A stretch of 64,000 nt of DNA, from the NCBI RefSeq assembly GCF_021389955.1, contig NZ_CP089980.1, positions 4,521,001-4,585,000 of the forward strand. Reading direction: 5' to 3'. The translations under genes and the position numbers were made by a program. The first letter of the stretch is position 1, and every line of letters starts with the position of its first letter. Below are positions 1 to 64,000 of the stretch, in pieces. The DNA is from Fulvivirga maritima (GTDB lineage Bacteria > Bacteroidota > Bacteroidia > Cytophagales > Cyclobacteriaceae). The notes under the pieces are model-generated. The model searched no databases. It was given only the letters and a program-made list of their open reading frames with translations, and had not been told where the DNA came from.

Positions 1-1
1 A

Positions 2-205
2 GAAAATGAAGAAACGCATAAGAAGGATAAGGTATTTTCGACTTATGCTAAAGCATTTAATTTTTCAGGTATCCCTCAAAAGTTAATAATAGATCAAAAT
101 GGTAATTTAAGATGGCGCTCTACAGGGTATTCAGGCAGTCCCAGCGAGTTAGCAGATGAAATTTCTATTGTTGTTGAATACTTGAAAGAGGAAAAAACAA
201 ATTAG
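2..205 (+). CDS. Thioredoxin-like (TlpA/redoxin) protein, C-terminal end, partial
   Basis: Only the last 67 codons are present; the gene begins before the window. The reading frame is open from base 2 and ends at TAG 203-205. The residues GIPQKLIIDQNGNLRW match the region after the active site of TlpA-like thioredoxins, where Ile-Pro is the cis-proline turn and the next strand reads 'IIDxNG'. The tail ends in an amphipathic helix (ELADEISIVVEYLKEE), also typical of this fold. The CXXC segment would lie upstream and cannot be seen. The following hydrolase starts 1 base after the stop, so the two are probably cotranscribed. The family call is fairly secure; whether it is a reductase or a peroxiredoxin-like protein cannot be told. 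Confidence 0.6.
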   Translation, partial: ENEETHKKDKVFSTYAKAFNFSGIPQKLIIDQNGNLRWRSTGYSGSPSELADEISIVVEYLKEEKTN

Positions 206-206
206 T

Positions 207-1601
207 ATGTTCATGCGCTGTATAGCATTATATATCCTTTATATACTGGTAATTACGCCATGTTTTTCGCAGAATGTATGGCAGAGTCAATATAAATCTT
301 CAAGAAAAATATTGCAGGGAAGCGTAGAAGAGGGGCAGAATAAACTTTTTCTTACGCTTCCTGAAGAAGGTATTGATTCTTTGGATATGAAAGTTGTTAA
401 AATGGGCACTCTCCGATGGCAAGCTCAAAATGAAACCTATGGTTATGATATAGTGATAGAACAGCATGAAAACGGTTCTTTGCAGACGCATTGGTCACAT
501 TATCGCGAGGAGTATGATTTATACATGAAGGCGGTGGATAAGGTCTTACCAATTACATTTGCTCAGCATCCGAAACCTCCGTTTTCTTATTATTCGGATA
601 GTATTACGTTTACTAGCGAGGTTACGGGACTGCAATATGGAGCTACTCTAAATATTCCGAAAAACATGCAGGAGTATCCATTAGCTATATTGATTACTGG
701 CACTGGCAGACAGGATCGAAATTATGTTTATTCTGGCCATCAATTCTTTACAGTGCTGGCAGATGCATTAGCGCAGGAAGGGATAGCTTCTATCAGGGTA
801 GATGACCGTGGCGTAGGCCAAACTACGGGTGATTTTTCTCAGGCTACTTCAGGTGATTTTTCTGATGATGTAAAGGCGGTTATTCATTATCTAAAAGAAA
901 GAGATGACATAGACCATTCTTATTTAGGATTAATAGGGCATAGTGAAGGGGGTACAATAGCCTCTATGGTGACTGCTCAGGAAAGAGATGTAAAATTCAT
1001 GGTAAGCTTATCTGGAGTAGGAGTTAGCGGCTTTGAAATATTGATGCTCCAGAATAGAGCAATTTTAGAGTCACATCAAATGCCAGATTCATTAGTTACT
1101 AAGTATATGTCCTTGTATAATGATCTATTTGAGGTGGTCTATCAATCAGAATCTGAAGAAGATATAGAGTCAGGTTTAAGAACTTCTCTGGAAGCCTGGA
1201 CAAGTAAAGAAGACGAAGCCACACTAAAAGCCATGCAACTGAATGAAGGCAGGGCAGAATCTTTTCTTTACCGCTATGGCAATATGGCAAAAAGGCCGTG
1301 GTATAGGTTTATGATTAAGTATGAACCGCATGATTACCTTCCTCTTATTAAGGTGCCTGTTTTGGCCGTGAATGGAAGTAAAGACATTATGGTGCCGGCC
1401 AGAGAAAACCTGAAAAACTTCTCAGAAGAAGTAAATAAGAAGTTAATTACTACAAAAGAGTATGCAGGCTTAAATCACATGTATCAGCACTGCGAGGAAT
1501 GTACTGCAGCAGAAATAAAGGAATTAGATGAGGTCTTTGCGCCTCAGGTATTGGATGATGTTTCTAAATGGATCATTGATCAGTATCAAAAAAGGCAATA
1601 G
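207..1601 (+). CDS. Secreted alpha/beta hydrolase
   Basis: A 464-residue serine hydrolase. A hydrophobic N-terminal segment ending near CFSQN (residues 4-22) looks like a signal peptide, so it is probably periplasmic. Residues 20-140 form a family-specific N-terminal region and the alpha/beta fold follows. The nucleophile elbow is GHSEGG with Ser246. The probable acid is Asp393 in NGSKD and the probable base His424 in GLNHM, giving a complete triad in the usual order. VDDRGVG near residue 198 is the conserved strand and turn before the elbow. An ATG at 213 is an alternative start. The substrate is unknown; family members act as esterases or peptidases. The gene starts 1 base after the thioredoxin-like gene, which suggests one transcript. 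Confidence 0.8.
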   Translation: MFMRCIALYILYILVITPCFSQNVWQSQYKSSRKILQGSVEEGQNKLFLTLPEEGIDSLDMKVVKMGTLRWQAQNETYGYDIVIEQHENGSLQTHWSHYREEYDLYMKAVDKVLPITFAQHPKPPFSYYSDSITFTSEVTGLQYGATLNIPKNMQEYPLAILITGTGRQDRNYVYSGHQFFTVLADALAQEGIASIRVDDRGVGQTTGDFSQATSGDFSDDVKAVIHYLKERDDIDHSYLGLIGHSEGGTIASMVTAQERDVKFMVSLSGVGVSGFEILMLQNRAILESHQMPDSLVTKYMSLYNDLFEVVYQSESEEDIESGLRTSLEAWTSKEDEATLKAMQLNEGRAESFLYRYGNMAKRPWYRFMIKYEPHDYLPLIKVPVLAVNGSKDIMVPARENLKNFSEEVNKKLITTKEYAGLNHMYQHCEECTAAEIKELDEVFAPQVLDDVSKWIIDQYQKRQ

Positions 1602-1613
1602 TTTCCAAATCCC

Positions 1614-1657
1614 GAGAAGAGAGAAATGATAAAGGAACTTGTCATTTCTTCTCTTTT
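1614..1657 (+). terminator. Imperfect hairpin after the hydrolase gene
   Basis: The arms AAATGA and TCATTT, extended by an imperfect GAGAAGAG/CTTCTCTT pairing, form a stem 13 bases after the hydrolase stop. A T-rich tract follows. It probably acts as a Rho-independent terminator, though the stem has mismatches. Confidence 0.4.
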
Positions 1658-2052
1658 CACTCTCCTGTAATATCAAATTAAAAGGTATTATTTTCCCTAT
1701 TTACTTTATTTAATTAAGAATTTAATATTAAATAATAGGCTTATTAAATCTTAATGAATCTTGTTGCATATAGCTACTTATAGTATTCCGTATCACTAGT
1801 ATTAGCTATATTTCTGATTGCCCAATCAATTGAGAGTCATCATAAAAACTTTTTACAGCGCTTTTTTCATTCTTCTTCTAAGCAGTTCGATCGCGAAAAT
1901 TGGCTATGCATTTACCCTAGCATTAGCGATTGCGACTGTTGAAATATGCTTATAGCTTTGCTTTATTCTTATTTAAACTAAATAAAAATAGATTTAGATG
2001 AGAATAGATTGTTTCTATTAAAATAATGTGAACCTAAACCAGAACATATTTT
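1658..2052 (+). other. AT-rich intergenic region, presumed siderophore-operon promoter
   Basis: About 395 bases without a convincing gene. The stretch around 1990-2020 is the likely control region. TAGATTTA at 1989-1996 resembles the Bacteroidota -7 element, but no well-spaced -33 element was found. It is followed by a 17-bp inverted repeat (see the next entry). No ribosomal leader or riboswitch structure was recognised. Confidence 0.4.
2003..2019. promoter_or_regulatory. Inverted repeat AATAGA-N5-TCTATT, candidate operator
   Basis: The six-base arms are perfectly complementary around a 5-base centre, about 35 bases upstream of the decarboxylase start. Siderophore operons are usually repressed by iron through Fur or DtxR proteins, so an iron operator is possible. 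The sequence is not a clean match to the classical Fur box, and that role is inference only. Confidence 0.3.
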
Positions 2053-3579
2053 ATGTTGCAGGAAAAATATGCCCTCCAACTAATGGAGAGCGAAAAGCCG
2101 GAGCAATTATATAAATACCTATTCAATGAGCTTCCGGAGAATAAAGCTTATTATCAAAAGAGCATTAATCAAACTATTAATGCAGTAATTGATCACTTGG
2201 AAACACGCACTACTCCCTACAGCGGAGCCACCGTGGAGCAAATCAGCGAGCGTTTCAGTAGACTACCTGCAGAATACCAGGAAGGCAATTCTTTGCAGAT
2301 AGTATTGGAGGAGCTTAAAGAGCTGTATCTTAATGATGCTGTCTCTTTCCATAACAAAAAGTATGTAGCTCATCTTAATTGCCCTATACTTATTCCCACT
2401 TTAGCAGCAGAGGTCATTATCAGTGCCATCAACACCTCTATGGATACGTGGGATCAGAGTGCAGGCGGTACTTTTATTGAGCTTAAGCTCATTGAATGGA
2501 CGCTTGATAAAATTGGATATCCACAAGCGGCAGATGGTGTATTTACCAGTGGAGGTACCCAGTCTAATATGATGGGACTGTTGCTGGCTCGCGATCATTT
2601 TATTCATAACAATTATGCGGTAGATCCCAACCTGGATGGTCTGCCTGCTGAGGCAACAAAGTTTAGAATCTTCTGCTCAGAAGTAAGCCATTTTAGTTTG
2701 AAGAAGAATGCCGCATTGCTAGGCTTGGGGCAGAGATCAGTTGTGCCGGTTCCGGTGAATGACAAATACCAAATGGATCCTGATGCATTAGAGGAGGCTA
2801 TTATCAAAGAGAAAAGCTTGGGTAATATTCCTATTGCAGTGGTGGGCACTGCTGGTACCACAGATTTTAGTTCTATAGATCCTTTATCAGAAATAGCCGG
2901 GCTGGCTGAGCGCTATCAACTTTGGTTTCATGTGGATGCTGCTTATGGTGGAGGACTCATCCTTAGCGATAAGCATAAAGAGAAACTGAAGGGAATAGAG
3001 CTGTCAGATTCAGCTACTATTGATTACCATAAAACCTTTTTTCAGCCAGTTAGCTCTAGTGGTTTTTTTATGAGAGATAAGAGCTATATCAATTACATAA
3101 AATACCATGCTGACTATCTCAATAGCAAAGAACAGGAGGAAGAAGGTATTCCTAATATGGTGAAAAAATCCATACAAACTACTCGGCGGTTTGATGCCCT
3201 CAAGCTGTGGGTAAGCCTGCGAACGATGGGTACACAACGCTTGGGACAATACATTGATGATATGATTGATTTAGCACAACGAACCTCACTGATGCTCAGA
3301 AATAGAGGCAAGTTTGAGGTGCTTAACCATCCCGAAATCAGTGCTATAGTGTTTAGGTATATCCCTTTACCTAATACAAAAGTGGATGTATGTGCTCTGA
3401 ATACATATATAAGAAAAGCCATGTTTGATGAAGGCAAAGCCTTGATAGCCAGCACCAAAGTTGATGATCAGGTATATCTGAAATTCACTTTGCTTAACCC
3501 GGTCACTGAGCTTAGCGATATGCAAGAGATAGTGGAGCATATCGAAAGACACGGCCATAATTACTTTAGAAATAACTAA
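2053..3579 (+). CDS. PLP-dependent group II decarboxylase (lysine decarboxylase-like, siderophore pathway)
   Basis: A 508-residue aromatic-L-amino-acid/diaminobutyrate decarboxylase-type enzyme. HVDAAYGG (residues 293-300) carries the Asp that holds the pyridine nitrogen. DYHKTFFQP carries Lys327, the expected PLP Schiff-base lysine. TSGGTQSN (165-172) is the phosphate-binding region. As the first gene of the operon, followed by an N-hydroxylase and a fused acyltransferase-NIS synthetase, its position matches DesA/BibA, which decarboxylate lysine to cadaverine for desferrioxamine or bisucaberin. Family members also act on 2,4-diaminobutyrate, ornithine or glutamate, so the substrate is inferred from context. 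The protein has no signal peptide and is presumably cytosolic. The length is normal. Confidence 0.88.
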   Translation: MLQEKYALQLMESEKPEQLYKYLFNELPENKAYYQKSINQTINAVIDHLETRTTPYSGATVEQISERFSRLPAEYQEGNSLQIVLEELKELYLNDAVSFHNKKYVAHLNCPILIPTLAAEVIISAINTSMDTWDQSAGGTFIELKLIEWTLDKIGYPQAADGVFTSGGTQSNMMGLLLARDHFIHNNYAVDPNLDGLPAEATKFRIFCSEVSHFSLKKNAALLGLGQRSVVPVPVNDKYQMDPDALEEAIIKEKSLGNIPIAVVGTAGTTDFSSIDPLSEIAGLAERYQLWFHVDAAYGGGLILSDKHKEKLKGIELSDSATIDYHKTFFQPVSSSGFFMRDKSYINYIKYHADYLNSKEQEEEGIPNMVKKSIQTTRRFDALKLWVSLRTMGTQRLGQYIDDMIDLAQRTSLMLRNRGKFEVLNHPEISAIVFRYIPLPNTKVDVCALNTYIRKAMFDEGKALIASTKVDDQVYLKFTLLNPVTELSDMQEIVEHIERHGHNYFRNN

Positions 3580-3602
3580 CCAAAACATTTAATAATATTG
3601 CA

Positions 3603-4928
3603 ATGAATGACGAAAGCATTTATGATTTTGTAGGCATAGGTGTGGGCCCTTTTAACTTGGGGTTAGCCAGCCTTACTCATTCTATAGAAGAACTTAATGG
3701 CATTTTCTTTGACCAGGCTGATCAGTTTAACTGGCACCCGGGCATGATGATGCAAGACACCACTTTGCAAATTCCTTTCATGGCTGATCTGGTAACACTG
3801 GCTGATCCTACCAGTCCGTTCAGTTTTCTGAATTTCCTTAAAAATGAAGGACGCATTTATTCATTTTATATTCGGGAAAATTTCCTGGTTTTACGCCATG
3901 AATATAACCGATATTGTCAATGGGTAATCAGTCAATTAAGTAATGTTCACTTTTCAAATCAGGTGGTTGGAGTGAGTTATGATAATGACAACCAATGGTA
4001 TGTGGTGAGCGTGAGACATACAAAAACAGGAGAACATAGAGAGGTAAAAGCTCGAAAACTGGTTTTAGGAACGGGTACTTCTCCTTATATACCGGCTTGT
4101 TGTGAAAACATAATGGATAAAGCTACTCATTCAGCTCATTATCTGGATAATAAAAAGGATTTACAACAGAAGAAATCAATTACGGTGCTGGGCAGTGGCC
4201 AGAGTGCGGCAGAAATATATTATGACTTACTTCAGGATATTGATCACTACGGTTATGAGTTGAATTGGATAACCCGTTCGCCTAGATTTTTCCCTTTGGA
4301 GTATAGCAAGCTCACGTTAGAAATGACTTCTCCTGAGTATGTAGACTATTTCTTTAATCTGCCTCCGGCCAAGAGAGATGATCTCATCAGCAATCAAAAG
4401 CATTTGTATAAAGGCATTAACACTAACCTTATTGGTGATATTTTTGATTTGCTATATAATAAAAGGCTACTGGCTGATATAAAAGTAGGCCTGCGAACCA
4501 ATACCGAACTTAAGCAGGCGGAATATGATGCTTCTTTAGGTCACTTCAATTTGGAATTGTATCAGCAAGAGCAGGAAAGGGCTTTTGTACATCAAACTGA
4601 GGGACTAGTGCTGGCCACCGGATACGGATATAAACAGCCTAAGTTTATCAATGGCCTAACAGAGGAGATAAAATGGGATAAGAAAGGTCGTTATGATGTC
4701 AATCGTAATTATACTATTGATAAGCGTGGCGCTGATATTTTTGTTCAAAATGCAGAGCTCCACACACACGGTTTTGTCACTCCGGATTTAGGTATGGCTT
4801 GCTATCGTAACTCTTACATTATCAAAGAGATTACAGGCAAAGAATATTATCCTGTAGAGCGTAGAATTGCCTTTCAACAATTTGAGGTATCTGAAGAAGA
4901 AGCGGTTTCTAATTTTGAACTAGCCTGA
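3603..4928 (+). CDS. Lysine/ornithine (cadaverine) N-monooxygenase
   Basis: A 441-residue flavin-dependent N-hydroxylase of the IucD/SidA/DesB type. FVGIGVGPFN (residues 9-18) is the FAD-binding GxGPxN motif. VLGSGQSAAEIY is the NADPH-binding motif, and VLATGYGY near the C-terminus is the conserved ATGY signature. The reaction is oxygen- and NADPH-dependent hydroxylation of a primary amine to a hydroxylamine, the precursor of a hydroxamate iron ligand. The start lies 23 bases after the decarboxylase stop, and the MFS gene follows after 4 bases, so it lies within an operon. Cadaverine is the expected substrate if the upstream enzyme is a lysine decarboxylase; lysine or ornithine remain possible. 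Confidence 0.9.
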   Translation: MNDESIYDFVGIGVGPFNLGLASLTHSIEELNGIFFDQADQFNWHPGMMMQDTTLQIPFMADLVTLADPTSPFSFLNFLKNEGRIYSFYIRENFLVLRHEYNRYCQWVISQLSNVHFSNQVVGVSYDNDNQWYVVSVRHTKTGEHREVKARKLVLGTGTSPYIPACCENIMDKATHSAHYLDNKKDLQQKKSITVLGSGQSAAEIYYDLLQDIDHYGYELNWITRSPRFFPLEYSKLTLEMTSPEYVDYFFNLPPAKRDDLISNQKHLYKGINTNLIGDIFDLLYNKRLLADIKVGLRTNTELKQAEYDASLGHFNLELYQQEQERAFVHQTEGLVLATGYGYKQPKFINGLTEEIKWDKKGRYDVNRNYTIDKRGADIFVQNAELHTHGFVTPDLGMACYRNSYIIKEITGKEYYPVERRIAFQQFEVSEEEAVSNFELA

Positions 4929-4932
4929 TTAT

Positions 4933-6117
4933 ATGACGTTACGCTCTTTTCTGATAGGCATGACTTTGATCTCCGTAGTCAGTGATTCTATGCTGCACCC
5001 ATTTTTCCCTCAGTTTTTTGAGGGAACTTTTGGTGTAGATGATCCCAAGCATGTAGGTTATTATATAGCCGCCATGTGCTTAACGGTGATGTTTGCCTTT
5101 CCTTTTTGGGCTTATGTAGCTCGGCGCATTGCAGAACTGAAACTACTTGCATGGACACAGCTGGCAGCGGGACTTTTATGCTTATACTGTTTTTGGACTA
5201 CCTCGCTGTTTAGTTTTTGGGTAGTTTCTCTTTCTATGATAGTTTTTAAAGGCAGCTACTTGCTCATCTATCCTTACGTAATGAGTTTGGAGCAGAAAGA
5301 GAACCATACCAGTACTGTGGGTCTGCTTTCGGTAATAGTGCACTTCGGAGCGATAGTCGGTGCTATTTTAGGAGGCCTGGTAGTAGATTCTTTTAATCCC
5401 AGATACATATTTCTGGTAATGGCTGCTGGAGATTTTATTCAGATCTTCGTGAGCATTTATCTGGTAAGAAGCGCTAAGTATGACACCAGCTACAAGGCTC
5501 CTGAGAAGGAAGCAGACACCGGTAGCCTGGTTCCTAAAGGTTTTATATTGAAACTAGGGATTATCACCCTGCTGCTATATGGCTTTGCTTATATGATAAG
5601 GCCATTTTTCTCACTGTACTGGGAGCAGATTTCGCAGTATGATAGCAAAATTATTTCAGGGACAATATATGCAATACCAGGCTTTGTGGCGCTATTAGCA
5701 CTATGGCTGGAGAAAAAGAAAAAGGTCGGCAATAGTGCGTTGAATGCTATACTGCCTTCATTACTGTTGGGTATAGCCGGACTCATGTTGCAAGGGGCAG
5801 GCGTGGCATTGGTGGTAATAGCTGGCCGGTTAATTTACGGGTGGGCTATATACCAGGCACTGGTAAAGTTCGATGTATTGCTCTTTGAACTGAGCACCCC
5901 AAAATCTTATGCTACAGATTATAGTAAAATTCATTTTTTTCAGAACCTGGGAGTGCTCATCGCATCATTTAGCGTAGGTGTTCTGGTAGATAATTTTGGC
6001 CTTTACATGCCTTTTTGGACTGCCACAGTCGGCTTTGCTATCACATTAATTCTCTACTTGCTGGCTTTTAAATCAGAGGTGTTTACCACCAAAAAGCATT
6101 CAATAAGCAGTGAGTAA
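4933..6117 (+). CDS. MFS transporter, probable siderophore exporter
   Basis: A 394-residue protein with about 12 hydrophobic segments and no signal peptide, typical of the major facilitator superfamily. WAYVARRIAELKLLA after the second segment resembles the loop 2-3 signature. Its position inside the biosynthetic operon, 4 bases after the hydroxylase and 30 before the synthetase, points to transport of the siderophore, most likely export across the inner membrane. Import of an intact ferri-siderophore cannot be excluded. No TonB-dependent receptor for the siderophore lies in the window, so uptake must be encoded elsewhere. Confidence 0.8.
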   Translation: MTLRSFLIGMTLISVVSDSMLHPFFPQFFEGTFGVDDPKHVGYYIAAMCLTVMFAFPFWAYVARRIAELKLLAWTQLAAGLLCLYCFWTTSLFSFWVVSLSMIVFKGSYLLIYPYVMSLEQKENHTSTVGLLSVIVHFGAIVGAILGGLVVDSFNPRYIFLVMAAGDFIQIFVSIYLVRSAKYDTSYKAPEKEADTGSLVPKGFILKLGIITLLLYGFAYMIRPFFSLYWEQISQYDSKIISGTIYAIPGFVALLALWLEKKKKVGNSALNAILPSLLLGIAGLMLQGAGVALVVIAGRLIYGWAIYQALVKFDVLLFELSTPKSYATDYSKIHFFQNLGVLIASFSVGVLVDNFGLYMPFWTATVGFAITLILYLLAFKSEVFTTKKHSISSE

Positions 6118-6147
6118 AACCTAAACCATATTTAAGAAATATATCTT

Positions 6148-8604
6148 ATGAATACTCAGACTAATATTAATAAAGAACCTGTTTTTACTAAACACATAGA
6201 AGGGTATGGCACATTTACGCTTCACCCTTTTGATCTGGAGGCTGACAGCCCATTTATACATGACTGTGTAAACAGAGAATACGCCCGATATTGGGACATG
6301 ATAGGCACATCTTTGGAAGAAGTGAAACAAACCTATTCTGAAATTATTAATGGACATACGCAAGCTTACATAGGCTCTTTTGATGGAGAAAAGGCTTTTT
6401 TGCTAGAAAAATACGACCCGTCTCAAGACATGATTGCAGATTACTATGAAGTAAAGCCCGGTGACTGTGGCATGCATATACTGGTGGGGCCAGCTCAGCA
6501 ACCCAAGTCTAATTTCACTTGGTATGTGTTTACGACTATTATGGATTTTATTTTTAATGATAATAGCGTTACCAGAATAGTGGTGGAGCCTGATATAAGA
6601 AATGAAAAGATTCATAAGCTTAACAGTCGTGCTGGTTTCAAATATGATAAGAAATTGAACCTGCCCCACAAAACTGCACATTTAGCTTTTTGCAGTAAAG
6701 ATGATTATCAGGGTGCAGTTGCAGGTGAGTTTAATAAAAACAGTTCAAAAGCTGACGATCAAAATATTCCTTTTAATGGAGGGAGTGCGGTAAGTCATCT
6801 TTCACAAGCGAATTGGCAAAAGGCCAATGTAATGTTTATAAAAAAGGCCATTGCTGAGTTTACACATGAGCTGATTTTACAGCCACATTTGGTGCAAAAA
6901 GAGGCTTCCGAAAATCATCATTATGCTTTAAGTGCAGATAAGCCAGGAGTCGTTTATTATTTCCAAGCCAAAAAAATGGCCCTCGATCATTGGTCTATTG
7001 ACGAAAATACGATTAGTAAAAAGTTAAATAACGAGCCAGCGGATTTAGATGGTCTTTCCTTTATTCTCGATTTCAAAGAGCAGCTAGGCATTCCGAAAGA
7101 AATGCTGCCAACCTACTTGGAGGAAATCTCCAGCACACTGTATGGCAGTGCGTATATGCTTGAAAAAAAAAGCATTTCAGCAGCCGATCTCATCAATAGC
7201 GGGTATCAGGAAATAGAACATGCCATGACTGCCGGCCATCCTTGCTTTGTGGCTAATAATGGACGTATTGGCTTTGATACTAAAGATTACAAGGTTTTTG
7301 CTCCGGAAGCCAATACTCCGTTCAATATTATTTGGTTAGCAGGCCATGTAGATAGAACACATTACGCGCATGTAGAAGAACTTCCTTATCAAACTTTGTT
7401 AGAGCAGGAGCTGGGAGAAGAGCAAGTGAATGTTTTTAACGCTCATTTGTCTAACAAAGGTCTCAATCCGGCGGACTATTTCTTTATTCCGGTACATCCG
7501 TGGCAGTGGTTTAACAAGCTAGCCAGCATTTTTTCTCCTGATATAGCTAATGAAAAACTAGTTTACTTAGGAGAAAGTAAAGATTTGTATTCCGCACAGC
7601 AGTCTATCAGAACATTATATAATATTTCAAATACTCATAAATTTTATGTAAAAACCTCATTGTCAATACTCAATATGGGCTTTATGCGTGGGCTATCGCC
7701 CTACTACATGGGCGGCACTCCGGCCATAACAGAGTGGGTTCAGGAAGTCTTCGGGAATGATGAATACCTGAAAAGCCAGGGGTTTGAAATGTTGGGAGAA
7801 GTGGCTACTATGGGCTATCGTAATTTGTATTTTGAAGAGCTGGGAAAGACCAATGCCTACAATAAGATGTTGGCCGCACTTTGGCGCGAAAGTCCCATGA
7901 ATAAACTTGAAGAGGGGCAAAGTCTCATGACTATGGCAGCCTTACTGCATGTTGATAATGAAGGTGCCGCAGTAGTGTCAGAATTAATTAAGGCGTCGGG
8001 TTTATCGGTAGAGCAATGGTTAAAGAGTTATCTAAAATGCTATTTGAAACCATTATTACATTGCTTTTATAAATATGATACCGTGTTTATGCCGCATGGA
8101 GAAAACATTATTCTGATAATGGAAAATCATGTGCCGGTAAAAGCCATTATGAAAGACATAACTGAAGAAATGCAAGTGCTGAGCGATGAGATTGAACTAC
8201 CTGAAGAGGTAAAAAGAATCTATGCTGATGTGCCTCATTCGGTACGGCTACTTTCCATTTTTACGGATGTGTTTGATTGCTTTTTTAGATTTTTAAGTGC
8301 TATTATGGAAGAGCATGGCGTGTGTAATGAAGAGGCTTTTTGGAATGCTGTAGCTGATTGTATTCATGAGTATCAAAGTGAATGGCCTGAGTTCAATCAG
8401 AAGTTTACAGAACATGATCTTTTTGCTGAAGACTTTGCTCGTTCTTGTCTTAACCGACTGCAGCTCAAAAATAATAAGCAAATGGTGGATTTGTCAGATC
8501 CTGCTGCAGCATTACAGTTTCACGGAACACTTATCAATCCAATTGCTTCAAATAAAGAAAACCAACTAACCAACCTAAATACCTATGGAAACGAAGCAAA
8601 ATGA
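6148..8604 (+). CDS. Fused N-acyltransferase / IucA-IucC NIS siderophore synthetase (BibC-like)
   Basis: An 818-residue two-domain enzyme. Residues about 20-185 form a GNAT domain of the RhbD/AlcB type (HPFDLEAD, then VEPDIRNEKIHKL), which would acylate the hydroxylamine. Residues about 225-800 form the IucA/IucC synthetase. GHPCFVANNGRIGF near residue 363 is its nucleotide-binding signature, followed by FIPVHPWQW, and the C-terminal FhuF-like part contains MPHGENI. NIS synthetases adenylate a carboxylate and condense it with an amine without a peptide-synthetase template. In desferrioxamine pathways the two activities are separate (DesC, DesD). In bisucaberin pathways they are fused in BibC, so this architecture suggests a bisucaberin-like dihydroxamate. 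The product is inferred. The 3' end overlaps the next gene by 20 bases. Confidence 0.88.
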   Translation: MNTQTNINKEPVFTKHIEGYGTFTLHPFDLEADSPFIHDCVNREYARYWDMIGTSLEEVKQTYSEIINGHTQAYIGSFDGEKAFLLEKYDPSQDMIADYYEVKPGDCGMHILVGPAQQPKSNFTWYVFTTIMDFIFNDNSVTRIVVEPDIRNEKIHKLNSRAGFKYDKKLNLPHKTAHLAFCSKDDYQGAVAGEFNKNSSKADDQNIPFNGGSAVSHLSQANWQKANVMFIKKAIAEFTHELILQPHLVQKEASENHHYALSADKPGVVYYFQAKKMALDHWSIDENTISKKLNNEPADLDGLSFILDFKEQLGIPKEMLPTYLEEISSTLYGSAYMLEKKSISAADLINSGYQEIEHAMTAGHPCFVANNGRIGFDTKDYKVFAPEANTPFNIIWLAGHVDRTHYAHVEELPYQTLLEQELGEEQVNVFNAHLSNKGLNPADYFFIPVHPWQWFNKLASIFSPDIANEKLVYLGESKDLYSAQQSIRTLYNISNTHKFYVKTSLSILNMGFMRGLSPYYMGGTPAITEWVQEVFGNDEYLKSQGFEMLGEVATMGYRNLYFEELGKTNAYNKMLAALWRESPMNKLEEGQSLMTMAALLHVDNEGAAVVSELIKASGLSVEQWLKSYLKCYLKPLLHCFYKYDTVFMPHGENIILIMENHVPVKAIMKDITEEMQVLSDEIELPEEVKRIYADVPHSVRLLSIFTDVFDCFFRFLSAIMEEHGVCNEEAFWNAVADCIHEYQSEWPEFNQKFTEHDLFAEDFARSCLNRLQLKNNKQMVDLSDPAAALQFHGTLINPIASNKENQLTNLNTYGNEAK

Positions 8605-9670
8605 AAGAATAAAAGCCATTGATTTTGGAAGGGGAATGAGTGTGCTAGTGATGATACTTGTACACACCCTCTGGGTTTATGGTAGTGTAGAAACCCAGCG
8701 AGATTCTACTTTGGGGCATGTTGTTCATTTTCTAGGCAAAGGAACTGCCATGTTCCTGGTGTCTATGGGAGTTTCGTTTGTGCTTTCCAGCAGGCAGAGT
8801 GTTGGAGGGTCTATGAAGCGGGGCCTGATAATATTAGCTGTAGGCTACCTGATGAATATTCTCAAGTTTATAGTGCCTCTTGAAGTTTTCCATACCATGC
8901 CAGAAGGTTTTCTTCAAGATTATGGCTGGACTCGACCATTAAGTGCTGGTAAGCTCATATGGTTGGCATCTTTAGGAGACATACTTCAGCTGGCAGGGTT
9001 AGCCTTGTTCTTTATGGGGCTGGCCAACCGATATGTTAAAAACAAATATGGCTTATTGATAATAGCATTAGTCATAGCCATACCTTCAAGGTTACTCAGC
9101 GGTGTATCAACAGAAATAACGGGTCTACACTATGTATGCGAGCTATTGTTTAGCGATGGCTGGCATGTTTACTTTCCTGCTTTCCCATGGATGTCATTCA
9201 TGTTTGCAGGTATGTTCTTTGGCCGTTGGTATAAGGAATTAGAATATGATCAGGATCTTCTATTTAAAAAAATGCTGACGTGGGGAATAATACTTTTATT
9301 AATAGGAGGAGGCCTTTGTTACTATGATTTTAGCTATCATTTTGGAGACTTTTTCCACCTAGGCCCAGGAGGAGCTTTCTATCTTTTAGGGTTGAATTTG
9401 GTAGTTTTTTGGTTGGTACATCTATGCGTTAAAAATGCCAAGACTAATTACTTTCTTAGCCTTACCTACTATTGTAGTAAAAATGTTACTTCCATGTATG
9501 TTATTCAATGGACGCTGGTATTTTGGGGTACTATGATATTCGGTTATAAAACACATGACCCGTTGACCACGGTGCTTATTATGCCTATTATAGTAGTGGC
9601 CACTTTTGGTGTTAATTATCTGTTTCAGATAACGAAGAATAATGTGCTTAGGGGACTAACTTCGTTATGA
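8585..9670 (+). CDS. HGSNAT/DUF1624-type multi-pass membrane acyltransferase
   Basis: A 361-residue protein with about ten hydrophobic helices and no signal peptide. The N-terminus RIKAIDFGRGMSVLVMILVH matches the heparan-alpha-glucosaminide N-acetyltransferase-like family (DUF1624), in which the first helix carries a basic residue followed by a conserved His. These proteins transfer acyl groups across or at the membrane. Its start overlaps the synthetase gene by 20 bases, and a strong hairpin follows its stop, so it is the last gene of the siderophore operon and probably translationally coupled. It might modify or move the siderophore or a precursor. That role is not established, and a DUF418-type relative lies nearby at 10703-11881. 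Confidence 0.7.
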   Translation: METKQNERIKAIDFGRGMSVLVMILVHTLWVYGSVETQRDSTLGHVVHFLGKGTAMFLVSMGVSFVLSSRQSVGGSMKRGLIILAVGYLMNILKFIVPLEVFHTMPEGFLQDYGWTRPLSAGKLIWLASLGDILQLAGLALFFMGLANRYVKNKYGLLIIALVIAIPSRLLSGVSTEITGLHYVCELLFSDGWHVYFPAFPWMSFMFAGMFFGRWYKELEYDQDLLFKKMLTWGIILLLIGGGLCYYDFSYHFGDFFHLGPGGAFYLLGLNLVVFWLVHLCVKNAKTNYFLSLTYYCSKNVTSMYVIQWTLVFWGTMIFGYKTHDPLTTVLIMPIIVVATFGVNYLFQITKNNVLRGLTSL

Positions 9671-9676
9671 TTAAAG

Positions 9677-9711
9677 AAGCCGTCTCAATCAGTTTCTGAT
9701 TGAGACGGCTT
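9677..9711 (+). terminator. Perfect 16-bp stem hairpin ending the siderophore operon
   Basis: AAGCCGTCTCAATCAG and its exact complement flank a TTT loop, starting 6 bases after the stop codon. The downstream tract (TATACTTTTA) is T-rich but interrupted. The lipoprotein gene on the other strand ends at 9718, so the hairpin can serve both directions. Confidence 0.8.
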
Positions 9712-9717
9712 ATACTT

Positions 9718-10416
9718 TTATAAGGATGGATGTGCCGGAGTGCAGCCGTTTCCAACCATAGTGTAAGAATCTGTACACTGTTGCTCTATTCCACATTCAT
9801 TGGTATAAATTGCGGTTACCTCAAAGGTCATTTCTTCGTCACAAACTATGCCATATGTTACAGAACAACCACTAGCGGTGCCATATAGATTATTTCCCAG
9901 TAAATATTCCAACTGTAGCTTACTCCTGTATGACAAGGGACAGAAAATGTATGGCGATTAGGCCCATGGGGTTTGTACTCAATTGATTGAGTGATATTAC
10001 ATGCATCATTGAATGTGCCATCTTCTTCTTTTAATATTGTTTTTGATACAGAACATGTTTCTTGCCCTTCTCCATAGGCAGATATTATACCGGATTCAAA
10101 ATTACTTCCAAAGCTAAATTGAGCATGAGTTGTTCCCTGTCCACTTATAATGCTAATATCCCCACTAGTTACACTCCATGTGACTGTACTTGAAGAAGAT
10201 GAACCTTCATAATTATAATAATTTGTTGTACTGGGACAGGCCTTTGAGTTTCCAATTATGTCGCAGGTTGTTGATAAAATGATATTATTTGATTTTGACG
10301 AGGAATTATTTGTCATAACATCACTATTTAATTCTTCACGATATGGGTCAGAGCAGGAGAAAAAGTAAAATAGTGATATAGCAGATAATTAGGAATGAAT
10401 AATTGATTCTTTTCAT
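9718..10416 (-). CDS. PKD-like cysteine-rich lipoprotein, two frameshifts
   Basis: Read as one gene of about 230 residues from ATG 10416. The frame starts MKRINYSFLIICYITILLF and then breaks. Removing one T from the T5 run near 10360-10364 gives the lipobox FSCSDP and joins the frame that continues to about 9905. There the addition of one T to a TTT run (9902-9904) joins it to the last frame, ending GCTPAHPSL. The two changes compensate. The mature part is rich in Ser, Thr, Cys and aromatic residues, with VTWSVTSGDISIISGQG resembling PKD/Ig-like surface domains of Bacteroidota. The function is unknown; a cell-surface lipoprotein is likely. It stands alone on the minus strand between two membrane acyltransferase-like genes. 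Confidence 0.5.
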
Positions 10417-10702
10417 AAAATAGGATTTAGGTTAATAATTCTTTAATTTAAATAAATAATATTAAAGAATGAAAAAATATAATTTATGATTTTAGTCGTT
10501 CTGAAATAAAAGCTTTAATTATTATCGTAAAATGAAAGGGAGTCAAATATTTATTATTGTATAATAAAGTTTTAACGTAAGTTATTGTTAATAATGCGTA
10601 ATTTCAGCCTGCGTTAAAAGCATAATAGATAGTGATGTTCTGGTGGCGTTTGAGGATTTGCCTTAGCGTATAATTTTTTGCAGAATCATTACTTTTTGAA
10701 TT
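10417..10702. other. Divergent AT-rich intergenic region
   Basis: About 285 bases between the divergent lipoprotein and DUF418 genes. It is very AT-rich. No coding potential, clear operator or hairpin was found. Confidence 0.4.
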
Positions 10703-11881
10703 ATGAGTAAACGCTTTCATGTAGTAGACGCCCTTAGAGGTTTTGCTATTATATCCATTATGTTGCTCCACAATATTGAGCACTTTGATTTCTACCATAC
10801 ACCTGAATCTTTGCCGGCATGGATGGTAAAGATAGATTCCGTTATTTGGGATACCTTATTTTTTCTTTTTGGAGGTAAATCATTTGCCATTTTCGCCCTG
10901 CTGTTTGGACTCACTTTTTTTATACAGATTAATAATCAACAGAAAAAGGGTAATGATTTTAGGCCTCGCTTTGCCTGGAGGATGTTCTTGCTTTTAATAT
11001 TCGGTATCATTAATTCAGCCTTTTTTCAAGGTGATATTTTGATGATTTATGCAGTTATAGGCCTTTTTATGATTCCTCTGGCTAAACTAAAAAGCCAAGT
11101 GTTAGTGGTAATAGCTGCCATTCTATTATTACAGCCGTTAGAATTGTTTCAGTTAGTTATAGCTATTCAAAATCCTGATATGGAGCTAGCCAATCCTACT
11201 TCCTGGACTTATTTTGGTAAGATGAGTGGATACATAACTGACGACTCCTTATGGACGACTTTGAAAGGAAATCTGTTCAATGGAAGAAGGGCGGTACTAC
11301 TTTGGAATTATGAAAATGGACGATATTTTCAAATACTAGCCTTATTCATTATTGGCTATTTAATGGGCCGTAAAAATAGGTTTGAGTGGAATGCTGATAA
11401 TAAAAGATATTGGTTAAACATGTTGCTGATTTCAGCCTTGCTTTTTATGCCATTATTTGTGATCACTAAAAATATGGAAGGATTATTTACATCGGCTGCT
11501 ATTAGAGCATCATTAGTTCAAATTACCCAACCATGGACTAACCTGGCCTTTATGTTTTCAATGGTATCCTTATTTATTTTGCTTTTCCATTCTAAATTAT
11601 TCCATAAGCTTTTGAATATCATTACACCCATAGGCAAAATGAGTTTGACTAACTATGTGCTTCAGTCAATCATAGGATCTTTTATTTATTACGGATTCGG
11701 TCTAGGCTTATATGAGCATACGGGAGCTACCTATAGCCTTATTATCGGTATAGTGCTGTCTGTGGTATTCATCATCTTTTGCAGCTATTGGGATAACCGG
11801 CATAAGCATGGACCTTTAGAAGCGCTGTGGCATAAGTTGACTTGGATAGGTTATTCAACTAAACCTAATATTCATAGGTAA
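10703..11881 (+). CDS. DUF418/YeiB-family membrane protein
   Basis: A 392-residue multi-pass protein. The N-terminal VVDALRGFAIISIMLLHN (residues 7-24) is the conserved first helix shared by YeiB-like and acyltransferase-like proteins. The C-terminal GKMSLTNYVLQS and the later SYWDNRHKHGPLEALWH form the DUF418 signature. Function in this family is unsettled; transport or acyl transfer has been suggested. It is monocistronic, since the next gene is convergent and only 9 bases away. There is no evident link to the siderophore operon beyond proximity. Confidence 0.75.
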   Translation: MSKRFHVVDALRGFAIISIMLLHNIEHFDFYHTPESLPAWMVKIDSVIWDTLFFLFGGKSFAIFALLFGLTFFIQINNQQKKGNDFRPRFAWRMFLLLIFGIINSAFFQGDILMIYAVIGLFMIPLAKLKSQVLVVIAAILLLQPLELFQLVIAIQNPDMELANPTSWTYFGKMSGYITDDSLWTTLKGNLFNGRRAVLLWNYENGRYFQILALFIIGYLMGRKNRFEWNADNKRYWLNMLLISALLFMPLFVITKNMEGLFTSAAIRASLVQITQPWTNLAFMFSMVSLFILLFHSKLFHKLLNIITPIGKMSLTNYVLQSIIGSFIYYGFGLGLYEHTGATYSLIIGIVLSVVFIIFCSYWDNRHKHGPLEALWHKLTWIGYSTKPNIHR

Positions 11882-11890
11882 GCCGCTTAA

Positions 11891-12743
11891 TTATCGCATT
11901 TTCTGATACCCCGTATGTATACGCTGTACTAGGGGCAGATTCATGCCCATTATAGATTCTGAATGGCCTAAAAATAGGTAGCCGCCTGTTTTTAGGCATT
12001 GGGTTAATTTGCTTACTACTTTCTCTTGTGTGTCTTTGTCAAAGTATATGAGTACATTCCTGCAAAATATGATGTCGAAGCTTTCATGGGTAGGGTAGCG
12101 CTCATCCATAAGGTTGAACCGACTGAAATTCACCTTATCTCTTATATTTTTAACCAGGCGAACTTTACTCTCTGTCTTGATTTTGCTTCTTAGGAAATAT
12201 CTTCTTTTGAGATCAATAGGCACTGTTGATATTCGGCTTTCATCATAGATAGCCATTTGGCCGGTCTTAAGTACATCGGTGCTTATATCTGACGCTATAA
12301 TGGAGTAATGTAGCTTTTTATCTGATTGTAAATTGAACTCCTCCATGGTCATAGCGAGGGTGTAAGCTTCTTCTCCGCTGGAGCTGGCCGCGCTCCGATA
12401 TTTTCACATCCCGTTCGCCATCTGCCACTGATTTAGGTAGGATAATACTTCTCATATAGTCGAAGTGTGATTTTTCCCTGAAAAAATCTGTTTTATTAGT
12501 AGAGACGAGGTTGATCATATACACCACTTCTTCGTGCTCTTTATCATTACACACACGCTCTATGTATTTCTTGAAGGTAGGAATGCCTATCTTTCTTAGA
12601 TGTTTTTGTAGGCGACTTTCTAACAATACCTTTTTGGCTACAGGAAGGTTAATGCCATAATGATCATAAATGAATTTGCTGAGTTTATTAAACTCGCTCA
12701 TGTTCATTTTTATATTGGTTGGGTGGGAAATAGTAGCATTCAT
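11891..12743 (-). CDS. cheR: CheR-type chemotaxis protein methyltransferase, frameshifted
   Basis: This enzyme methylates glutamates of chemoreceptors with S-adenosylmethionine. The N-terminal part (FNKLSKFIYDHYGINL) is the CheR all-alpha domain, and NKTDFFRE is its conserved TxFFR signature. The frame then breaks near 12395, where one extra base precedes the SAM motif. With that base removed the protein reads SAASSSGEEAYTLAM and continues through FCRNVLIYFD to LGHSES. The joined product is close to the normal family length. I chose ATG 12743 because the longer GTG start (12782) lies inside a terminator-like hairpin; 12701 is another candidate. It is the last gene of the chemosensory operon, and no cheB follows. 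Confidence 0.75.
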
Positions 12744-12758
12744 ATAAAGTGATAAAAA

Positions 12759-12792
12759 TCCCGATATTGTCGATTGCTCCACAATACCGGGA
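12759..12792 (-). terminator. Terminator or attenuator between mcp and cheR
   Basis: On the minus strand, TCCCGGTATTGT and ACAATATCGGGA form a 12-bp stem (one wobble pair) followed by five T residues (complement of 12754-12758). It starts 12 bases after the receptor stop, so cheR expression depends on read-through or its own promoter. Confidence 0.7.
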
Positions 12793-12804
12793 ATATTTTA
12801 ATAA

Positions 12805-14508
12805 TTAATACTTTTCAAAACCACTGTCTAAACTGTCTGAAGAATCATCCATTACCAAATCAAAGCCTTTACCTTTTACTGGCTTAGTGGGTGCCTTAGC
12901 TCTGGGCTTAGGTGATGATACATTTTTATGACTTGTGAATATGTTCTGACTGTGATCTAACTCTTGAGTATTGCCCAGGTTAAAGAACGCTATGGCTTCT
13001 CTAAGTGTGTCAGACTGGTTATTAAGCTCTTCTGAGTTAGAGGCTAACTGTTCTGCACTAGCCGCATTTTGCTGCACTACTGAGTTAAGCTGTTGGATAG
13101 CCACATTAATCTGGTTAGCACCTTCATTTTGCTCCATACTGGCCGAGCTGATCTCAGCAACCAGGTTAGTAGTTTTTTCTATTTCAGGTACTAGCTTGCT
13201 TAGCATTTCACCAGCAGTACGGGCTATTTTTTCGCTTGAGTTAGAAATCTCATCTATTTCCTTAGCTGCATTCTGACTCCTTTCTGCCAGCTTTCTGATT
13301 TCAGCCGCTACTACAGCAAATCCTTTTCCATGTTCACCAGCTCGGGCAGCTTCTACTGCAGCGTTAAGCGCTAGTAAGTTAGTCTGACGTGCTATTTCTC
13401 CTATAATAGAGTTTTTCTTAACAATTAAGTTCATAGAATCTACAGTTTCAATAACTGCATCGTTAGACTGTGCTACTTGCTCATTAGATTTTTTAGCAAT
13501 TTTTTCTGTTTCACGAGCATTGTCAGTGTTCTGCATAATGTTAGAAGTCATTTCTTCCATTGAAGATGATACTTCTTCTACAGAGCTAGCCTGCATAGAA
13601 GCGCCTTCTGATAGCTGACCTGCAGCTGAACTCAATTCCACACTGGCTTTATTGATATATTCAGCACCTCTTTTTACAGTCCAGATTACTTTTCGCTGGC
13701 TTTGGGCCATATCATCCATTTTTCAATAACAAGAAGCCTATTTGATCTTTAGGGTTGTAGCTATTTCTGTCTATGGTAATTCTTAAATCTCCGTTAGAAA
13801 TCTTTTCTACAATTTGAGCGGCTTCGTTTAAAGGTTTTGAAATACTGTTTTTCAAGAAAAGACCACCAGCCACAATCAGAATCATTACCAGCACCACAAT
13901 GATCATAGAGTTACGGAATATACTTTCGCTCAGGGAAATACTAGATTCGTAAGATTCTTCAGATGCCTGCAAGCTCAGGTCAGTATACTTATCCATAGCA
14001 GATCTCATTGGCTCAAAAGAGGCCATATAGTCTCCATAATATAAGTCATTGGCTTCCACAAACTGCCCATTTTGCAGCATGCTAACCAAACGATCAGACA
14101 TGATGTCCCACTTTTGTGCTCTCTTCTGAAATTCTCATCATACACATCGTATTGATTGTATTGATCATTTTTAGTAAAAGCAGATATTTTATAAAACTGA
14201 GTATATCTTTCTTCTACCTGATCTACGTTTTCTGCAATTTCATTAAGGGCAGTGTTAAATTTCACATTATCATCCTGAATGTTTTTAGATAGGGCTTGTG
14301 CCACTGCTATGCTTGATTGGTAAGCATCTCTGTCTGCTTCTATCAAGTAATCAATACTCAATAGATTATCATTATATATTTTCTCTATCTCAGCCTTCAA
14401 ACTCTGAGTTTGAAAACTATTGAAAACAGCGCCGGAAACGGATATCAACAGTACAAATGCGAATATACCGACGATACGCTGATTAGTAGTAAATCTTGAT
14501 CCTTTCAT
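12805..14508 (-). CDS. Methyl-accepting chemotaxis protein, two frameshifts
   Basis: A membrane chemoreceptor of about 567 residues once two breaks are corrected. It opens with a transmembrane helix ([18 protein letters not shown]), then a four-helix-bundle-like sensory region, a second membrane helix ([18 protein letters not shown]) and a HAMP domain ([15 protein letters not shown]). The signalling hairpin contains [20 protein letters not shown], the universal kinase-contact tip. The first break is at an AAA run (14129-14131), where adding a base gives [12 protein letters not shown]. The second is at a T5 run (13719-13723, A5 on the coding strand), where removing one base joins the HAMP region to [10 protein letters not shown]. 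It sits between cheW and cheR and probably signals through the CheA encoded here. Confidence 0.82.
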
Positions 14509-14565
14509 TATTGTCTTTCTTAAAAAATAAATGTTGAATGTGATGCAATGGGATGGTCAAATCCT

Positions 14566-15063
14566 TTATTGATCCTGGTTGTTTTCTTTAATGGCTTCAA
14601 TCTCTTCAATCGAAAAAGTATGGTCTATATCAAGTACCATTACAAAGTCATCTCCTTCTTTTAATAGTCCTTGTATGAAGCGCATATCATACTTAGAGTT
14701 TACATTAGGAGTAGGGAGCATGGTCTCTTCATCCATTTCCAATACCTCCAGCACCTGGTCTACCAAAGCACCGAAATACATAGTTTTATCATCAATAATC
14801 ATATTTATAACTATGATGCAGTGGTCTTTACCCAGTTCTATAGGAGCAAGACCGAACTTGATGCGCGTATCAATAACCGGCAAAACCTGACCTCTAAGGT
14901 TAATAACTCCTTTCATGTAGTCTGGAGCCTTAGGAACCTTCGTAATCCTGGGAACCTCCATAATTTCTACCACCTTATCTACCCCCAGCGCAAACACTTC
15001 ATGGTTCAGCTTAAAGGTTAAATAAGCTTTCATTTGTTTTGTAGCTGTTGTTTCATTGTTCAT
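14566..15063 (-). CDS. cheW: CheW chemotaxis coupling protein
   Basis: A 165-residue cytoplasmic adaptor that links receptors to CheA. The CheW fold is recognisable from FKLNHEVFALGVDKVVEIME near the N-terminus and from YMKGVINLRGQVLPVIDTR, the conserved NLRG loop. The length is normal. Its start overlaps the end of cheA by 11 bases, which suggests translational coupling, and the receptor gene begins 58 bases further on. It is a single CheW domain without any receiver. Confidence 0.93.
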   Translation of the reverse strand: MNNETTATKQMKAYLTFKLNHEVFALGVDKVVEIMEVPRITKVPKAPDYMKGVINLRGQVLPVIDTRIKFGLAPIELGKDHCIIVINMIIDDKTMYFGALVDQVLEVLEMDEETMLPTPNVNSKYDMRFIQGLLKEGDDFVMVLDIDHTFSIEEIEAIKENNQDQ

Positions 15064-17086
15064 CTAGCATATTAGTTAGTTTTTCCTGTTCTATTAACTT
15101 GTTGATATCCAGCACCAGGGCTATCGATCCATCGCCCAAAATGGTGGCTCCTGATATAAAATCCTGATCCTTATAGTAGTCGCTGATAGGCTTAAGTACA
15201 GTTTGATAATTGCCTATAATTTCATCTACTACCAGAATGATGCTTCTTTCTCTACCCTGAATATTTATGCCCATACCATTTACAGGCATAGCTGTATTGT
15301 TTAGGGTCATTTCTTTACGAACATTGATAAAGGGATGTGGCTCATCATCTACCGTGATCCATTTGCTTACATTATTAGCCAGTGAAGCATACGGCACTTC
15401 ATAGCATTTGTGCACCATAGATAAGGGAACTATAAAGTGAGTGTCATCTGCTTTAACCAAAAGGCCATCTATAATGGATAGCGTTAATGGCACCTTAATG
15501 GTGAATGTAGTACCCTGTCCTTCTTTAGAATGTATGTCTATAGAGCCGTGTATTGATTCAATATTTTTCTTCACCACATCCATGCCTACGCCACGCCCGG
15601 AGACATCAGTTACATTTTGAGCGGTAGAAAAACCGGGCACAAAGATTAATTGGAATACCTCTTGATCCGTTAAAGTGGCGTCCGCACTAATCAATCCTTT
15701 TTCTACGGCCTTATTTTTAATGGCTGAGATGGAGAGGCCTTTGCCATCATCTATAATGTCTATCTGTACTTTTGTGCCAGAATAAAAGGCATCGAATATG
15801 ATAGTTCCTTTGGCTTGCTTGCCTTGGGCGGTGCGCTCTTCAGCTGTTTCAATACCATGATCTACACAGTTTCTAAGCATGTGCATAATAGGATCTGATA
15901 GCGTTTCTATAAAGGTTTTATCTAGCTCAGTTTGCTCACCCTTAACTATAAAGTCTACCTCCTTATCCATAGCTACGGCACAGTCTCTTACCATACGGTG
16001 AAACTTGCCTGTCATTCGCTCTACAGGAACCAGGGTCATATCAAAGGATATGTCTCTTAGTTGTTGAATATGGCGATTGATATTTTCAGCCAAAGCTTCC
16101 AAGTGAGGATTGCCCGATTGTGATGCTACTAACTGTAAAGAGGCCTGGTCTGTAACCAACTCACTAACCAGGTTCATCAAATCATCAATCTTCTCTGTGG
16201 ATACCCTTAGGCTACTGGCCTTTTTTTGCTTTTTATCAGAGGTTGGCTTACTGTCTTCAGGGGCAAAAGTGTCTTTTAGTGAACTTACATATTGTGTTAT
16301 TTCTTCTAACTTCTGCTCAGTAGGTATCTTTTTAAGTACCTTAAGTAGTTCGTCAAAACCCAGCTCTTTGAAGAGGTTAAAATTGGCTACTTTATGAATA
16401 GAGATAGTCACTTCTTCCTCAATGAAGAGAAATTCAGCTGAAATATCATCTTTAGTGATCTGACCAGAAATATAGAGATCCCAATGTGAAATAAGTTCTT
16501 CGTTACTTTCTTCTTTTCCGGCTACTATTTCCAAAGTAGCTTTATCGGCCAGCTCTTCAAAAATATTGAATATAGGATGGAAGGATTCTGAGTTGATAGG
16601 CTCTATCGGATGAAGGGCAACATAATAGGTACTTATATTTTCCTGATCTTCCTGATCTATATAAGCTTCTAGCAAAGCTTCCTCTTTTTCCTGATCGTTT
16701 TGTTGAAGAGTTTTAATTACATGATTGGCTATGGTGTTCACCTCAGCCAGTATTTCTTTATGCTTTTTTGTTTTTGTGAACTGCCCGGATTCATTCATCA
16801 TCTTTCTCAGATGATCCAGATAGTTCAGTGTTTTAGTAGTTATACCAGGTTCATTATGGATAACTTTATTTCGTATACCGTCTAGCACATATTCAATTAG
16901 GTGAGCAAAATCACCTAGCTCTTTGAGCGAGAAAATATGAGCCGCTCCCTTGAAGGTATGTAGTGCCCTAAAAGCTTCTTCGATGTGTTGAAGGTCAAAG
17001 GTCCTTTCAAATGAAAGGAGAGCCTGCTCTGCTATTTCCAGCTGCTCAAGCGCTTCTTCTCTAAATACTTCATCGTGCTTAGACAT
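15053..17086 (-). CDS. cheA: CheA chemotaxis histidine kinase
   Basis: A 677-residue kinase. The N-terminal HPt domain has the phosphorylated His in ALHTFKGAAH (His43). The dimerisation region starts near LRVSTEKIDDLMNLVSEL. The ATPase domain carries LRNCVDHGIE (N box), DDGKGL (G1) and GRGVGMDVV (G2). The C-terminal CheW-like regulatory domain ends LDINKLIE. All the motifs needed for autophosphorylation and phosphotransfer are present. It is preceded by the receiver gene at a spacing of 5 bases and overlaps cheW. It has no fused receiver domain, unlike Frz-type kinases. Confidence 0.94.
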   Translation of the reverse strand: MSKHDEVFREEALEQLEIAEQALLSFERTFDLQHIEEAFRALHTFKGAAHIFSLKELGDFAHLIEYVLDGIRNKVIHNEPGITTKTLNYLDHLRKMMNESGQFTKTKKHKEILAEVNTIANHVIKTLQQNDQEKEEALLEAYIDQEDQENISTYYVALHPIEPINSESFHPIFNIFEELADKATLEIVAGKEESNEELISHWDLYISGQITKDDISAEFLFIEEEVTISIHKVANFNLFKELGFDELLKVLKKIPTEQKLEEITQYVSSLKDTFAPEDSKPTSDKKQKKASSLRVSTEKIDDLMNLVSELVTDQASLQLVASQSGNPHLEALAENINRHIQQLRDISFDMTLVPVERMTGKFHRMVRDCAVAMDKEVDFIVKGEQTELDKTFIETLSDPIMHMLRNCVDHGIETAEERTAQGKQAKGTIIFDAFYSGTKVQIDIIDDGKGLSISAIKNKAVEKGLISADATLTDQEVFQLIFVPGFSTAQNVTDVSGRGVGMDVVKKNIESIHGSIDIHSKEGQGTTFTIKVPLTLSIIDGLLVKADDTHFIVPLSMVHKCYEVPYASLANNVSKWITVDDEPHPFINVRKEMTLNNTAMPVNGMGINIQGRERSIILVVDEIIGNYQTVLKPISDYYKDQDFISGATILGDGSIALVLDINKLIEQEKLTNMLDEQ

Positions 17087-17091
17087 GAAAT

Positions 17092-17466
17092 TTATTTTTT
17101 GTTGATGGTATAGTTGATCATGCCTATGAAGTTTTCAATCTTATAGGGCTTTTGAATCCAGGCATCTAAACCGGCTTCTTTGGCTAATCTTTTCTTTTCA
17201 GTGTCTTGCTCACTGGTAAGGAGTATAAATGGATATTTTTTGAGTTTGGGATCTCCTTTAACGGCTCGAAGTAGTCCAAGCCCATCAAGGTTGGGCATAT
17301 TGAAGTCTGACAAAATTAAGTCTATTTCTAAAGAGCCGTTTTTTAGTTTTTCTAGTGCATCGTTACCATCACGAGCCTCTTCCGTTTTGAACCCATGCCG
17401 ATGTAAGGTTTCCGCTACTACTTGCCTTATGCTGGCAAAATCATCTACGACTAGGATAGTGTGCAT
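17092..17466 (-). CDS. cheY: CheY-like single-domain response regulator
   Basis: A 124-residue receiver domain with no output domain. The acidic pocket is VVDDF, the phosphoacceptor is Asp54 in SDFNMPNLDG, the switch Thr84 lies in LLTSEQ and the conserved Lys106 in IQKPYK. The length is that of CheY. As the first gene of the operon, 5 bases before cheA, it is the likely output of this pathway. Cytophagales generally lack flagella, so the target may be gliding, pili or another process rather than a flagellar switch. Confidence 0.92.
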   Translation of the reverse strand: MHTILVVDDFASIRQVVAETLHRHGFKTEEARDGNDALEKLKNGSLEIDLILSDFNMPNLDGLGLLRAVKGDPKLKKYPFILLTSEQDTEKKRLAKEAGLDAWIQKPYKIENFIGMINYTINKK

Positions 17467-17822
17467 GTTATTTCTGCAATTTGTTGGTTGTAATTATTTA
17501 ATGATCAGCTGACAACGCTAATGCCATTTAGTTAAATAACTGAAAATCAAATAAATATGAATTATTTAAAATTGCAAAAATTCCCTCACAGGGAAAATTT
17601 TACTTAATCGAGATTTGATATGTAATAATGGTGAAACATTAAATTATATTCTTAATAAATACGGTTTTATGGGTAATATTCCGTTTTTTTTATTTGCTGA
17701 AATGGCGTGTTTTGAACCTTTAATTGAATAGGTGAAGTGGCTATTACCTAAATAAGAGAAGTTAAATGAGAGGAAATATATATGTTCTTGGGATGAACAT
17801 AAGAGGGTAGAGGATTAAAAAA
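17467..17822. other. AT-rich region upstream of the chemosensory operon
   Basis: About 355 bases between the cheY start and the hairpin after the GH2 gene. It presumably contains the che promoter. No LacI operator copy and no small gene with convincing coding signal was found. Confidence 0.4.
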
Positions 17823-17882
17823 TATGGGGCTGTACCCTAAAGAAGTAACTAGCTTAAAAGTTACTTTTGAGACAGCCCCATA
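17815..17882 (-). terminator. Long two-part hairpin ending the GH2 gene
   Basis: On the minus strand an 11-bp outer stem (TATGGGGCTGT/ACAGCCCCATA) encloses an inner 8-bp stem (AAGTAACT/AGTTACTT). A T-rich run follows, formed by the complement of the A run at 17815-17822. It lies 12 bases after the GH2 stop. The arm GAGACAGCC resembles those of other hairpins in the window. Confidence 0.8.
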
Positions 17883-17894
17883 TAAATTATTGGT

Positions 17895-20547
17895 TTATTG
17901 AATCTGGATGTGCTTAGTGCTTACATTCCAGCCTTCAATGGTTATTTCGGCATTGCTTAAATCAGTATTGGCAGGGTCATAATCTATGGTTATAGTTTTA
18001 CTTTCTTCTGCTATTACTGATACATAATTGTCATCATAGAACACTGGTAATATTCTTTTACCCGTTTCCTTATCTACTACAGAAATTCTATTGAAGAAGG
18101 CTACCGGCTGATCGGCATTTTGACTTAAAGTCACTTCAATTTTGCCCTTTTTAGATTTTTTTGCTTGAGCAGTTACAGAAGTGCTAGCCAGCTTTTTAAT
18201 ACCGCTGTATTCGCCTTGTGCATCAGGCACCCAGTAGAAGTTTTCTGCTACAGGCTGCTGGTCCATGTCTAGCAATTGTAGTCTAAGGAATATGCCATTC
18301 TCTTTTGCAACTTTATCAAGATACCTTTTTACAGAAAGATACTTTTTACTAGATGAAGGCTCAATACCAACAATTACCTGAGTAAATAATTTTTTGTTAC
18401 CTTCCATATCTACAGTTTCTACACGAAGCATGAGGTTATGGTAAGTGTCAAATGTATTGTTTACAGCCATCACCATACCGTCAGTATGATTATACATTAC
18501 ATGTAGAGGCTCACTTCCTTTTCTGAGTCCATAAAGGCAGGCATTAGGATCCAGGTAATAGTCATACATTTGACCTCTCATGGCTGTCCATGGGTTTTGA
18601 GTCTTCCAGATGATAGTACCAGTATACCAATCCCACATGTGAGAGCTGAAGCCTTCCATAAGTGCTCTGTACTGGTTGTAGTTCACTAACTGAGCCTTTT
18701 TACCAAAGTCTTTTGCATCTTTAGCATCGCCATAAGGTCTGATGTGGTGTTCGTATCCAATATATTTATGATAGTCCCATACTTTATCTACCGTAGAGTC
18801 ATTAAAAGTAGGGGGTACTAGGTTTTCTTCAGGAATAAATCTCTTGAGTGATTGGATATCTCCAACGCCTACAGAACCTACTTCTGAGTTAAAAGGCCAT
18901 GTTTTATGATTCCAGAATACATCTGTATTTTGAATAGTATAAGGGCCATCTCCGTTTCCTCCAAGGAAGTTAAAAGACATACTGTCTGAATTTGAATAGG
19001 TGATGAACCATCTTGTTCCATCCTCTTCAGGAAGAATGTCATTTTGAAGAGCATCCATAATATCCATAGGAGGGGTAAGTTCATTACCACCACAGTAAAT
19101 AGCTAATGAAGGGTGATTTCTAATCATTTTCACCATATCACGAGCAGATTCTACGAAAAGGTTATGATCATCAGGGTATTTTCTTCTGGTCCACTGATCT
19201 TCCAGCTTCATAGGGTCCACCCATTTACCATTACAGTCAGCAGAGATCCAGAAATCCTGAATTACTAATAATCCATATTTATCACAAGCTTCGTAAAACT
19301 CAGGCCTTTCGGTAAGCGCACCTCCCCAAATTCTGATTAGGTTGAGGTTCATGTCTCGGTGAAATCTTATTTCAGCATCATATCTTTCTGGTGTAAAGCG
19401 AAGCATGGCATCAGAAATAATCCAGTTACCACCTTTAATAAATATTTTCTTTCCGTTAACCATGATTTGCATACTGTTAGTATGCTCATTCCATTTTCTG
19501 GTAATTTCACGAACCCCGAATTTTAAGCTTTCCTCATCAGAAACGCCTTGTTTCTTCTCCTTGAAGGTAAGTTTCAGATCATAGAGGTTTTGAGGACCAT
19601 ACATGTGAGGCCACCATAATTTAGGGTTTTTAAGCGTAAATTCTGGGAGTTGTACTTTGGTGGTGCTGTTCGCTTTTATGGAAACATCTTTACTTACTGT
19701 CTCACCATTTAGCTCATAAGATAAGGTTCCTTCTACAGCTTTTTTAGTAGGGTTTTCTAACTCTGCTGCTACCTCCAAAAAGGCATCAGGCTGAATTTCT
19801 GCATCATTATCTCTTATTCCTGGTACACGTGTGATAACGTGTGGATTTTTCAGGTTTACAGATCCTGTTTTTTCAATGGTTACTTTATCCCAAATACCGG
19901 TGTTTCGGTCTCTGATAGGTTGTATCCAGTCCCAGCCAGCTACGTACTGATGGCTCACATTTTTGGCAATAATACCATCACCACCTTGTCCGCCATTAGG
20001 GTTACCCACATGATCAGGAGGATACACAATTACAGCTAATCTGTTTTTCTCTTTATCTTTTAATAATGAAGTGATGTTAAAAGATTGTCTTAAAAACATG
20101 CCTTCGTAAGGCTCATCATTCACTTTTTTGCCATTTAAGAATATCTCACAGCTGTAGTTAATACCTCTGAAGTTTAACCATACCTGTTCATTCTTTTTTG
20201 GTAGAAACTTCAAAATCGTTTACAAACCAGTAGGTGTAATGATCTCTGCCAGTCTCGTAAATATCTGGGATGTCCAGGTTATTCATGCCATAAAAAGGAT
20301 CGGGTACCTTTTTATTGTTTAACAGGGTAGTAAGTACTGTACCCGGAACGGTGGCTGGCAGCCATGAACTGACGTCATAACTACTCTCTGATAATTTTTC
20401 TCCGCTATCACTGACCTCTTTTATGGGAGCGCACTTCCAATCGGAATTGAGCTCTTGTAAGTCTTGTGCCTGGGCTTGCCAGGAGAAGACCATTATAAAG
20501 GTGAGTAACGGTAAAATGAGTTGTAATTTAATCTTTTTTAAAGTCAT
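17895..20547 (-). CDS. GH2 beta-mannosidase, frameshifted near its N-terminus
   Basis: About 883 residues when one A is removed from the A6 run on the coding strand (T6 at 20194-20199). The change joins NDFEVSTKK to NEQVWLNFRGINY. A signal peptide (MTLKKIKLQLILPLLTF...AQA) directs export. The sugar-binding domain (FLNGKKVNDEPYEGMF), the immunoglobulin-like domain and the TIM barrel (LIRIWGGALTE, YCGGNEL with the acid/base Glu) follow the mannosidase order, and the length fits. Beta-mannosidase removes the beta-1,4-mannose of the N-glycan core. I chose ATG 20547 rather than the upstream ATG at 20592, because that codon lies in the operator palindrome. It is divergent from the GH92 gene, with an operator 30 bases upstream of the start. 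Confidence 0.85.
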
Positions 20548-20577
20548 GCCGAATAGATAAGCTTGATGTAAAGTATA

Positions 20578-20591
20578 TGTGTGCGCACACA
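20578..20591. promoter_or_regulatory. LacI-type operator, perfect copy, upstream of GH2
   Basis: TGTGTGCGCACACA, a perfect palindrome that extends to 16 bases (20577-20592). It lies 30 bases upstream of the GH2 start. It is identical to the copies at 31203 and 41382. Confidence 0.8.
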
Positions 20592-20732
20592 TTACTCAAA
20601 TGTATAAATAAAATTCTAAAAAACTTTGAGTGCAACTTCATTAATCCTCTAAAGATGAGAAAATATGTGCTGAGCTCAAAGAATGCCCATTTTTTAGCAT
20701 TGATTTTTTTAATAACGCAAAATATTCTTCTG

Positions 20733-20746
20733 TGTTTGCGTACACA
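20733..20746. promoter_or_regulatory. LacI-type operator, variant copy, upstream of GH92
   Basis: TGTTTGCGTACACA, 12 of 14 bases identical to the consensus, 152 bases upstream of the GH92 start. Confidence 0.6.
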
Positions 20747-20898
20747 AAGCTTAAAAATAATGATTTTATCCTTTACTTGTAAAATTATTAGTATAACTTT
20801 AGCGAAACAAATTGCAAGTCATTAGTAAAGTCTACAGCACTTAAAGCTTTTGGAACCTTTACTAAAGCTTCTTTCAAAAACAAGCATGATAAAATAAG

Positions 20899-23196
20899 GT
20901 GAAATTCATGAACAGATTTTTATTACTTGCTGCCGTAGTATTTTTTATAAGCAGCTGTCAGAAAGAAACTCAGGAAACATCAACCAGGGCAGATGAAACC
21001 TCTCAAAACTATACTCAATATGTAGATCAATATATTGGTACAGGTTTTCATGGCCATGTTTTTATGGGGGCTAATGTTCCTTTTGGTGCAGTACAGTTAG
21101 GACCTACAAACCTTACTGAAGGTTGGGATTGGTGCTCTGGCTATCATTATAGCGATACTACAGTAATTGGTTTTGCGCATACTCACCTTAGCGGTACAGG
21201 TATTGGAGATCTTGGTGATATATTATTGATGCCTACCAGTGGAGATGTGAATTTAAATCGAGGATCAATAAAAGATTCTACTCAGGCAGAAGGTTATGTA
21301 GGGTTTTACAATCATGAAGATGAAACGGTAAGGCCTGGATACTACAGCGTTTGGATTGATAAATATGATGTGAAAGCTGAGCTTACTGCTACTACAAGGG
21401 CGGGAATGCAGCATTATAAATATGAGAAAGAAGGTCCTTATAATGTAATTATTGACCTGGAAAGAGGAATTGGCTGGGACAGACCCGAGAAGACTTACAT
21501 AGAGCAAATAGACGATAAAACCATAAAAGGCTACCGTTACTCAAAAGGATGGGCGGTAGACCAGAAAATATATTTTTATATGCAGTTTTCTGCTCCAGTT
21601 AGCAAGATAGTTACAGATAAGGATGGAAATCTGGAGGAAATAAAATCCTTAGAAGGAGAGAGGTTAAAAGCGGCCATTGTTTTTGATGAATTACCAGAAG
21701 GAGAAGTGACCATTAAAACTGGTGTTTCTGCGGTGAGTGTAGAAAATGCTCAGGAAAATTTAGAAGCAGAAATTCCTGCCTGGGATTTCGATCAGGTGGC
21801 CACTGCTGCTGGAGAGGCCTGGAATAAGGAATTGTCTAAAGTAAAAGTGAAGCTGCCTACAGAAGAACAGATGAAGATTTTTTATACTTCATTATATCAT
21901 ACCATGGTGGCGCCATCTATTTTTAGTGATGTAAATGGTGAGTATAGAGGGGCTGATGCTAAAACTTATAAGGATACCACTTTTACCAACTATACCACTT
22001 ACTCTCTTTGGGATACCTATCGTGCAGCGCACCCACTTTTTACGCTTACGCAAAAAGATAAGGTAGAAGATTTTGTTAAAAGCTTCCTGAAAATTTATGA
22101 GCAGCAAGGGAAATTGCCTATCTGGCATTTGGTAGGTAATGAGACAGACTGTATGGTAGGCTACCCGGGCATACCAGTAGTGGCAGATGCTTATTTCAAA
22201 GGCTTTGATGTAGACGGAGAGCTCGCTCTGGAGGCAATGAAAGCTTCTTCTATGCGTGATGATTACGGAATGAAATTCATTAAAGAAAGAGGCTATATAC
22301 CTGCAGATTCTGTGAAAGAATCAGTAGCTAAAGCCCTGGAATATTGCCTGGCAGATAGAAGTATTGCTCAACTTGCCAAGTCTTTAGGTAAGGATGAAGA
22401 TTATGAATATTACAATAAGCGGGCACACGCTTATGAAAGATATTTTGATAAAGAAACCGGTTTTATGCGAGCTGTTATGGCTGATGGAAGCTTCCGCACC
22501 CCTTTCAGTCCATTTAAATCTACCCATATGTGGGGCGATTATACTGAAGGTAACGGATGGCAATATACCTGGTTAGTACCTCATGATGTAGAAGGACTTA
22601 TTGAGTTATTTGGTAGTGAAGTGGCATTTGAAGAAAAGCTGGACAGTCTGTTTATAGTAGAAGGAGACATGGGCGAGGAGGCTTCGCCAGACATATCAGG
22701 CCTGATTGGTCAGTATGCTCATGGAAATGAGCCGAGTCACCACGTAACCTATTTATATAACTATGTAGGTAAACCTTGGAAAACGGCTGATAAGGTGCGC
22801 TACATCATGGATAGTTTATACACTACAAAGCCAGACGGTATCTGTGGTAATGAAGATGTGGGGCAAATGTCTGCCTGGTATGTAATGTCTGCACTTGGCT
22901 TTTATCAGGTGAGTCCTTCTAATGGTCAGCTGGTATTAGGAAGCCCGCTGGTACAAGAAGCTACACTTGATATGGATGGAACAACCTTACATATTGAAGT
23001 AAAAAATAATAGTGCCGAAAATAAATATATACAGAACATATCATTGAACGGCAAAGCATATTTGAACTCATCAATAGCCTACTCAGACCTTGCTCAGGGG
23101 GGTGAATTAGTTATAGAAATGGGTAATACGCCTTCTAAAGAGTGGGGAGTAGCACCAGAGAATAGGCCTAAGTCTATACCTGCTCAGTTCCAATAA
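20899..23196 (+). CDS. GH92 alpha-mannosidase lipoprotein
   Basis: A 765-residue exo-alpha-mannosidase. The N-terminus ends in a lipobox (VVFFISSCQK), so it is membrane-anchored, probably at the cell surface or in the periplasm. GH92 features are clear. YVDQYIGTGFHGHVFMGANV opens the N-terminal domain. GNETDCMVGYPGIPV, AHGNEPSHHVTYLYN and GICGNEDVGQMSAW belong to the catalytic (alpha/alpha)6 domain. GH92 enzymes are calcium-dependent and remove terminal alpha-linked mannose from N-glycans, most often alpha-1,2. The linkage cannot be assigned from sequence alone. The length matches the family. The permease gene follows after 61 bases, and an operator lies upstream. Confidence 0.93.
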   Translation: MKFMNRFLLLAAVVFFISSCQKETQETSTRADETSQNYTQYVDQYIGTGFHGHVFMGANVPFGAVQLGPTNLTEGWDWCSGYHYSDTTVIGFAHTHLSGTGIGDLGDILLMPTSGDVNLNRGSIKDSTQAEGYVGFYNHEDETVRPGYYSVWIDKYDVKAELTATTRAGMQHYKYEKEGPYNVIIDLERGIGWDRPEKTYIEQIDDKTIKGYRYSKGWAVDQKIYFYMQFSAPVSKIVTDKDGNLEEIKSLEGERLKAAIVFDELPEGEVTIKTGVSAVSVENAQENLEAEIPAWDFDQVATAAGEAWNKELSKVKVKLPTEEQMKIFYTSLYHTMVAPSIFSDVNGEYRGADAKTYKDTTFTNYTTYSLWDTYRAAHPLFTLTQKDKVEDFVKSFLKIYEQQGKLPIWHLVGNETDCMVGYPGIPVVADAYFKGFDVDGELALEAMKASSMRDDYGMKFIKERGYIPADSVKESVAKALEYCLADRSIAQLAKSLGKDEDYEYYNKRAHAYERYFDKETGFMRAVMADGSFRTPFSPFKSTHMWGDYTEGNGWQYTWLVPHDVEGLIELFGSEVAFEEKLDSLFIVEGDMGEEASPDISGLIGQYAHGNEPSHHVTYLYNYVGKPWKTADKVRYIMDSLYTTKPDGICGNEDVGQMSAWYVMSALGFYQVSPSNGQLVLGSPLVQEATLDMDGTTLHIEVKNNSAENKYIQNISLNGKAYLNSSIAYSDLAQGGELVIEMGNTPSKEWGVAPENRPKSIPAQFQ

Positions 23197-23257
23197 AATA
23201 AACTGCGGCTACTACCTGTTTTCCAAATAAAGAATAATGAAAGTTAAATAGTTAATT

Positions 23258-24527
23258 ATGTCAGAAAACAAAGGAAACTTTTTCATGTCCATGTGCATAA
23301 TAGGCACACTGTTTTTTACCATAGGGTTTGCAACATGGGTAAACGGAACTTTAATTCCTTATTTACAAATTGCCTGTCAGCTAGAGACAGAAATTCAATC
23401 GTATTTAGTGGCCACCGCTTTTTATATAGCTTATACTTTAATGGCGCTGCCTTCATCTTATTTACTGGGTAAGGTAGGTTATAAAAAAGGGGATGTCATT
23501 GTCATTAGTAGTGATGGCTATAGGTGCCATTATATTTGTGCCCGCCGCTACGGTACGGAGTTTTGACTTATTTTTGGTAGGCCTATTTATAATAGGGACA
23601 GGACTAGCGTTGCTACAAACAGCGGTAAATCCATATGTTTCTATCATTGGTCCATCAGAGAGTGCTGCTACCAGAATGAGTATTATGGGTATATCTAACA
23701 AAATAGCAGGTATTTTGGCTGGGCTGATTTTTGGATTTATTACTTTAAGTGATGTGGATGCAATAGAAGCATCATTGGCTTCAATGAACGCGGTGGAGCA
23801 GGCTGCTACGCTAGATGAATTAGCTTCAAGAGTGATAGTACCTTATTACATTATTGCCGCAGTGTTAGCTGTGCTTGCAGTAGTGATATGGATGTCTTCA
23901 TTACCTGAAATACAAGGTGAAGAGGACGATGAAGAGGCTGTACCTGATAACGCTGCAGATACTTCTAAAAGCAGTATATTACAATTCCCACATTTATTAT
24001 TAGGCGTGTTAGCACTGTTTTTATATGTAGGAGTGGAGGTAGTAGCCGGTGATACTATTATCAGTTATGGTAAGTCTTTAGATATCTCCCTTTCGGTAGC
24101 AAGATATTTCACGCAAATAACACTAGCTTGTATGCTATTAGGGTATATAGTAGGAATTTTTACTATTCCTAAGTATATTTCTCAAGCAAAAGCTTTGGCT
24201 ATTTGTGCTATTTTAGGTCTGGTATTCTCTGTAGGAGCATTAGTAACTACTGGTTATGCTTCAGTAGCCTGTATTGCTTTGTTAGGATTAGCTAATTCAC
24301 TGATGTGGCCTGCAATATTTCCTTTAGCGATATATAAACTAGGTAAATTCACCGCTCGTGGTTCAGCACTTTTAGTAATGGCCATATCTGGGGGAGCCAT
24401 TTTACCATTAATTTATGGTACTTTTTCTGATATGTTTAATAGTCAGATAGCCTATGTAGTATTATTGCCATGCTATGCTTATATTTGCTTTTTTGCAATT
24501 AAAGGTCATAAAGTAGGATTAAAATAA
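23258..24527 (+). CDS. FucP/NagP-type sugar:H+ symporter, frameshifted
   Basis: A 12-helix MFS permease of about 422 residues once one G is removed from the GGGG run at 23489-23492. That joins GKVGYKKG to MSLSLVVMAIGAII. The pattern TLIPYLQIACQL followed by the LQTAVNPYVSIIGP segment is typical of the fucose/glucose/N-acetylglucosamine permease family. Among Bacteroidota such permeases import monosaccharides released in the periplasm. Its place between the GH92 gene and a ROK sugar kinase suggests mannose or GlcNAc as substrate, and fucose is possible because two fucosidases belong to the locus. It is probably cotranscribed with GH92. Confidence 0.83.
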
Positions 24528-24564
24528 TTGAATTGATAATTATTAATTTTTTTTAGATTTGCAG

Positions 24565-24578
24565 TGTGTGCGCGCACA
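24565..24578 (+). promoter_or_regulatory. LacI-type operator in the ROK kinase promoter
   Basis: TGTGTGCGCGCACA matches the consensus at 13 of 14 bases. It lies between TTTG (24558-24561) and TAATTTG (24583-24589), which are spaced 21 bases apart like Bacteroidota -33 and -7 elements. A bound repressor would cover the promoter. The kinase start is 106 bases downstream. Confidence 0.7.
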
Positions 24579-24684
24579 AAAATAATTTGCTTTTTAGGTA
24601 ATTGAAATATATCTTCAAAACACAATTTAATGAGGATGGAACAGTGCCTGAGGTTTTTGAATTTTACTGGTAAAAAATAAAAAT

Positions 24685-25575
24685 ATGTCAAATAAGACAC
24701 TTGTTGGAGTTGATATAGGGGGGACTAGCATCAATATTGGTTTGGTAGAAGCCGGACAATTAATTAAAAAATTAAAGGTTGCCACACCAGCACAAGAAGC
24801 TAAGGAAGTGGTGATTAAGGCTCTGCTCGATGGTATTGAGAACATAAAAGCCGGACATGAGGTGCAAGGGATAGGAATAGGAGTTCCGGGCTTATTAGAC
24901 GCTAAACAGGGCATAATATATGATTTAGTAAATATTCCTTCTTGGGATGAAGTGCACCTGGCTAAGGAAGTGAGTGAGCACTTTGGCATAGAGGTATTTC
25001 TGGCTAATGATGCTAATTGCTTTGTGGTAGGTGAGAAGATTTATGGCAAAGGCAATAAATATAATAGTATAGCAGGAGTAACATTAGGAACAGGCCTGGG
25101 TATGGGTTTTGTATTTAATGAACAACTGCATAGCGGCATCATGTCAGCGGCGGGTGAAGTAGGAGCAATTCCTTATATGCTGCATAACTATGAGCACTAC
25201 TGTAGTGGCAAGTTCTTCACAAGAGAATTTGGTCTTGATGGAAATGTGGTGTTTCAAAAAGCTTTAGATGGACATGCCGTTTCTAAGGGTATTTTTAAGC
25301 AATTTGGACTACATCTGGGGCATTTATTTAAGTATTTACTCCATATAGTAGCACCAGAGGCTATCTTCATAGGAGGCTCTATTAAAGATGCCTATCCGTT
25401 TTTCTCTGATGCCATGTGGGAGGTACTTCATACTTTCCCATACAAGAGGGTGGTGGATAATCTGATAGTAGAAAAATCTGAAATGAACGATGTCGCCATT
25501 ATGGGAGCAGCAGCCGTTTGTGCAATGAACCTGAAACTGAAAGAGAAATCTGATGTCCCTGGTATAGTGCTTTAA
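24685..25575 (+). CDS. ROK-family sugar kinase
   Basis: A 296-residue cytosolic kinase. VGVDIGGTSINIG (residues 8-20) is the ATP phosphate-binding loop and GIGVPGLLD the second conserved segment. NDANCFVVGE carries the catalytic Asp, and GVTLGTGLGMG binds the phosphate. The usual ROK zinc motif CxCGxxGC is absent. Instead the region after GEVGAIPY reads HNYEHYCSGKFF, a form seen in some Bacteroidota ROK proteins. The enzyme would phosphorylate an imported hexose such as GlcNAc, mannose or glucose. GlcNAc is attractive because a NagB fusion protein is part of the same regulon, but the substrate is inferred. It has its own operator-controlled promoter. Confidence 0.85.
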   Translation: MSNKTLVGVDIGGTSINIGLVEAGQLIKKLKVATPAQEAKEVVIKALLDGIENIKAGHEVQGIGIGVPGLLDAKQGIIYDLVNIPSWDEVHLAKEVSEHFGIEVFLANDANCFVVGEKIYGKGNKYNSIAGVTLGTGLGMGFVFNEQLHSGIMSAAGEVGAIPYMLHNYEHYCSGKFFTREFGLDGNVVFQKALDGHAVSKGIFKQFGLHLGHLFKYLLHIVAPEAIFIGGSIKDAYPFFSDAMWEVLHTFPYKRVVDNLIVEKSEMNDVAIMGAAAVCAMNLKLKEKSDVPGIVL

Positions 25576-25619
25576 TTATCGTAAGCTGATCTGTTAAGGT
25601 CAAAACATATAGCCATAAG

Positions 25620-25648
25620 GCCGTCCTTTATTGAGGACGGCTTTTTTT
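25620..25648 (+). terminator. Rho-independent terminator after the ROK kinase
   Basis: GCCGTCC and GGACGGC form a 7-bp stem with an 8-base loop, followed by seven T residues. It lies 45 bases after the stop codon. Confidence 0.9.
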
Positions 25649-25845
25649 GTGTTTTAGAAAACGGGGGTGGAATAGATGCTTATGTTTTATGGTTTTTCCA
25701 TTAATCCTATTATTTGTAAAAACAATAATTGCTTAGTAAATAAGATAAAAAATAGATAAATTAAAATAATGAGTAGAATTTGAGTGCGATTTGATAGTTC
25801 ACCAGTAATAATGACTTAAATTATAATGGTTGGATTATTTCTTAA

Positions 25846-26699
25846 ATGAATTTAATCATGAGGCTTTTTAAATCACTTACTTCCCTTCATTCCTTGCGCA
25901 TTACCAACAGAAGGATTTATGATATGAAATGTAGGTTAATGTGGATGTATTATTTATTGTTTCCTCCAAAAAGTATTATAGATAAGCGTAAACTCATCTC
26001 GGGTACTATTCCTGTAATCATCAATAACTTTAACCGCTATGCCTCCCTGAAAATTTTGAAAAATGGTTTATGACTTTAAAGAGTCACAAGACTTCCATTA
26101 TTATAATCGATAATGCTTCCACTTTGCCGTCACTACTGACCTACTATAAGAAGATTTCTTCTCAAAAGAATATTCAGCTCATTAGACTTAAGAAGAATAG
26201 CGGACTTAACTGGATTCTTCCGGTGAGCATGGCCTTACGGCGTTTTGAAAAGTACATTGTGTCTGACGCTGATTTAATTCCATATGACAGTACTCCTGAT
26301 GATATTATTGATAAGATGGAAAATACTTTGAATACCTATAGTCATATTAATCACGTGGGTGTATCTCTGGAGATAAATGACCTTCCCAATCATTATCCTT
26401 TAAAGAATAAGGTTATTGACTGGGAAGGGAAGTTTTGGGCAAATAAAATAACACCTGAACATTATATAGCTCCTGTAGATACCACATTTGGCATGTATAG
26501 AAAAAACTCATTAGTTACAGCCCTTACGCCTTCATTACGGTTAGACAGGCCCTACACATTTAAGCATGTTGATTGGTATATCAATCCAGAAAAATTAACA
26601 CAGGAGGAAAATTTGATTGTTGAAACCAGCTCAGATTGTTCTACCTGGAACAGTATGTTAAAAGAGTATATTAAAAAGGAAGAGGAGCCTATTTCTTAA
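25846..26699 (+). CDS. Glycosyltransferase-like protein, frameshifted
   Basis: About 284 residues if one missing base is restored near 26068-26073, where GGTTTATGAC carries the first frame into a stop. The joined reading is PVIINNFNRYASLKIL, a short stretch, then TSIIIIDNAS and YIVSDADLIPYD. This follows the nucleotide-diphospho-sugar pattern of family 2-like glycosyltransferases, including a DAD metal-binding motif. The two frames also overlap as ATGA, so two coupled genes are possible, but the protein pattern favours one. An ATG at 25858 is an alternative start. The acceptor and donor sugars are unknown. It ends in an 11-base overlap with the convergent deacetylase gene and lacks an operator, so it seems unrelated to the surrounding regulon. 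Confidence 0.6.
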
Positions 26700-27522
26700 G
26701 CGGCTTTTTAAAGATATATCCTGATTGGAGCATATATTCTATGGTATGGTAGAATAGTTCTCCATTGTTTTCATAGTCATGAGTTAATAATATGTTGCTG
26801 GAGAGGTTAGATGTTTCTTTTTCTTTAAACGACGGAGTATATCCGGCATTTGGTCTTTTAGTTTCTAACAGAGCATAGGTGTTTTGTAAGGCGTTATTCA
26901 GGTCTTCATTATTCATGAGTTTATAATCCTCCAGGTCAAGGGTCCACATCCAGTCTCGGTCTCTTTTAAATTTTTCATAAAATGGATGATCTATATTAAT
27001 TGAAGGTGGAGTATACCCTAAGCTTTTTAGGTGTTCTTGTACCTTATTGGCTCGAACCATTCCTTTTTCTTTTTTATGGCTATAGAAGGCGAGTGGCTTG
27101 AGCATTTTGTAGGCTAAGCGCTTCTTTCTTCCTAATTTAATTTCGTATATCTGATCAAAAGGGTAGAGGTTAAATCCAAACTTATAATCCCCTTTGTCAC
27201 CAAAAGGAAATCGGAATACTTTAGGATAGCTTTTAATGCCGCAGCTTTGATACAGATCTGCAATAAGTTTATCAGCCTTGTTAATGTCTTCTAAACAGGC
27301 TTTGAGAGATAAGGAAGAGAAATGCTTGTGACTGTATGAATGGTTGCCAATGTGATATCCGTGTTCTATGGCATACTTAAGTTCTTCGGAAGCTCCAGGT
27401 ATTTGCTGCCCAATACAGAAAAATAAGGCAGGAATTTTATTCTTCATCAGAAATTGAACCTTGTTCTTAAAATCTTTGGAAGGGCTATCATCAATAGTTA
27501 AATATACAGATTGGAAGCTCAT
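26689..27522 (-). CDS. NodB-type polysaccharide deacetylase
   Basis: A 277-residue carbohydrate esterase family 4-like protein. TIDDSPS (residues 9-15) provides the catalytic base Asp11 and the metal-binding Asp12. HIGNHSYSHKHFS contributes the zinc ligands His61 and His65, and RFPFGDKG is the third conserved motif. No clear signal peptide is seen, so it may be cytosolic or exported by another route. The probable reaction is removal of N- or O-acetyl groups from a polysaccharide. The 3' end overlaps the convergent glycosyltransferase gene by 11 bases. No link to the LacI regulon is visible. Confidence 0.82.
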   Translation of the reverse strand: MSFQSVYLTIDDSPSKDFKNKVQFLMKNKIPALFFCIGQQIPGASEELKYAIEHGYHIGNHSYSHKHFSSLSLKACLEDINKADKLIADLYQSCGIKSYPKVFRFPFGDKGDYKFGFNLYPFDQIYEIKLGRKKRLAYKMLKPLAFYSHKKEKGMVRANKVQEHLKSLGYTPPSINIDHPFYEKFKRDRDWMWTLDLEDYKLMNNEDLNNALQNTYALLETKRPNAGYTPSFKEKETSNLSSNILLTHDYENNGELFYHTIEYMLQSGYIFKKPLKK

Positions 27523-27636
27523 GTAGAGGCTGGTTCAATGGTGGATCATCTCTCTACAATTTAGTCATTAATTGATTTTATACAAATGAAGCTCAATGAC
27601 AGTAGGTGTGATGAGAGTCTCTACTGGCGCCTTAAT

Positions 27637-28002
27637 TCAATATGCCCAACAATCTTTAGTCATATTACCATTGGTAAGGTCTAGCTTAAACCACCAACCA
27701 GATCGGCCAGATTTCTCGGCAAATTCGTCTTTACCAATGCACGCCACTCTTAGATCGGAGGCAGAGAGATACCAAAACCGGTAATGCGCCGGTGGGGGAA
27801 CAGAAAACAGAAGCTCACCACGTAATGAATACCCTAGGAGCTTTTCTTCTTCAGGGGTGTAAGTGGTTATTAAAATGATTCCTTTCTCTTTATTGATGAG
27901 AGCATCTGCTACATCATTTACTTTTATGTGGTAGGCGTTGCCTTCAATTTCAAAACTGATTGAGCCTGATTCTTCATTGTATTCTAATTCATTACTTTTC
28001 AT
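27637..28002 (-). CDS. Hypothetical protein (121 aa)
   Basis: I do not recognise a family. It has 121 residues, no signal peptide and no membrane segment. It looks like a small beta-rich cytosolic protein (ISFEIEGNAYHIKV, GIILITTYTPEEEKL, HYRFWYLSASDLRVACIG). The gene ends 42 bases after the ParB-like gene on the same strand, so the two are probably cotranscribed and may work together. Confidence 0.55.
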   Translation of the reverse strand: MKSNELEYNEESGSISFEIEGNAYHIKVNDVADALINKEKGIILITTYTPEEEKLLGYSLRGELLFSVPPPAHYRFWYLSASDLRVACIGKDEFAEKSGRSGWWFKLDLTNGNMTKDCWAY

Positions 28003-28044
28003 TTATTCTTAGGCCTTTTAAGTATTCTTTATGCTTAGAGAGGA

Positions 28045-29007
28045 TTAATGCTCTTCTCTATTAATCATATCCTCTATATCAGAAGAATTGGTGTTATTAC
28101 TGAATGCTTTAACTTCTTCAATCCATTTTTCTTCAAAATTTCTTCTTCCTTTTGCCGTAGTAATAGAGTAACAATAGGGACTGGTATCAAATGCGGAGAT
28201 GAGTAATTTGTTTATTTCGTCTACACTCATTTTCGGTTTTGTAGGGTGTTTTTGTCGTTGTTCTATACCCAACAGAATGTTTTGCTGCACTTTAGGGTCT
28301 CTTTTTATTTCTTGCTCTCGGATCGAGTTCAGTATTAAAAACTTTGCAGGAATGGCTTCAGTCTGAAAGGCCTTTAACCTTGCATGACCATCAATAATAA
28401 TATAAGCACTTAGGCAGGTTAAGTACCATACAAGCACTGGTGGACAAGCGTTTTCTCGTACGAGTTTACGATACCATTTTACTCTGCCGCTTTCAATATT
28501 GGGTTCATTTTTCAGGGCTATGATGTTCCCGTTTTTACCAATATCCCAATCGATCCACCTGGGGTTTTCAGTTACGTAGGCATCATCCAGGTCATAGATG
28601 ATCTCAGAGGTGTTTGCTGCTCTATTTTCATAAGATGAGCCGATGGTAATAGTCCAAATGCCTTTTGATAAATAGGGATCATTTTTATCGCCTAACTGTT
28701 TGGCGAAGAAGCGAGACCAAAACCAGTAATATTCTTCATTTTTTGATTCTTCAACAGTGGCTGCGTTAATGGGAGCAACAGGCATGTCAGATAATTCCCA
28801 GTCTAATGGATTAATAAGCGCCCAAACACCCCAGTAATCACTACCAAATGTGCCCCATAGTACGGGCTGCGAATTATTATATAATTTGAAACGGCAGTTG
28901 TTGCCGGATTCGAGAAGGAAATTTGATTTGATATCTTCATTAATTTCTATTCTCAAGCCCATCCACACTTCAGAGTTGTTGGTAATATCTTTCCAGATCA
29001 TAGTCAC
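28045..29007 (-). CDS. Hypothetical protein with a ParB/Srx-like motif
   Basis: A 320-residue cytosolic protein with no signal peptide. The N-terminal 150 residues are Trp-rich and unfamiliar. Around residue 180 the pattern PPVLVWYL, then AYIIIDGHARLKAF, resembles the core of ParB/sulfiredoxin-fold proteins, where a strand precedes a GxxR nucleotide-binding turn. A full ParB with a helix-turn-helix is not present. The downstream 121-residue gene is probably in the same operon. MTMIW could start at either Met. The function is unknown; a nucleotide-dependent activity is a guess. Confidence 0.55.
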   Translation of the reverse strand: MTMIWKDITNNSEVWMGLRIEINEDIKSNFLLESGNNCRFKLYNNSQPVLWGTFGSDYWGVWALINPLDWELSDMPVAPINAATVEESKNEEYYWFWSRFFAKQLGDKNDPYLSKGIWTITIGSSYENRAANTSEIIYDLDDAYVTENPRWIDWDIGKNGNIIALKNEPNIESGRVKWYRKLVRENACPPVLVWYLTCLSAYIIIDGHARLKAFQTEAIPAKFLILNSIREQEIKRDPKVQQNILLGIEQRQKHPTKPKMSVDEINKLLISAFDTSPYCYSITTAKGRRNFEEKWIEEVKAFSNNTNSSDIEDMINREEH

Positions 29008-29169
29008 TTATTTGAGTCTGTGTGAGAAATCAGTTTGGTATGATTTCATGGTACAAGGCTACACAATGATTCAAATATTCACAAGGTAGAAGATGCTAAT
29101 GGCGAGAGTATTAGGTGGCTAGGCTCTAGGGATATTGCCTTGAGGAGAGAAAGAATAGGAGGAATGTAT

Positions 29170-29208
29170 AAAAAACAAAGGCTGCTTCATTCTCACCTTG
29201 AAGCAGCC
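29170..29208 (-). terminator. Terminator after the nagB fusion gene
   Basis: GGCTGCTTCA and TGAAGCAGCC form a perfect 10-bp stem with a 9-base loop. On the minus strand the stem is followed by TTTGTTTTTT. It lies 32 bases after the stop codon. Confidence 0.88.
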
Positions 29209-29240
29209 TAAGACTAACATAACATTACCACTTAACAAAA

Positions 29241-31157
29241 CTAAAAATGGTATCTTACAAAGGCCTCCATGGCCTCATACTCAGTTAAGCCGAGCTTATC
29301 ATATAACTGAGCTGTGGTTCTATTCCGATCTTCTGCACGTTGCCAGAATTCTCGTTTATCATTACCTGGAAATACAGGTGAATCTTTCTGTGATTGGTGT
29401 TTGAAAATGGCCTTTCTCTTTCTCATTAGCTCTTCCGGGCTAATAGGGATCGCCATTTCAATATCTTCGATATCCCATTCTTGCCAAGCGCCTCTGTAAA
29501 GCCATACATAGCAGTCATCTAACCAAGCTTCTCCTTGCTCTTTTAACTGAGCTAAAGCCTTAAATATGGCGTCTAGACATACAGCGTGGGTACCGTGTGG
29601 ATCTTGCAAGTCTCCTGCTGCAAATATTTGATGAGGTTTCACCTCTTGTAGCAGGTCTACTATTATTTGTACATCTTCCGGACCAATAGGCTTTTTCTTT
29701 ACCTGACCTGTTTCATAAAATGGCAGGTTAAGGAAGTGTACATTATTTTCTTTTACTCCGCAGAATCTACAACCAGCTTCTGCTTCTCCTTTTCTAATAA
29801 GACCTTTAATGCTTTTTACTAAAGGATCATCTTGCTCACCTAGCTTTTTCTCGGCTAAGAATTGCTTAAGATCTTCGAATTTTTCAGGGAAATCTGATTT
29901 GATACCCATTGAATCCATAAAGTCTTTAGCGAAAGTGGCAAATCTGTAGGCATCATCATCAAATACGGCTATGTTACCAGAAGTTTGATAAGCTACATGT
30001 ACGTCATGTCCTTGGTCTACCAAACGAAGTAGAGTGCCGCCCATAGAAATTACATCATCATCTGGGTGTGGGCTAAAAATAATTGATCTTTTAACCGCAG
30101 GATTACTTCTTTCAGGTCTGTTTTTATCGTCAGAATCTGGTTTACCTCCAGGCCATCCGGTTATGGTTTTTTGTATTTCTGCAAATACTTTAATGTTCAA
30201 ATCATAAGCACTACCAGAATTTACTAAAAGATCCATTAGACCTGCTTCTTTGTAATCATCGTCAGTAAGCTTTAAAATAGGTTTGTCTATCTTTTGGCTT
30301 AACCAGGTTACCGCTCTTCTAGTAAGTTTTTTATCCCATTCTACCAGACTAACTACCCATGGCGTTTTATATCTGGCCAGGTTAGCAGCAGCTCTTTCAT
30401 CTAATACCACGCTGGCATTAGGGTGTGTTTGTAGGAAAGATGCAGGTACCTCATCAGTAACTTTACCTTCTACCATTTCCTGAACAATTGGGGCTTTACC
30501 TTGTCCCCAAGCCACAAGAATGATCTTTTTAGCCTGCATAATTGTGCCTACACCCATAGTGATAGCACGAAGGGGAACAAACTCTTCTTTAATAAAATCC
30601 TTAGCTGCATCAGCCACAGTAAGCGGATCTAGTTTTACCATTCTGGTAGGAGAGGAGAGTGATGAACCTGGCTCGTTAAAACCAATGTGTCCGGTACGTC
30701 CTATACCTAAAAGCTGAAGGTCAAGTCCTCCTAGTTTGGCTATTTGTTCATCATAATCACGGCAGTAAGCTTTCACAGCGTCTAATGAAAGCGTACCATC
30801 AGGAATATGTATATTTTCTTTTTTAATATCTACATGATTAAACAGGTTCTCATACATGAAGTGTACATAACTCTGTAGAGAGTCTGGCTCCATAGGGTAG
30901 TATTCATCCAGGTTAAAGGTAACTACATTGCTGAAGCTGAGACCTTCTTCCTTGTGCATACGGATTAGCTCTTTGTAAATATTCAAAGGTGAAGCACCTG
31001 TAGCTAAACCCAGAACGGCAGGTTTGCCTTGTTCCTGTTTCTCTTTGATTAGGTCCGCAATTTCTTTTGCTACTACCTGAGAGCCGGTAGAGTCATCAGG
31101 AAATACGGTTACCGGTATTTTTTCTAAGCTCGTTTCGGAATAATTAAGTGCTGACAT
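29241..31157 (-). CDS. nagB: Glucosamine-6-phosphate deaminase fused to a PIG-L/LmbE deacetylase-like domain
   Basis: A 638-residue fusion. Residues about 15-290 are NagB. LGLATGASPLNIY is the phosphate loop, FNLDEYYP carries the catalytic Asp (residue 84), and GIGRTGHIGFNEPG carries His157 and Glu162. The residue equivalent to Asp141 of E. coli NagB is Thr155. Residues about 355-600 form a PIG-L/LmbE domain with FSPHPDDDVISMGG, the zinc-binding HPDD motif, and a later DPHGTH. NagB converts glucosamine-6-phosphate to fructose-6-phosphate and ammonia. PIG-L domains deacetylate GlcNAc-containing substrates. I chose ATG 31157 because the upstream ATG at 31217 lies in the operator. Two operators lie 45-90 bases upstream. 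Confidence 0.88.
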   Translation of the reverse strand: MSALNYSETSLEKIPVTVFPDDSTGSQVVAKEIADLIKEKQEQGKPAVLGLATGASPLNIYKELIRMHKEEGLSFSNVVTFNLDEYYPMEPDSLQSYVHFMYENLFNHVDIKKENIHIPDGTLSLDAVKAYCRDYDEQIAKLGGLDLQLLGIGRTGHIGFNEPGSSLSSPTRMVKLDPLTVADAAKDFIKEEFVPLRAITMGVGTIMQAKKIILVAWGQGKAPIVQEMVEGKVTDEVPASFLQTHPNASVVLDERAAANLARYKTPWVVSLVEWDKKLTRRAVTWLSQKIDKPILKLTDDDYKEAGLMDLLVNSGSAYDLNIKVFAEIQKTITGWPGGKPDSDDKNRPERSNPAVKRSIIFSPHPDDDVISMGGTLLRLVDQGHDVHVAYQTSGNIAVFDDDAYRFATFAKDFMDSMGIKSDFPEKFEDLKQFLAEKKLGEQDDPLVKSIKGLIRKGEAEAGCRFCGVKENNVHFLNLPFYETGQVKKKPIGPEDVQIIVDLLQEVKPHQIFAAGDLQDPHGTHAVCLDAIFKALAQLKEQGEAWLDDCYVWLYRGAWQEWDIEDIEMAIPISPEELMRKRKAIFKHQSQKDSPVFPGNDKREFWQRAEDRNRTTAQLYDKLGLTEYEAMEAFVRYHF

Positions 31158-31193
31158 ATTAAAGATTTTGATTAAAGAACCTGTCTTGTTATA

Positions 31194-31201
31194 CAAATAT
31201 A
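31194..31201 (-). promoter_or_regulatory. Bacteroidota -7 element of nagB
   Basis: TATATTTG on the minus strand fits TAnnTTTG exactly. It lies 1 base from the operator at 31203-31216 and 36 bases upstream of the nagB start. No exact -33 element at the usual spacing was seen; the operator occupies that zone. Confidence 0.55.
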
Positions 31202-31202
31202 G

Positions 31203-31216
31203 TGTGTGCGCACACA
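31203..31216. promoter_or_regulatory. LacI-type operator, perfect copy, nagB promoter
   Basis: TGTGTGCGCACACA, a perfect 14-bp palindrome, abutting the -7 element of nagB. Confidence 0.8.
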
Positions 31217-31233
31217 AATTAAAAATTTTATTG

Positions 31234-31247
31234 CGTGTGCGCGCACA
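31234..31247. promoter_or_regulatory. Second LacI-type operator upstream of nagB
   Basis: CGTGTGCGCGCACA matches the consensus at 12 of 14 bases. Its centre is 31 bases, about three helical turns, from that of the first operator, so paired binding is possible. Confidence 0.65.
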
Positions 31248-31308
31248 ATTTTATTCAAATATTTTTGTTTTCGGTTTTATACATATAAAATAAATACGGT
31301 GCTGTTGC

Positions 31309-33465
31309 TTATTTAACATTAAAAGAAGCAACAAGTTTTTCATCTCTTGAATCACTGCCTAATACCACTTTATAAGTACCTGGGTACACTTTCCACTTTC
31401 CTTTTTTCAAATCCCATTTGCGTAATTCACTTACAGGAATACTAAGAGACACTTCTTCTTTACCATTAGCATTTACTTTTATTTTTTTAAAAGCTCTTAA
31501 TTCTTTTAATGGCATACGATCCATTTCAGGATATTCAATATAAGCTTGTACTACTTCTTTGGCGTCAAATTTTCCGCTGTTGTTTACAGTTAAAGCAAAT
31601 TCGATAGTATCATCGCTTTTATATTTTTTAGCCGGTTGTTTTTTCCACTCATAACTAAAGTCACCATAAGTTAACCCAAAACCAAACGGATACTGAACGT
31701 CTCCATCAAAATAACGATAGGTTCTGCCTTTCATATCATAGCTGGCATAGGGGGGTAGATCATCAAATGACTTATAGAAAGTAATTGGCAATTTACCTGA
31801 TGGTGATGTCTCTCCAAAAATAATGTTAGCCAGGGCATTACCACCTTGCTCACCAGAGTACCATGCAAAGATTATGGCATCAGAATATGGCTCTATGGCC
31901 GAAATATCTACCGCACTACCAGCAGTAACCACCGTAATAATAGGTTTGTCATGCTTAGCTCTTAAAGCTTTAAGATATGCAATATGAGCTTGTGGAATGC
32001 TTAAATCCTTTTTATCTCCACCATTAGCAGCCAGGAAAGCATCTCCTTCTTCTCCTTCTAATACAGGGGTAAGGCCAATAACAGCAATTGTTAAATCACT
32101 ATTTTCAGCAGCCCATTCACCGCCAAAGTGCGTGGTGTCTGTGTAGTTAGAACCCAGGTCATACTGTACCGCAGTTTCAGGACCAGCAGCAGCGGTAATA
32201 CCTTCAGCATAAGTAACAATATTACTAGAGATTCCATGATAGTTACCCAACATAGCATCTAACGAGCCAGAGTTAGAACCCACTACCACCATGCTTCCGT
32301 ATTCTTCTTTGTTAAGAGGCAGAAGGTTTTTATCATTCTTTAATAAAACCATACTCTCTTCTGCCGCTTGCTTGCTCAGTGCAACGTTTTGCGTATTATG
32401 AACATCGGCTTTTCCTAGTTTTGAAAAAGGAACAAGGTTTTGATCATCAAAAAAACCAAGTTTGAATAAAGTAGTAAGATTACCGGTAAGTGCTTTATCT
32501 AAGTCCTCTTCAGTAAGTAAACCTTGCTCAATAGCAGGCATAAGCTCATCTTGTAGTAGGTTAGAGCAATCCAGATTAACGCCGGCTTTCACAGCAGCTA
32601 CAGCCACTTCAGTACCAGTACCCATTACTTTATGGCGCACATAAATATCTTCCAGAGCCCAGCAATCAGTAACTATATGGCCCTTAAAGTCCCACTCGCC
32701 TTTTAATATATCTTCCAGTAAAGTTTCACTGGTGCAGCACGGTTCGCCATTAACTCTGTTATAGGCACACATGATAGATTCTACTCCACCATCTACTAAT
32801 TTTTCGAAAGCATATAAATAGGTCTCTCTTAAGTCTTTCTCATCTACTACCGCATTGAACTTGTGCCTGTCAGCCTCAGGTCCACTGTGCACGGCCAGGT
32901 GCTTGGCTGCCGATGACACTTTTAAATAGTTAGGATCATCTCCTTGAAGCCCTTTCATAAAGGCTAATCCCATTTGTGATGTTAAAAAAGGATCTTCACC
33001 ATAGGTTTCTTGCCCACGGCCCCATCTCGGATCTCTGAATAAGTTTATATTAGGAGACCAGAAAGAAAGCCCCATATACTGAAGGTGTCTGTTTTTGGCT
33101 ACAGCCAGGTTATATTTAGCTCTGGCTTCTGTAGAAATCACATCGGCCACTTCATGCACTAGCTCATCATTAAAGGTAGAGGCCATAGCGATGGCTTGTG
33201 GAAATACGGTAGCATTACCCGCTCTGGCTACACCATGTAAACCTTCATTCCACCAGTTATATTTAGGAATGCCGAGGCGTGCTACACCGTTATTGTTATA
33301 TCCCATTAAGGATATTTTTTCTTCCAGGGTAAGTTCAGAAAGTAGTTGTGTAACCCTGGTCTGTGTAGATAGATTAGGGTTTCTAAAATCCTCCTGGGCT
33401 AAGCAAATGTAGGAGGAAAAGAGATAAAAAATTAAGATACATTTTTTGATTGTGTTCAAAGTCAT
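31309..33465 (-). CDS. GH3 glycoside hydrolase
   Basis: A 718-residue exported enzyme with a signal peptide ending near YICLAQ. The N-terminal barrel contains WWNEGLHGVAR and RDPRWGRGQETYGEDP. The nucleophile is Asp267 in HIVTDCWA. The second domain and a C-terminal fibronectin III-like domain (YRYFDGDVQYPFGFGLTYG onwards) complete the three-domain form. The WNE-LHG-R pattern is typical of beta-glucosidase/beta-xylosidase members. The KH-x-PG motif of GH3 hexosaminidases is absent, so the substrate in an N-glycan locus is unclear. It lies 10 bases downstream of the LacI gene on the same strand and is probably cotranscribed with it. Confidence 0.9.
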   Translation of the reverse strand: MTLNTIKKCILIFYLFSSYICLAQEDFRNPNLSTQTRVTQLLSELTLEEKISLMGYNNNGVARLGIPKYNWWNEGLHGVARAGNATVFPQAIAMASTFNDELVHEVADVISTEARAKYNLAVAKNRHLQYMGLSFWSPNINLFRDPRWGRGQETYGEDPFLTSQMGLAFMKGLQGDDPNYLKVSSAAKHLAVHSGPEADRHKFNAVVDEKDLRETYLYAFEKLVDGGVESIMCAYNRVNGEPCCTSETLLEDILKGEWDFKGHIVTDCWALEDIYVRHKVMGTGTEVAVAAVKAGVNLDCSNLLQDELMPAIEQGLLTEEDLDKALTGNLTTLFKLGFFDDQNLVPFSKLGKADVHNTQNVALSKQAAEESMVLLKNDKNLLPLNKEEYGSMVVVGSNSGSLDAMLGNYHGISSNIVTYAEGITAAAGPETAVQYDLGSNYTDTTHFGGEWAAENSDLTIAVIGLTPVLEGEEGDAFLAANGGDKKDLSIPQAHIAYLKALRAKHDKPIITVVTAGSAVDISAIEPYSDAIIFAWYSGEQGGNALANIIFGETSPSGKLPITFYKSFDDLPPYASYDMKGRTYRYFDGDVQYPFGFGLTYGDFSYEWKKQPAKKYKSDDTIEFALTVNNSGKFDAKEVVQAYIEYPEMDRMPLKELRAFKKIKVNANGKEEVSLSIPVSELRKWDLKKGKWKVYPGTYKVVLGSDSRDEKLVASFNVK

Positions 33466-33475
33466 TTTAAAAAGT

Positions 33476-34544
33476 TTAATGAATTTTAGATCTTACGTAA
33501 GAATCCAGATTTTGTCTGGTTATTATTTCTAAAGGAAAAAGCTCCTCATGTGGAGGCTCCTTTTTAAATAATAAAAGGTTGGCCAGGTAAGAAATCCCCA
33601 CACTAGCCTGTCGGTTAGGGCTTTGGTTGATTAAAAAGTCGATTGTACCTTTTCTAAGATGTTCTATATTTTCATTAAGTAAATCATAACCCACTAATCG
33701 GATATTATGTTTTTGCAGTTCTTCCAAAAGAGAAGCCGCTTTATACGTTCCTTTAGAGGTAGTAATAAATATACCATGAATATCATCTTCCTTAAGTAGG
33801 TGCTTAATTTCTACTTTGAAAGCAGGATGTTCAGGATCGCTAAGTGCAAAACGAATAATTTCATAAGGATTATCCATTTCACTAAAATAATCTCGCAGAC
33901 CGGCCTCCTTCGCTTTAAGGTGGACAGAGTTTTCTACGTCTTCATAAAAGGTGAAGTATAGCTATTTTGTTTTTATCGCTTTTGCCAAGGTCAAGCAGTT
34001 CTGCGGCTACTCGCCCGCTTTGATAAAGATCCTGACCTATAAAACACATAGAAGAAGAGTTGGCAATCTTAGTATTGAAGAGCACGTAGGGAATGCTTAG
34101 TTTTTTGAGTGCTTTAAATAATTCCTCAGATTCCCGAAAGAAAATAGGAGCTATTAATACGCCATCAGGTTCGAGCGTCATGACCTCCGCAACGGTTTTT
34201 GAAAATTCGTTACTATTATAAAGGTCAAAATGCTTCGGTATAATCTCTACACTATATTGAGACCATTCACCTACGGCTTGCTCTATACCAGAATAAGATA
34301 AGGCCCAGTATTCATCCTGTTCAGGATCTGGAGTCAGTGCTACCAGCCTCAGGGTTTTATTAGAACCCAGGGTTCGCGCCAGCAGATTGGGCTGATATCC
34401 GGTTTGATTGAGAATCTTCTCCACCTTTTTACGGGCTTCTTCAGATACTCTACCTCTGCGATGGATAACACGATCTACCGTTCCTACTGATACACCTGCC
34501 ATCTTAGCAATGTCTTTTATCCTGATATTTTTTTGGTTCTTCAT
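33476..34544 (-). CDS. LacI-family transcriptional regulator, frameshifted
   Basis: About 355 residues if one base is removed at 33946-33951, giving IAILHFYEDVENSVHLKAKEAG across the break. The N-terminal helix-turn-helix (IKDIAKMAGVSVGTVDRVIH) and hinge (NQTGYQPNLLARTL) are intact. The ligand-binding domain resembles periplasmic sugar-binding proteins (VALTPDPEQDEYW, DGVLIAPI, IHGIFITTSKGTY). Proteins of this type recognise palindromes with a central CG, and nine such sites lie in the locus. It is therefore the probable regulator of the whole N-glycan regulon and of itself. I chose ATG 34544 (MKNQKNIRIKD); ATG 34577 is an alternative. If the frameshift is real, only the first 200 residues would be made and regulation would be altered. 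Confidence 0.82.
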
Positions 34545-34676
34545 ATGTAAGATTTTAAGCCAACCAAAATTAATCAATAATTCTTACCATAATATGATAA
34601 AAACTACATTCTTCCCTTGAAGAACTATAAACTTACTAAATATTTTGCGTAAATATGTTTTCGCTAACAAATATAA

Positions 34677-34690
34677 TGTGTGCGGACACA
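34677..34690. promoter_or_regulatory. LacI-type operator between lacI and susC
   Basis: TGTGTGCGGACACA matches at 13 of 14 bases. It is 11 bases upstream of the susC -7 element and 132 bases upstream of the lacI start, so it could control both directions. Confidence 0.7.
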
Positions 34691-34701
34691 AAATAAATAA
34701 A

Positions 34702-34709
34702 TAATTTTG
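34702..34709 (+). promoter_or_regulatory. -7 promoter element of the first susC
   Basis: TAATTTTG fits TAnnTTTG exactly. The distance to the operator (11 bases) and the element itself are the same as at the second susC promoter. Confidence 0.55.
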
Positions 34710-34922
34710 TTTTTATCATGGATGTAAGTAATTTACATGAAAATTAAAAAAGTTGTTTATGCTATCTATTCATTTAGATTTTATTTTAATGTGCGCAGTT
34801 GAATAGGATTCTTAAAAGAACAGATAGCAAGGTTGGTATTTCTGTACATAATAAGGTCTCATTAAAGTATGCTCTTTTATTTTGATAGGCAGTATTATTT
34901 TTTACTTAAACTATAATCTTAT

Positions 34923-37900
34923 ATGAAACAAAACTACAGCAAAAGACAGGATCATCTTGTTCATTCCAAGGGTAGTGTATGGAGATGTAGAGGGTCGAAG
35001 TGGATTTTTTTCCGATCTCTTGTTCTAGTGTTTTTTATTGGTATAAGCAGTGCTTATGCTCAAAAAACGGTGACGGGAACGGTAACAGAGGCGGAAACCG
35101 GAGAAGTACTTCCGGGAGTTACAGTAATGGTTAAAGGCACAGGATCAGGAACAATAACAGATGGAGACGGCGCCTTTTCTATATCAGCAAATTCGGAAGA
35201 TATATTGGTTTTTTCTTTTGTGGGTTTTAGGCCTGTGGAAGTTACCTTAGGTAGCAGAACTAACCTTCAAGTATCTTTATCTGAAGATATAACAGAACTT
35301 ACAGAGGTAGTGGTTACAGCCTTGGGGATAGAAAAAGAGGAGAAGAGTTTGGGATACTCAGTGGCAACGGTAGAGTCTAAAGACATCACCTCAGCAGGCA
35401 ACATGAATGTGGGTACAGGTATGATTGGTAAAATGCCAGGTGTTAGAGTCAATGCTTCTAATGGTGGAGCTGCCAGTGCGGTTAATATTCAGGTACGCGG
35501 TACTAGTTCCATCAGCGGTAATACTCAACCACTATATGTTGTAGATGGTGTGCCCATGCGTAGAGACGCATTGATTAACATGCAGGCAGCAGGATCTAAT
35601 GATGATTTCTGGAGTGAGCAAAGAGTAAGGGAAAACGGACTTATAGATATAAATCCTGAAGATATTGCCAGTATATCTGTGCTTAAAGGAGCAAGTGCTA
35701 CTGCATTATATGGATCTGATGGTACTAATGGAGTGGTGGTTATCACTACTAAAAAGGGTACTTCAAGAAAAAAAGGCTTGGGTGTGGATCTGAAGTTACA
35801 ATATGATGTAGAGCAATTGGCATTTCAGCCTGACTGGCAAAATTCTTATGGGCCAGGATATGATGGAGATAATAATAAAGCTATTACAGGTAATAGGTCA
35901 GGTTGGGTTACTGAAAGTGACGGATCTATTCACCCCTATTATGGATCTTATGGTCAGTTTGGCCCCAGGTTCGATGGCAGAGAAGTATCGTACTGGGATG
36001 GGACCACAAGAAAATACTCTGCTAATGAAGATAATTACAAAGATTTTTTCAATACGGGATATAATAAAAATGCTAACATAGCCATTTCAAACGCCGGAGA
36101 TCAGGGTAGTTTCAGGGTTTCTTATGCAAGGCAAGATTACGAAGGAATCATGCCTGGCTTTGACATGAAAAAAGAATAACTTCAATTTCAATGGAACTTT
36201 AAAATTGAATGACAAGGTATCTGTGGATTTAATTTCCACCTATATCAATAGCAAGGTGCATAATAGACCTTACATGTTAAATCAGATATTTACATCTTAT
36301 ACCGGCTTTTTTAGCAGAATGGATGATATGGACGCTTATAAAACTCTATATCAAACAAGCGATGGCTATAAATATGTGACTTTAGGTGCAGGATATAGTG
36401 AGGATGATCAATTGGCTTACAGAATAAGAGCAACAAATCTTTTAGACTATTTCTGGAATCAAAATAGAAATAGTAAGGAAGAAATATCAAATCGTTATAT
36501 GAACAATGCAACGATTAGGTATCAGATTAATGATAAGTTCTTTGTAAGAGGCCGAATTGGTAACGATTATACGGGAGCGGAGCATGAGACAAAAGAATAT
36601 TCTGAGGTTCCATCTTCAGTAAGATATTCCGGTACTTACAGAATTCAAAAAGGCACTTATAACTTGGTTTATGGAGATATCTTGGGTACTTATAAAGAGA
36701 ATTTAAGTAGTGATCTCGCAATGAACTTGTCATTAGGAGCTACTTATAGAGATGAACAATATAATGAGTCTACGATAGGTACTAATGGTGGGCTTATACT
36801 TGAAAACTATTTTAACTTGGTAAACTCACAAAGAGCATTAAATGGAGGTGACCAAGCTAAGACCTACGTGAAAAATCAGTACCAGTCGGCTGCTTTCGGT
36901 ATGGCAGAATTCTCTTATAAGGATTATTTATTCGTGCAAGGTACAGGCAGGTACGAAGGAAGATCGACTTTACCTGAAAATGAAAATACTTACTTCTATC
37001 CTTCTGCTAATGCCAGCTTCGTATTTTCAGAAGCATTTACTATGCCCAATTTTATGGATTATGGTAAGTTAAGAGCATCTTGGGGTGTGGTGGCGAATAG
37101 TCCTGAACCCTATGCAGCGGCAGTAACTTATAACTTAGGGTCGTTAAACGGTAATAACTCTACTGCTTTGTTCCAATCTCCAGAATCTGGTACTTATGGT
37201 AATAATGACATAAAAGTAGAAAAGAAATATGCCTTAGAGTTTGGCTTAGAAACCAGCTTATTCCAAAATAAAATAGGTTTGGATGTTACTTACTATAATA
37301 ATATAATAACAGACCAAATTTTGAATGTGGCTACGCCGTCTTCCTCTGGAGCCTCTGCTATGCTTGCAAACGTGGGTGATCTTACTAACCAGGGTGTGGA
37401 GATTGGCCTTAATGCTACACCTTTCCGTTCACAAGATTTTCGATGGGATATATTTGTGAACTATGCCTATAATAAAAATACTGTAAAGAAATTAATGGAT
37501 GGCATAGACTATATCAATTTTGTGGATAAAGATGGTGGATCATTATACATCAGAGCTGAAGAAGGGGAAAGTATTGGAAATATATATGTATTGCCTTTCC
37601 TTAAAGATGCGGATGGAAATAAAATTGTAGATGCAAATGGTTTTTATAGCCTCGATGCATCAGCAGATTATGAGAAGATTGGTAATGTTATGCCCAAGGC
37701 AGTGGGTGGTATTAATAACACCTTAACTTACAAGAATTTTTCTTTAAATGTAGTAGCGGATTATAGATTTGGCGGTAAGATGGTATCTACTCCGTATTTA
37801 TATATGAAAGGTGCGGGAATGTTTGAAAGCACCATGCAATATAGAGATGCAGCCAATGGCGGATTGGCATATGACATAGTAGATGGTGAAAAAGTACTTT

Positions 37901-38313
37901 CTCAAAATGGTCATTACCATGATGGGATAATTCTGGATGGTGTTACCTCTGAGGGAGCTCAAAATACACAGGTAATAGATGCAGGATCTTACTATATGAA
38001 TTCATTCGCCTGGGGAGGATCAGGAGGTGGAGCCGAAGGGCAGTATAGAGAGGCGGTGATGGATAATAGCTTTGTGAAGCTACGTCAGGCAAGCTTAACA
38101 TATAACTTACCTGTTAATATCAGCGATAAAGTAGGGTTAAGAGATGTTCAAATTAGCCTTGTAGGGAGAAACCTTTTCTACATATGGAAAAACACTCCAG
38201 ATAACTGGGATCCTGAAGCGGCAATTGGTGATAGCTGGCAGGCTCAAGCAATGGATAACGCAGCAGCTGCACCTACAAGAAGTTATGGTATAGTGCTAAG
38301 GGCTAAATTCTAA
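34923..38313 (+). CDS. susC: SusC-family TonB-dependent outer-membrane transporter, frameshifted
   Basis: About 1129 residues when one A is removed from the A6 run at 36168-36173, which joins GFDMKK to NNFNFNGTLKLND. An extended N-terminus precedes the signal peptide (SLVLVFFIGISSAYA). A carboxypeptidase-regulatory-like domain (TVTGTVTEAETGEVLPGVTV) follows. Then come the TonB-box region (EVVVTALG) and the plug (IQVRGTSSISG, PLYVVDGVPM, VLKGASATALYGSDGTNGV). The rest is a 22-strand barrel ending in an aromatic strand (YGIVLRAKF). SusC proteins import oligosaccharides with a SusD lid using TonB energy. The susD partner starts 18 bases downstream. The glycan is inferred from the locus. Confidence 0.87.
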
Positions 38314-38331
38314 TCTTAAAACGGAAAATAA

Positions 38332-39903
38332 ATGAAAAAAATATTAATAAATACATGTGTATTTGGGATGTTACTACTCATTGCCGTAGGATGTAGCGAT
38401 AAGTTAGAAGATTACTATATAGATCCTAATGAAACTACCAATGCCGATATTAGTAAGCTCTTTACTAATATGTTATATAACGACTATATAAGGCCGACTT
38501 ACTGGGATTATAGAACTTTTAAAATGGAAGCTTCTGCGAAGTTCTCATTGTATTATGGCTTTGGAGTTGCAAACAGAATGTATCAGCCAAGTGCTGGTTA
38601 TATGGAAGACAGATGGGAAGGGTTCTATAGTAATGGAATAATGAATAGTTATCGTTCTATGGAGCAGAAATACATGAGCCTAAGTGATGAAGAACAAATT
38701 AATAATGAAGTTTTCATGCAACTAGGCAAAATCATTTTGTACGATCAGGCTTCGGAGTTAATTGATTATTGGGGAGACATACCTTTCTCAGAAGCAGGTT
38801 CCTTAAATTTGACCAATTCACTGGGAATGGCAAAATTTGATGATGCTGCAGAGTTGTATTCCACGTTTATTTCAAATTTAGATGAGATCAACAGCTATCT
38901 CTCTACTTTAGAAATGTCTTCAAGTACTAGTGGTCAGCTCAATGCACAGGATATTCTAAACGGTGGAGATATAATTAGTTGGAGAAGATATGCTAATTCA
39001 CTAAGAGCCAGACTGTTGATGAGAATAAGTGACTATGATGCTGCTAAAGCACAAACTGAGCTTACTAAAATGTTCGCAGATGAAGCTACTTATCCAATAG
39101 TATCTTCAAACGAAGAAAACATTTTGTTAGAGGTGAACCCTGAGTCAAGTAATTTTTACTCAGACATTACGAATGCACTTCAGGAACTTAGTTTTGGCCC
39201 GTATGCAGGAGATTATATGCTTGAAGATGTGATGGTGGCAACTAATGACCCTAGAACGGATGTGTTTTGGGATGCAGGTTCTGGGGGCTTTGTAGGTGTA
39301 CCGACGGAAGCTACAACTAACGAGCAACAGAACTTGGCAAATGATGGCGTTTTAGCTTCATTTGATACACTCACATTTTTATATAACTGGAATATACCTG
39401 GAGTAATTTTTACGTCTGCTGAAATGAATTTCATAAAAGCAGAAGCTTTTGAGAAATGGGGCGGTGGTAGTGCTGAAGAGGCATATACGGCTGGTATAGA
39501 AGAGTCTATTGATTTTTATTATTCATTGAATCAGAATGCTTCTGTGGGTACTTCATTTCCTTCGTTTGCAAGAGAGCCAATGGAAAAACCTGAGGAGAGT
39601 GTAGTCACTAGCTATCTAACAAACGCAGCCATCGCTTATACAGGGTCGACTGAGGAGAAGATGGAGAAAATAGCAACTCAGAAATGGCTGCATTATTTTA
39701 TCCTTCAGTCAGGTCAGGCATGGTCAGAAATAAGAAGAACCGGATATCCTGAATTGAATCTCCCTGTAGATCCCACTACGGGGGAATTACCTCCTTCAAG
39801 ATTATTATATCCTGCTACTGAGAGAAGTAATAATGGTGCAAATTACGCTGCCGTAGCTTCTAAAGATACCAGGGGCACTAAAATATTCTGGGATGTTGAT
39901 TAA
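38332..39903 (+). CDS. susD: SusD/RagB-family glycan-binding lipoprotein
   Basis: A 523-residue lipoprotein with lipobox LIAVGCSD. SusD features include DQASELIDYWGDIPFSEAG and ILYDQA in the TPR-like helical part, MNFIKAEAFEKWG in the C-terminal part, and the late WSEIRRTGYPEL segment typical of the SusD-like_2 subgroup. It binds oligosaccharides at the cell surface and caps the preceding SusC. It lies 18 bases after susC and is followed by the fasciclin lipoprotein gene, so the three form one operon. Confidence 0.9.
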   Translation: MKKILINTCVFGMLLLIAVGCSDKLEDYYIDPNETTNADISKLFTNMLYNDYIRPTYWDYRTFKMEASAKFSLYYGFGVANRMYQPSAGYMEDRWEGFYSNGIMNSYRSMEQKYMSLSDEEQINNEVFMQLGKIILYDQASELIDYWGDIPFSEAGSLNLTNSLGMAKFDDAAELYSTFISNLDEINSYLSTLEMSSSTSGQLNAQDILNGGDIISWRRYANSLRARLLMRISDYDAAKAQTELTKMFADEATYPIVSSNEENILLEVNPESSNFYSDITNALQELSFGPYAGDYMLEDVMVATNDPRTDVFWDAGSGGFVGVPTEATTNEQQNLANDGVLASFDTLTFLYNWNIPGVIFTSAEMNFIKAEAFEKWGGGSAEEAYTAGIEESIDFYYSLNQNASVGTSFPSFAREPMEKPEESVVTSYLTNAAIAYTGSTEEKMEKIATQKWLHYFILQSGQAWSEIRRTGYPELNLPVDPTTGELPPSRLLYPATERSNNGANYAAVASKDTRGTKIFWDVD

Positions 39904-39961
39904 CATCAGACCTAAGGATATGTATATAGATAATTTTAGAATATTTATTTTTAAAAAAAAT

Positions 39962-40885
39962 ATGAAAGAAGTCATTCATAAAATGTCAAAATTATTCAAA
40001 CTCATGGCTTTTAGCTCTGCTATTTTGTTAGCTGCCTGTAGTAATGATGATGATAATAATAGTACCCTTCCAGATGGCAATATGCTATCTACACTTGAAA
40101 GAAATGGTTTTAGAATTTATGGCAAAGCGATTGTGGAATCAGGGGTGGATGCAGAATTATCTGATTCTGAGTTGTTCACAATATTTGCCCCGAAAGATGA
40201 GTTTTTTCAGGATCAGGGTGTAACGGTTAAAAATATTGGTGATGCCTATAATCTGAGAGAGGTGGTTTTGGCTCAAATTGTGAGTGGTGAATTTTATACA
40301 CGTGATTTAACTACAAATGAAATGCAGAGTCTAGGAGATACTGCTTATACAGCTAATCCTGCTAATCTTACGGTTAACGGGGCTGTGATTGCCGATCCTT
40401 ATAACTTAAGTGCAACAAATGGAGTGGTTCATTCTGTTTTGGATATATTCATAGATCCTACATTTAGGATTTATCCTAAACTTACAACTAAAAGTGAGTT
40501 AAGTACATTTCACTCTGTTATCAGTAAGTTTCAAGATATTGCAGATGCTCTTAATTCAGATGATCAATATACTTTAATAGCACCTACTAATACTGCCTTT
40601 GATGATTATTTAGAGGAACATGACTTGGATGATATTGAAAGTATATCTGAAACAGAATTGAAGAGAATTGTTCAATATCATATTATCGAGGATGTGATTT
40701 ATGAAACTGGCGATCTAGATTCTGGACAACTTATTACAACTTCATTAAATGAAGATGTGCAAGTAAATATCGTAGAAGAAGAGGGTAATCAGATATTTTT
40801 CTTCAATTGGTCCGAAATAACAGATGCTAATATCTACGCTGTTAATGGTAGAATACATATTGTAGATGAACTTCTGATGCCTTAA
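39962..40885 (+). CDS. Fasciclin (FAS1) domain lipoprotein
   Basis: About 307 residues from ATG 39962 (MKEVIHKMSKLF). ATG 39983 is also possible, and the longer frame from 39893 overlaps the end of susD. The lipobox is LLAACSND. Two FAS1 modules follow. The first contains FTIFAPKDEFF and ends ATNGVVHSVLDI. The second contains YTLIAPTNTAFDDYL and ends VNGRIHIVDELLMP. FAS1 domains mediate adhesion or carbohydrate contacts at cell surfaces. Its place directly after a SusCD pair suggests an accessory surface glycan-binding role, which is inference. A terminator follows. Confidence 0.83.
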   Translation: MKEVIHKMSKLFKLMAFSSAILLAACSNDDDNNSTLPDGNMLSTLERNGFRIYGKAIVESGVDAELSDSELFTIFAPKDEFFQDQGVTVKNIGDAYNLREVVLAQIVSGEFYTRDLTTNEMQSLGDTAYTANPANLTVNGAVIADPYNLSATNGVVHSVLDIFIDPTFRIYPKLTTKSELSTFHSVISKFQDIADALNSDDQYTLIAPTNTAFDDYLEEHDLDDIESISETELKRIVQYHIIEDVIYETGDLDSGQLITTSLNEDVQVNIVEEEGNQIFFFNWSEITDANIYAVNGRIHIVDELLMP

Positions 40886-40960
40886 ATGCAAATTAGCGAA
40901 CTAATGTTTCCTGCGGATTTATAATCAACGATAGAAATCTGTAATTAATCTTTATGAAAG

Positions 40961-40993
40961 AGGTCGGACAATTCGTTTTGTTCCGACCTTTTT
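40961..40993 (+). terminator. Terminator after the FAS1 gene
   Basis: AGGTCGGA and TCCGACCT form an 8-bp stem followed by TTTT, 75 bases after the FAS1 stop. Confidence 0.85.
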
Positions 40994-41042
40994 ATATAAT
41001 TAAGAAAAATCAGATCCGCTAGTTTATTCTATTAGCCTAATA

Positions 41043-41201
41043 TGGAGCTACTTTTGTTCAAAGTGTTTCTCCAATAACCAAAGACACTCATCTAACTGTA
41101 GGTTTAATTAGATCAAATTCTGAGCTAACACTCGCGAAATAATGACAACCAATGGAGTTGTCCATATTATAGATCAGGTACTGTTGCCTAACGATAGGTA
41201 G
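41043..41201 (+). pseudogene. Remnant of a second FAS1-domain gene
   Basis: One frame reads GATFVQSVSPITKDTHLTVG and runs to a stop. A second frame then reads NTREIMTTNGVVHIIDQVLL before TAG. The last part matches the C-terminal strand of FAS1 domains (TNGVVH-IIDxVLLP), and the first resembles the strand before it. No start codon, no N-terminal half and a frame break are seen. It therefore looks like the decayed end of a duplicated fasciclin gene downstream of the intact one. The region 40994-41231 otherwise holds nothing that I can support. Confidence 0.5.
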
Positions 41202-41231
41202 TATATTTTTCTTTAAGTAGGAGTATAAAAG

Positions 41232-41266
41232 GCCATCTCAAAATTTATGTTTGAGGTGGCTTTTTT
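41232..41266 (+). terminator. Hairpin terminator after the FAS1 remnant
   Basis: GCCATCTCAAA and TTTGAGGTGGC form an 11-bp stem with one wobble pair, followed by six T residues. It is probably the original terminator of the degraded gene. Confidence 0.8.
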
Positions 41267-41360
41267 ATTGCCATTATCTTCACTTAACATGTAGGTTTTC
41301 TGATGCTTAGCGGCTTGATGTTGTGTGTTCTTTAAAGCAGAATATCAAGCTTGTTTTTTG

Positions 41361-41374
41361 TGTGTCCGCAAACA
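41361..41374. promoter_or_regulatory. LacI-type operator, distal copy, second susC
   Basis: TGTGTCCGCAAACA matches the consensus at 12 of 14 bases. Its centre is 21 bases, about two helical turns, from that of the next operator. Confidence 0.6.
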
Positions 41375-41381
41375 TATTTAC

Positions 41382-41395
41382 TGTGTGCGCACACA
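41382..41395. promoter_or_regulatory. LacI-type operator, perfect copy, second susC
   Basis: TGTGTGCGCACACA, a perfect palindrome, 11 bases upstream of the -7 element at 41407-41414. Confidence 0.8.
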
Positions 41396-41406
41396 AAAAC
41401 CCAAAA

Positions 41407-41414
41407 TAATTTTG
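41407..41414 (+). promoter_or_regulatory. -7 promoter element of the second susC
   Basis: TAATTTTG fits TAnnTTTG exactly and repeats the element at 34702. It would place the transcription start near 41421 and give a leader of about 175 bases before susC. No small gene in this leader is convincing. Confidence 0.55.
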
Positions 41415-41597
41415 TTTTTGAAGATCCAGTGGCTAGTTTGGTGATCAACTTAGTGTTATGTAAATATTACTCATGTAAGTTCTTAATCAGTTTGGTCATG
41501 ATTAGGAAAGAGGTAATACTAAGGCAGGTTGCTAATACTCTGGCAGGAGTGATGCCAACCTGAATGTTTTTCATTTTTTAAAATTTATTAACATGTT

Positions 41598-44500
41598 ATG
41601 AAGCAAGTTTACAGCAATCCACCCAACTCGTATACTGTTTTGGGTTTAACAAAAACTGCTTTAAAGGAAACTTTTAAGGCAGAGAAATTGATCATGCAGT
41701 TTCTTTTAATGGCGCTTTTGGTTGTGTTTAATCAGGCACAAGCCCAAAGTCCAATAAGTGGAACTGTATTGGAAGAAACTACTGGTGAGCCTGTTCCTGG
41801 GGTTACTGTAGTAGTAAAGAATACATCTAGGGGAACAATTACAGATGGTGAAGGTCACTTTACCGTTGAGGCATCACCTGATGATATTTTAGTTTTTTCT
41901 TTTGTAGGTTTTAAAAGAAGAGAAATCAGTGTAGGAAATCAAACTAATTTTTCAGTTTCTCTTGAAGAAGATATTACTGAATTATCAGAAATAGTAGTAG
42001 TGGGATATGGAGAACAAAAGAAACAAAATTTAACAGGTGCAGTATCAGCCGTAGAATCTGAAACTTTAACAACCAGACCTGTAGGTCAGGTATCGGCTGC
42101 ATTACAAGGAGTGGCACCTGGAGTTACTGTTACACAAAGTAGTGGACAGCCTGGTGCTGATCAAGGAAGTATCCGTATCAGAGGTATTGGTACATTTAAT
42201 GACAATGCTCCTTTAGTTTTGGTTGATGGTGTTCAGTATAACATCAATGATATAGACCCTAATGATATTGAGTCAATGTCAGTACTTAAAGATGCGGCGG
42301 CAGCATCTATCTATGGAGTTAGAGCTGCAAATGGTGTAATCCTTATTAAAACTAAGAGGGGTGATAAAGGAGCTCCTAAAGTGTCTTACAACAATTATTT
42401 TGGATGGCAAAGACCTACTACTTTACCTGATTTTGTGGGAGCCCAGACCTATATGCAGCTAAGAAATTTAACAAGTACTAACACAGGTGGTGGCACCGTA
42501 TTTTCACAAGCGCAAATTGATGCTTACAATAACCCTGATCGTAATACATTTGAGTACCCAGACGTAAATTGGTTTGATAAAGTGTTAAATGCAAGTGGTT
42601 TTCAGCAGAGCCATAGCTTAGGTATTGCGGGTGGTGCAGATAATATTAAGTACCGCTTTTCAACTAATTATTTTGATCAAAAAGGGCTTGTTGAAAAGAC
42701 TGAATTTGAGCGTATTACAGTAAGATTAAATACTGATATTAAGCTTTCTGAGAGGTTAAATTTTAATGCAGATATTTCTGCTAAAATTTCTAATACAAAA
42801 GAACCTCAGGGAGGAACAAGTCAACAGTTCCAGACTGCTGATGCCACTAACCCATTGAATGGGATTAAAAATGAAGCCGGAGAATGGTTAAGAGCAAGAA
42901 ATGAAGATAATCCTTTAAGATTACAAGAAGAGGGGGGGCTTTATGAGGATAAGGAAAACCTTTATATGGGTAACTTCCGTGCAGATTATGAGATAATTGA
43001 TGGATTAACATTATCAGGGTTAGCCTCTGTCAACAATAGCTCTGAGTATTATAGTCAGCGTGATTTACTGTTTGAGTATGGAGATGTTGAACAGGGAGCC
43101 AATTCTGTTGCTAAAACTTCTGTTGATTTTTGGTTTACTAACATTCAAGGACTATTAAACTATCAAAAATCTTTTGGAGAACATTCTATAAAGGTGCTTG
43201 GAGGTATTTCAAGACTTACGAGGAGGTCTGATCAATTATATGCAGATAGACAAAATTTACCTGCACCTTATTTAGATCAATTAGATGCCGGAGAGCAAGA
43301 AAATCAACATATAAGTGGAAATGCTTATAAATATGCTTTGCAGTCTTATTTTGGAAGAATTAATTACTCTTTTAAAGATAGGTATCTATTAGAGGCCAAT
43401 ATAAGAAGAGATGGTTCTTCTCGTTTTCCTGATGGTCAAAAATGGGGGACATTTCCTTCGTTTTCTGCAGGTTGGATAATATCTAGAGAGGCGTTTATGG
43501 ATGATGTGACAATTTTTGATGAGTTAAAATTAAGAGGGTCATGGGGTAAATTAGGAAATGATAATACTTTAGATGGTAATGGAAGTGCAGATTATTATCC
43601 ATACCAATCAACACTTGAAGTTTCAAGTTATCCTTTTAATGGATCAATGGTTCAAACTTTACAATTAAGTTCTTATCCAAATAATTCTTTAACGTGGGAG
43701 ACTACAAAAATGACCGATTTCGGACTTGATCTTGTTCTTTTGTCAGGTAAGATAGATGCTACTTTTGATTATTATATTAAGGAAACTAATGATATTCTAA
43801 TGCCATACTTGCAACCAAGTTCTGTTGGTCTGTCATACCCTTTTCAAAATGTGGGATCTATGAAAAACAGAGGTTGGGAGCTAGCAGTTAATTATCATGG
43901 TACAGTAGGAGAAGATTTTTCTTTCACTATTGGAGGTAATATTGCTGATGTAAAGAATGAAGTAACTGATCTTAATGGAACAGATCAATTAGAGGATAGT
44001 AATGGTATTTTTACCGCCTTAAAAGTAGGTGATCCTATTAATGCATATTATGGATATGAAGTGGATGGAATGTTCCAAACAGAGGAACAGGTGAACAATT
44101 ATGCGAGTGTGGCTGGTGCAGCCCCCGGAGATTTGATTTATAGAGATGTAGATGGTAATGATGAAATCAATGCCGATGATAGAGTTTATCTAGGTAGTAA
44201 TATTCCAAGGTATACTTACGGTATTAACTTAGGCGCTGAGTATAAAAACTTTTCTTTGTCTGCATTTTTTCAAGGTGTAGGTGATGTTGATGTGCATACT
44301 TTAAATATTTTGCAAGCACCTATAGGTCCGGATGGAAACTTCAGAAGTCTTCATGAAGACAGTTGGACTCCAGAAAATACTAATGCAGCTTATCCACGAT
44401 TAGGAGCTAATGAGCAAAATAATCAAGCTTCTTCTTATTGGGTAAAGAGCGGGGCATATCTTAGACTTAAAAATGTACGATTGAATTACAGGCTTCCTTC

Positions 44501-44669
44501 TGAGTGGTTAGAAAGTGTAAACATTTCAAATTGCAGTTTATTTGTTAGTGGTCAAAATTTATTAACCTTTTCTGGTTTGGAAGACGGAATAGATCCAGAA
44601 ACGCCATCCACTAGTAGATACTATCCACAAGTTAAAATTTATACGTTTGGAGTAAATGTTAACTTTTAA
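41598..44669 (+). CDS. susC: SusC-family TonB-dependent outer-membrane transporter
   Basis: A 1023-residue intact transporter. The signal peptide (FLLMALLVVFNQAQA) follows an N-terminal extension. Residues about 50-125 are a carboxypeptidase-regulatory-like domain (ISGTVLEETTGEPVPGVTVV), then a TonB-box region (EIVVVGYGEQ) and the plug (GSIRIRGIGTFND, PLVLVDGVQY, VLKDAAAASIYGVRAANGV). The barrel includes FEANIRRDGSSRF-like YLLEANIRRDGSSRF and ends in KIYTFGVNVNF. It is of the standard SusC length. The susD partner begins 11 bases downstream. With the first pair it gives the locus two separate import systems, perhaps for different N-glycan fragments. Confidence 0.94.
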   Translation: MKQVYSNPPNSYTVLGLTKTALKETFKAEKLIMQFLLMALLVVFNQAQAQSPISGTVLEETTGEPVPGVTVVVKNTSRGTITDGEGHFTVEASPDDILVFSFVGFKRREISVGNQTNFSVSLEEDITELSEIVVVGYGEQKKQNLTGAVSAVESETLTTRPVGQVSAALQGVAPGVTVTQSSGQPGADQGSIRIRGIGTFNDNAPLVLVDGVQYNINDIDPNDIESMSVLKDAAAASIYGVRAANGVILIKTKRGDKGAPKVSYNNYFGWQRPTTLPDFVGAQTYMQLRNLTSTNTGGGTVFSQAQIDAYNNPDRNTFEYPDVNWFDKVLNASGFQQSHSLGIAGGADNIKYRFSTNYFDQKGLVEKTEFERITVRLNTDIKLSERLNFNADISAKISNTKEPQGGTSQQFQTADATNPLNGIKNEAGEWLRARNEDNPLRLQEEGGLYEDKENLYMGNFRADYEIIDGLTLSGLASVNNSSEYYSQRDLLFEYGDVEQGANSVAKTSVDFWFTNIQGLLNYQKSFGEHSIKVLGGISRLTRRSDQLYADRQNLPAPYLDQLDAGEQENQHISGNAYKYALQSYFGRINYSFKDRYLLEANIRRDGSSRFPDGQKWGTFPSFSAGWIISREAFMDDVTIFDELKLRGSWGKLGNDNTLDGNGSADYYPYQSTLEVSSYPFNGSMVQTLQLSSYPNNSLTWETTKMTDFGLDLVLLSGKIDATFDYYIKETNDILMPYLQPSSVGLSYPFQNVGSMKNRGWELAVNYHGTVGEDFSFTIGGNIADVKNEVTDLNGTDQLEDSNGIFTALKVGDPINAYYGYEVDGMFQTEEQVNNYASVAGAAPGDLIYRDVDGNDEINADDRVYLGSNIPRYTYGINLGAEYKNFSLSAFFQGVGDVDVHTLNILQAPIGPDGNFRSLHEDSWTPENTNAAYPRLGANEQNNQASSYWVKSGAYLRLKNVRLNYRLPSEWLESVNISNCSLFVSGQNLLTFSGLEDGIDPETPSTSRYYPQVKIYTFGVNVNF

Positions 44670-44680
44670 TTGACAGAAAT

Positions 44681-46258
44681 ATGAGAAATAGATATATAAT
44701 ATTAATTTTTTTGGGTGTAGCTGTGTTTTTCAGCTCCTGCGATACAGACGATTTTCTAGATCAGCAACCAATGGATGAGGTGTCGGGCGAGGCATATTGG
44801 CAAACAATTGATCAAGCTCAGTCAGCTTTAGATAATGGATATAGATATCTAAGAGATGATTATTATAGAATGGTGATATCTGCCACAACTGATGATAGTT
44901 ATTCTTGGAGTGATTGGCCTACTGATGCTAAGTTTGTAGGTACTGGGACTGCTACTACTACTGCTGGTTATTTTTCCCATTATTGGTCCACGAATTTTCG
45001 AATTGTTAGTTCATCAAATTTTTTATTAGATAATATTGATAATATTGAAGGAGATGAAGCTAGTCTAAATGAAATTCGAGGACAAGCACTGACTCTTAGA
45101 GCCTATGCTTATCAACAATTAATTGCTCTTTTTGGTGATGTGCCTAGAGTAGAGCATGTGCCTTCTCCTGAGGAGCTTTATCCTACTCTTACTAGTAGAG
45201 AGGAAATAGCTAATTGGATAGTTGATGATTTAACGCAAGCTGCGGAGTATCTTCCCGTTTCTTATGAAGGTGAATCAGGTAGAGTAACTAGAGGTGTGGC
45301 ACTTGCTATTAAAGCTCGTGTTTTGCTATATGAAGGAGATTGGCAAAGAGCAGCTGAGGCTGCGCAAGAAGTTATGGATCTAGGGGCTTACTCAATAGAT
45401 GATGATTATTTATCTTTATTTGATGGAACAAACAAAGGAAGTACTGAGATTATTTTTGCAGCTCAATATTCAACTAATAGTAAAAATGCGATTGCTACTT
45501 GGGTAGGAGGTCCTGCCGTAGGAGGATGGAGTCAAATAGTACCGCTCCAGAGTCTAATTGATGCATATGAAATGACGGATGGGCAGACTATTGATGAATC
45601 CCCCTTGTACGACTCTTCTAATCCTTTTGACAATAGAGATCCCAGGTTATCACTTACGGTTATTCTTCCTGGAGGGGTAGTTAATGGTAGTGTTGTTGAT
45701 GTAACGGATACCACCAGTGGTAATATAAATGTGATAGGTGCAAATAATGCATCTCCTACTGGATATTATTATAGAAAGTATGTGGCAGACGATATATCTG
45801 GAGATTGGGATCAGAGATCTTATAATGATGAAATATTGATTAGATATGCTGAAGTATTACTTACTTATGCTGAAGCTAAAATTGAAGCAGGTCAGATTGA
45901 TGGTACAGTATTGGACGCAATTAATCAGGTGAGACAAAGACAAGGTGTTGAAATGCCAGCAGTAACTACTACATCAGCTGCAGAATTAAGGGAAATTGTA
46001 AGAAGAGAACGCAGAGTGGAATTCGCTTTAGAAGAGCATAGGCTATTCGATATTCGCAGATGGAGAATTGCAGAAGATGTGATGCCAGGAAATGTGTATG
46101 GGATTCTTAATGATTTTGATGAGAGGAGAGGTGATTATGGTCAGCATATTTTGATTGAAGAACGTTATTTCGATCCTTCTAAAGATTATTTATGGCCTAT
46201 TCCTCAGCAGGAAATGGACTTAAATGAGAATTTACAACCAACAGGTGGTTGGTATTAA
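44681..46258 (+). CDS. susD: SusD/RagB-family glycan-binding lipoprotein
   Basis: A 525-residue lipoprotein with lipobox VFFSSCDT and the typical SusD start DDFLDQQPMDEVSGEAYW. The TPR-like part contains LRAYAYQQLIALFGDVPRV. The C-terminal part contains LIRYAEVLLTYAEAKIEAGQ and RRERRVEFALEEHRLFDIRRW, a strong RagB/SusD signature. It ends YLWPIPQQEMDLNENL, the usual SusD C-terminus. It is the binding partner of the preceding SusC. A terminator follows. Confidence 0.95.
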   Translation: MRNRYIILIFLGVAVFFSSCDTDDFLDQQPMDEVSGEAYWQTIDQAQSALDNGYRYLRDDYYRMVISATTDDSYSWSDWPTDAKFVGTGTATTTAGYFSHYWSTNFRIVSSSNFLLDNIDNIEGDEASLNEIRGQALTLRAYAYQQLIALFGDVPRVEHVPSPEELYPTLTSREEIANWIVDDLTQAAEYLPVSYEGESGRVTRGVALAIKARVLLYEGDWQRAAEAAQEVMDLGAYSIDDDYLSLFDGTNKGSTEIIFAAQYSTNSKNAIATWVGGPAVGGWSQIVPLQSLIDAYEMTDGQTIDESPLYDSSNPFDNRDPRLSLTVILPGGVVNGSVVDVTDTTSGNINVIGANNASPTGYYYRKYVADDISGDWDQRSYNDEILIRYAEVLLTYAEAKIEAGQIDGTVLDAINQVRQRQGVEMPAVTTTSAAELREIVRRERRVEFALEEHRLFDIRRWRIAEDVMPGNVYGILNDFDERRGDYGQHILIEERYFDPSKDYLWPIPQQEMDLNENLQPTGGWY

Positions 46259-46310
46259 AAGAGGCTATAATTAGTATAGTATAGGTTAATTTTTTTTTTC
46301 AACTTTTGAA

Positions 46311-46343
46311 AAGCCGTGTTCACGTAGGAACACGGCTTTTTTT
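46311..46343 (+). terminator. Terminator of the second susCD operon
   Basis: AAGCCGTGTTC and GAACACGGCTT form an 11-bp stem with a 6-base loop, followed by a T run. Confidence 0.9.
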
Positions 46344-46755
46344 ATGAATTATATTTTAGCTCTTCCATTTTTTGATGGGGAGGTGTTTTATAGATCAAAA
46401 TGTAGGTGTAAAATGTGATGTATTGTTTTGTCTTAATGATCTCGTTTAATAGAGCATAGAAGCTTCATTAGTGGGTGATGATTAGATTTATCATTTAGAG
46501 TAAATGACTTATTGTTAAGTGTGTAAGGAGTGTATTATTTTGGTGCTTTATTCTCTTACAAGAGATTAAAAGCATAAAAGAATTATTAGTTTACTAAAAG
46601 TGGAATACGTAAATAATGTTCTAAAGGATAAACTTCAGCTATACGATAGAAAGAGGGGGTTTATCGGTTGGATGCACTATCTGGTATAAGATTAGGGAAT
46701 AGTATGGAGTAGATTGGGAAAAATGCAACAGCAAGAGGAGAGGGCTTGTAAAAGA
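46344..46755. other. Intergenic gap between convergent units
   Basis: About 410 bases between the susCD terminator and the GH35 terminator. It is AT-rich. I see no supported gene, operator or repeat in it. Confidence 0.4.
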
Positions 46756-46783
46756 ACAAGCCTGTAATTATTTGCAGGCTTGT
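46756..46783 (-). terminator. Terminator after GH35
   Basis: ACAAGCCTG and CAGGCTTGT form a 9-bp stem, 13 bases after the GH35 stop on the minus strand. A short TCTTTT tract follows. Confidence 0.7.
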
Positions 46784-46796
46784 ATCATTGGGTGGA

Positions 46797-48659
46797 CTAA
46801 TCTACTTTAAGATCAGTTAATATAGGTTCTTTTATTCCTGAAAGAGCTTTTTGTTCTGTGTCGTTAAGTTGTTCAAAAACAATTACTTTATTTTCTCCTT
46901 CATTTAACCAGCATCCTGGTACATATAATGTTTGCTGAGGGCCTACTTTCCAGTATCTGCCTAGGTTATGGCCATTAACAAATACTATACCTTTACCCCA
47001 ATTTGTCATATCAAGGAAAGTGTCACCTGCTGTTTTTATGTTAAAAGTAGCTTCATAGATTACAGGTAAACCAGTTTTGGCTTCCTTCAGATTATCTAGT
47101 GAAGGTACTTCATCAAATGGAGCCTTATACATTTCCCAGTTACCAGTAATTTCATAATCATTAATAGTTACAGGGCTTATTATACCTTTTTTATTATGTA
47201 CAATTTCGGCTCCGTAATTAATTCTCCCCATGTTTTCAACCAGGATTTCAAGAGTACCGTTGAAAGGCATGGATATGTTCATTTCATAGTTATTAAATAC
47301 TCTATTTAATACGCCTTGCTTCTTGCCGTTAACGTATACCGTAGCAAAATCTCTAAGTCCTTCTATTTTCAACTTTCCGTTAATAGGCTGAGTAAATCTC
47401 TTTCTATATAAAACATAACCAGATTCTTGCATCAACTCTTCGTATGTGAGCGGAGTTTCTGATTTAACCGGCTTTTGTTTTTTGATATAACTGAGGGCAT
47501 CAGCTGATTTTGAAATTTCTATAGATGGAATAGATATAACGGGTATCTGCTCAGGAATTTCAGGAACATCATATGAAACATACTCCTTCATCACTTCTCT
47601 GATGGCTTTGTATTTTGGTGTGGCCCATCCTGCTTCGCTAATAGGGGCATCATAGTCATAGCTGGTAAGATCAGGCTGAATATCATGCTCATCATTATAG
47701 TTAGCCCCGCTGGTGAAAGCGAAATTTGTGCCGCCATGAACCATATAGAAGTTAAAGTCAACGCCATTCTCTAAATAGGTTTTGGTCTGATTGGTGAGAC
47801 TTTCTGACCCTATAGTAATGAAGTCTTCGGCCCAGTGATCTAACCACCCTGAATAAAATTCAGCTACCATATAAGGACCTTCATTATTATGATATTTATT
47901 TACCGCCTTTTTAAGGTTGTTAACATTGCCTTCTCCATTGGCAGTAGGTAATACTCCTTCAATCGCTCCTCCTTCGAATAACCAGCTGCCGTCAGAAGTA
48001 AAAAATGGCCCTTCAAAGCCTACTTCCTGAAGCATTTCATAGATCTTGGTTCTGTAAGCCAGGTGATCCTCGGCACTGATATCTTCTCTCTGAGATACAT
48101 AAGAACCGAATTCATTTTCTACCTGGGTCATAATAATATTACCCCCTCTGCTCACTTGTAAATCAGCTACCTGCTCAGCCAGCTTGCCTAAGTATACCTT
48201 ACAAGAGTCTAAGAATGCCTGATTGTTCGCTCTAATTTCAAGGTCAGGATTGTTTTGTAGCCAAAACGGATATCCTCCAAATTCCCATTCAGCACATACA
48301 TATGGTCCTGGTCTCAAAATCACATAAAGCCCTTCTTCCTGAGCGGTTTTTATGTATTCTGCTAAGTTCTTATTACCAGTACTAAAATCCCATTTTCCAG
48401 GTTCTACTTCATGGTAGTTCCAAAAAACATAGGTTGCCACGGTATTAAGACCCATGGCTTTAATCATTCTTAATCTGTGTCTCCAATATTCTTTAGGAAT
48501 ACGGCTATAGTGCATTTCGCCACTATAGATATGGATAGGCTTTTTATTAACCTGAAAGCTTCCATCTTTAATTCTGAAAGCTTTTTTTCCTTGTGCATTG
48601 GTCTGGGTTATGGCCAGACCAATGAGCATTAAGAAAATAAGCGTTTTTAATTTCTTCAT
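46797..48659 (-). CDS. GH35 beta-galactosidase
   Basis: A 620-residue exported enzyme with a signal peptide (LIFLMLIGLAITQTNA). The barrel shows the GH35 pattern: GEMHYSRIPKEYW, TYVFWNYHE, LRPGPYVCAEWEFGG, VENEFGSY with the acid/base Glu183, and MVAEFYSGW with the nucleophile Glu267. C-terminal beta-sandwich domains follow (VYVNGKKQGVL, VFVNGHNLGRYW). It would remove terminal beta-galactose from antennae of complex N-glycans. It is the third gene of the GH29-GH29-GH35 operon, 56 bases after the second fucosidase. A terminator follows. Confidence 0.94.
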   Translation of the reverse strand: MKKLKTLIFLMLIGLAITQTNAQGKKAFRIKDGSFQVNKKPIHIYSGEMHYSRIPKEYWRHRLRMIKAMGLNTVATYVFWNYHEVEPGKWDFSTGNKNLAEYIKTAQEEGLYVILRPGPYVCAEWEFGGYPFWLQNNPDLEIRANNQAFLDSCKVYLGKLAEQVADLQVSRGGNIIMTQVENEFGSYVSQREDISAEDHLAYRTKIYEMLQEVGFEGPFFTSDGSWLFEGGAIEGVLPTANGEGNVNNLKKAVNKYHNNEGPYMVAEFYSGWLDHWAEDFITIGSESLTNQTKTYLENGVDFNFYMVHGGTNFAFTSGANYNDEHDIQPDLTSYDYDAPISEAGWATPKYKAIREVMKEYVSYDVPEIPEQIPVISIPSIEISKSADALSYIKKQKPVKSETPLTYEELMQESGYVLYRKRFTQPINGKLKIEGLRDFATVYVNGKKQGVLNRVFNNYEMNISMPFNGTLEILVENMGRINYGAEIVHNKKGIISPVTINDYEITGNWEMYKAPFDEVPSLDNLKEAKTGLPVIYEATFNIKTAGDTFLDMTNWGKGIVFVNGHNLGRYWKVGPQQTLYVPGCWLNEGENKVIVFEQLNDTEQKALSGIKEPILTDLKVD

Positions 48660-48715
48660 ATATAACTAGTTTGAGATAGAGTAAATTGATAACCAATTAC
48701 ATCCATCACTTTGAC

Positions 48716-50173
48716 TTAGTAAATTTCAACATTATTTATAACGGGACAGGCTTTACTATCTGTTATATTAATTTTGATTTTCTCTGTATCCACAGGCTCT
48801 TCAAGTCTTAAAATCCTTTTGTAACCGATGGTAGTAGCTTCAGCAACTTTCTCCCACTTGCCATTTAACCAAGCTTCTACATTGAATTCTTTTACACGTT
48901 GTCCTAATGGAATGTACTCTTGAATAGTAATGTATTTTACTTGTTGTGACTCTCCTAGATCAATTTCTAAAGAACCTGTCTTAACGGCATCATCGGTAGC
49001 CCAATAGGTGTCATAATTGTCATCTAGGGTTTGGTTGGCAGAGTAAGTATCATCTTCTCCTCGAACTGTAGATGCTGAGATAGAAGCGCCTTCTGTAAGG
49101 TCTTTAGCAAATTCTTTCTTAAGAAGTGCATCCCATCCTTTTAGTGAAGCAATGTCATTTTCATGAAATTGACCTCTTTTATCTGGAGGAACATTCAGTA
49201 ATAGGGTAGAACCACGACCCACTGAAGTAAGGTAGATATCTAATAATTGCTCTGGCGTTTTTACAAGAGAATCTTCTTTGGCGTGATAAAACCAACCTGG
49301 TCTGATAGAAGTGTTGGCTTCTAAAGGCACCCAGTTTTTACCGTCTTCAGATCCTTTATTCAAAAGGTCTTGTATTCCAGCCATACCGGCATAAATGGAA
49401 TCTGAAGATATAGTGTTCCAGTTAGTAAATCCAGCTCTTGCCAGCTCATTTCCTCCCCATCTTAAATCTGGGCCACCATCACTAAAGAACAGTACCTGAG
49501 GTTGTATTTCACGAACCATTTCCAGCGTTTTAGGCCAGTGATAGTATGTTTTACGGTCTATTTTTCTTTCTTCATTAGCTCCACCATAGTATCCGTCACC
49601 ACCGTTTGCACCATCAAACCACATTTCGAATACATCTCCGTATGAAGTGAATAGTTCTTTTAATTGATTTCTGTAGTAAGTGACATAAGTAGAATCTCCA
49701 TAATCTGCCCGGTTACGATCCCACGGAGAAACATAAACCCCAAACTTAAGTCCGTACTTTTTACAAGCGTCAGATACTTCTCTTACTATATCTCCTTCAC
49801 CGTTTTTATAGGGGCTGTTAGCAATGTCATGCTCTGTGTATTCTGAAGGCCATAAGCAGAAACCATCATGATGTTTACAAGTAAGAATTACGCCTTTGAA
49901 TCCTGTTTCTTTAAGCACTTTCACCCATTGATCAGCATCTAGGTCTGTAGGGTTGAATAGCTCAGGAGACTCATCTCCATAACCCCATTCTTTATCAGTA
50001 AAGGTGTTTATGGTAAAATGAATAAAAGCATTTTTTTCCATTTTGTGCCATGCCATCTGTTCAGCATCAGGCACTGGACCTACAGCTGCGGGCGGCGGAG
50101 CATCTTTTTTGCTTTTGCAGGCTACTATGGATAATGCTAATAGAGCTGCAACTAAAATCTTATTTCTTCTCAT
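48716..50173 (-). CDS. GH29 alpha-L-fucosidase lipoprotein with C-terminal discoidin-like domain
   Basis: A 485-residue enzyme from ATG 50173. The extended frame to 50203 would need a TTG start and overlaps the preceding gene. The lipobox is LSIVACKS (Cys19). The catalytic barrel contains FIHFTINTFTD, LTCKHHDGFCLWPS and EMWFDGANGG, with Asp187 as the expected nucleophile. This WPSEYT/MWFDGANG pattern is closer to the alpha-1,3/1,4-specific subgroup (GH29-B) than to the relaxed subgroup. The last 110 residues (DTYWATDD, LEIDLGESQQVKYITIQEY) look like an F5/8 type C (CBM32-like) module. It starts 7 bases after the first fucosidase. It would remove fucose from antennae. Confidence 0.9.
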   Translation of the reverse strand: MRRNKILVAALLALSIVACKSKKDAPPPAAVGPVPDAEQMAWHKMEKNAFIHFTINTFTDKEWGYGDESPELFNPTDLDADQWVKVLKETGFKGVILTCKHHDGFCLWPSEYTEHDIANSPYKNGEGDIVREVSDACKKYGLKFGVYVSPWDRNRADYGDSTYVTYYRNQLKELFTSYGDVFEMWFDGANGGDGYYGGANEERKIDRKTYYHWPKTLEMVREIQPQVLFFSDGGPDLRWGGNELARAGFTNWNTISSDSIYAGMAGIQDLLNKGSEDGKNWVPLEANTSIRPGWFYHAKEDSLVKTPEQLLDIYLTSVGRGSTLLLNVPPDKRGQFHENDIASLKGWDALLKKEFAKDLTEGASISASTVRGEDDTYSANQTLDDNYDTYWATDDAVKTGSLEIDLGESQQVKYITIQEYIPLGQRVKEFNVEAWLNGKWEKVAEATTIGYKRILRLEEPVDTEKIKINITDSKACPVINNVEIY

Positions 50174-50180
50174 GCGATAA

Positions 50181-51590
50181 TTAGTTTTCTGTATTAAATT
50201 CAAAGGCTAAAGCAGGGTAGGTGTCATTCTGACTGATGAATTTTTCAGGAACAGTAATTTCTACTTTTCCCTGGTTAAGTTTCCAACTCACCTTTTTGCC
50301 ATTGCTAAGCATTTTTATTTTGCTGCCTTTTTTTGGAGTATTTCCTTCCCAGGTTACTGTGGTAGGAACCTTTTCTCCTTCAGGTATATTTACTATGGCG
50401 TATTTTTTACCTTCTTTATCTTCAGTGAAAAACACATTCTCGTAATTATAGGTAGGTGTTATTCTTGTGTTATAAATTGCCTTTCCGTTTTGATCTAACC
50501 AGTCACCAATTTTTGCCATTCGCTTCATGTCTTCTTCTCTCAACGTTCCATCTGGCTTAGGCCCAATTCCTAGTAATAGGCTACCACCTTTGGCTACAAT
50601 TTCTACTAATGAATGAATGATTTTTGTAGATGATTTTAACTGATCATTAGGTACATAACCCCAATTGTTAGCCAGAGGAATGCAGCTTTCCCATGGGTTA
50701 CTGATCTGATGGTCAGGAATGCTTCTTTCTGGTGTCTGATAGTTTTCATATGGACCATGAACTGTTCTGTCAACCACTAGCATTCCAGGCTGATTTTCTC
50801 TTGCCATAGCTGCTATCTTGGGTAAATCTATACTTTGCTCTCCATTTCTTACCATTCTACCAGGTCTTACCCAGCCACCATCTAACCACAATATATCTAT
50901 GCTGCCATAGTCAGAAGTAAGTTCTTCTACTTGATTATAAGCAAACTGCTTGTATTTATTCCAACGCTCAGGATGAGCAGCAAGGTTATAGTTCACATTA
51001 CGATCCCAAGAACCATATTTATCCCACCAGAAGTACTGTGAGTGCCAATCAGGCTTGGAGAAATATGCTCCAATCATCATGCCTTCGTTACGAAAAGCTT
51101 CAAACACATATTTAGCTACGTTAGCTTTGGGGTGGTCTGCAAAAGGACCATTAGTGATTTTGAAATCGGTTTGCTGAGTATCAAACATATTGAAGCCATC
51201 ATGGTGCTTGGTGGTGAATACTACGTATTTCATACCAGCATCTTTAGCGGCTTCTGCCCATTTTTCAGGAGCAAAGTTTACAGGGTTAAACTCTTTGCTA
51301 AGTCCCCAATACCATTCTTTAAACTCACAGTAGCTCATAGAATCTTTACGATTGATCCAGTCTTCTGAGGTGAGCTCCCATGACTCTACCATGCCACCTT
51401 GTGCATATAAACCCCAGTGAATGATCATGCCGAACTTCTGATCTTGCCATTTATCCAGCTTGGCAAGTACCTTAGGATCTTCAGGCCAGTCGTATTCTGT
51501 AGACATACCATGTAAATTATTTTCCTGTGCGTTTACCCATACGGGAGCGCTCAGAAGAAAGAGAAGCATTAACGCTATATTCTTGCTCAT
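50181..51590 (-). CDS. GH29 alpha-L-fucosidase
   Basis: A 469-residue exported enzyme with a signal peptide (IALMLLFLLSAPVWVNA). The barrel contains FGMIIHWGLYAQGG, FTTKHHDGFNMF and DILWLDGGWV, with Asp237 the expected nucleophile. The C-terminal part is the small beta-sandwich seen in the family. Its sequence differs clearly from the second fucosidase, so the pair may divide the work, for example core alpha-1,6 versus antennary fucose. That split is inference. It is the first gene of the minus-strand operon, 76 bases from an operator. Confidence 0.92.
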   Translation of the reverse strand: MSKNIALMLLFLLSAPVWVNAQENNLHGMSTEYDWPEDPKVLAKLDKWQDQKFGMIIHWGLYAQGGMVESWELTSEDWINRKDSMSYCEFKEWYWGLSKEFNPVNFAPEKWAEAAKDAGMKYVVFTTKHHDGFNMFDTQQTDFKITNGPFADHPKANVAKYVFEAFRNEGMMIGAYFSKPDWHSQYFWWDKYGSWDRNVNYNLAAHPERWNKYKQFAYNQVEELTSDYGSIDILWLDGGWVRPGRMVRNGEQSIDLPKIAAMARENQPGMLVVDRTVHGPYENYQTPERSIPDHQISNPWESCIPLANNWGYVPNDQLKSSTKIIHSLVEIVAKGGSLLLGIGPKPDGTLREEDMKRMAKIGDWLDQNGKAIYNTRITPTYNYENVFFTEDKEGKKYAIVNIPEGEKVPTTVTWEGNTPKKGSKIKMLSNGKKVSWKLNQGKVEITVPEKFISQNDTYPALAFEFNTEN

Positions 51591-51666
51591 AAATATTACC
51601 TTTAGTTTGAATGTATGATTGGACTCTTACTTACAATCTTAAATAAAAATCTTTAATTTTGGAAAA

Positions 51667-51680
51667 TGTGTGCGCAAACA
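51667..51680. promoter_or_regulatory. LacI-type operator between the GH29 operon and GH20
   Basis: TGTGTGCGCAAACA matches at 13 of 14 bases. TAAATTG at 51685-51691, 4 bases away, resembles the -7 element towards GH20, with the same spacing as at the ROK kinase. It lies 76 bases from the GH29 start and 97 from the GH20 start, so it can control both. Confidence 0.7.
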
Positions 51681-51777
51681 TTTGTAAATTGCTCACAAGA
51701 TATTAACATGTTTTCAGGAAATGACAGTTTTTAGGTTATTATCCTGATGTTTTAATCAACCCTTTAAAAAGAAAGAA

Positions 51778-53673
51778 ATGAGAAATCACTTTTTACAACT
51801 TTTAATTTGGGCGGTGATATTCACAAGTGTCAGTTGTTCAACTTCCGTGCCGAAGGAAGAAGAATATAACTCCCCAATCAGTATTATTCCTGAGCCTGTT
51901 AGTTTAGAACAGGGAAAGGGAGCTCTTATTATTAATGAAAATACAAAGCTTTTATTTGCTAAAGATGATGAAGAGGCACAGAAAATAGCAGAATCTTTTG
52001 CTGATCAATTTAGTGCAGCATCAGGTATTAGCTTGGCTGTTGAAGAGAGTGCGGAAGGAAAAGTTGAAGGTGGTATCCTATTTAGCGTAAATGAAAACCT
52101 TGACGTACCTGAAGAAGGGTATGAGCTTAAAGTAGATGATGCAGGTGTTTCAATTGTAGGAAAAGACCATGCAGGGCTTTTTTATGGTATGCAGACATTA
52201 AAGCAATTACTGCCCCCTGCCATAGAAAGCACAGAAAAAGTAGAAGGCGAAAAGTGGTTAGTGCCATTGGTTTCTATTCAGGACTATCCGAGGTATAAAT
52301 GGAGAGGTTTACATTTAGATGTATCCAGACATTTCAGTACGGTAGACTTTGTGAAAAAGTATATTGATAACATGGCTATGCACAAGCTCAATACTTTTCA
52401 CTGGCATTTAACTGATGATCAGGGCTGGAGAATAGAGATCAAAAAATATCCTAAACTAACAGAAATAGGAGCTTATAGAGATGAGACTTTAGTAGGTCAT
52501 GCTGGTTCTACAGAGTTTGACGGGAAAAGATATGGAGGTTTTTATACTCAGGAAGAAATTAAAGAAGTAGTGGCATATGCTCAGGAGAGACATATCACTG
52601 TGGTGCCAGAGATAGAACTACCCGGACATGCTACAGCCGCCGTGGCTTCTTATCCTGAATTAGGAGTTACAGGCAATAGGCCTAAAGTAGTTACCGAGTG
52701 GGGAGTATTCCTGGATATTTATGGTGTTCAGGATGAAACATTTGAGTTCTTACAAGATGTGCTTACCGAGGTAATGGAGCTTTTCCCAAGCAAATACATA
52801 CACATAGGCGGAGATGAAGCATGGAAAGATCAGTGGAAAGCATCAGCAGAGGTACAAGAAAAAATTAAAGAGTTAGGTCTGAAAGATGAGCATGAATTAC
52901 AAAGTTGGTTTATTACCAGAATAGAGCAGTTTGTGAATTCAAAAGGTCGTCAGATCATTGGCTGGGACGAAATATTAGAAGGAGGTTTAGCGCCTAATGC
53001 CGCTGTTATGTCATGGAGAGGTGAAGAAGGTGGTATTGCTGCTGCTAAGGAAAAGCATAATGTAGTGATGACTCCCGGAGGTTATGTGTATTTTGACCAC
53101 TATCAGGGAGATCCTCAATTTGAACCATTACAAATTTCTGGATATACAACACTTGAAAGAGTGTACTCTTATGATCCTACCCCAGAGGTGCTTTCACCAG
53201 AAGAGCAAAAATATATTTTAGGAGCTCAGGCTAATGTATGGTCAGAGTATCTGCCTACATCAGAAATGGTAGAGTATGTGGTGTTCCCAAGATTAGCAGC
53301 TTTGTCTGAAGTGCTTTGGACTCCGTTAGAGAATAAAGATTGGGAAGCTTTCAAAGAAAAAATTCCTAATCAGTTGAAAAGGTATGATTACAGAGGAATT
53401 AATTATTCTAAAAGTATCTACTATGTTACTTATGACGTAGAGGATAAGGCCGGTACAGAGAAGCTAGTGGTTTCATTGAAAAACCAATTTGGACTCTCTA
53501 AAATGTACTATACTACAGATGGCTCAGAGCCTACCAAAGAGTCTTCTTTATATGAAGGTCCTCTATATCTTGATGAAGGAACTACTTTGAAGGCAGTAGC
53601 CATTCAAGATGGAGAGCCAATGTCTAAAGTGACTGAAATTACGGTAGAAAAGCCCAAAGAAGAGGAGAAGTAA
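51778..53673 (+). CDS. GH20 beta-N-acetylhexosaminidase lipoprotein
   Basis: A 631-residue lipoprotein with lipobox TSVSCSTS. An N-terminal GH20b domain (ISIIPEPVSLEQGKGALII) precedes the TIM barrel (YPRYKWRGLHLDVSRHF, NTFHWHLTDDQGWRIEI). The catalytic pair is Asp346-Glu347 in HIGGDEAW. ANVWSEYLPT marks the end of the barrel, and a C-terminal chitobiase-like domain (YYTTDGSEPT, SLYEGPLYLDEGTTLKAVA) follows. It removes terminal beta-GlcNAc or GalNAc, and so would act after galactose removal on antennae. A hairpin lies between it and the asparaginase gene. Confidence 0.95.
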   Translation: MRNHFLQLLIWAVIFTSVSCSTSVPKEEEYNSPISIIPEPVSLEQGKGALIINENTKLLFAKDDEEAQKIAESFADQFSAASGISLAVEESAEGKVEGGILFSVNENLDVPEEGYELKVDDAGVSIVGKDHAGLFYGMQTLKQLLPPAIESTEKVEGEKWLVPLVSIQDYPRYKWRGLHLDVSRHFSTVDFVKKYIDNMAMHKLNTFHWHLTDDQGWRIEIKKYPKLTEIGAYRDETLVGHAGSTEFDGKRYGGFYTQEEIKEVVAYAQERHITVVPEIELPGHATAAVASYPELGVTGNRPKVVTEWGVFLDIYGVQDETFEFLQDVLTEVMELFPSKYIHIGGDEAWKDQWKASAEVQEKIKELGLKDEHELQSWFITRIEQFVNSKGRQIIGWDEILEGGLAPNAAVMSWRGEEGGIAAAKEKHNVVMTPGGYVYFDHYQGDPQFEPLQISGYTTLERVYSYDPTPEVLSPEEQKYILGAQANVWSEYLPTSEMVEYVVFPRLAALSEVLWTPLENKDWEAFKEKIPNQLKRYDYRGINYSKSIYYVTYDVEDKAGTEKLVVSLKNQFGLSKMYYTTDGSEPTKESSLYEGPLYLDEGTTLKAVAIQDGEPMSKVTEITVEKPKEEEK

Positions 53674-53694
53674 TAAATTAAAAATTGTGAATTA

Positions 53695-53760
53695 GAAACA
53701 AGGTAGGTGTAATGGAAGCCATTACTTTTGATGCCACCTTGTTTCTTTTATTTTTATTTC
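53695..53760 (+). terminator. Terminator-like hairpin between GH20 and the asparaginase
   Basis: The outer stem GAAACAAGGT/ACCTTGTTTC (10 bp) encloses an inner GTAATGG/CCATTAC stem, and a T-rich tract follows. It would end or attenuate the GH20 transcript before the next gene. Confidence 0.75.
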
Positions 53761-53799
53761 TGAATTATATTAAACTCCAAAATTAACCTAAGACAACAC

Positions 53800-54834
53800 A
53801 TGAAAAATAATAGAAGAGACTTTCTTAAGAAGTCTTCACTGGGAATAGGATTAGCCGGAGCAGGCTTTATGCCACTAGCCTGTAATTCTGAGAAAAAAGA
53901 TAGCGCAGAAGGTGCTGCAGCCGCAGCCACCACTGAAAATGCAACCAGTGATTCTAAAGTAAAAAAGCCTGTAGTAATATCTACCTGGAACCATGGTATG
54001 CCTGCAAATGCTGCTGCCTGGAAGCTGTTGAAAGAAGGAGGCAATGCTCTTGATGCCGTAGAAGCGGGGGTAAGAGTACCTGAGAGTGACCCTGAAGTAC
54101 GTACGGTAGGCTTAGGAGGATATCCTGATAGAGAAGGAAAAGTGACCCTTGATGCTTGTATCATGGATCAGCATAGTAATTGCGGATCTGTCGCTTTCTT
54201 GCAGGATATTGTCAATCCCATATCTGTTGCCAGAAAAGTGATGGAGGAGACTCCGCACGTAATGCTGGTAGGCGAAGGGGCACTTCAGTTTGCAGTGGAG
54301 CAAGGTTTCGAAAGAACTAATCTGCTTACGGAAGCTTCAAAAAAGGACTATGAAAATTGGTTGAAAGAGTCTAAATATCAACCAGCAATCAATATTGAAA
54401 ACCATGATACCATCGGTATGCTGGCCTTAGACGAGCAAGGTAATCTATCCGGAGCTTGTACTACCAGCGGCGCATCTTACAAAATGCATGGTAGGGTAGG
54501 AGACTCTCCTATAATAGGTGCAGGCCTTTTTGTAGATAATGAAGTAGGAGGTGCTTGTGCTACCGGACTCGGTGAGGCAGTAATTAGAGTTTCAGGAAGT
54601 GCTATGGTGGTAGAAATGATGAGGCAGGGCGCTAGTCCTCAGGAAGCTTGTAAAACCATTGTAGAGCGTATTTATAAGAAGTTGAAGGATGTTGAAAACT
54701 TACAAGTAGGATTTTTGGCCTTAGATAAAAATGGAAATTATGGAGGTTATGCCATTCATAAAGGCTTCAACTATGCCATATATTCTAATACAGTAAATAA
54801 CGAATTGATCGACGCCACAAGTATGTTTAGTTGA
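53800..54834 (+). CDS. N4-(beta-N-acetylglucosaminyl)-L-asparaginase (glycosylasparaginase)
   Basis: A 344-residue Ntn-hydrolase precursor. The N-terminus NRRDFLKKSSLG is a twin-arginine motif, followed by a hydrophobic stretch and a possible lipobox (MPLACNS), so it is probably exported folded and lipid-anchored. WNHGMPANAAAWKLLKEGGNALDAVEAG is the alpha-subunit start of the family. HDTIGML (His202-Asp203-Thr204) is the autocleavage site, with Thr204 becoming the nucleophile. GACTTSGASYKMHGRVGDSP is the beta-subunit substrate region. It hydrolyses the GlcNAc-Asn bond, the last step in freeing an N-glycan from its protein. No LacI operator lies directly upstream, so it may depend on read-through from GH20. 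Confidence 0.93.
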   Translation: MKNNRRDFLKKSSLGIGLAGAGFMPLACNSEKKDSAEGAAAAATTENATSDSKVKKPVVISTWNHGMPANAAAWKLLKEGGNALDAVEAGVRVPESDPEVRTVGLGGYPDREGKVTLDACIMDQHSNCGSVAFLQDIVNPISVARKVMEETPHVMLVGEGALQFAVEQGFERTNLLTEASKKDYENWLKESKYQPAINIENHDTIGMLALDEQGNLSGACTTSGASYKMHGRVGDSPIIGAGLFVDNEVGGACATGLGEAVIRVSGSAMVVEMMRQGASPQEACKTIVERIYKKLKDVENLQVGFLALDKNGNYGGYAIHKGFNYAIYSNTVNNELIDATSMFS

Positions 54835-54851
54835 TCTAATTTGATATTCAA

Positions 54852-56261
54852 TTATAGAATTTGCTTGAAAGAGGCCTGTTTTAGGCCTCTTTTTTTTATA
54901 ATATCTGCGATGGTGGGATTATTCTGCCCATCATAATGTAATGCTCTAATGCATTTTCTATTTGTTGTTTTGGCAGGTAGTGAGATGCTACTTTTAAGAA
55001 GTCCTTTGTAGTTAACTCTCTGTCTTTTTTTAAGTCCTCTTTCTAGTAGGCCTCTCATAAAATGTTGGTAGGTCTTATCTTCATCTTTTAATAAGGAAAG
55101 TTGCTTGTTTATATAAGCTGCAAACAACGCGCCTCTCTGGTATGGCAATCTTTCATAGTCATGATTATCCCAGAAGTGTTCTAATATTTCACTGTTTGCT
55201 ATAGTGTTTGTTGGGTTACTTAGTAATTCTCGATAGGTGTCTGAAAGGGTGTTTTTTAAGTCCATTTCAGTAATTAGTCCGCTTTTTTTAAGTAAAAGCC
55301 ATGTATTGTAATCAGTAAAGCCTTCATTAAACCATTGGTTTTCATTGCTCATGGAGAGATAACTGGAGCCGGTAAATCTGTGCATAATCTCATGAGATAC
55401 AGTAAAAAGGACTTCGTTATTGGCCAGTATAGTGTCACCGGAATATTTTATATGGAAACCATTATTAAAAGCAGTTCCTGATACTTGATGATTGTCAATG
55501 TCCAAGAAAGGAGATGCAATTAGTGAGTACACTTTTTCATTTGTGTTGCCCCAAAATTCTGATATTGAAGGCATAAAAGCCTCAAAGTAGTTCATGAACC
55601 GATTGAAATTGTATGATTCTTCAGATTCCGTTCGTAGAACTATATAATTTTTGGTGGTACCCGTCATCCGTTCTTCTATATGTAAATTAGAGGCACCACA
55701 AACTAAAGCATCCATTCCTTTGGTCAGGCTAATGGTCACTTCCTGTTCAGGTTGCAGCTCTGGAGCGAAGCTGAAAAACAGAGGAAAAGCAGGTTCATTG
55801 ATGTATTTTACGGACATTTTCATTTTATCGTATGCTCTCTTATAAACTTTTGGCTTTAGAAATAAAGAGTGGGACAAAGAGAAGAAATACGAGTCTGTGA
55901 TGATTGGCCTAAACATTTCACCTACTACTTTTTGCTCAGGAGTATGGGTGTCAATGATATCATATTGTATAGAAACCGGTTCTTTGGTGCTGTGTATGAA
56001 GGTGATGGTGCTATTAGCAGAATCGATTTCAAATTTCACGCTAGCCTGAAGTTTTATAAGGCCTTTTAGTAAATCACTCATGCCTCCATAATACTTATTG
56101 CCATATTCAAAAGTGGTACTTCCTTTGGATTTAGGCTTGTATATCAGAGAAACATGCATGACGTTGGCATCCATGTCAAAAGTGTAATCCAAGTCAGCTT
56201 GAGCGGCTGCTGTTGATAGTGAAATAACTAAAAAAAATAGGGTACTCTTGATGAGCTTCAT
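54852..56261 (-). CDS. M1/M61-like gluzincin metallopeptidase
   Basis: A 469-residue exported protein with a signal peptide (STLFFLVISLSTAAA). SHEIMHRF (His290, Glu291, His294) and, 19 residues after His294, NEGFTDY (Glu313) form the HExxH...E zinc site of gluzincins. The N-terminal beta-rich region and the spacing resemble M61 glycyl aminopeptidases more than full-length M1 enzymes, but the family assignment is tentative. The 3' end runs through the terminator hairpin of the convergent asparaginase gene, so that hairpin is also coding sequence. There is no operator, and it is not evidently part of the glycan regulon. Confidence 0.75.
   Translation of the reverse strand: MKLIKSTLFFLVISLSTAAAQADLDYTFDMDANVMHVSLIYKPKSKGSTTFEYGNKYYGGMSDLLKGLIKLQASVKFEIDSANSTITFIHSTKEPVSIQYDIIDTHTPEQKVVGEMFRPIITDSYFFSLSHSLFLKPKVYKRAYDKMKMSVKYINEPAFPLFFSFAPELQPEQEVTISLTKGMDALVCGASNLHIEERMTGTTKNYIVLRTESEESYNFNRFMNYFEAFMPSISEFWGNTNEKVYSLIASPFLDIDNHQVSGTAFNNGFHIKYSGDTILANNEVLFTVSHEIMHRFTGSSYLSMSNENQWFNEGFTDYNTWLLLKKSGLITEMDLKNTLSDTYRELLSNPTNTIANSEILEHFWDNHDYERLPYQRGALFAAYINKQLSLLKDEDKTYQHFMRGLLERGLKKRQRVNYKGLLKSSISLPAKTTNRKCIRALHYDGQNNPTIADIIKKRGLKQASFKQIL
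54868..54897 (+). terminator. Terminator of the glycosylasparaginase gene
   Basis: AGAGGCCT and AGGCCTCT form an 8-bp stem with a 5-base loop and flanking A and T runs. It lies within the last codons of the opposite-strand peptidase gene. Confidence 0.88.
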
Positions 56262-56385
56262 AGGTTTATTATGCTAAAAAATGGTTTGGGTTTAATCTTT
56301 AAATATAAGCTTTTAAAGTGGTTTATAGAAGGAGCATTTCATGTTTCTAATAAGGGTGAAATTATATTTAATCATTAAGATACAA

Positions 56386-56432
56386 TAAAAAATGAGGCCG
56401 TCTCCAAAGTGTTCTTTTAGATGCGGCCTCAT
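56386..56432 (-). terminator. Terminator after the PAS sensor gene
   Basis: ATGAGGCCG and CGGCCTCAT form a 9-bp stem with a long loop. On the minus strand a T run follows. It is 18 bases after the sensor stop. Confidence 0.8.
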
Positions 56433-56450
56433 CAAGTAAACCATTAAATA

Positions 56451-59400
56451 TTACTTGCCTTTTCTTGCCATTACTAGTTCGGTAATGTCACGTGAGTAAT
56501 TAGCTACTCCTATTATGTTATCTTGTAAATCTTTAATAGGACAGTAGTAATTATAAATGTGAACAGCACCTTTTTCAGTATTGTAATCAATAGTAAAATC
56601 GATATTTTCACCTTTAAAAACTCTACTGATGATTCCTTTAATTTGATTTTTTTGACCTTCAGTTTGCTGCATGTCTATGAAGCTTTTTCCAGCTTCAGCT
56701 TTATTTCCATTTCGTACTAATATTTCCTGGAAAGGCTCATTGAAAAGGATAATGGTTCCAGCTTTATCCATAGTAAATAAAGGGTCAGGAATCACATTCA
56801 TTACTTCTTTAAGATACTTTTCATTTTTCTGTACCTCTTTCATGATACGTTCCATCTCTTCTTGGGTAGCGGCAAGCTCTTCCATATTCTGTCTTAGCTC
56901 TTCTTCTTGCGCCCTAACTTCTTCTGCTTGCTCTTGTGTTTCTGCCAGCAGTTCGTTTTGTTTCATTCGGGCTACTTCGGCATCTGTAATATTTTTAGCG
57001 AATATTGAAGTGGCTACAATATCTCCATCTGTATTCTTAATGGGGCTATACATTACATTGAAGTAGTCCGTTTGCTTACCCATGATTTTTTCCACTTTGA
57101 TCTCTATCATTTCACCTGCCAAGGATTTTTTAATAACAGACATATGTCCTTCTACTTCTTCTTTTTCAAAGATAGCATTGATAGGAGTTCCTTTTTCTAT
57201 GTTTACACCCAGTTCTCTCCAAGCTTCATAAAAAGCTTTGTTAAAAGTGACTACCTGTAAATTTTTATCTACCGTAAAAACATGATCAGTGGTAGAGTCT
57301 ATTACATCAGACATAAACTGCCTGTTGTCTTGCACTTCTTTAAGTATTCTCTCAACCTCTTCTTGTGTGGCAGAAAGTTCTTCCATATTCTGTCTTAGTT
57401 CTTCTTCCTGAGCCTTCATTTCTTCAGCTTGCTCCTGAGTTTCAGCCAATAGCTTCTTTTGCTGCATGTTAGCGACTTCTTCATCGGTAACATCTTTAGC
57501 AAATACCGCCGCAGCTACTACTTCTCCCTCTTGATTTTTTATTGTGTTATAAATAAGGCTAAAGTAGTGCTTTTTACCTGCTATAATCTTGTCGGTTTTA
57601 ATCTCTGTGGCAATACCTTCATGTGCTTTTTTGATTAACTCGAGGTGTTTGTCTCGCTCGTCATCCTCAAAGAACTGGGCTATAGGCATTCCTTTTTTCA
57701 ACTCAACACCCTGACTCTCCCATACTTTTTGAAATACACTGTTGTATATAAGTAGGTTGAAGTTTTTATCCACTGTGTAAATGGTGTCTGTAGAAGCATT
57801 AATCAAGTCATTCATAAATTGTTGACTGTCTTGTACTTCTTTTAGAATCCGCTCTATTTCTTCTTGTGTAGCAGAAAGTTCTTCCATGTTTTGACGCATT
57901 TCTTCTTCCTGCGCCTTCATTTCTTCTGCTTGTTGCTGAAGCTCTTCATGCGCCAGCTTGGTGTTAGTTACGTTTATGGCCAGCTTCAATACACTCTGAG
58001 CTTCTCCTTTATTATCTTTTATAACAGAATAGCTGCCTTGTATGTATACTTTCTTGCCATTTTTTCCATAGCGTACGTATTCACCATTATGAATTTTTCC
58101 TTTATTCAGATCACTCCAAAATTGAGCGTACTCAGGAGAGTCTCCATATTCTTTGTCTACAAATATTCTGTGGTGTTTACCTTCTATCTCATCCATGGTG
58201 TATCCCATCATGGTAAGGAAGTTGTCATTGGCGTTGCGAATAATGCCGTCAAGGTCAAATTCTATGGAAGCAATACCACTCTCATCTACAGCAGCCATTC
58301 GGCTTTCAACCTCACTGCTTTTTCGGGAAATCTCTTCCTGAGTAGCTTGAAGCTCTTCCATATTTTGTCTCATTTCCTCTTCTTGAGACTTAAGCTGTTC
58401 GGCTTGCTGTTGCGTTTCTTCAAGTAGGGTTTTTGTAGTCTCGTTTATTTGAGCGGTAGAAATTACTGATGCAATGCTTTCTGCCAATTTCTCTACAAAC
58501 TCTATTTGATAATCTTTAAGCGTGTGGAAAGAAGCTAATTCTATTACGCCAAAAATATCCTCCTGTACTTTTAAGGGTACAATAAGAATGCAAGTAGGAG
58601 GGGCTGTTCCTAAACCAGAAGTAATGTTTACATATGCTTTAGGTACCTCTTTTAAGAAAATAGTGTTGCCCTCAACCCAGCACTGACCTACCAGGCCTTC
58701 TCCTTTAGTGATTTGCTTTTGCATGAACTTCTTCCGTTCATATGCATAGGCAGATTTTAGTTCCAAATGCTGATTGGCCGCTTCTCCCTCTATAACAAAC
58801 AAAAAGCCCTGATTAACATTTAGGTAGCTAACCAGTTTGCTTATGATGCGCTCAGACAAGCTGTTGAGGTTGTTATCCGTTCTAAGAATTTCTCCGAACT
58901 CAGCAATACCTGTGTTCACCCAGTTACGCCTTTCATTATCTTCCAGGTTCGATAAAATTTGTTCTTTCATCTTCGAAAGCGTGAAAGCCAATTTATCTTC
59001 TTGAATGTCCAGATCTAATTCATGCTTAAAGTCGCCAGATGAAATGGCTTCTACATAAGAGGTGAGTTTTTCTATTCTCTCTCTTCTTCAGTACTTAGTT
59101 TTTGGCTACTTATAGCTGAGGCCTTTTCATTTTCTTTATAGACACTATATACTAAAATGCCCATTATAATAAATAGAAGTAATTCTGCTATGATGAGTAC
59201 CACTGTCCATACTACTATAGATGACTCAAGGTTCTCAGCTGTTTCATCCAACAAAGTGCTCAGACTATTTAATGTCTTTACCAGTTTGGCTGCTTTATCT
59301 TCTATTAGAGCGGAGTTAAAAGCTACGTTCTCTGAAAATTGATCGTTTAACTCTTTAGATTCTGCCCAGGCTCTTTTTAATAAGCGATGAGTAGAGATGT

Positions 59401-59686
59401 CTTTAATATAAAAAGCATCCTTTTCTTCATAAGATGCTTTTAGAATTTCATGTGCTTTTTCAAATAGTTCAGCTTGTTTAAAAGCTTGCGTTTCGTCCTG
59501 GAGTTTTTCAAGCTCCAACCTTCCTTCTGATATGTTATTCCTGGCGGCATCTACACTCTCGGCTAATTGTAAATTAGACTGTTGTTTTCTGATATTACCG
59601 AGTTGATATTGAAAACCTAAAAAACCGATAACTAACCCTAAAATCAGAATCCCACCAAGGCCTTTGAAGTAATTATTTTTATTCAT
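56451..59686 (-). CDS. Membrane sensor protein: HAMP-GAF-four PAS repeats, frameshifted
   Basis: About 1078 residues when the two frames are joined near 59075-59084, where an extra GA in a GA-repeat ends the first frame. The joined reading is TEEERIEKLTSYVEAISSGDF. Order: N-terminal membrane helix (GGILILGLVIGFLGF), periplasmic helical sensor, second helix (VLIIAELLLFIIMGILVY), HAMP-like segment, GAF domain (NQGFLFVIEGEAA, CWVEGNTIFLKEVP) and four PAS domains. Each PAS domain is preceded by a near-identical coiled coil containing RQNMEEL-ATQEE. The protein ends soon after the last PAS with NYSRDITELVMARKGK. No histidine kinase, cyclase or receptor tip is present, so signalling must go through a partner. 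No partner gene is adjacent. Confidence 0.75.
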
Positions 59687-59881
59687 ATAAAAAATGGTAG
59701 TGTTTGATATATATATAAATACGAAAAAAAATGCCAGAAAAGAAAGTGTTGATCTTAAGCTATTTAGGGATTCTGCGAAAGGGAAAAAGTCTCATTTTAG
59801 GAATTTAATTCCAGATACTGTATTAAAATAATATTTGATAAAAATTCTATGCCATAAAATGCTTTTATTTTCTAGGACATA
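59687..59881. other. Intergenic region upstream of the sensor gene
   Basis: AT-rich sequence that probably contains the sensor promoter. The insertion sequence has landed at its far end. No gene is supported. Confidence 0.35.
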
Positions 59882-59889
59882 TAATAATT
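59882..59889. repeat. Left 8-bp target-site duplication (TAATAATT)
   Basis: TAATAATT directly precedes the left inverted repeat and recurs at 60867-60874. Eight bases is the duplication length known for IS1595-family elements. Confidence 0.85.
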
Positions 59890-59907
59890 TATGATTATCC
59901 GTAATTA
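59890..59907. repeat. Left terminal inverted repeat of the IS
   Basis: TATGATTATCCGTAATTA, an exact inverted match to 60849-60866. Confidence 0.9.
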
Positions 59908-60816
59908 GTCATATGCTGTAATGTTAGCTATAACGAGCCTATCAAAGAGCTTATCACCAAAGTATCGTCTATTGAGTTTGTAAACAAACTCATCGAGATA
60001 CAATTGAAGGTACTTTCCTTTAATCTTATGGTAGTTCCCTAGAAATGTTCTTTTGGCATTGCTAATGGTGATATGCACCCATTTAAGTGTCTCGTTAGTG
60101 GTTTGCTTATTAGATTTCTCAGTAATGTGAAGCTCTATATAATCAGCAATGTTAACATAGGAAGTGCTTTGGTCTGAAAAAACAATACTTTGTTCATCAA
60201 TGGATGATTGTAATACATGATCTACTTCCTGTGAACTGTGGCCTTTAAGTACTTTAGCTTTGAAATAACGACATTGGCGTTCTTTTTTTCCTGTTTCCAA
60301 GTCTTCTAAAGGAGTAGATTCAGCCATTACTGCTACATTTTGTTTTCCTGCCGCTCCTCTACCTCTTTTCCCTTTATTCTTCTCGATCTCAGTTGATTCC
60401 ACTGTAAAATAGCCCTCATCCATCTCAATCATTCCCTCTAAAGTGTATCTGGAATCTCGATTTCCCATGGCTTTTCTCAGTTTATGAACCATTGCCCATA
60501 CGGGCTCATATCGTTTCAATCCCAATTGCTTCTGAATCTCCTTGCTGGAAAAACCTTTTTTGGTAACACTCATTAAAAACATTGTTTTGTACCAAACCAG
60601 AAAAGAAAGGTTAGAGTCTTGCATGATCGTGCCGCTACGTAAAGAAGTTCTACTTCGGCAAGCTTTACACTCATAGCTCCATCGGCTTTTTATCCAATAA
60701 TGCTGATCATGACCGCAACGGTGACATATAACTCCTAACTTGTCTCGTTCTCCTTTAAAATGCTCTCTGCATGATTGTTCATCACTGAAGTGGGTAGTGA
60801 AACTGAATATATCCAT
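59905..60816 (-). CDS. IS1595-family (ISXO2-like) transposase
   Basis: A 303-residue transposase. The N-terminal zinc ribbon reads CHRCGHDQHYW then CKACRSRTS. A short helix-turn-helix-like part (FSSKEIQKQLGL) follows. The catalytic DDE-type domain shows IEMDEGYF (first Asp), VFSDQSTSY (second Asp) and the later WVHITISNAKRTFLGNY segment typical of ISXO2-like DDE domains. The length is normal and the frame intact. The stop codon lies in the left inverted repeat. Confidence 0.93.
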   Translation of the reverse strand: MDIFSFTTHFSDEQSCREHFKGERDKLGVICHRCGHDQHYWIKSRWSYECKACRSRTSLRSGTIMQDSNLSFLVWYKTMFLMSVTKKGFSSKEIQKQLGLKRYEPVWAMVHKLRKAMGNRDSRYTLEGMIEMDEGYFTVESTEIEKNKGKRGRGAAGKQNVAVMAESTPLEDLETGKKERQCRYFKAKVLKGHSSQEVDHVLQSSIDEQSIVFSDQSTSYVNIADYIELHITEKSNKQTTNETLKWVHITISNAKRTFLGNYHKIKGKYLQLYLDEFVYKLNRRYFGDKLFDRLVIANITAYD

Positions 60817-60848
60817 ACACTAATTTAATACTTTTTTTACATTATGGG

Positions 60849-60866
60849 TAATTACGGATAATCATA
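60849..60866. repeat. Right terminal inverted repeat of the IS
   Basis: An exact complement of the left repeat at 59890-59907. Confidence 0.9.
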
Positions 60867-60874
60867 TAATAATT
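60867..60874. repeat. Right 8-bp target-site duplication (TAATAATT)
   Basis: Identical to 59882-59889, in direct orientation. Confidence 0.85.
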
Positions 60875-60944
60875 AGTACTGGAATAAGTAAATCAGGAAA
60901 TGAGCTTTATTTATTACTGATAAGTGGTATGGCAAAAGAAAAAA

Positions 60945-62710
60945 TTAAAGGATAAGGAATTTAGATTTATAGGTAGAATTGTTTGCCTGAATATTTACCA
61001 AATAAACTCCCGGGCTTAGATCATTAATTGAGATTCTATTGTTTTTAAATCCACTTTGGATAAGTGTTTTGCCTTGCATGTTTACTATTTCATAAGTACC
61101 ATTGCTAAGCGCCATGTTTTTAATGGTAATATATGAAATGGCAAATGTTACAGGGTTAGGTGATAGTATGATGGTTTCATTGGTATTGTTGCTTTCTGGA
61201 GCAATCATTTTTATGTCTAAAACTTTCTGATTGCCGTCAAAATCTGTTTGTGAAAGCTGATAGTAGGTTCTTACCATTCCAAAGTTTGTGTCTACCCATG
61301 AATATTCAGTCTGGGTTTCTTTACTCCCGGCTCCATTAATAGTGGCTAATGGTGTAAAAGTCTCTCCATCAAAGGATCGACTGATGGTGTAGTAATCATT
61401 GTTAATTTCAGAGGCGGAAGTCCATTGATTTAAAACTTGACTACCTGATAAAGTGGCTGTGTATTTAATTAATGAAACTGGGAGAGGAGTGCATCCGGTG
61501 CCGCAGCATCCATCAGGGCAATCGCCTCCATTTACACCGTTAAAAGGATCGTTGATGTCGCCATCATACCTAATAGTGCCATCACCAAAATCCATTGAAC
61601 CTGCCTGATCATTATTAATATCATTACCAATATCTAATAGTCCACCATCGCTTATATCTACATTGCTGCCATAATCATTGTTAAAATCATTACCCACTGT
61701 TAATGTACCTCCGTTAATATTAACAATACCTCTAGTCACCTCACCACCTTGCGGGTTGATTCCATTATTAAAATCACCGGCAACATAAAAGGAAGCTCCA
61801 TCTTCAATATTAAAATCTGCCTGAAAGTCATTATTAATATCTCCACCCACATTTATGCTAGTGCCTTGGCCTTCTGCAGTGAATTTAGATCCATCTTCTG
61901 TTTGTAAATCTCCAGAAACTGTTGCTGTACTGCCATTAGAAAATTCCATTTTGGCATGAAATCCATTAAATAAAACTGTTGTGGTGTTTGGTAGCTCTAG
62001 GCTGGAATTATCAAAAGTGGTTTCGGCTTCATCCATATTAGTAAAACTGCCATTAACTAGTAAAGCAGATTCGTTGATGAATTTGGCTTTCGCTTTATTA
62101 TAGATTGTCATTTTTCCACCAACCGTTAAAGTAGTATGATCTAAGTCAAGGTTGCTGCCATCTGGGCCGATAAAACCAAAGTCTAGTCCTACTTCAATTT
62201 CACTATTTTTTACTTTTAAGCTGGTTTGTGATGCTGTTTTGAAATGGCCAGTGGTTTTAATGGAAGAATTATCAATTCTTAAAGAGCCTGTTTGCGTATT
62301 GTCTACAAAATCTCCACCAATGTTAATTTGGGAATCATCTATATCCAGTCCGCCGTGATATCCTGTGTTAAAATTATTTGTAACATTTAATGTAGTCTGA
62401 TCAAGGCCTAAGGTAATATCATTTCCCATAGAAACAGAATTGACGTTCATCACTCCACCAGAAATAGTAATGTTTGTACTGCCACTATTTCTAAGCTGGC
62501 CACCAACGGTAATAGATGCGCCTGCTTCTATAACCAGGTTTCCGCTAAGCGTGAAGTCTCCAGATATAATAATGTGAGAACCGGAAGGTATAATACAAGC
62601 TCCGGAGTGGTAACAGATCCATTTACATCAGAGGAAGGGCATTGGGCAAAGGCAAAGTGTGATGTGAATGAAATGATAAATAATAAGGCATAATGTCTTA
62701 AATAAGGCAT
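60945..62710 (-). CDS. T9SS-exported repetitive surface protein, frameshifted
   Basis: About 588 residues when one missing base is restored near 62616-62622, joining the signal-peptide frame (MPYLRHYALLFIISFTSHFAFA, QCPSSDVN) to CYHSGACIIPSGSHIIISGDF. The middle is a run of imperfect repeats of about 20 residues with cores such as INIGGDF, LTVGGKM, INVGGDI and LTVGNDF, suggesting a right-handed beta-helix. A Cys-rich linker (GGDCPDGCCGTGC) precedes a module starting LPVSLIKYTA. The C-terminus (ILSPNPVT, YEIVNMQGK, LSPGVYLVNI) is the type A sorting domain of the type IX secretion system. The function may be adhesion. The start at 62710 puts the signal peptide first. Confidence 0.78.
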
Positions 62711-63213
62711 GAGTAATGTAATTAAAGCCAAAAAATTCAGGTTGTAGTTTAAATAATATTGCTAGATACAAAAATGACGCGGGAGGGCTTAAAATAATTA
62801 TGTGAATGGGTGTTAAATTGAGTAATCGGATGTTAAGGTATGTTGAATGGAATTGATTAAAAATTAAACAAAATATAATAATATAAGATTGTTAATATAT
62901 TTAGATTAATAGTGTTATGTAATTTGTAATTGTAATTAATAAATAAAATATATTGAATTTATAATCTTGTAGATATGTGTCATATTAACGTTATTGCCAC
63001 TAAAATGGTGTTGTTTAGTCAACTTTTTTACGGTTATCTTCTGATTGTGAGATGCTAATAACTGTTTATGCAAATTTTCAACTAATTATGAACGTCGCTT
63101 ATATTAATAGTGCATGGTTCATGTAAGTTTTGATTGTTTTATGAGTTTTAGGTAACTTTTTTTAAAGTCGATCGTTTTACTTACTATTGTAATAGTATTA
63201 CTATCATTTTGAT
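62711..63213. other. AT-rich divergent intergenic region
   Basis: About 500 bases between the divergent T9SS-protein and TetR genes, presumably with promoters for both. I found no supported gene, clear operator palindrome or hairpin in it. Confidence 0.4.
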
Positions 63214-63891
63214 ATGAAAGACTTGCGAATTGAGATTCAGGTTAACTCTTGTACTTATTTAAAGGACCCACTGTCTAGTACATTAGGCAAGAAGATTATC
63301 TCTGGAAGTATAGATTTGATTAATAATCTGGGCTTTGAAAGCTTTACCTTTAAAAAGCTGGCCTTGAGGATTGGTTCCACGGAGGCTTCTATTTATAGGT
63401 ATTTTGAGAGTAAACATAAGTTGCTTTTGTATCTCACCTCATGGTACTGGGCGTGGATGGAATACAGGCTGGTGTTTCTTCTGGCTAATATTTCATCACC
63501 CATAAAAAAGTTAGATCTTTCGCTTGAAGCGCTAACTGAAGAGGTGAAAGAAGACAAAAGTATTTCGCATATTAATGAGCGAAAGTTATATAAGATTGTT
63601 ATTAATGAATCTGCTAAGGCTTATTATACTAAAGAGGTAGATAAGGAGAATAAGGACGGTGTTTTCCTCGGATTAAAGAACTTGGTGGATCGGGTTAGTG
63701 ACATTATTTTGGAAATAGATCCTCAATATCCATTTCCGCATATGTTGGTCTCTACAGTAATTGAGGGAGGGCATCATCAACGCTATTTTGCTGAACATTT
63801 CCCCAGACTTACTGATACGGTGGGGCAGGGAGATGCTATTACTCAGTTTTATAAAGATTTAGTCTTTGGAGCATTGAAAATTAATTTATGA
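63214..63891 (+). CDS. TetR-family transcriptional regulator
   Basis: A 225-residue protein. Residues about 25-72 form the TetR DNA-binding domain: IISGSIDLINNLGFESFTFKKLA, then the recognition region STEASIYRYFESKHKLLLYL. The helical ligand-binding region follows. Its stop codon overlaps the start of the ABC transporter gene (ATGA), so the two are translationally coupled. It probably controls the exporter and responds to its substrate, which is unknown. Confidence 0.87.
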   Translation: MKDLRIEIQVNSCTYLKDPLSSTLGKKIISGSIDLINNLGFESFTFKKLALRIGSTEASIYRYFESKHKLLLYLTSWYWAWMEYRLVFLLANISSPIKKLDLSLEALTEEVKEDKSISHINERKLYKIVINESAKAYYTKEVDKENKDGVFLGLKNLVDRVSDIILEIDPQYPFPHMLVSTVIEGGHHQRYFAEHFPRLTDTVGQGDAITQFYKDLVFGALKINL

Positions 63892-64000
63892 AAGAAAATA
63901 CATCTACACTTACACCTACACAGCGGTTTTGGAGGTTACTAAAACCAGATAGAAAAGAGATAAAGAACGTTTATCTGTATTCTATATTTAATGGGTTGGT
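63888..64000 (+). CDS. ABC transporter subunit, N-terminal fragment
   Basis: The gene runs off the window after 37 codons. The visible start (RFWRLLKPDRKEIKNVYLYSIFNGL) resembles the N-terminus of Bacteroidota ABC exporters with fused membrane and ATPase domains, of the type I secretion or peptidase-domain kind. No ATPase motif is in view, so the call rests on this short stretch and on the coupling to the TetR gene. Confidence 0.45.
   Translation, partial: MKENTSTLTPTQRFWRLLKPDRKEIKNVYLYSIFNGL

Follow-up and report, generated by a model that had tools for sequence, protein, structure and literature searches.

How is the large glycan-digesting gene cluster of Fulvivirga maritima switched, and what part do the short palindromes lying among its genes play? 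In Bacteroidota, such loci are mostly described as driven by HTCS, which sense oligosaccharides in the periplasm, or by sigma/anti-sigma pairs. We analysed a window of 64,000 nucleotides (contig NZ_CP089980.1, positions 4,521,001 to 4,585,000), in which the cluster comprises 26 ORFs of at least 120 aa between 17895 and 54834. No HTCS or sigma/anti-sigma gene, the usual kind of control for such loci in Bacteroides, was found in the 23 of these ORFs that were scanned (those at 24627-24989, 27637-28002 and 53754-54164 lay outside the scan). The main genes are listed below with reference to two congeners that have a close LacI orthologue, G006 and G004.

17895..20592, minus strand: frameshifted GH2 with mannosidase/glucosaminidase-type domains, probably starting near 20547
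20908..23196, plus strand: GH92
23258..24527, plus strand: MFS sugar transporter, split by a frameshift
24685..25575, plus strand: ROK-family sugar kinase-type gene
29241..31157, minus strand: nagB-type, glucosamine-6-phosphate deaminase-like, with a PIG-L domain (NF002557, 1057 bits against a cut-off of 384)
31309..33465, minus strand: GH3, about 10 bp behind lacI, an arrangement common to G006 and G004
33476..34544, minus strand: lacI, with the HTH half at 33942-34544, the C-terminal half at 33476-33877 and a frameshift near 33942-33960; the frame is open in the nearest relatives
34923..40885, plus strand: SusC-type receptor (two ORFs), SusD-type lipoprotein and fasciclin-domain protein
41598..46258, plus strand: second SusC/SusD pair
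46797..51590, minus strand: run of GH35, GH29 and GH29
51778..54834, plus strand: GH20 hexosaminidase-type and asparaginase-2-family genes

Two SusC/D-type systems thus accompany GH92, mannosidase-type GH2, GH20, two GH29, GH35 and asparaginase-2-family genes, the composition by which an N-glycan PUL is recognized, and the cluster resembles a locus for N-glycan utilisation. Among the 23 scanned ORFs (of 26) there was no GH18 or GH85 domain of the endo-acting type, and the locus alone therefore leaves glycan release unexplained. The MFS transporter has NagP as its best match, with 316 of the 625 bits needed, and passes only the gluP subfamily cut-off. The best NCBIfam matches of the GH3 gene are of xylosidase type and under cut-off; its position suggests that it is probably transcribed together with lacI.

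The sequence-only reading had reported nine 14-bp palindromes in this cluster, and all nine are present. Allowing up to 3 mismatches, the window yields 15 matches against 0.89 expected (100 shuffles; largest value 4); these reduce to nine places, since six of the matches are second readings of these palindromes with the register shifted by 2 bp. With a matrix derived from the nine sites, whose scores in this genome (G000) are therefore by construction, 9 matches of at least 15 bits fall between 20001 and 52000, whereas 30 shuffles gave 0.03 on average. The statement that there were none elsewhere in the window overlooked a weaker tenth site at 34656. The ten sites, O1 to O10, are given below, where G021 is a genome of another genus.

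20578..20591: O1, exact TGTGTGCGCACACA, predicted +1 to +14 of the GH2 promoter
20733..20746: O2, TGTTTGCGTACACA, for GH92-MFS and possibly also GH2; identical 14-mer in G006
24565..24578: O3, TGTGTGCGCGCACA, 106 bp upstream of the ROK-family gene; G006 has the exact consensus there
31203..31216: O4, exact 14-mer, kept in G006, G004 and G021; predicted position -27 to -14 in the nagB promoter
31234..31247: O5, CGTGTGCGCGCACA, 31 bp from O4; the pair spacing is kept in G006, G004 and G021
34656..34669: O6, weak (10.5 bits), TGTTTTCGCTAACA, 21 bp from O7; its G006 counterpart, TGTTTTCGCAAACA, scores 15.3 bits
34677..34690: O7, TGTGTGCGGACACA, between the divergent lacI and susC1, overlapping both predicted core promoters
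41361..41374: O8, TGTGTCCGCAAACA, 21 bp upstream of O9
41382..41395: O9, exact 14-mer, predicted -37 to -24 of the susC2 promoter
51667..51680: O10, TGTGTGCGCAAACA, between the divergent GH29 and GH20, predicted +1 to +14 of the GH20 promoter; identical 14-mer in G006

The nine had also been described as all intergenic, which two of them are not in the longest ORFs: the 20578 site covers codons 1-5 of the GH2 ORF and the 31203 site lies in an extension of the NagB ORF. The latter overlap concerns solely a TTG-started 5′ extension, the ATG aligned with G006 being at 31157. In GH2, a signal-peptide-like start is found at the ATG near 20547, after the 20578 site; this site is therefore probably located in the leader of a gene that starts later than its longest ORF. 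With this later GH2 start, each of the nine sites lies at most 223 bp from the nearest plausible target start, within the roughly 310 bases first proposed.

The candidate regulator is the product of the lacI gene, whose HTH domain (PF00356) scores 61.6 bits against a cut-off of 27, and PF13407, a periplasmic-binding-protein-like effector domain, is found on both ORF pieces. In its fold, the G006 orthologue resembles LacI, CcpA and PurR; the fold search returned these together with sugar-binding proteins, and gave no clear hint of a ligand. A search of a plasmid database with the lacI region produced no match. The frameshift that splits the lacI ORF had not been mentioned before. When ORFs of at least 200 aa from G006 were compared with the window at more than 60% identity, 7 of the 26 with matches spanned more than one frame, which makes 8 frame changes; some of these genes lie outside the glycan locus, next to a CheA-type gene and a PAS/GAF protein. 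susC1 is likewise split over two ORFs. Because several genes, also outside the glycan locus, change frame in the record, the lacI frameshift is probably a sequencing error, and we consider a lacI pseudogene less likely, since such changes fit indel errors better than the decay of a single locus. The gene was analysed as recorded, with no base restored.

The sites have the features known for operators of the LacI family: they are even, CG-centred palindromes, and one of them, O7, lies at the predicted promoter of lacI itself. The promoter-like element TAnnTTTG is found beside 6 of 9 site-gene combinations in the F. maritima genome, two operators each being counted for two genes, compared with 5.6% of random intergenic positions (p 2e-6), and at 15 of 31 combinations in five genomes together. 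It starts 13 bp before O1, with an equal offset in G006 and at the corresponding site of G004, where the adjacent gene was taken as GH2 by position, and its offset at nagB (+15) is identical in all three genomes. The element was not found beside O2, nor at the operators of ROK, GH92 and GH29 in F. maritima. As the operators overlap predicted core promoters, we read the protein as a repressor. The palindromes are very probably operators of a LacI-type repressor, by which the glycan-digesting cluster would be switched jointly.

How far does such a regulon extend? One could imagine a dedicated N-glycan switch, with a regulon confined to this locus and a fragment of N-glycan as effector. The enzymes of the locus fit N-glycans, and the distribution of the sites over the genome (6.39 Mb scanned) agrees with this view at high stringency: the three exact and the three one-mismatch places all lie in the window, within the locus. 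Among two-mismatch places, the remaining three reported sites are in the window and five separate places are outside (2366849, 2454497, 2835305, 4416955 and 6182174 in the genome-wide scan). The outside count is about that of chance, since the pattern read backwards also gives 5 matches with at most 2 mismatches genome-wide. Two of these places, 2454497 and 2835305, are inside ORFs, and that at 4416955 precedes a BT_1020-like beta-propeller gene by about 90 bp. However, the place at 2366849 lies about 65 bp upstream of an unlinked GH18 gene, and this site is kept in G006. We did not retain GH18 as a general member of the regulon, because its site is seen in F. maritima and G006 only and both out-of-locus matches in G004 are inside ORFs.

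Further objections to a dedicated N-glycan switch come from other genera. G021 harbours two exact sites, 31 bp apart, between a divergent nagB and a nagP-like MFS gene, with lacI on a different contig. Across the phylum, nagB often adjoins the LacI gene: it was found in 35 of 80 LacI loci (the best 80 of at least 586 confirmed relatives) against 0 of 20 control LacI loci (p 1.1e-4), and neither nagB nor MFS occurred in these 20. In Flavobacterium johnsoniae CI04 (locus L162), the lacI relative has MFS and nagB genes in its vicinity. Among the 35 nagB genes of these best 80 loci, 11 have the motif within 400 bp directly upstream, and none has the reversed motif. A site of at least 11 bits, at most 500 bp upstream of nagB, was present at 10 of 17 scanned loci in genomes bearing the LacI (at least 150 bits) and at 0 of 13 in other genomes (p 6.5e-4); the scan covered 30 of 38 nagB matches, the other 8 being all in the LacI-bearing genomes G009 and G013. 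No such site was found at nagB in G057, in G039 or at either of the two scanned copies of G009. The dedicated N-glycan switch is therefore unlikely in our view. The earlier proposal, that one LacI regulon covers an N-glycan locus, stands insofar as the sites behave as predicted operators of the encoded LacI; its restriction to one locus and to N-glycans is too narrow, given the unlinked GH18 site, the nagB/MFS sites of G021 and the recurrence of amino-sugar genes (nagB and a nagP-like MFS gene) as partners in relatives. Together these results suggest that the repressor tracks the use of N-acetylglucosamine generally, and not whole N-glycans.

Relatives across Bacteroidota lend good in silico support to binding by this particular LacI. 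Of the best 80 of at least 586 confirmed relatives, 57 have a motif match of at least 12 bits in the 500 bp preceding the LacI match and 23 have none, the reversed control giving 0 of 80; these loci include close species (many Flavobacterium and Hymenobacter, and two near-identical MAGs), so that the counts are not independent. The 20 control LacI loci were hand-picked from weaker hits; the LacI gene could be located in 18 of them (26-38% identity), of which one has such a match within 600 bp (the site of control locus L258 scores 19.4 bits). Among congeners, G006 (LacI 94%) and G004 (LacI 75%) keep the site cluster, with 15 and 10 matches against 4 each for the reversed control, whereas the 12 others are together at control level (28 against 29). 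In several LacI-bearing genomes of other genera, genome-wide matches exceed the control only slightly or not at all (matches/control: G029, 7/7; G038, 8/6; G039, 6/5; G058, 4/2; G021, 15/10; G057, 14/6).

Sites located 8-60 bp from each other form 42 pairs, of which 23 are spaced by 21-22 bp and 16 by 31-33 bp, while the reversed motif gives no pair in this range; this count adds nine extra loci, some of which may be kin of the 80 named loci. The base beside the central CG also varies together with the variable residue of the SxGTVDR segment of the protein: V pairs with G in 44 of 60 half-sites and K with T in 82 of 86. Of the 24 K rows that have a site, 23 show T most often, and the exceptions among 23 V rows are two T and one A. 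On a quick tree built without the HTH, K has about two origins (in Flavobacteriia and in Dyadobacter/Adhaeribacter), too few for a sign test, and we do not present this coupling as statistically proven. The flavobacterial form of the site is TGTGCTCGAACACA.

These data bear on a second alternative, in which the sites are bound by another protein, either one of the five further LacI-family proteins or a regulator from outside the locus, or in which the encoded LacI is an activator. The genome does possess six LacI-family genes, the local lacI ORF is broken in the record, and G042 shows 17 matches against 0 for the control, yet its own LacI relative is preceded by no more than a weak match of 8.1 bits, and several of the G042 sites fall within ORFs or in front of genes with no relation to amino sugars. 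Against another binder, no match of at least 9 bits occurs in the loci of about 3 kb around the other five LacI genes (L017-L021), and site presence tracks the SxGTVDR subfamily. Against an activator, the operators with a promoter element overlap the predicted -33/-7 region or +1 and do not lie upstream of it. We regard this alternative as still less probable than a dedicated N-glycan switch. Finally, a structural role of the DNA itself (Z-DNA-prone alternating purine-pyrimidine tract, cruciform or terminator stem) was suggested by TGTGTGCGCACACA being a perfect alternating purine-pyrimidine palindrome, and can be dismissed almost with certainty: the variants at 20733, 34677, 41361 and 51667 keep TGT..CG..ACA yet break the alternation, the flavobacterial sites do not alternate, most pairs are helically spaced at 21-22 or 31-33 bp, and the sites stand at promoter-like sequences.

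The likely explanation, in our view, is a NagR-like, autoregulated repressor whose domain is amino-sugar catabolism and which in this genome would govern an N-glycan locus as well. The product of lacI (33476-34544) would take the palindromes as operators, with one dimer per 14-bp CG-centred site, and dimers at sites 21 or 31 bp apart, on the same face of the DNA, would pair cooperatively. Operators placed over core promoters (predicted -37/-24, -27/-14 and +1/+14) would block RNA polymerase, and the protein would repress its own gene. Release would be brought about by an amino-sugar catabolite, the likeliest candidate, by analogy with Shewanella NagR, being GlcNAc or one of its near derivatives (GlcNAc-6-P, GlcN-6-P or chitobiose). 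In this lineage, the predicted targets are a nagB and MFS core, the GlcNAc-containing N-glycan locus and the unlinked GH18 gene. With one operator linking an N-glycan locus, nagB and a chitinase-family gene under a cytoplasmic LacI repressor, a logic based on monomer sensing becomes open to test, and the operator rule offers regulon prediction in many unstudied Bacteroidota. With even chances, in our judgement, the SxGTVDR LacI subfamily could be the Bacteroidota-wide counterpart of NagR/NagC: it would sense amino-sugar monomers in the cytoplasm and repress through operator pairs separated by two or three turns of the helix, residue x (V/K) setting the base beside the central CG, and in some lineages it would have captured whole SusC/D N-glycan loci, induced by released GlcNAc and not by a periplasmic oligosaccharide.

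The 14-mer was not found in the literature searched, nor was a paper combining the LacI family, Bacteroidota, GlcNAc, a repressor and a PUL, subscription papers being outside the scope of both searches; we also found no name for the SxGTVDR subfamily. The closest known system is Shewanella NagR, a LacI-family GlcNAc repressor whose binding is abolished by GlcNAc and which regulates nagP, nagB-type and hexosaminidase/chitin-related genes (PMC3223726). Here, candidate sites lie upstream of nagB, and the MFS transporter is NagP-like but under the NagP cut-off. Unlike NagR, the present putative regulator belongs to a different phylum and has candidate sites also before SusC/D systems and N-glycan hydrolases. 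In Bacteroides, the LacI-family regulators KdgR, UxaR, UxuR and UxmR are assigned to uronate pathways; they resemble our case as regulons of sugar catabolism in Bacteroidota predicted by similar comparative genomics, and in the same genus alpha-mannan (N-glycan) loci are placed under HTCS and sialic acid/GlcNAc under a ROK protein (PMC3878776, PMC4052901). The chitin locus of Flavobacterium johnsoniae similarly brings together nagB, GH18, GH20 and SusC/D, but it relies on a two-component system needed for growth on chitin, and the section cited names no LacI (PMC5127042). The closest solved ligand-binding domain is that of 3gbv, a putative LacI regulator of Bacteroides fragilis (E 1.4e-67, TM-score 0.92 on target length, 29% identity). 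LacI operators are described as even CG-centred palindromes with frequent autoregulation and with tandem peaks at 22 and 32 bp, interpreted as cooperative dimers; here the conserved core is 14 bp and the spacings are mostly 21 and 31 bp (PMC4052901). The mechanism itself is classical, and this switch is a new example of a well-known kind.

The nine 14-bp CG-centred palindromes are present in the window sequence where the sequence-only reading had placed them, and that observation is sound. With up to three mismatches, TGTGTGCGCACACA gave 15 matches in the window against 0.89 expected, which correspond to the nine places plus the same palindromes read 2 bp out of register. A weaker site at 34656 pairs with that at 34677. 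A whole-genome scan covered the single contig of 6,392,613 bases (window, 4521001-4585000): all three exact and all three one-mismatch places lie inside the locus, and the five separate two-mismatch places outside it equal the control level (5 matches genome-wide for the backwards pattern). The clustering is therefore real. The description of all nine sites as intergenic had to be amended for 20578, which falls on the first few codons of GH2 if its longest ORF is taken. Since GH2 has a signal-peptide-like start at a later ATG and its predicted transcription start is the first ATG, this site is most likely located in the GH2 leader.

The sites are very likely bound by the LacI protein encoded in the locus, as had been proposed, judging from comparisons of congeners, of regions upstream of lacI and of recognition helices. 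The two congeners with a close orthologue of this LacI gave 15 (G006) and 10 (G004) matches, with 4 in the reversed control of each, and 12 other congeners a total of 28 against 29. Outside the genus, genome-wide matches versus control were uneven (G042 17/0, G057 14/6, G021 15/10, G038 8/6, G039 6/5, G058 4/2, G029 7/7); G015, without a close LacI relative, gave 2 against 3. Among the best 80 of 586 confirmed loci of LacI relatives, where close species inflate the counts, the 500 bp preceding the LacI match contained a motif of at least 12 bits in 57 loci (reversed, 0/80), leaving 23 without, and a looser palindrome rule gave 55 versus 2 reversed. Distant LacI proteins supplied 20 control loci, chosen by hand; the LacI gene was located in 18, one of which had such an upstream match; one control locus carried a 19.4-bit site farther from its LacI gene. 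Residue x of the recognition helix SxGTVDR was compared with the base beside the central CG: V goes with G (44 of 60 half-sites) and K with T (82 of 86). When the HTH is left out of the tree, K arises about twice (Flavobacteriia and a Dyadobacter/Adhaeribacter clade), T being mostly present in both; with so few origins the coupling is not significant and is only suggestive. Upstream of lacI, flavobacterial relatives carry TGTGCTCGAACACA or a similar sequence, in most cases as two copies 21-23 bp apart (L128, L129, L135, L138, L142, L143, L147, L148, L150-L152, L157, L158, L160-L163 and L168), and their MFS and nagB genes are often oriented away from lacI.

The LacI protein of the locus scores above cut-off for the LacI HTH and has a sugar-binding domain. 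A frameshift splits its gene in the F. maritima record; the copies of the eight best-matching relatives have open frames of 356-419 codons. susC1 is likewise spread over two ORFs in this record, and more than one frame is needed for 7 of the 26 G006 ORFs with matches in the window:

11891-14508, gene split by one or more changes of frame when compared with G006
17895-20592, likewise split
23258-24527, likewise split
33476-34544, likewise split
34923-38313, likewise split
54852-56261, likewise split
56451-59686, likewise split

Because these changes occur both within and outside the glycan locus, indel errors in the single-contig record appear the likelier cause, for lacI as for the others. The motif (at least 9 bits) is absent from the loci of about 3 kb around all five other LacI-family genes of the genome. 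The predicted fold of the G006 LacI orthologue (mean pLDDT 87.6) is similar to those of LacI, CcpA, PurR and sugar-binding proteins, and gives no clear pointer to the ligand.

By Pfam and NCBIfam, the locus encodes GH2, GH92, MFS, a ROK-family kinase, a NagB-like protein, GH3, LacI, two SusC/SusD-type systems, a fasciclin protein, GH35, two GH29, GH20 and an asparaginase-2-family protein, a set that fits complex N-glycan breakdown. GH2 has domains of mannosidase/glucosaminidase type. The MFS transporter is most like NagP, below the NagP cut-off, and passes that of gluP; GH3 is nearer to xylosidase-type than to hexosaminidase models, all scores being below cut-off. Among the locus ORFs scanned, none showed an endo-acting GH18 or GH85 domain. 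With transcription units grouped by gene spacing, sites precede GH2; GH92-MFS; ROK; nagB; lacI-GH3; susC1-susD-fasciclin; susC2-susD; GH29-GH29-GH35; and GH20-asparaginase. Three ORFs between ROK and nagB have no site:

26070-26699, ORF
26689-27522, polysaccharide deacetylase
28045-29007, 320-aa protein (75% identity in G006), without Pfam or NCBIfam match

Two further features are of note:

29241-31157, NagB-like protein with a PIG-L domain (GlcNAc-PI de-N-acetylase type), present in 23 of 30 relatives searched
59905-60816, IS1595-type transposase gene, immediately past the glycan locus

The NagB/PIG-L protein might couple amino-sugar deacetylation and deamination.

The sequence-only reading saw a single LacI regulon over one N-glycan locus, an interpretation that looks too narrow: a recurrent partner in relatives is amino-sugar catabolism, and an unlinked GH18 gene of F. 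maritima has a site. nagB occurs in 35 of the best 80 of 586 LacI loci versus 0/20 controls (p = 1.1e-4). The motif lies directly upstream of it in 11 of these 35; many of the remainder are flavobacterial, with the order MFS then nagB. Among the nagB loci scanned, 10 of 17 have a site upstream of nagB where the genome has a LacI relative, versus 0/13 where it has none; none was found at nagB in LacI-bearing G057 and G039 or at the two G009 copies scanned. In G021, from a different genus, nagB and MFS genes diverge, and the region between them carries two exact sites spaced at 31 bp; lacI is on another contig. In G042, nagB and two GH20-like genes have sites of at least 20 bits upstream, and other sites precede genes without clear amino-sugar link. 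An exact site in G042 (L202) lies between genes for a BadF-type kinase (369-1232), weakly NagK-like, and a membrane dipeptidase (1775-3013), a hint that the regulon of that genus may include the use of GlcNAc derived from the wall. The 17 G042 matches (L186, L202-L215; up to 2 mismatches) compare with 0 reversed, and its own LacI relative is preceded by a weak 8.1-bit match; perhaps another regulator uses the motif there. The best site outside the locus in F. maritima lies about 65 bp upstream of the GH18 gene, at the same distance in G006. A two-mismatch site at 4416955 (L011), which precedes a BT_1020-like beta-propeller gene by about 90 bp, is possibly an extra target or due to chance. Because of the nagB association, the G021 and G042 targets and the GH18 site, the regulon looks like one of amino-sugar use, widened in F. 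maritima to the N-glycan locus, and the single-locus switch should give way to a putative NagR-like repressor of amino-sugar use whose control has extended to this locus.

The Bacteroidetes -7 element TAnnTTTG has its first T at -12 (PMC6847099). Of the site-gene combinations in the locus, 6 of 9 have this element next to the site, versus a frequency of 5.6% at random intergenic positions; across five genomes the figure is 15 of 31. The element was not found at the ROK, GH92 and GH29 operators of F. maritima. Operators are predicted at -37/-24 for susC1 and susC2, -27/-14 for nagB and lacI, and +1/+14 for GH2 and GH20. The nagB operator-element offset is identical in F. maritima, G006 and G004, as is the GH2 offset in F. 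maritima, in G006 and at the G004 site of corresponding position. LacI bound at any of these positions would block polymerase, and for this reason we infer that it acts as a repressor.

The predicted LacI switch would be a further example of a known mechanism. Of 42 site pairs, 23 are spaced at 21-22 bp and 16 at 31-33 bp (reversed sequence, 0 pairs), like the cooperative tandem sites described in a survey of LacI regulons, with spacing peaks at 22 and 32 bp (PMC4052901). Shewanella NagR, as described, is a LacI-family protein released by GlcNAc (PMC3223726); by analogy, the LacI of the window may be NagR-like and respond to a similar effector.
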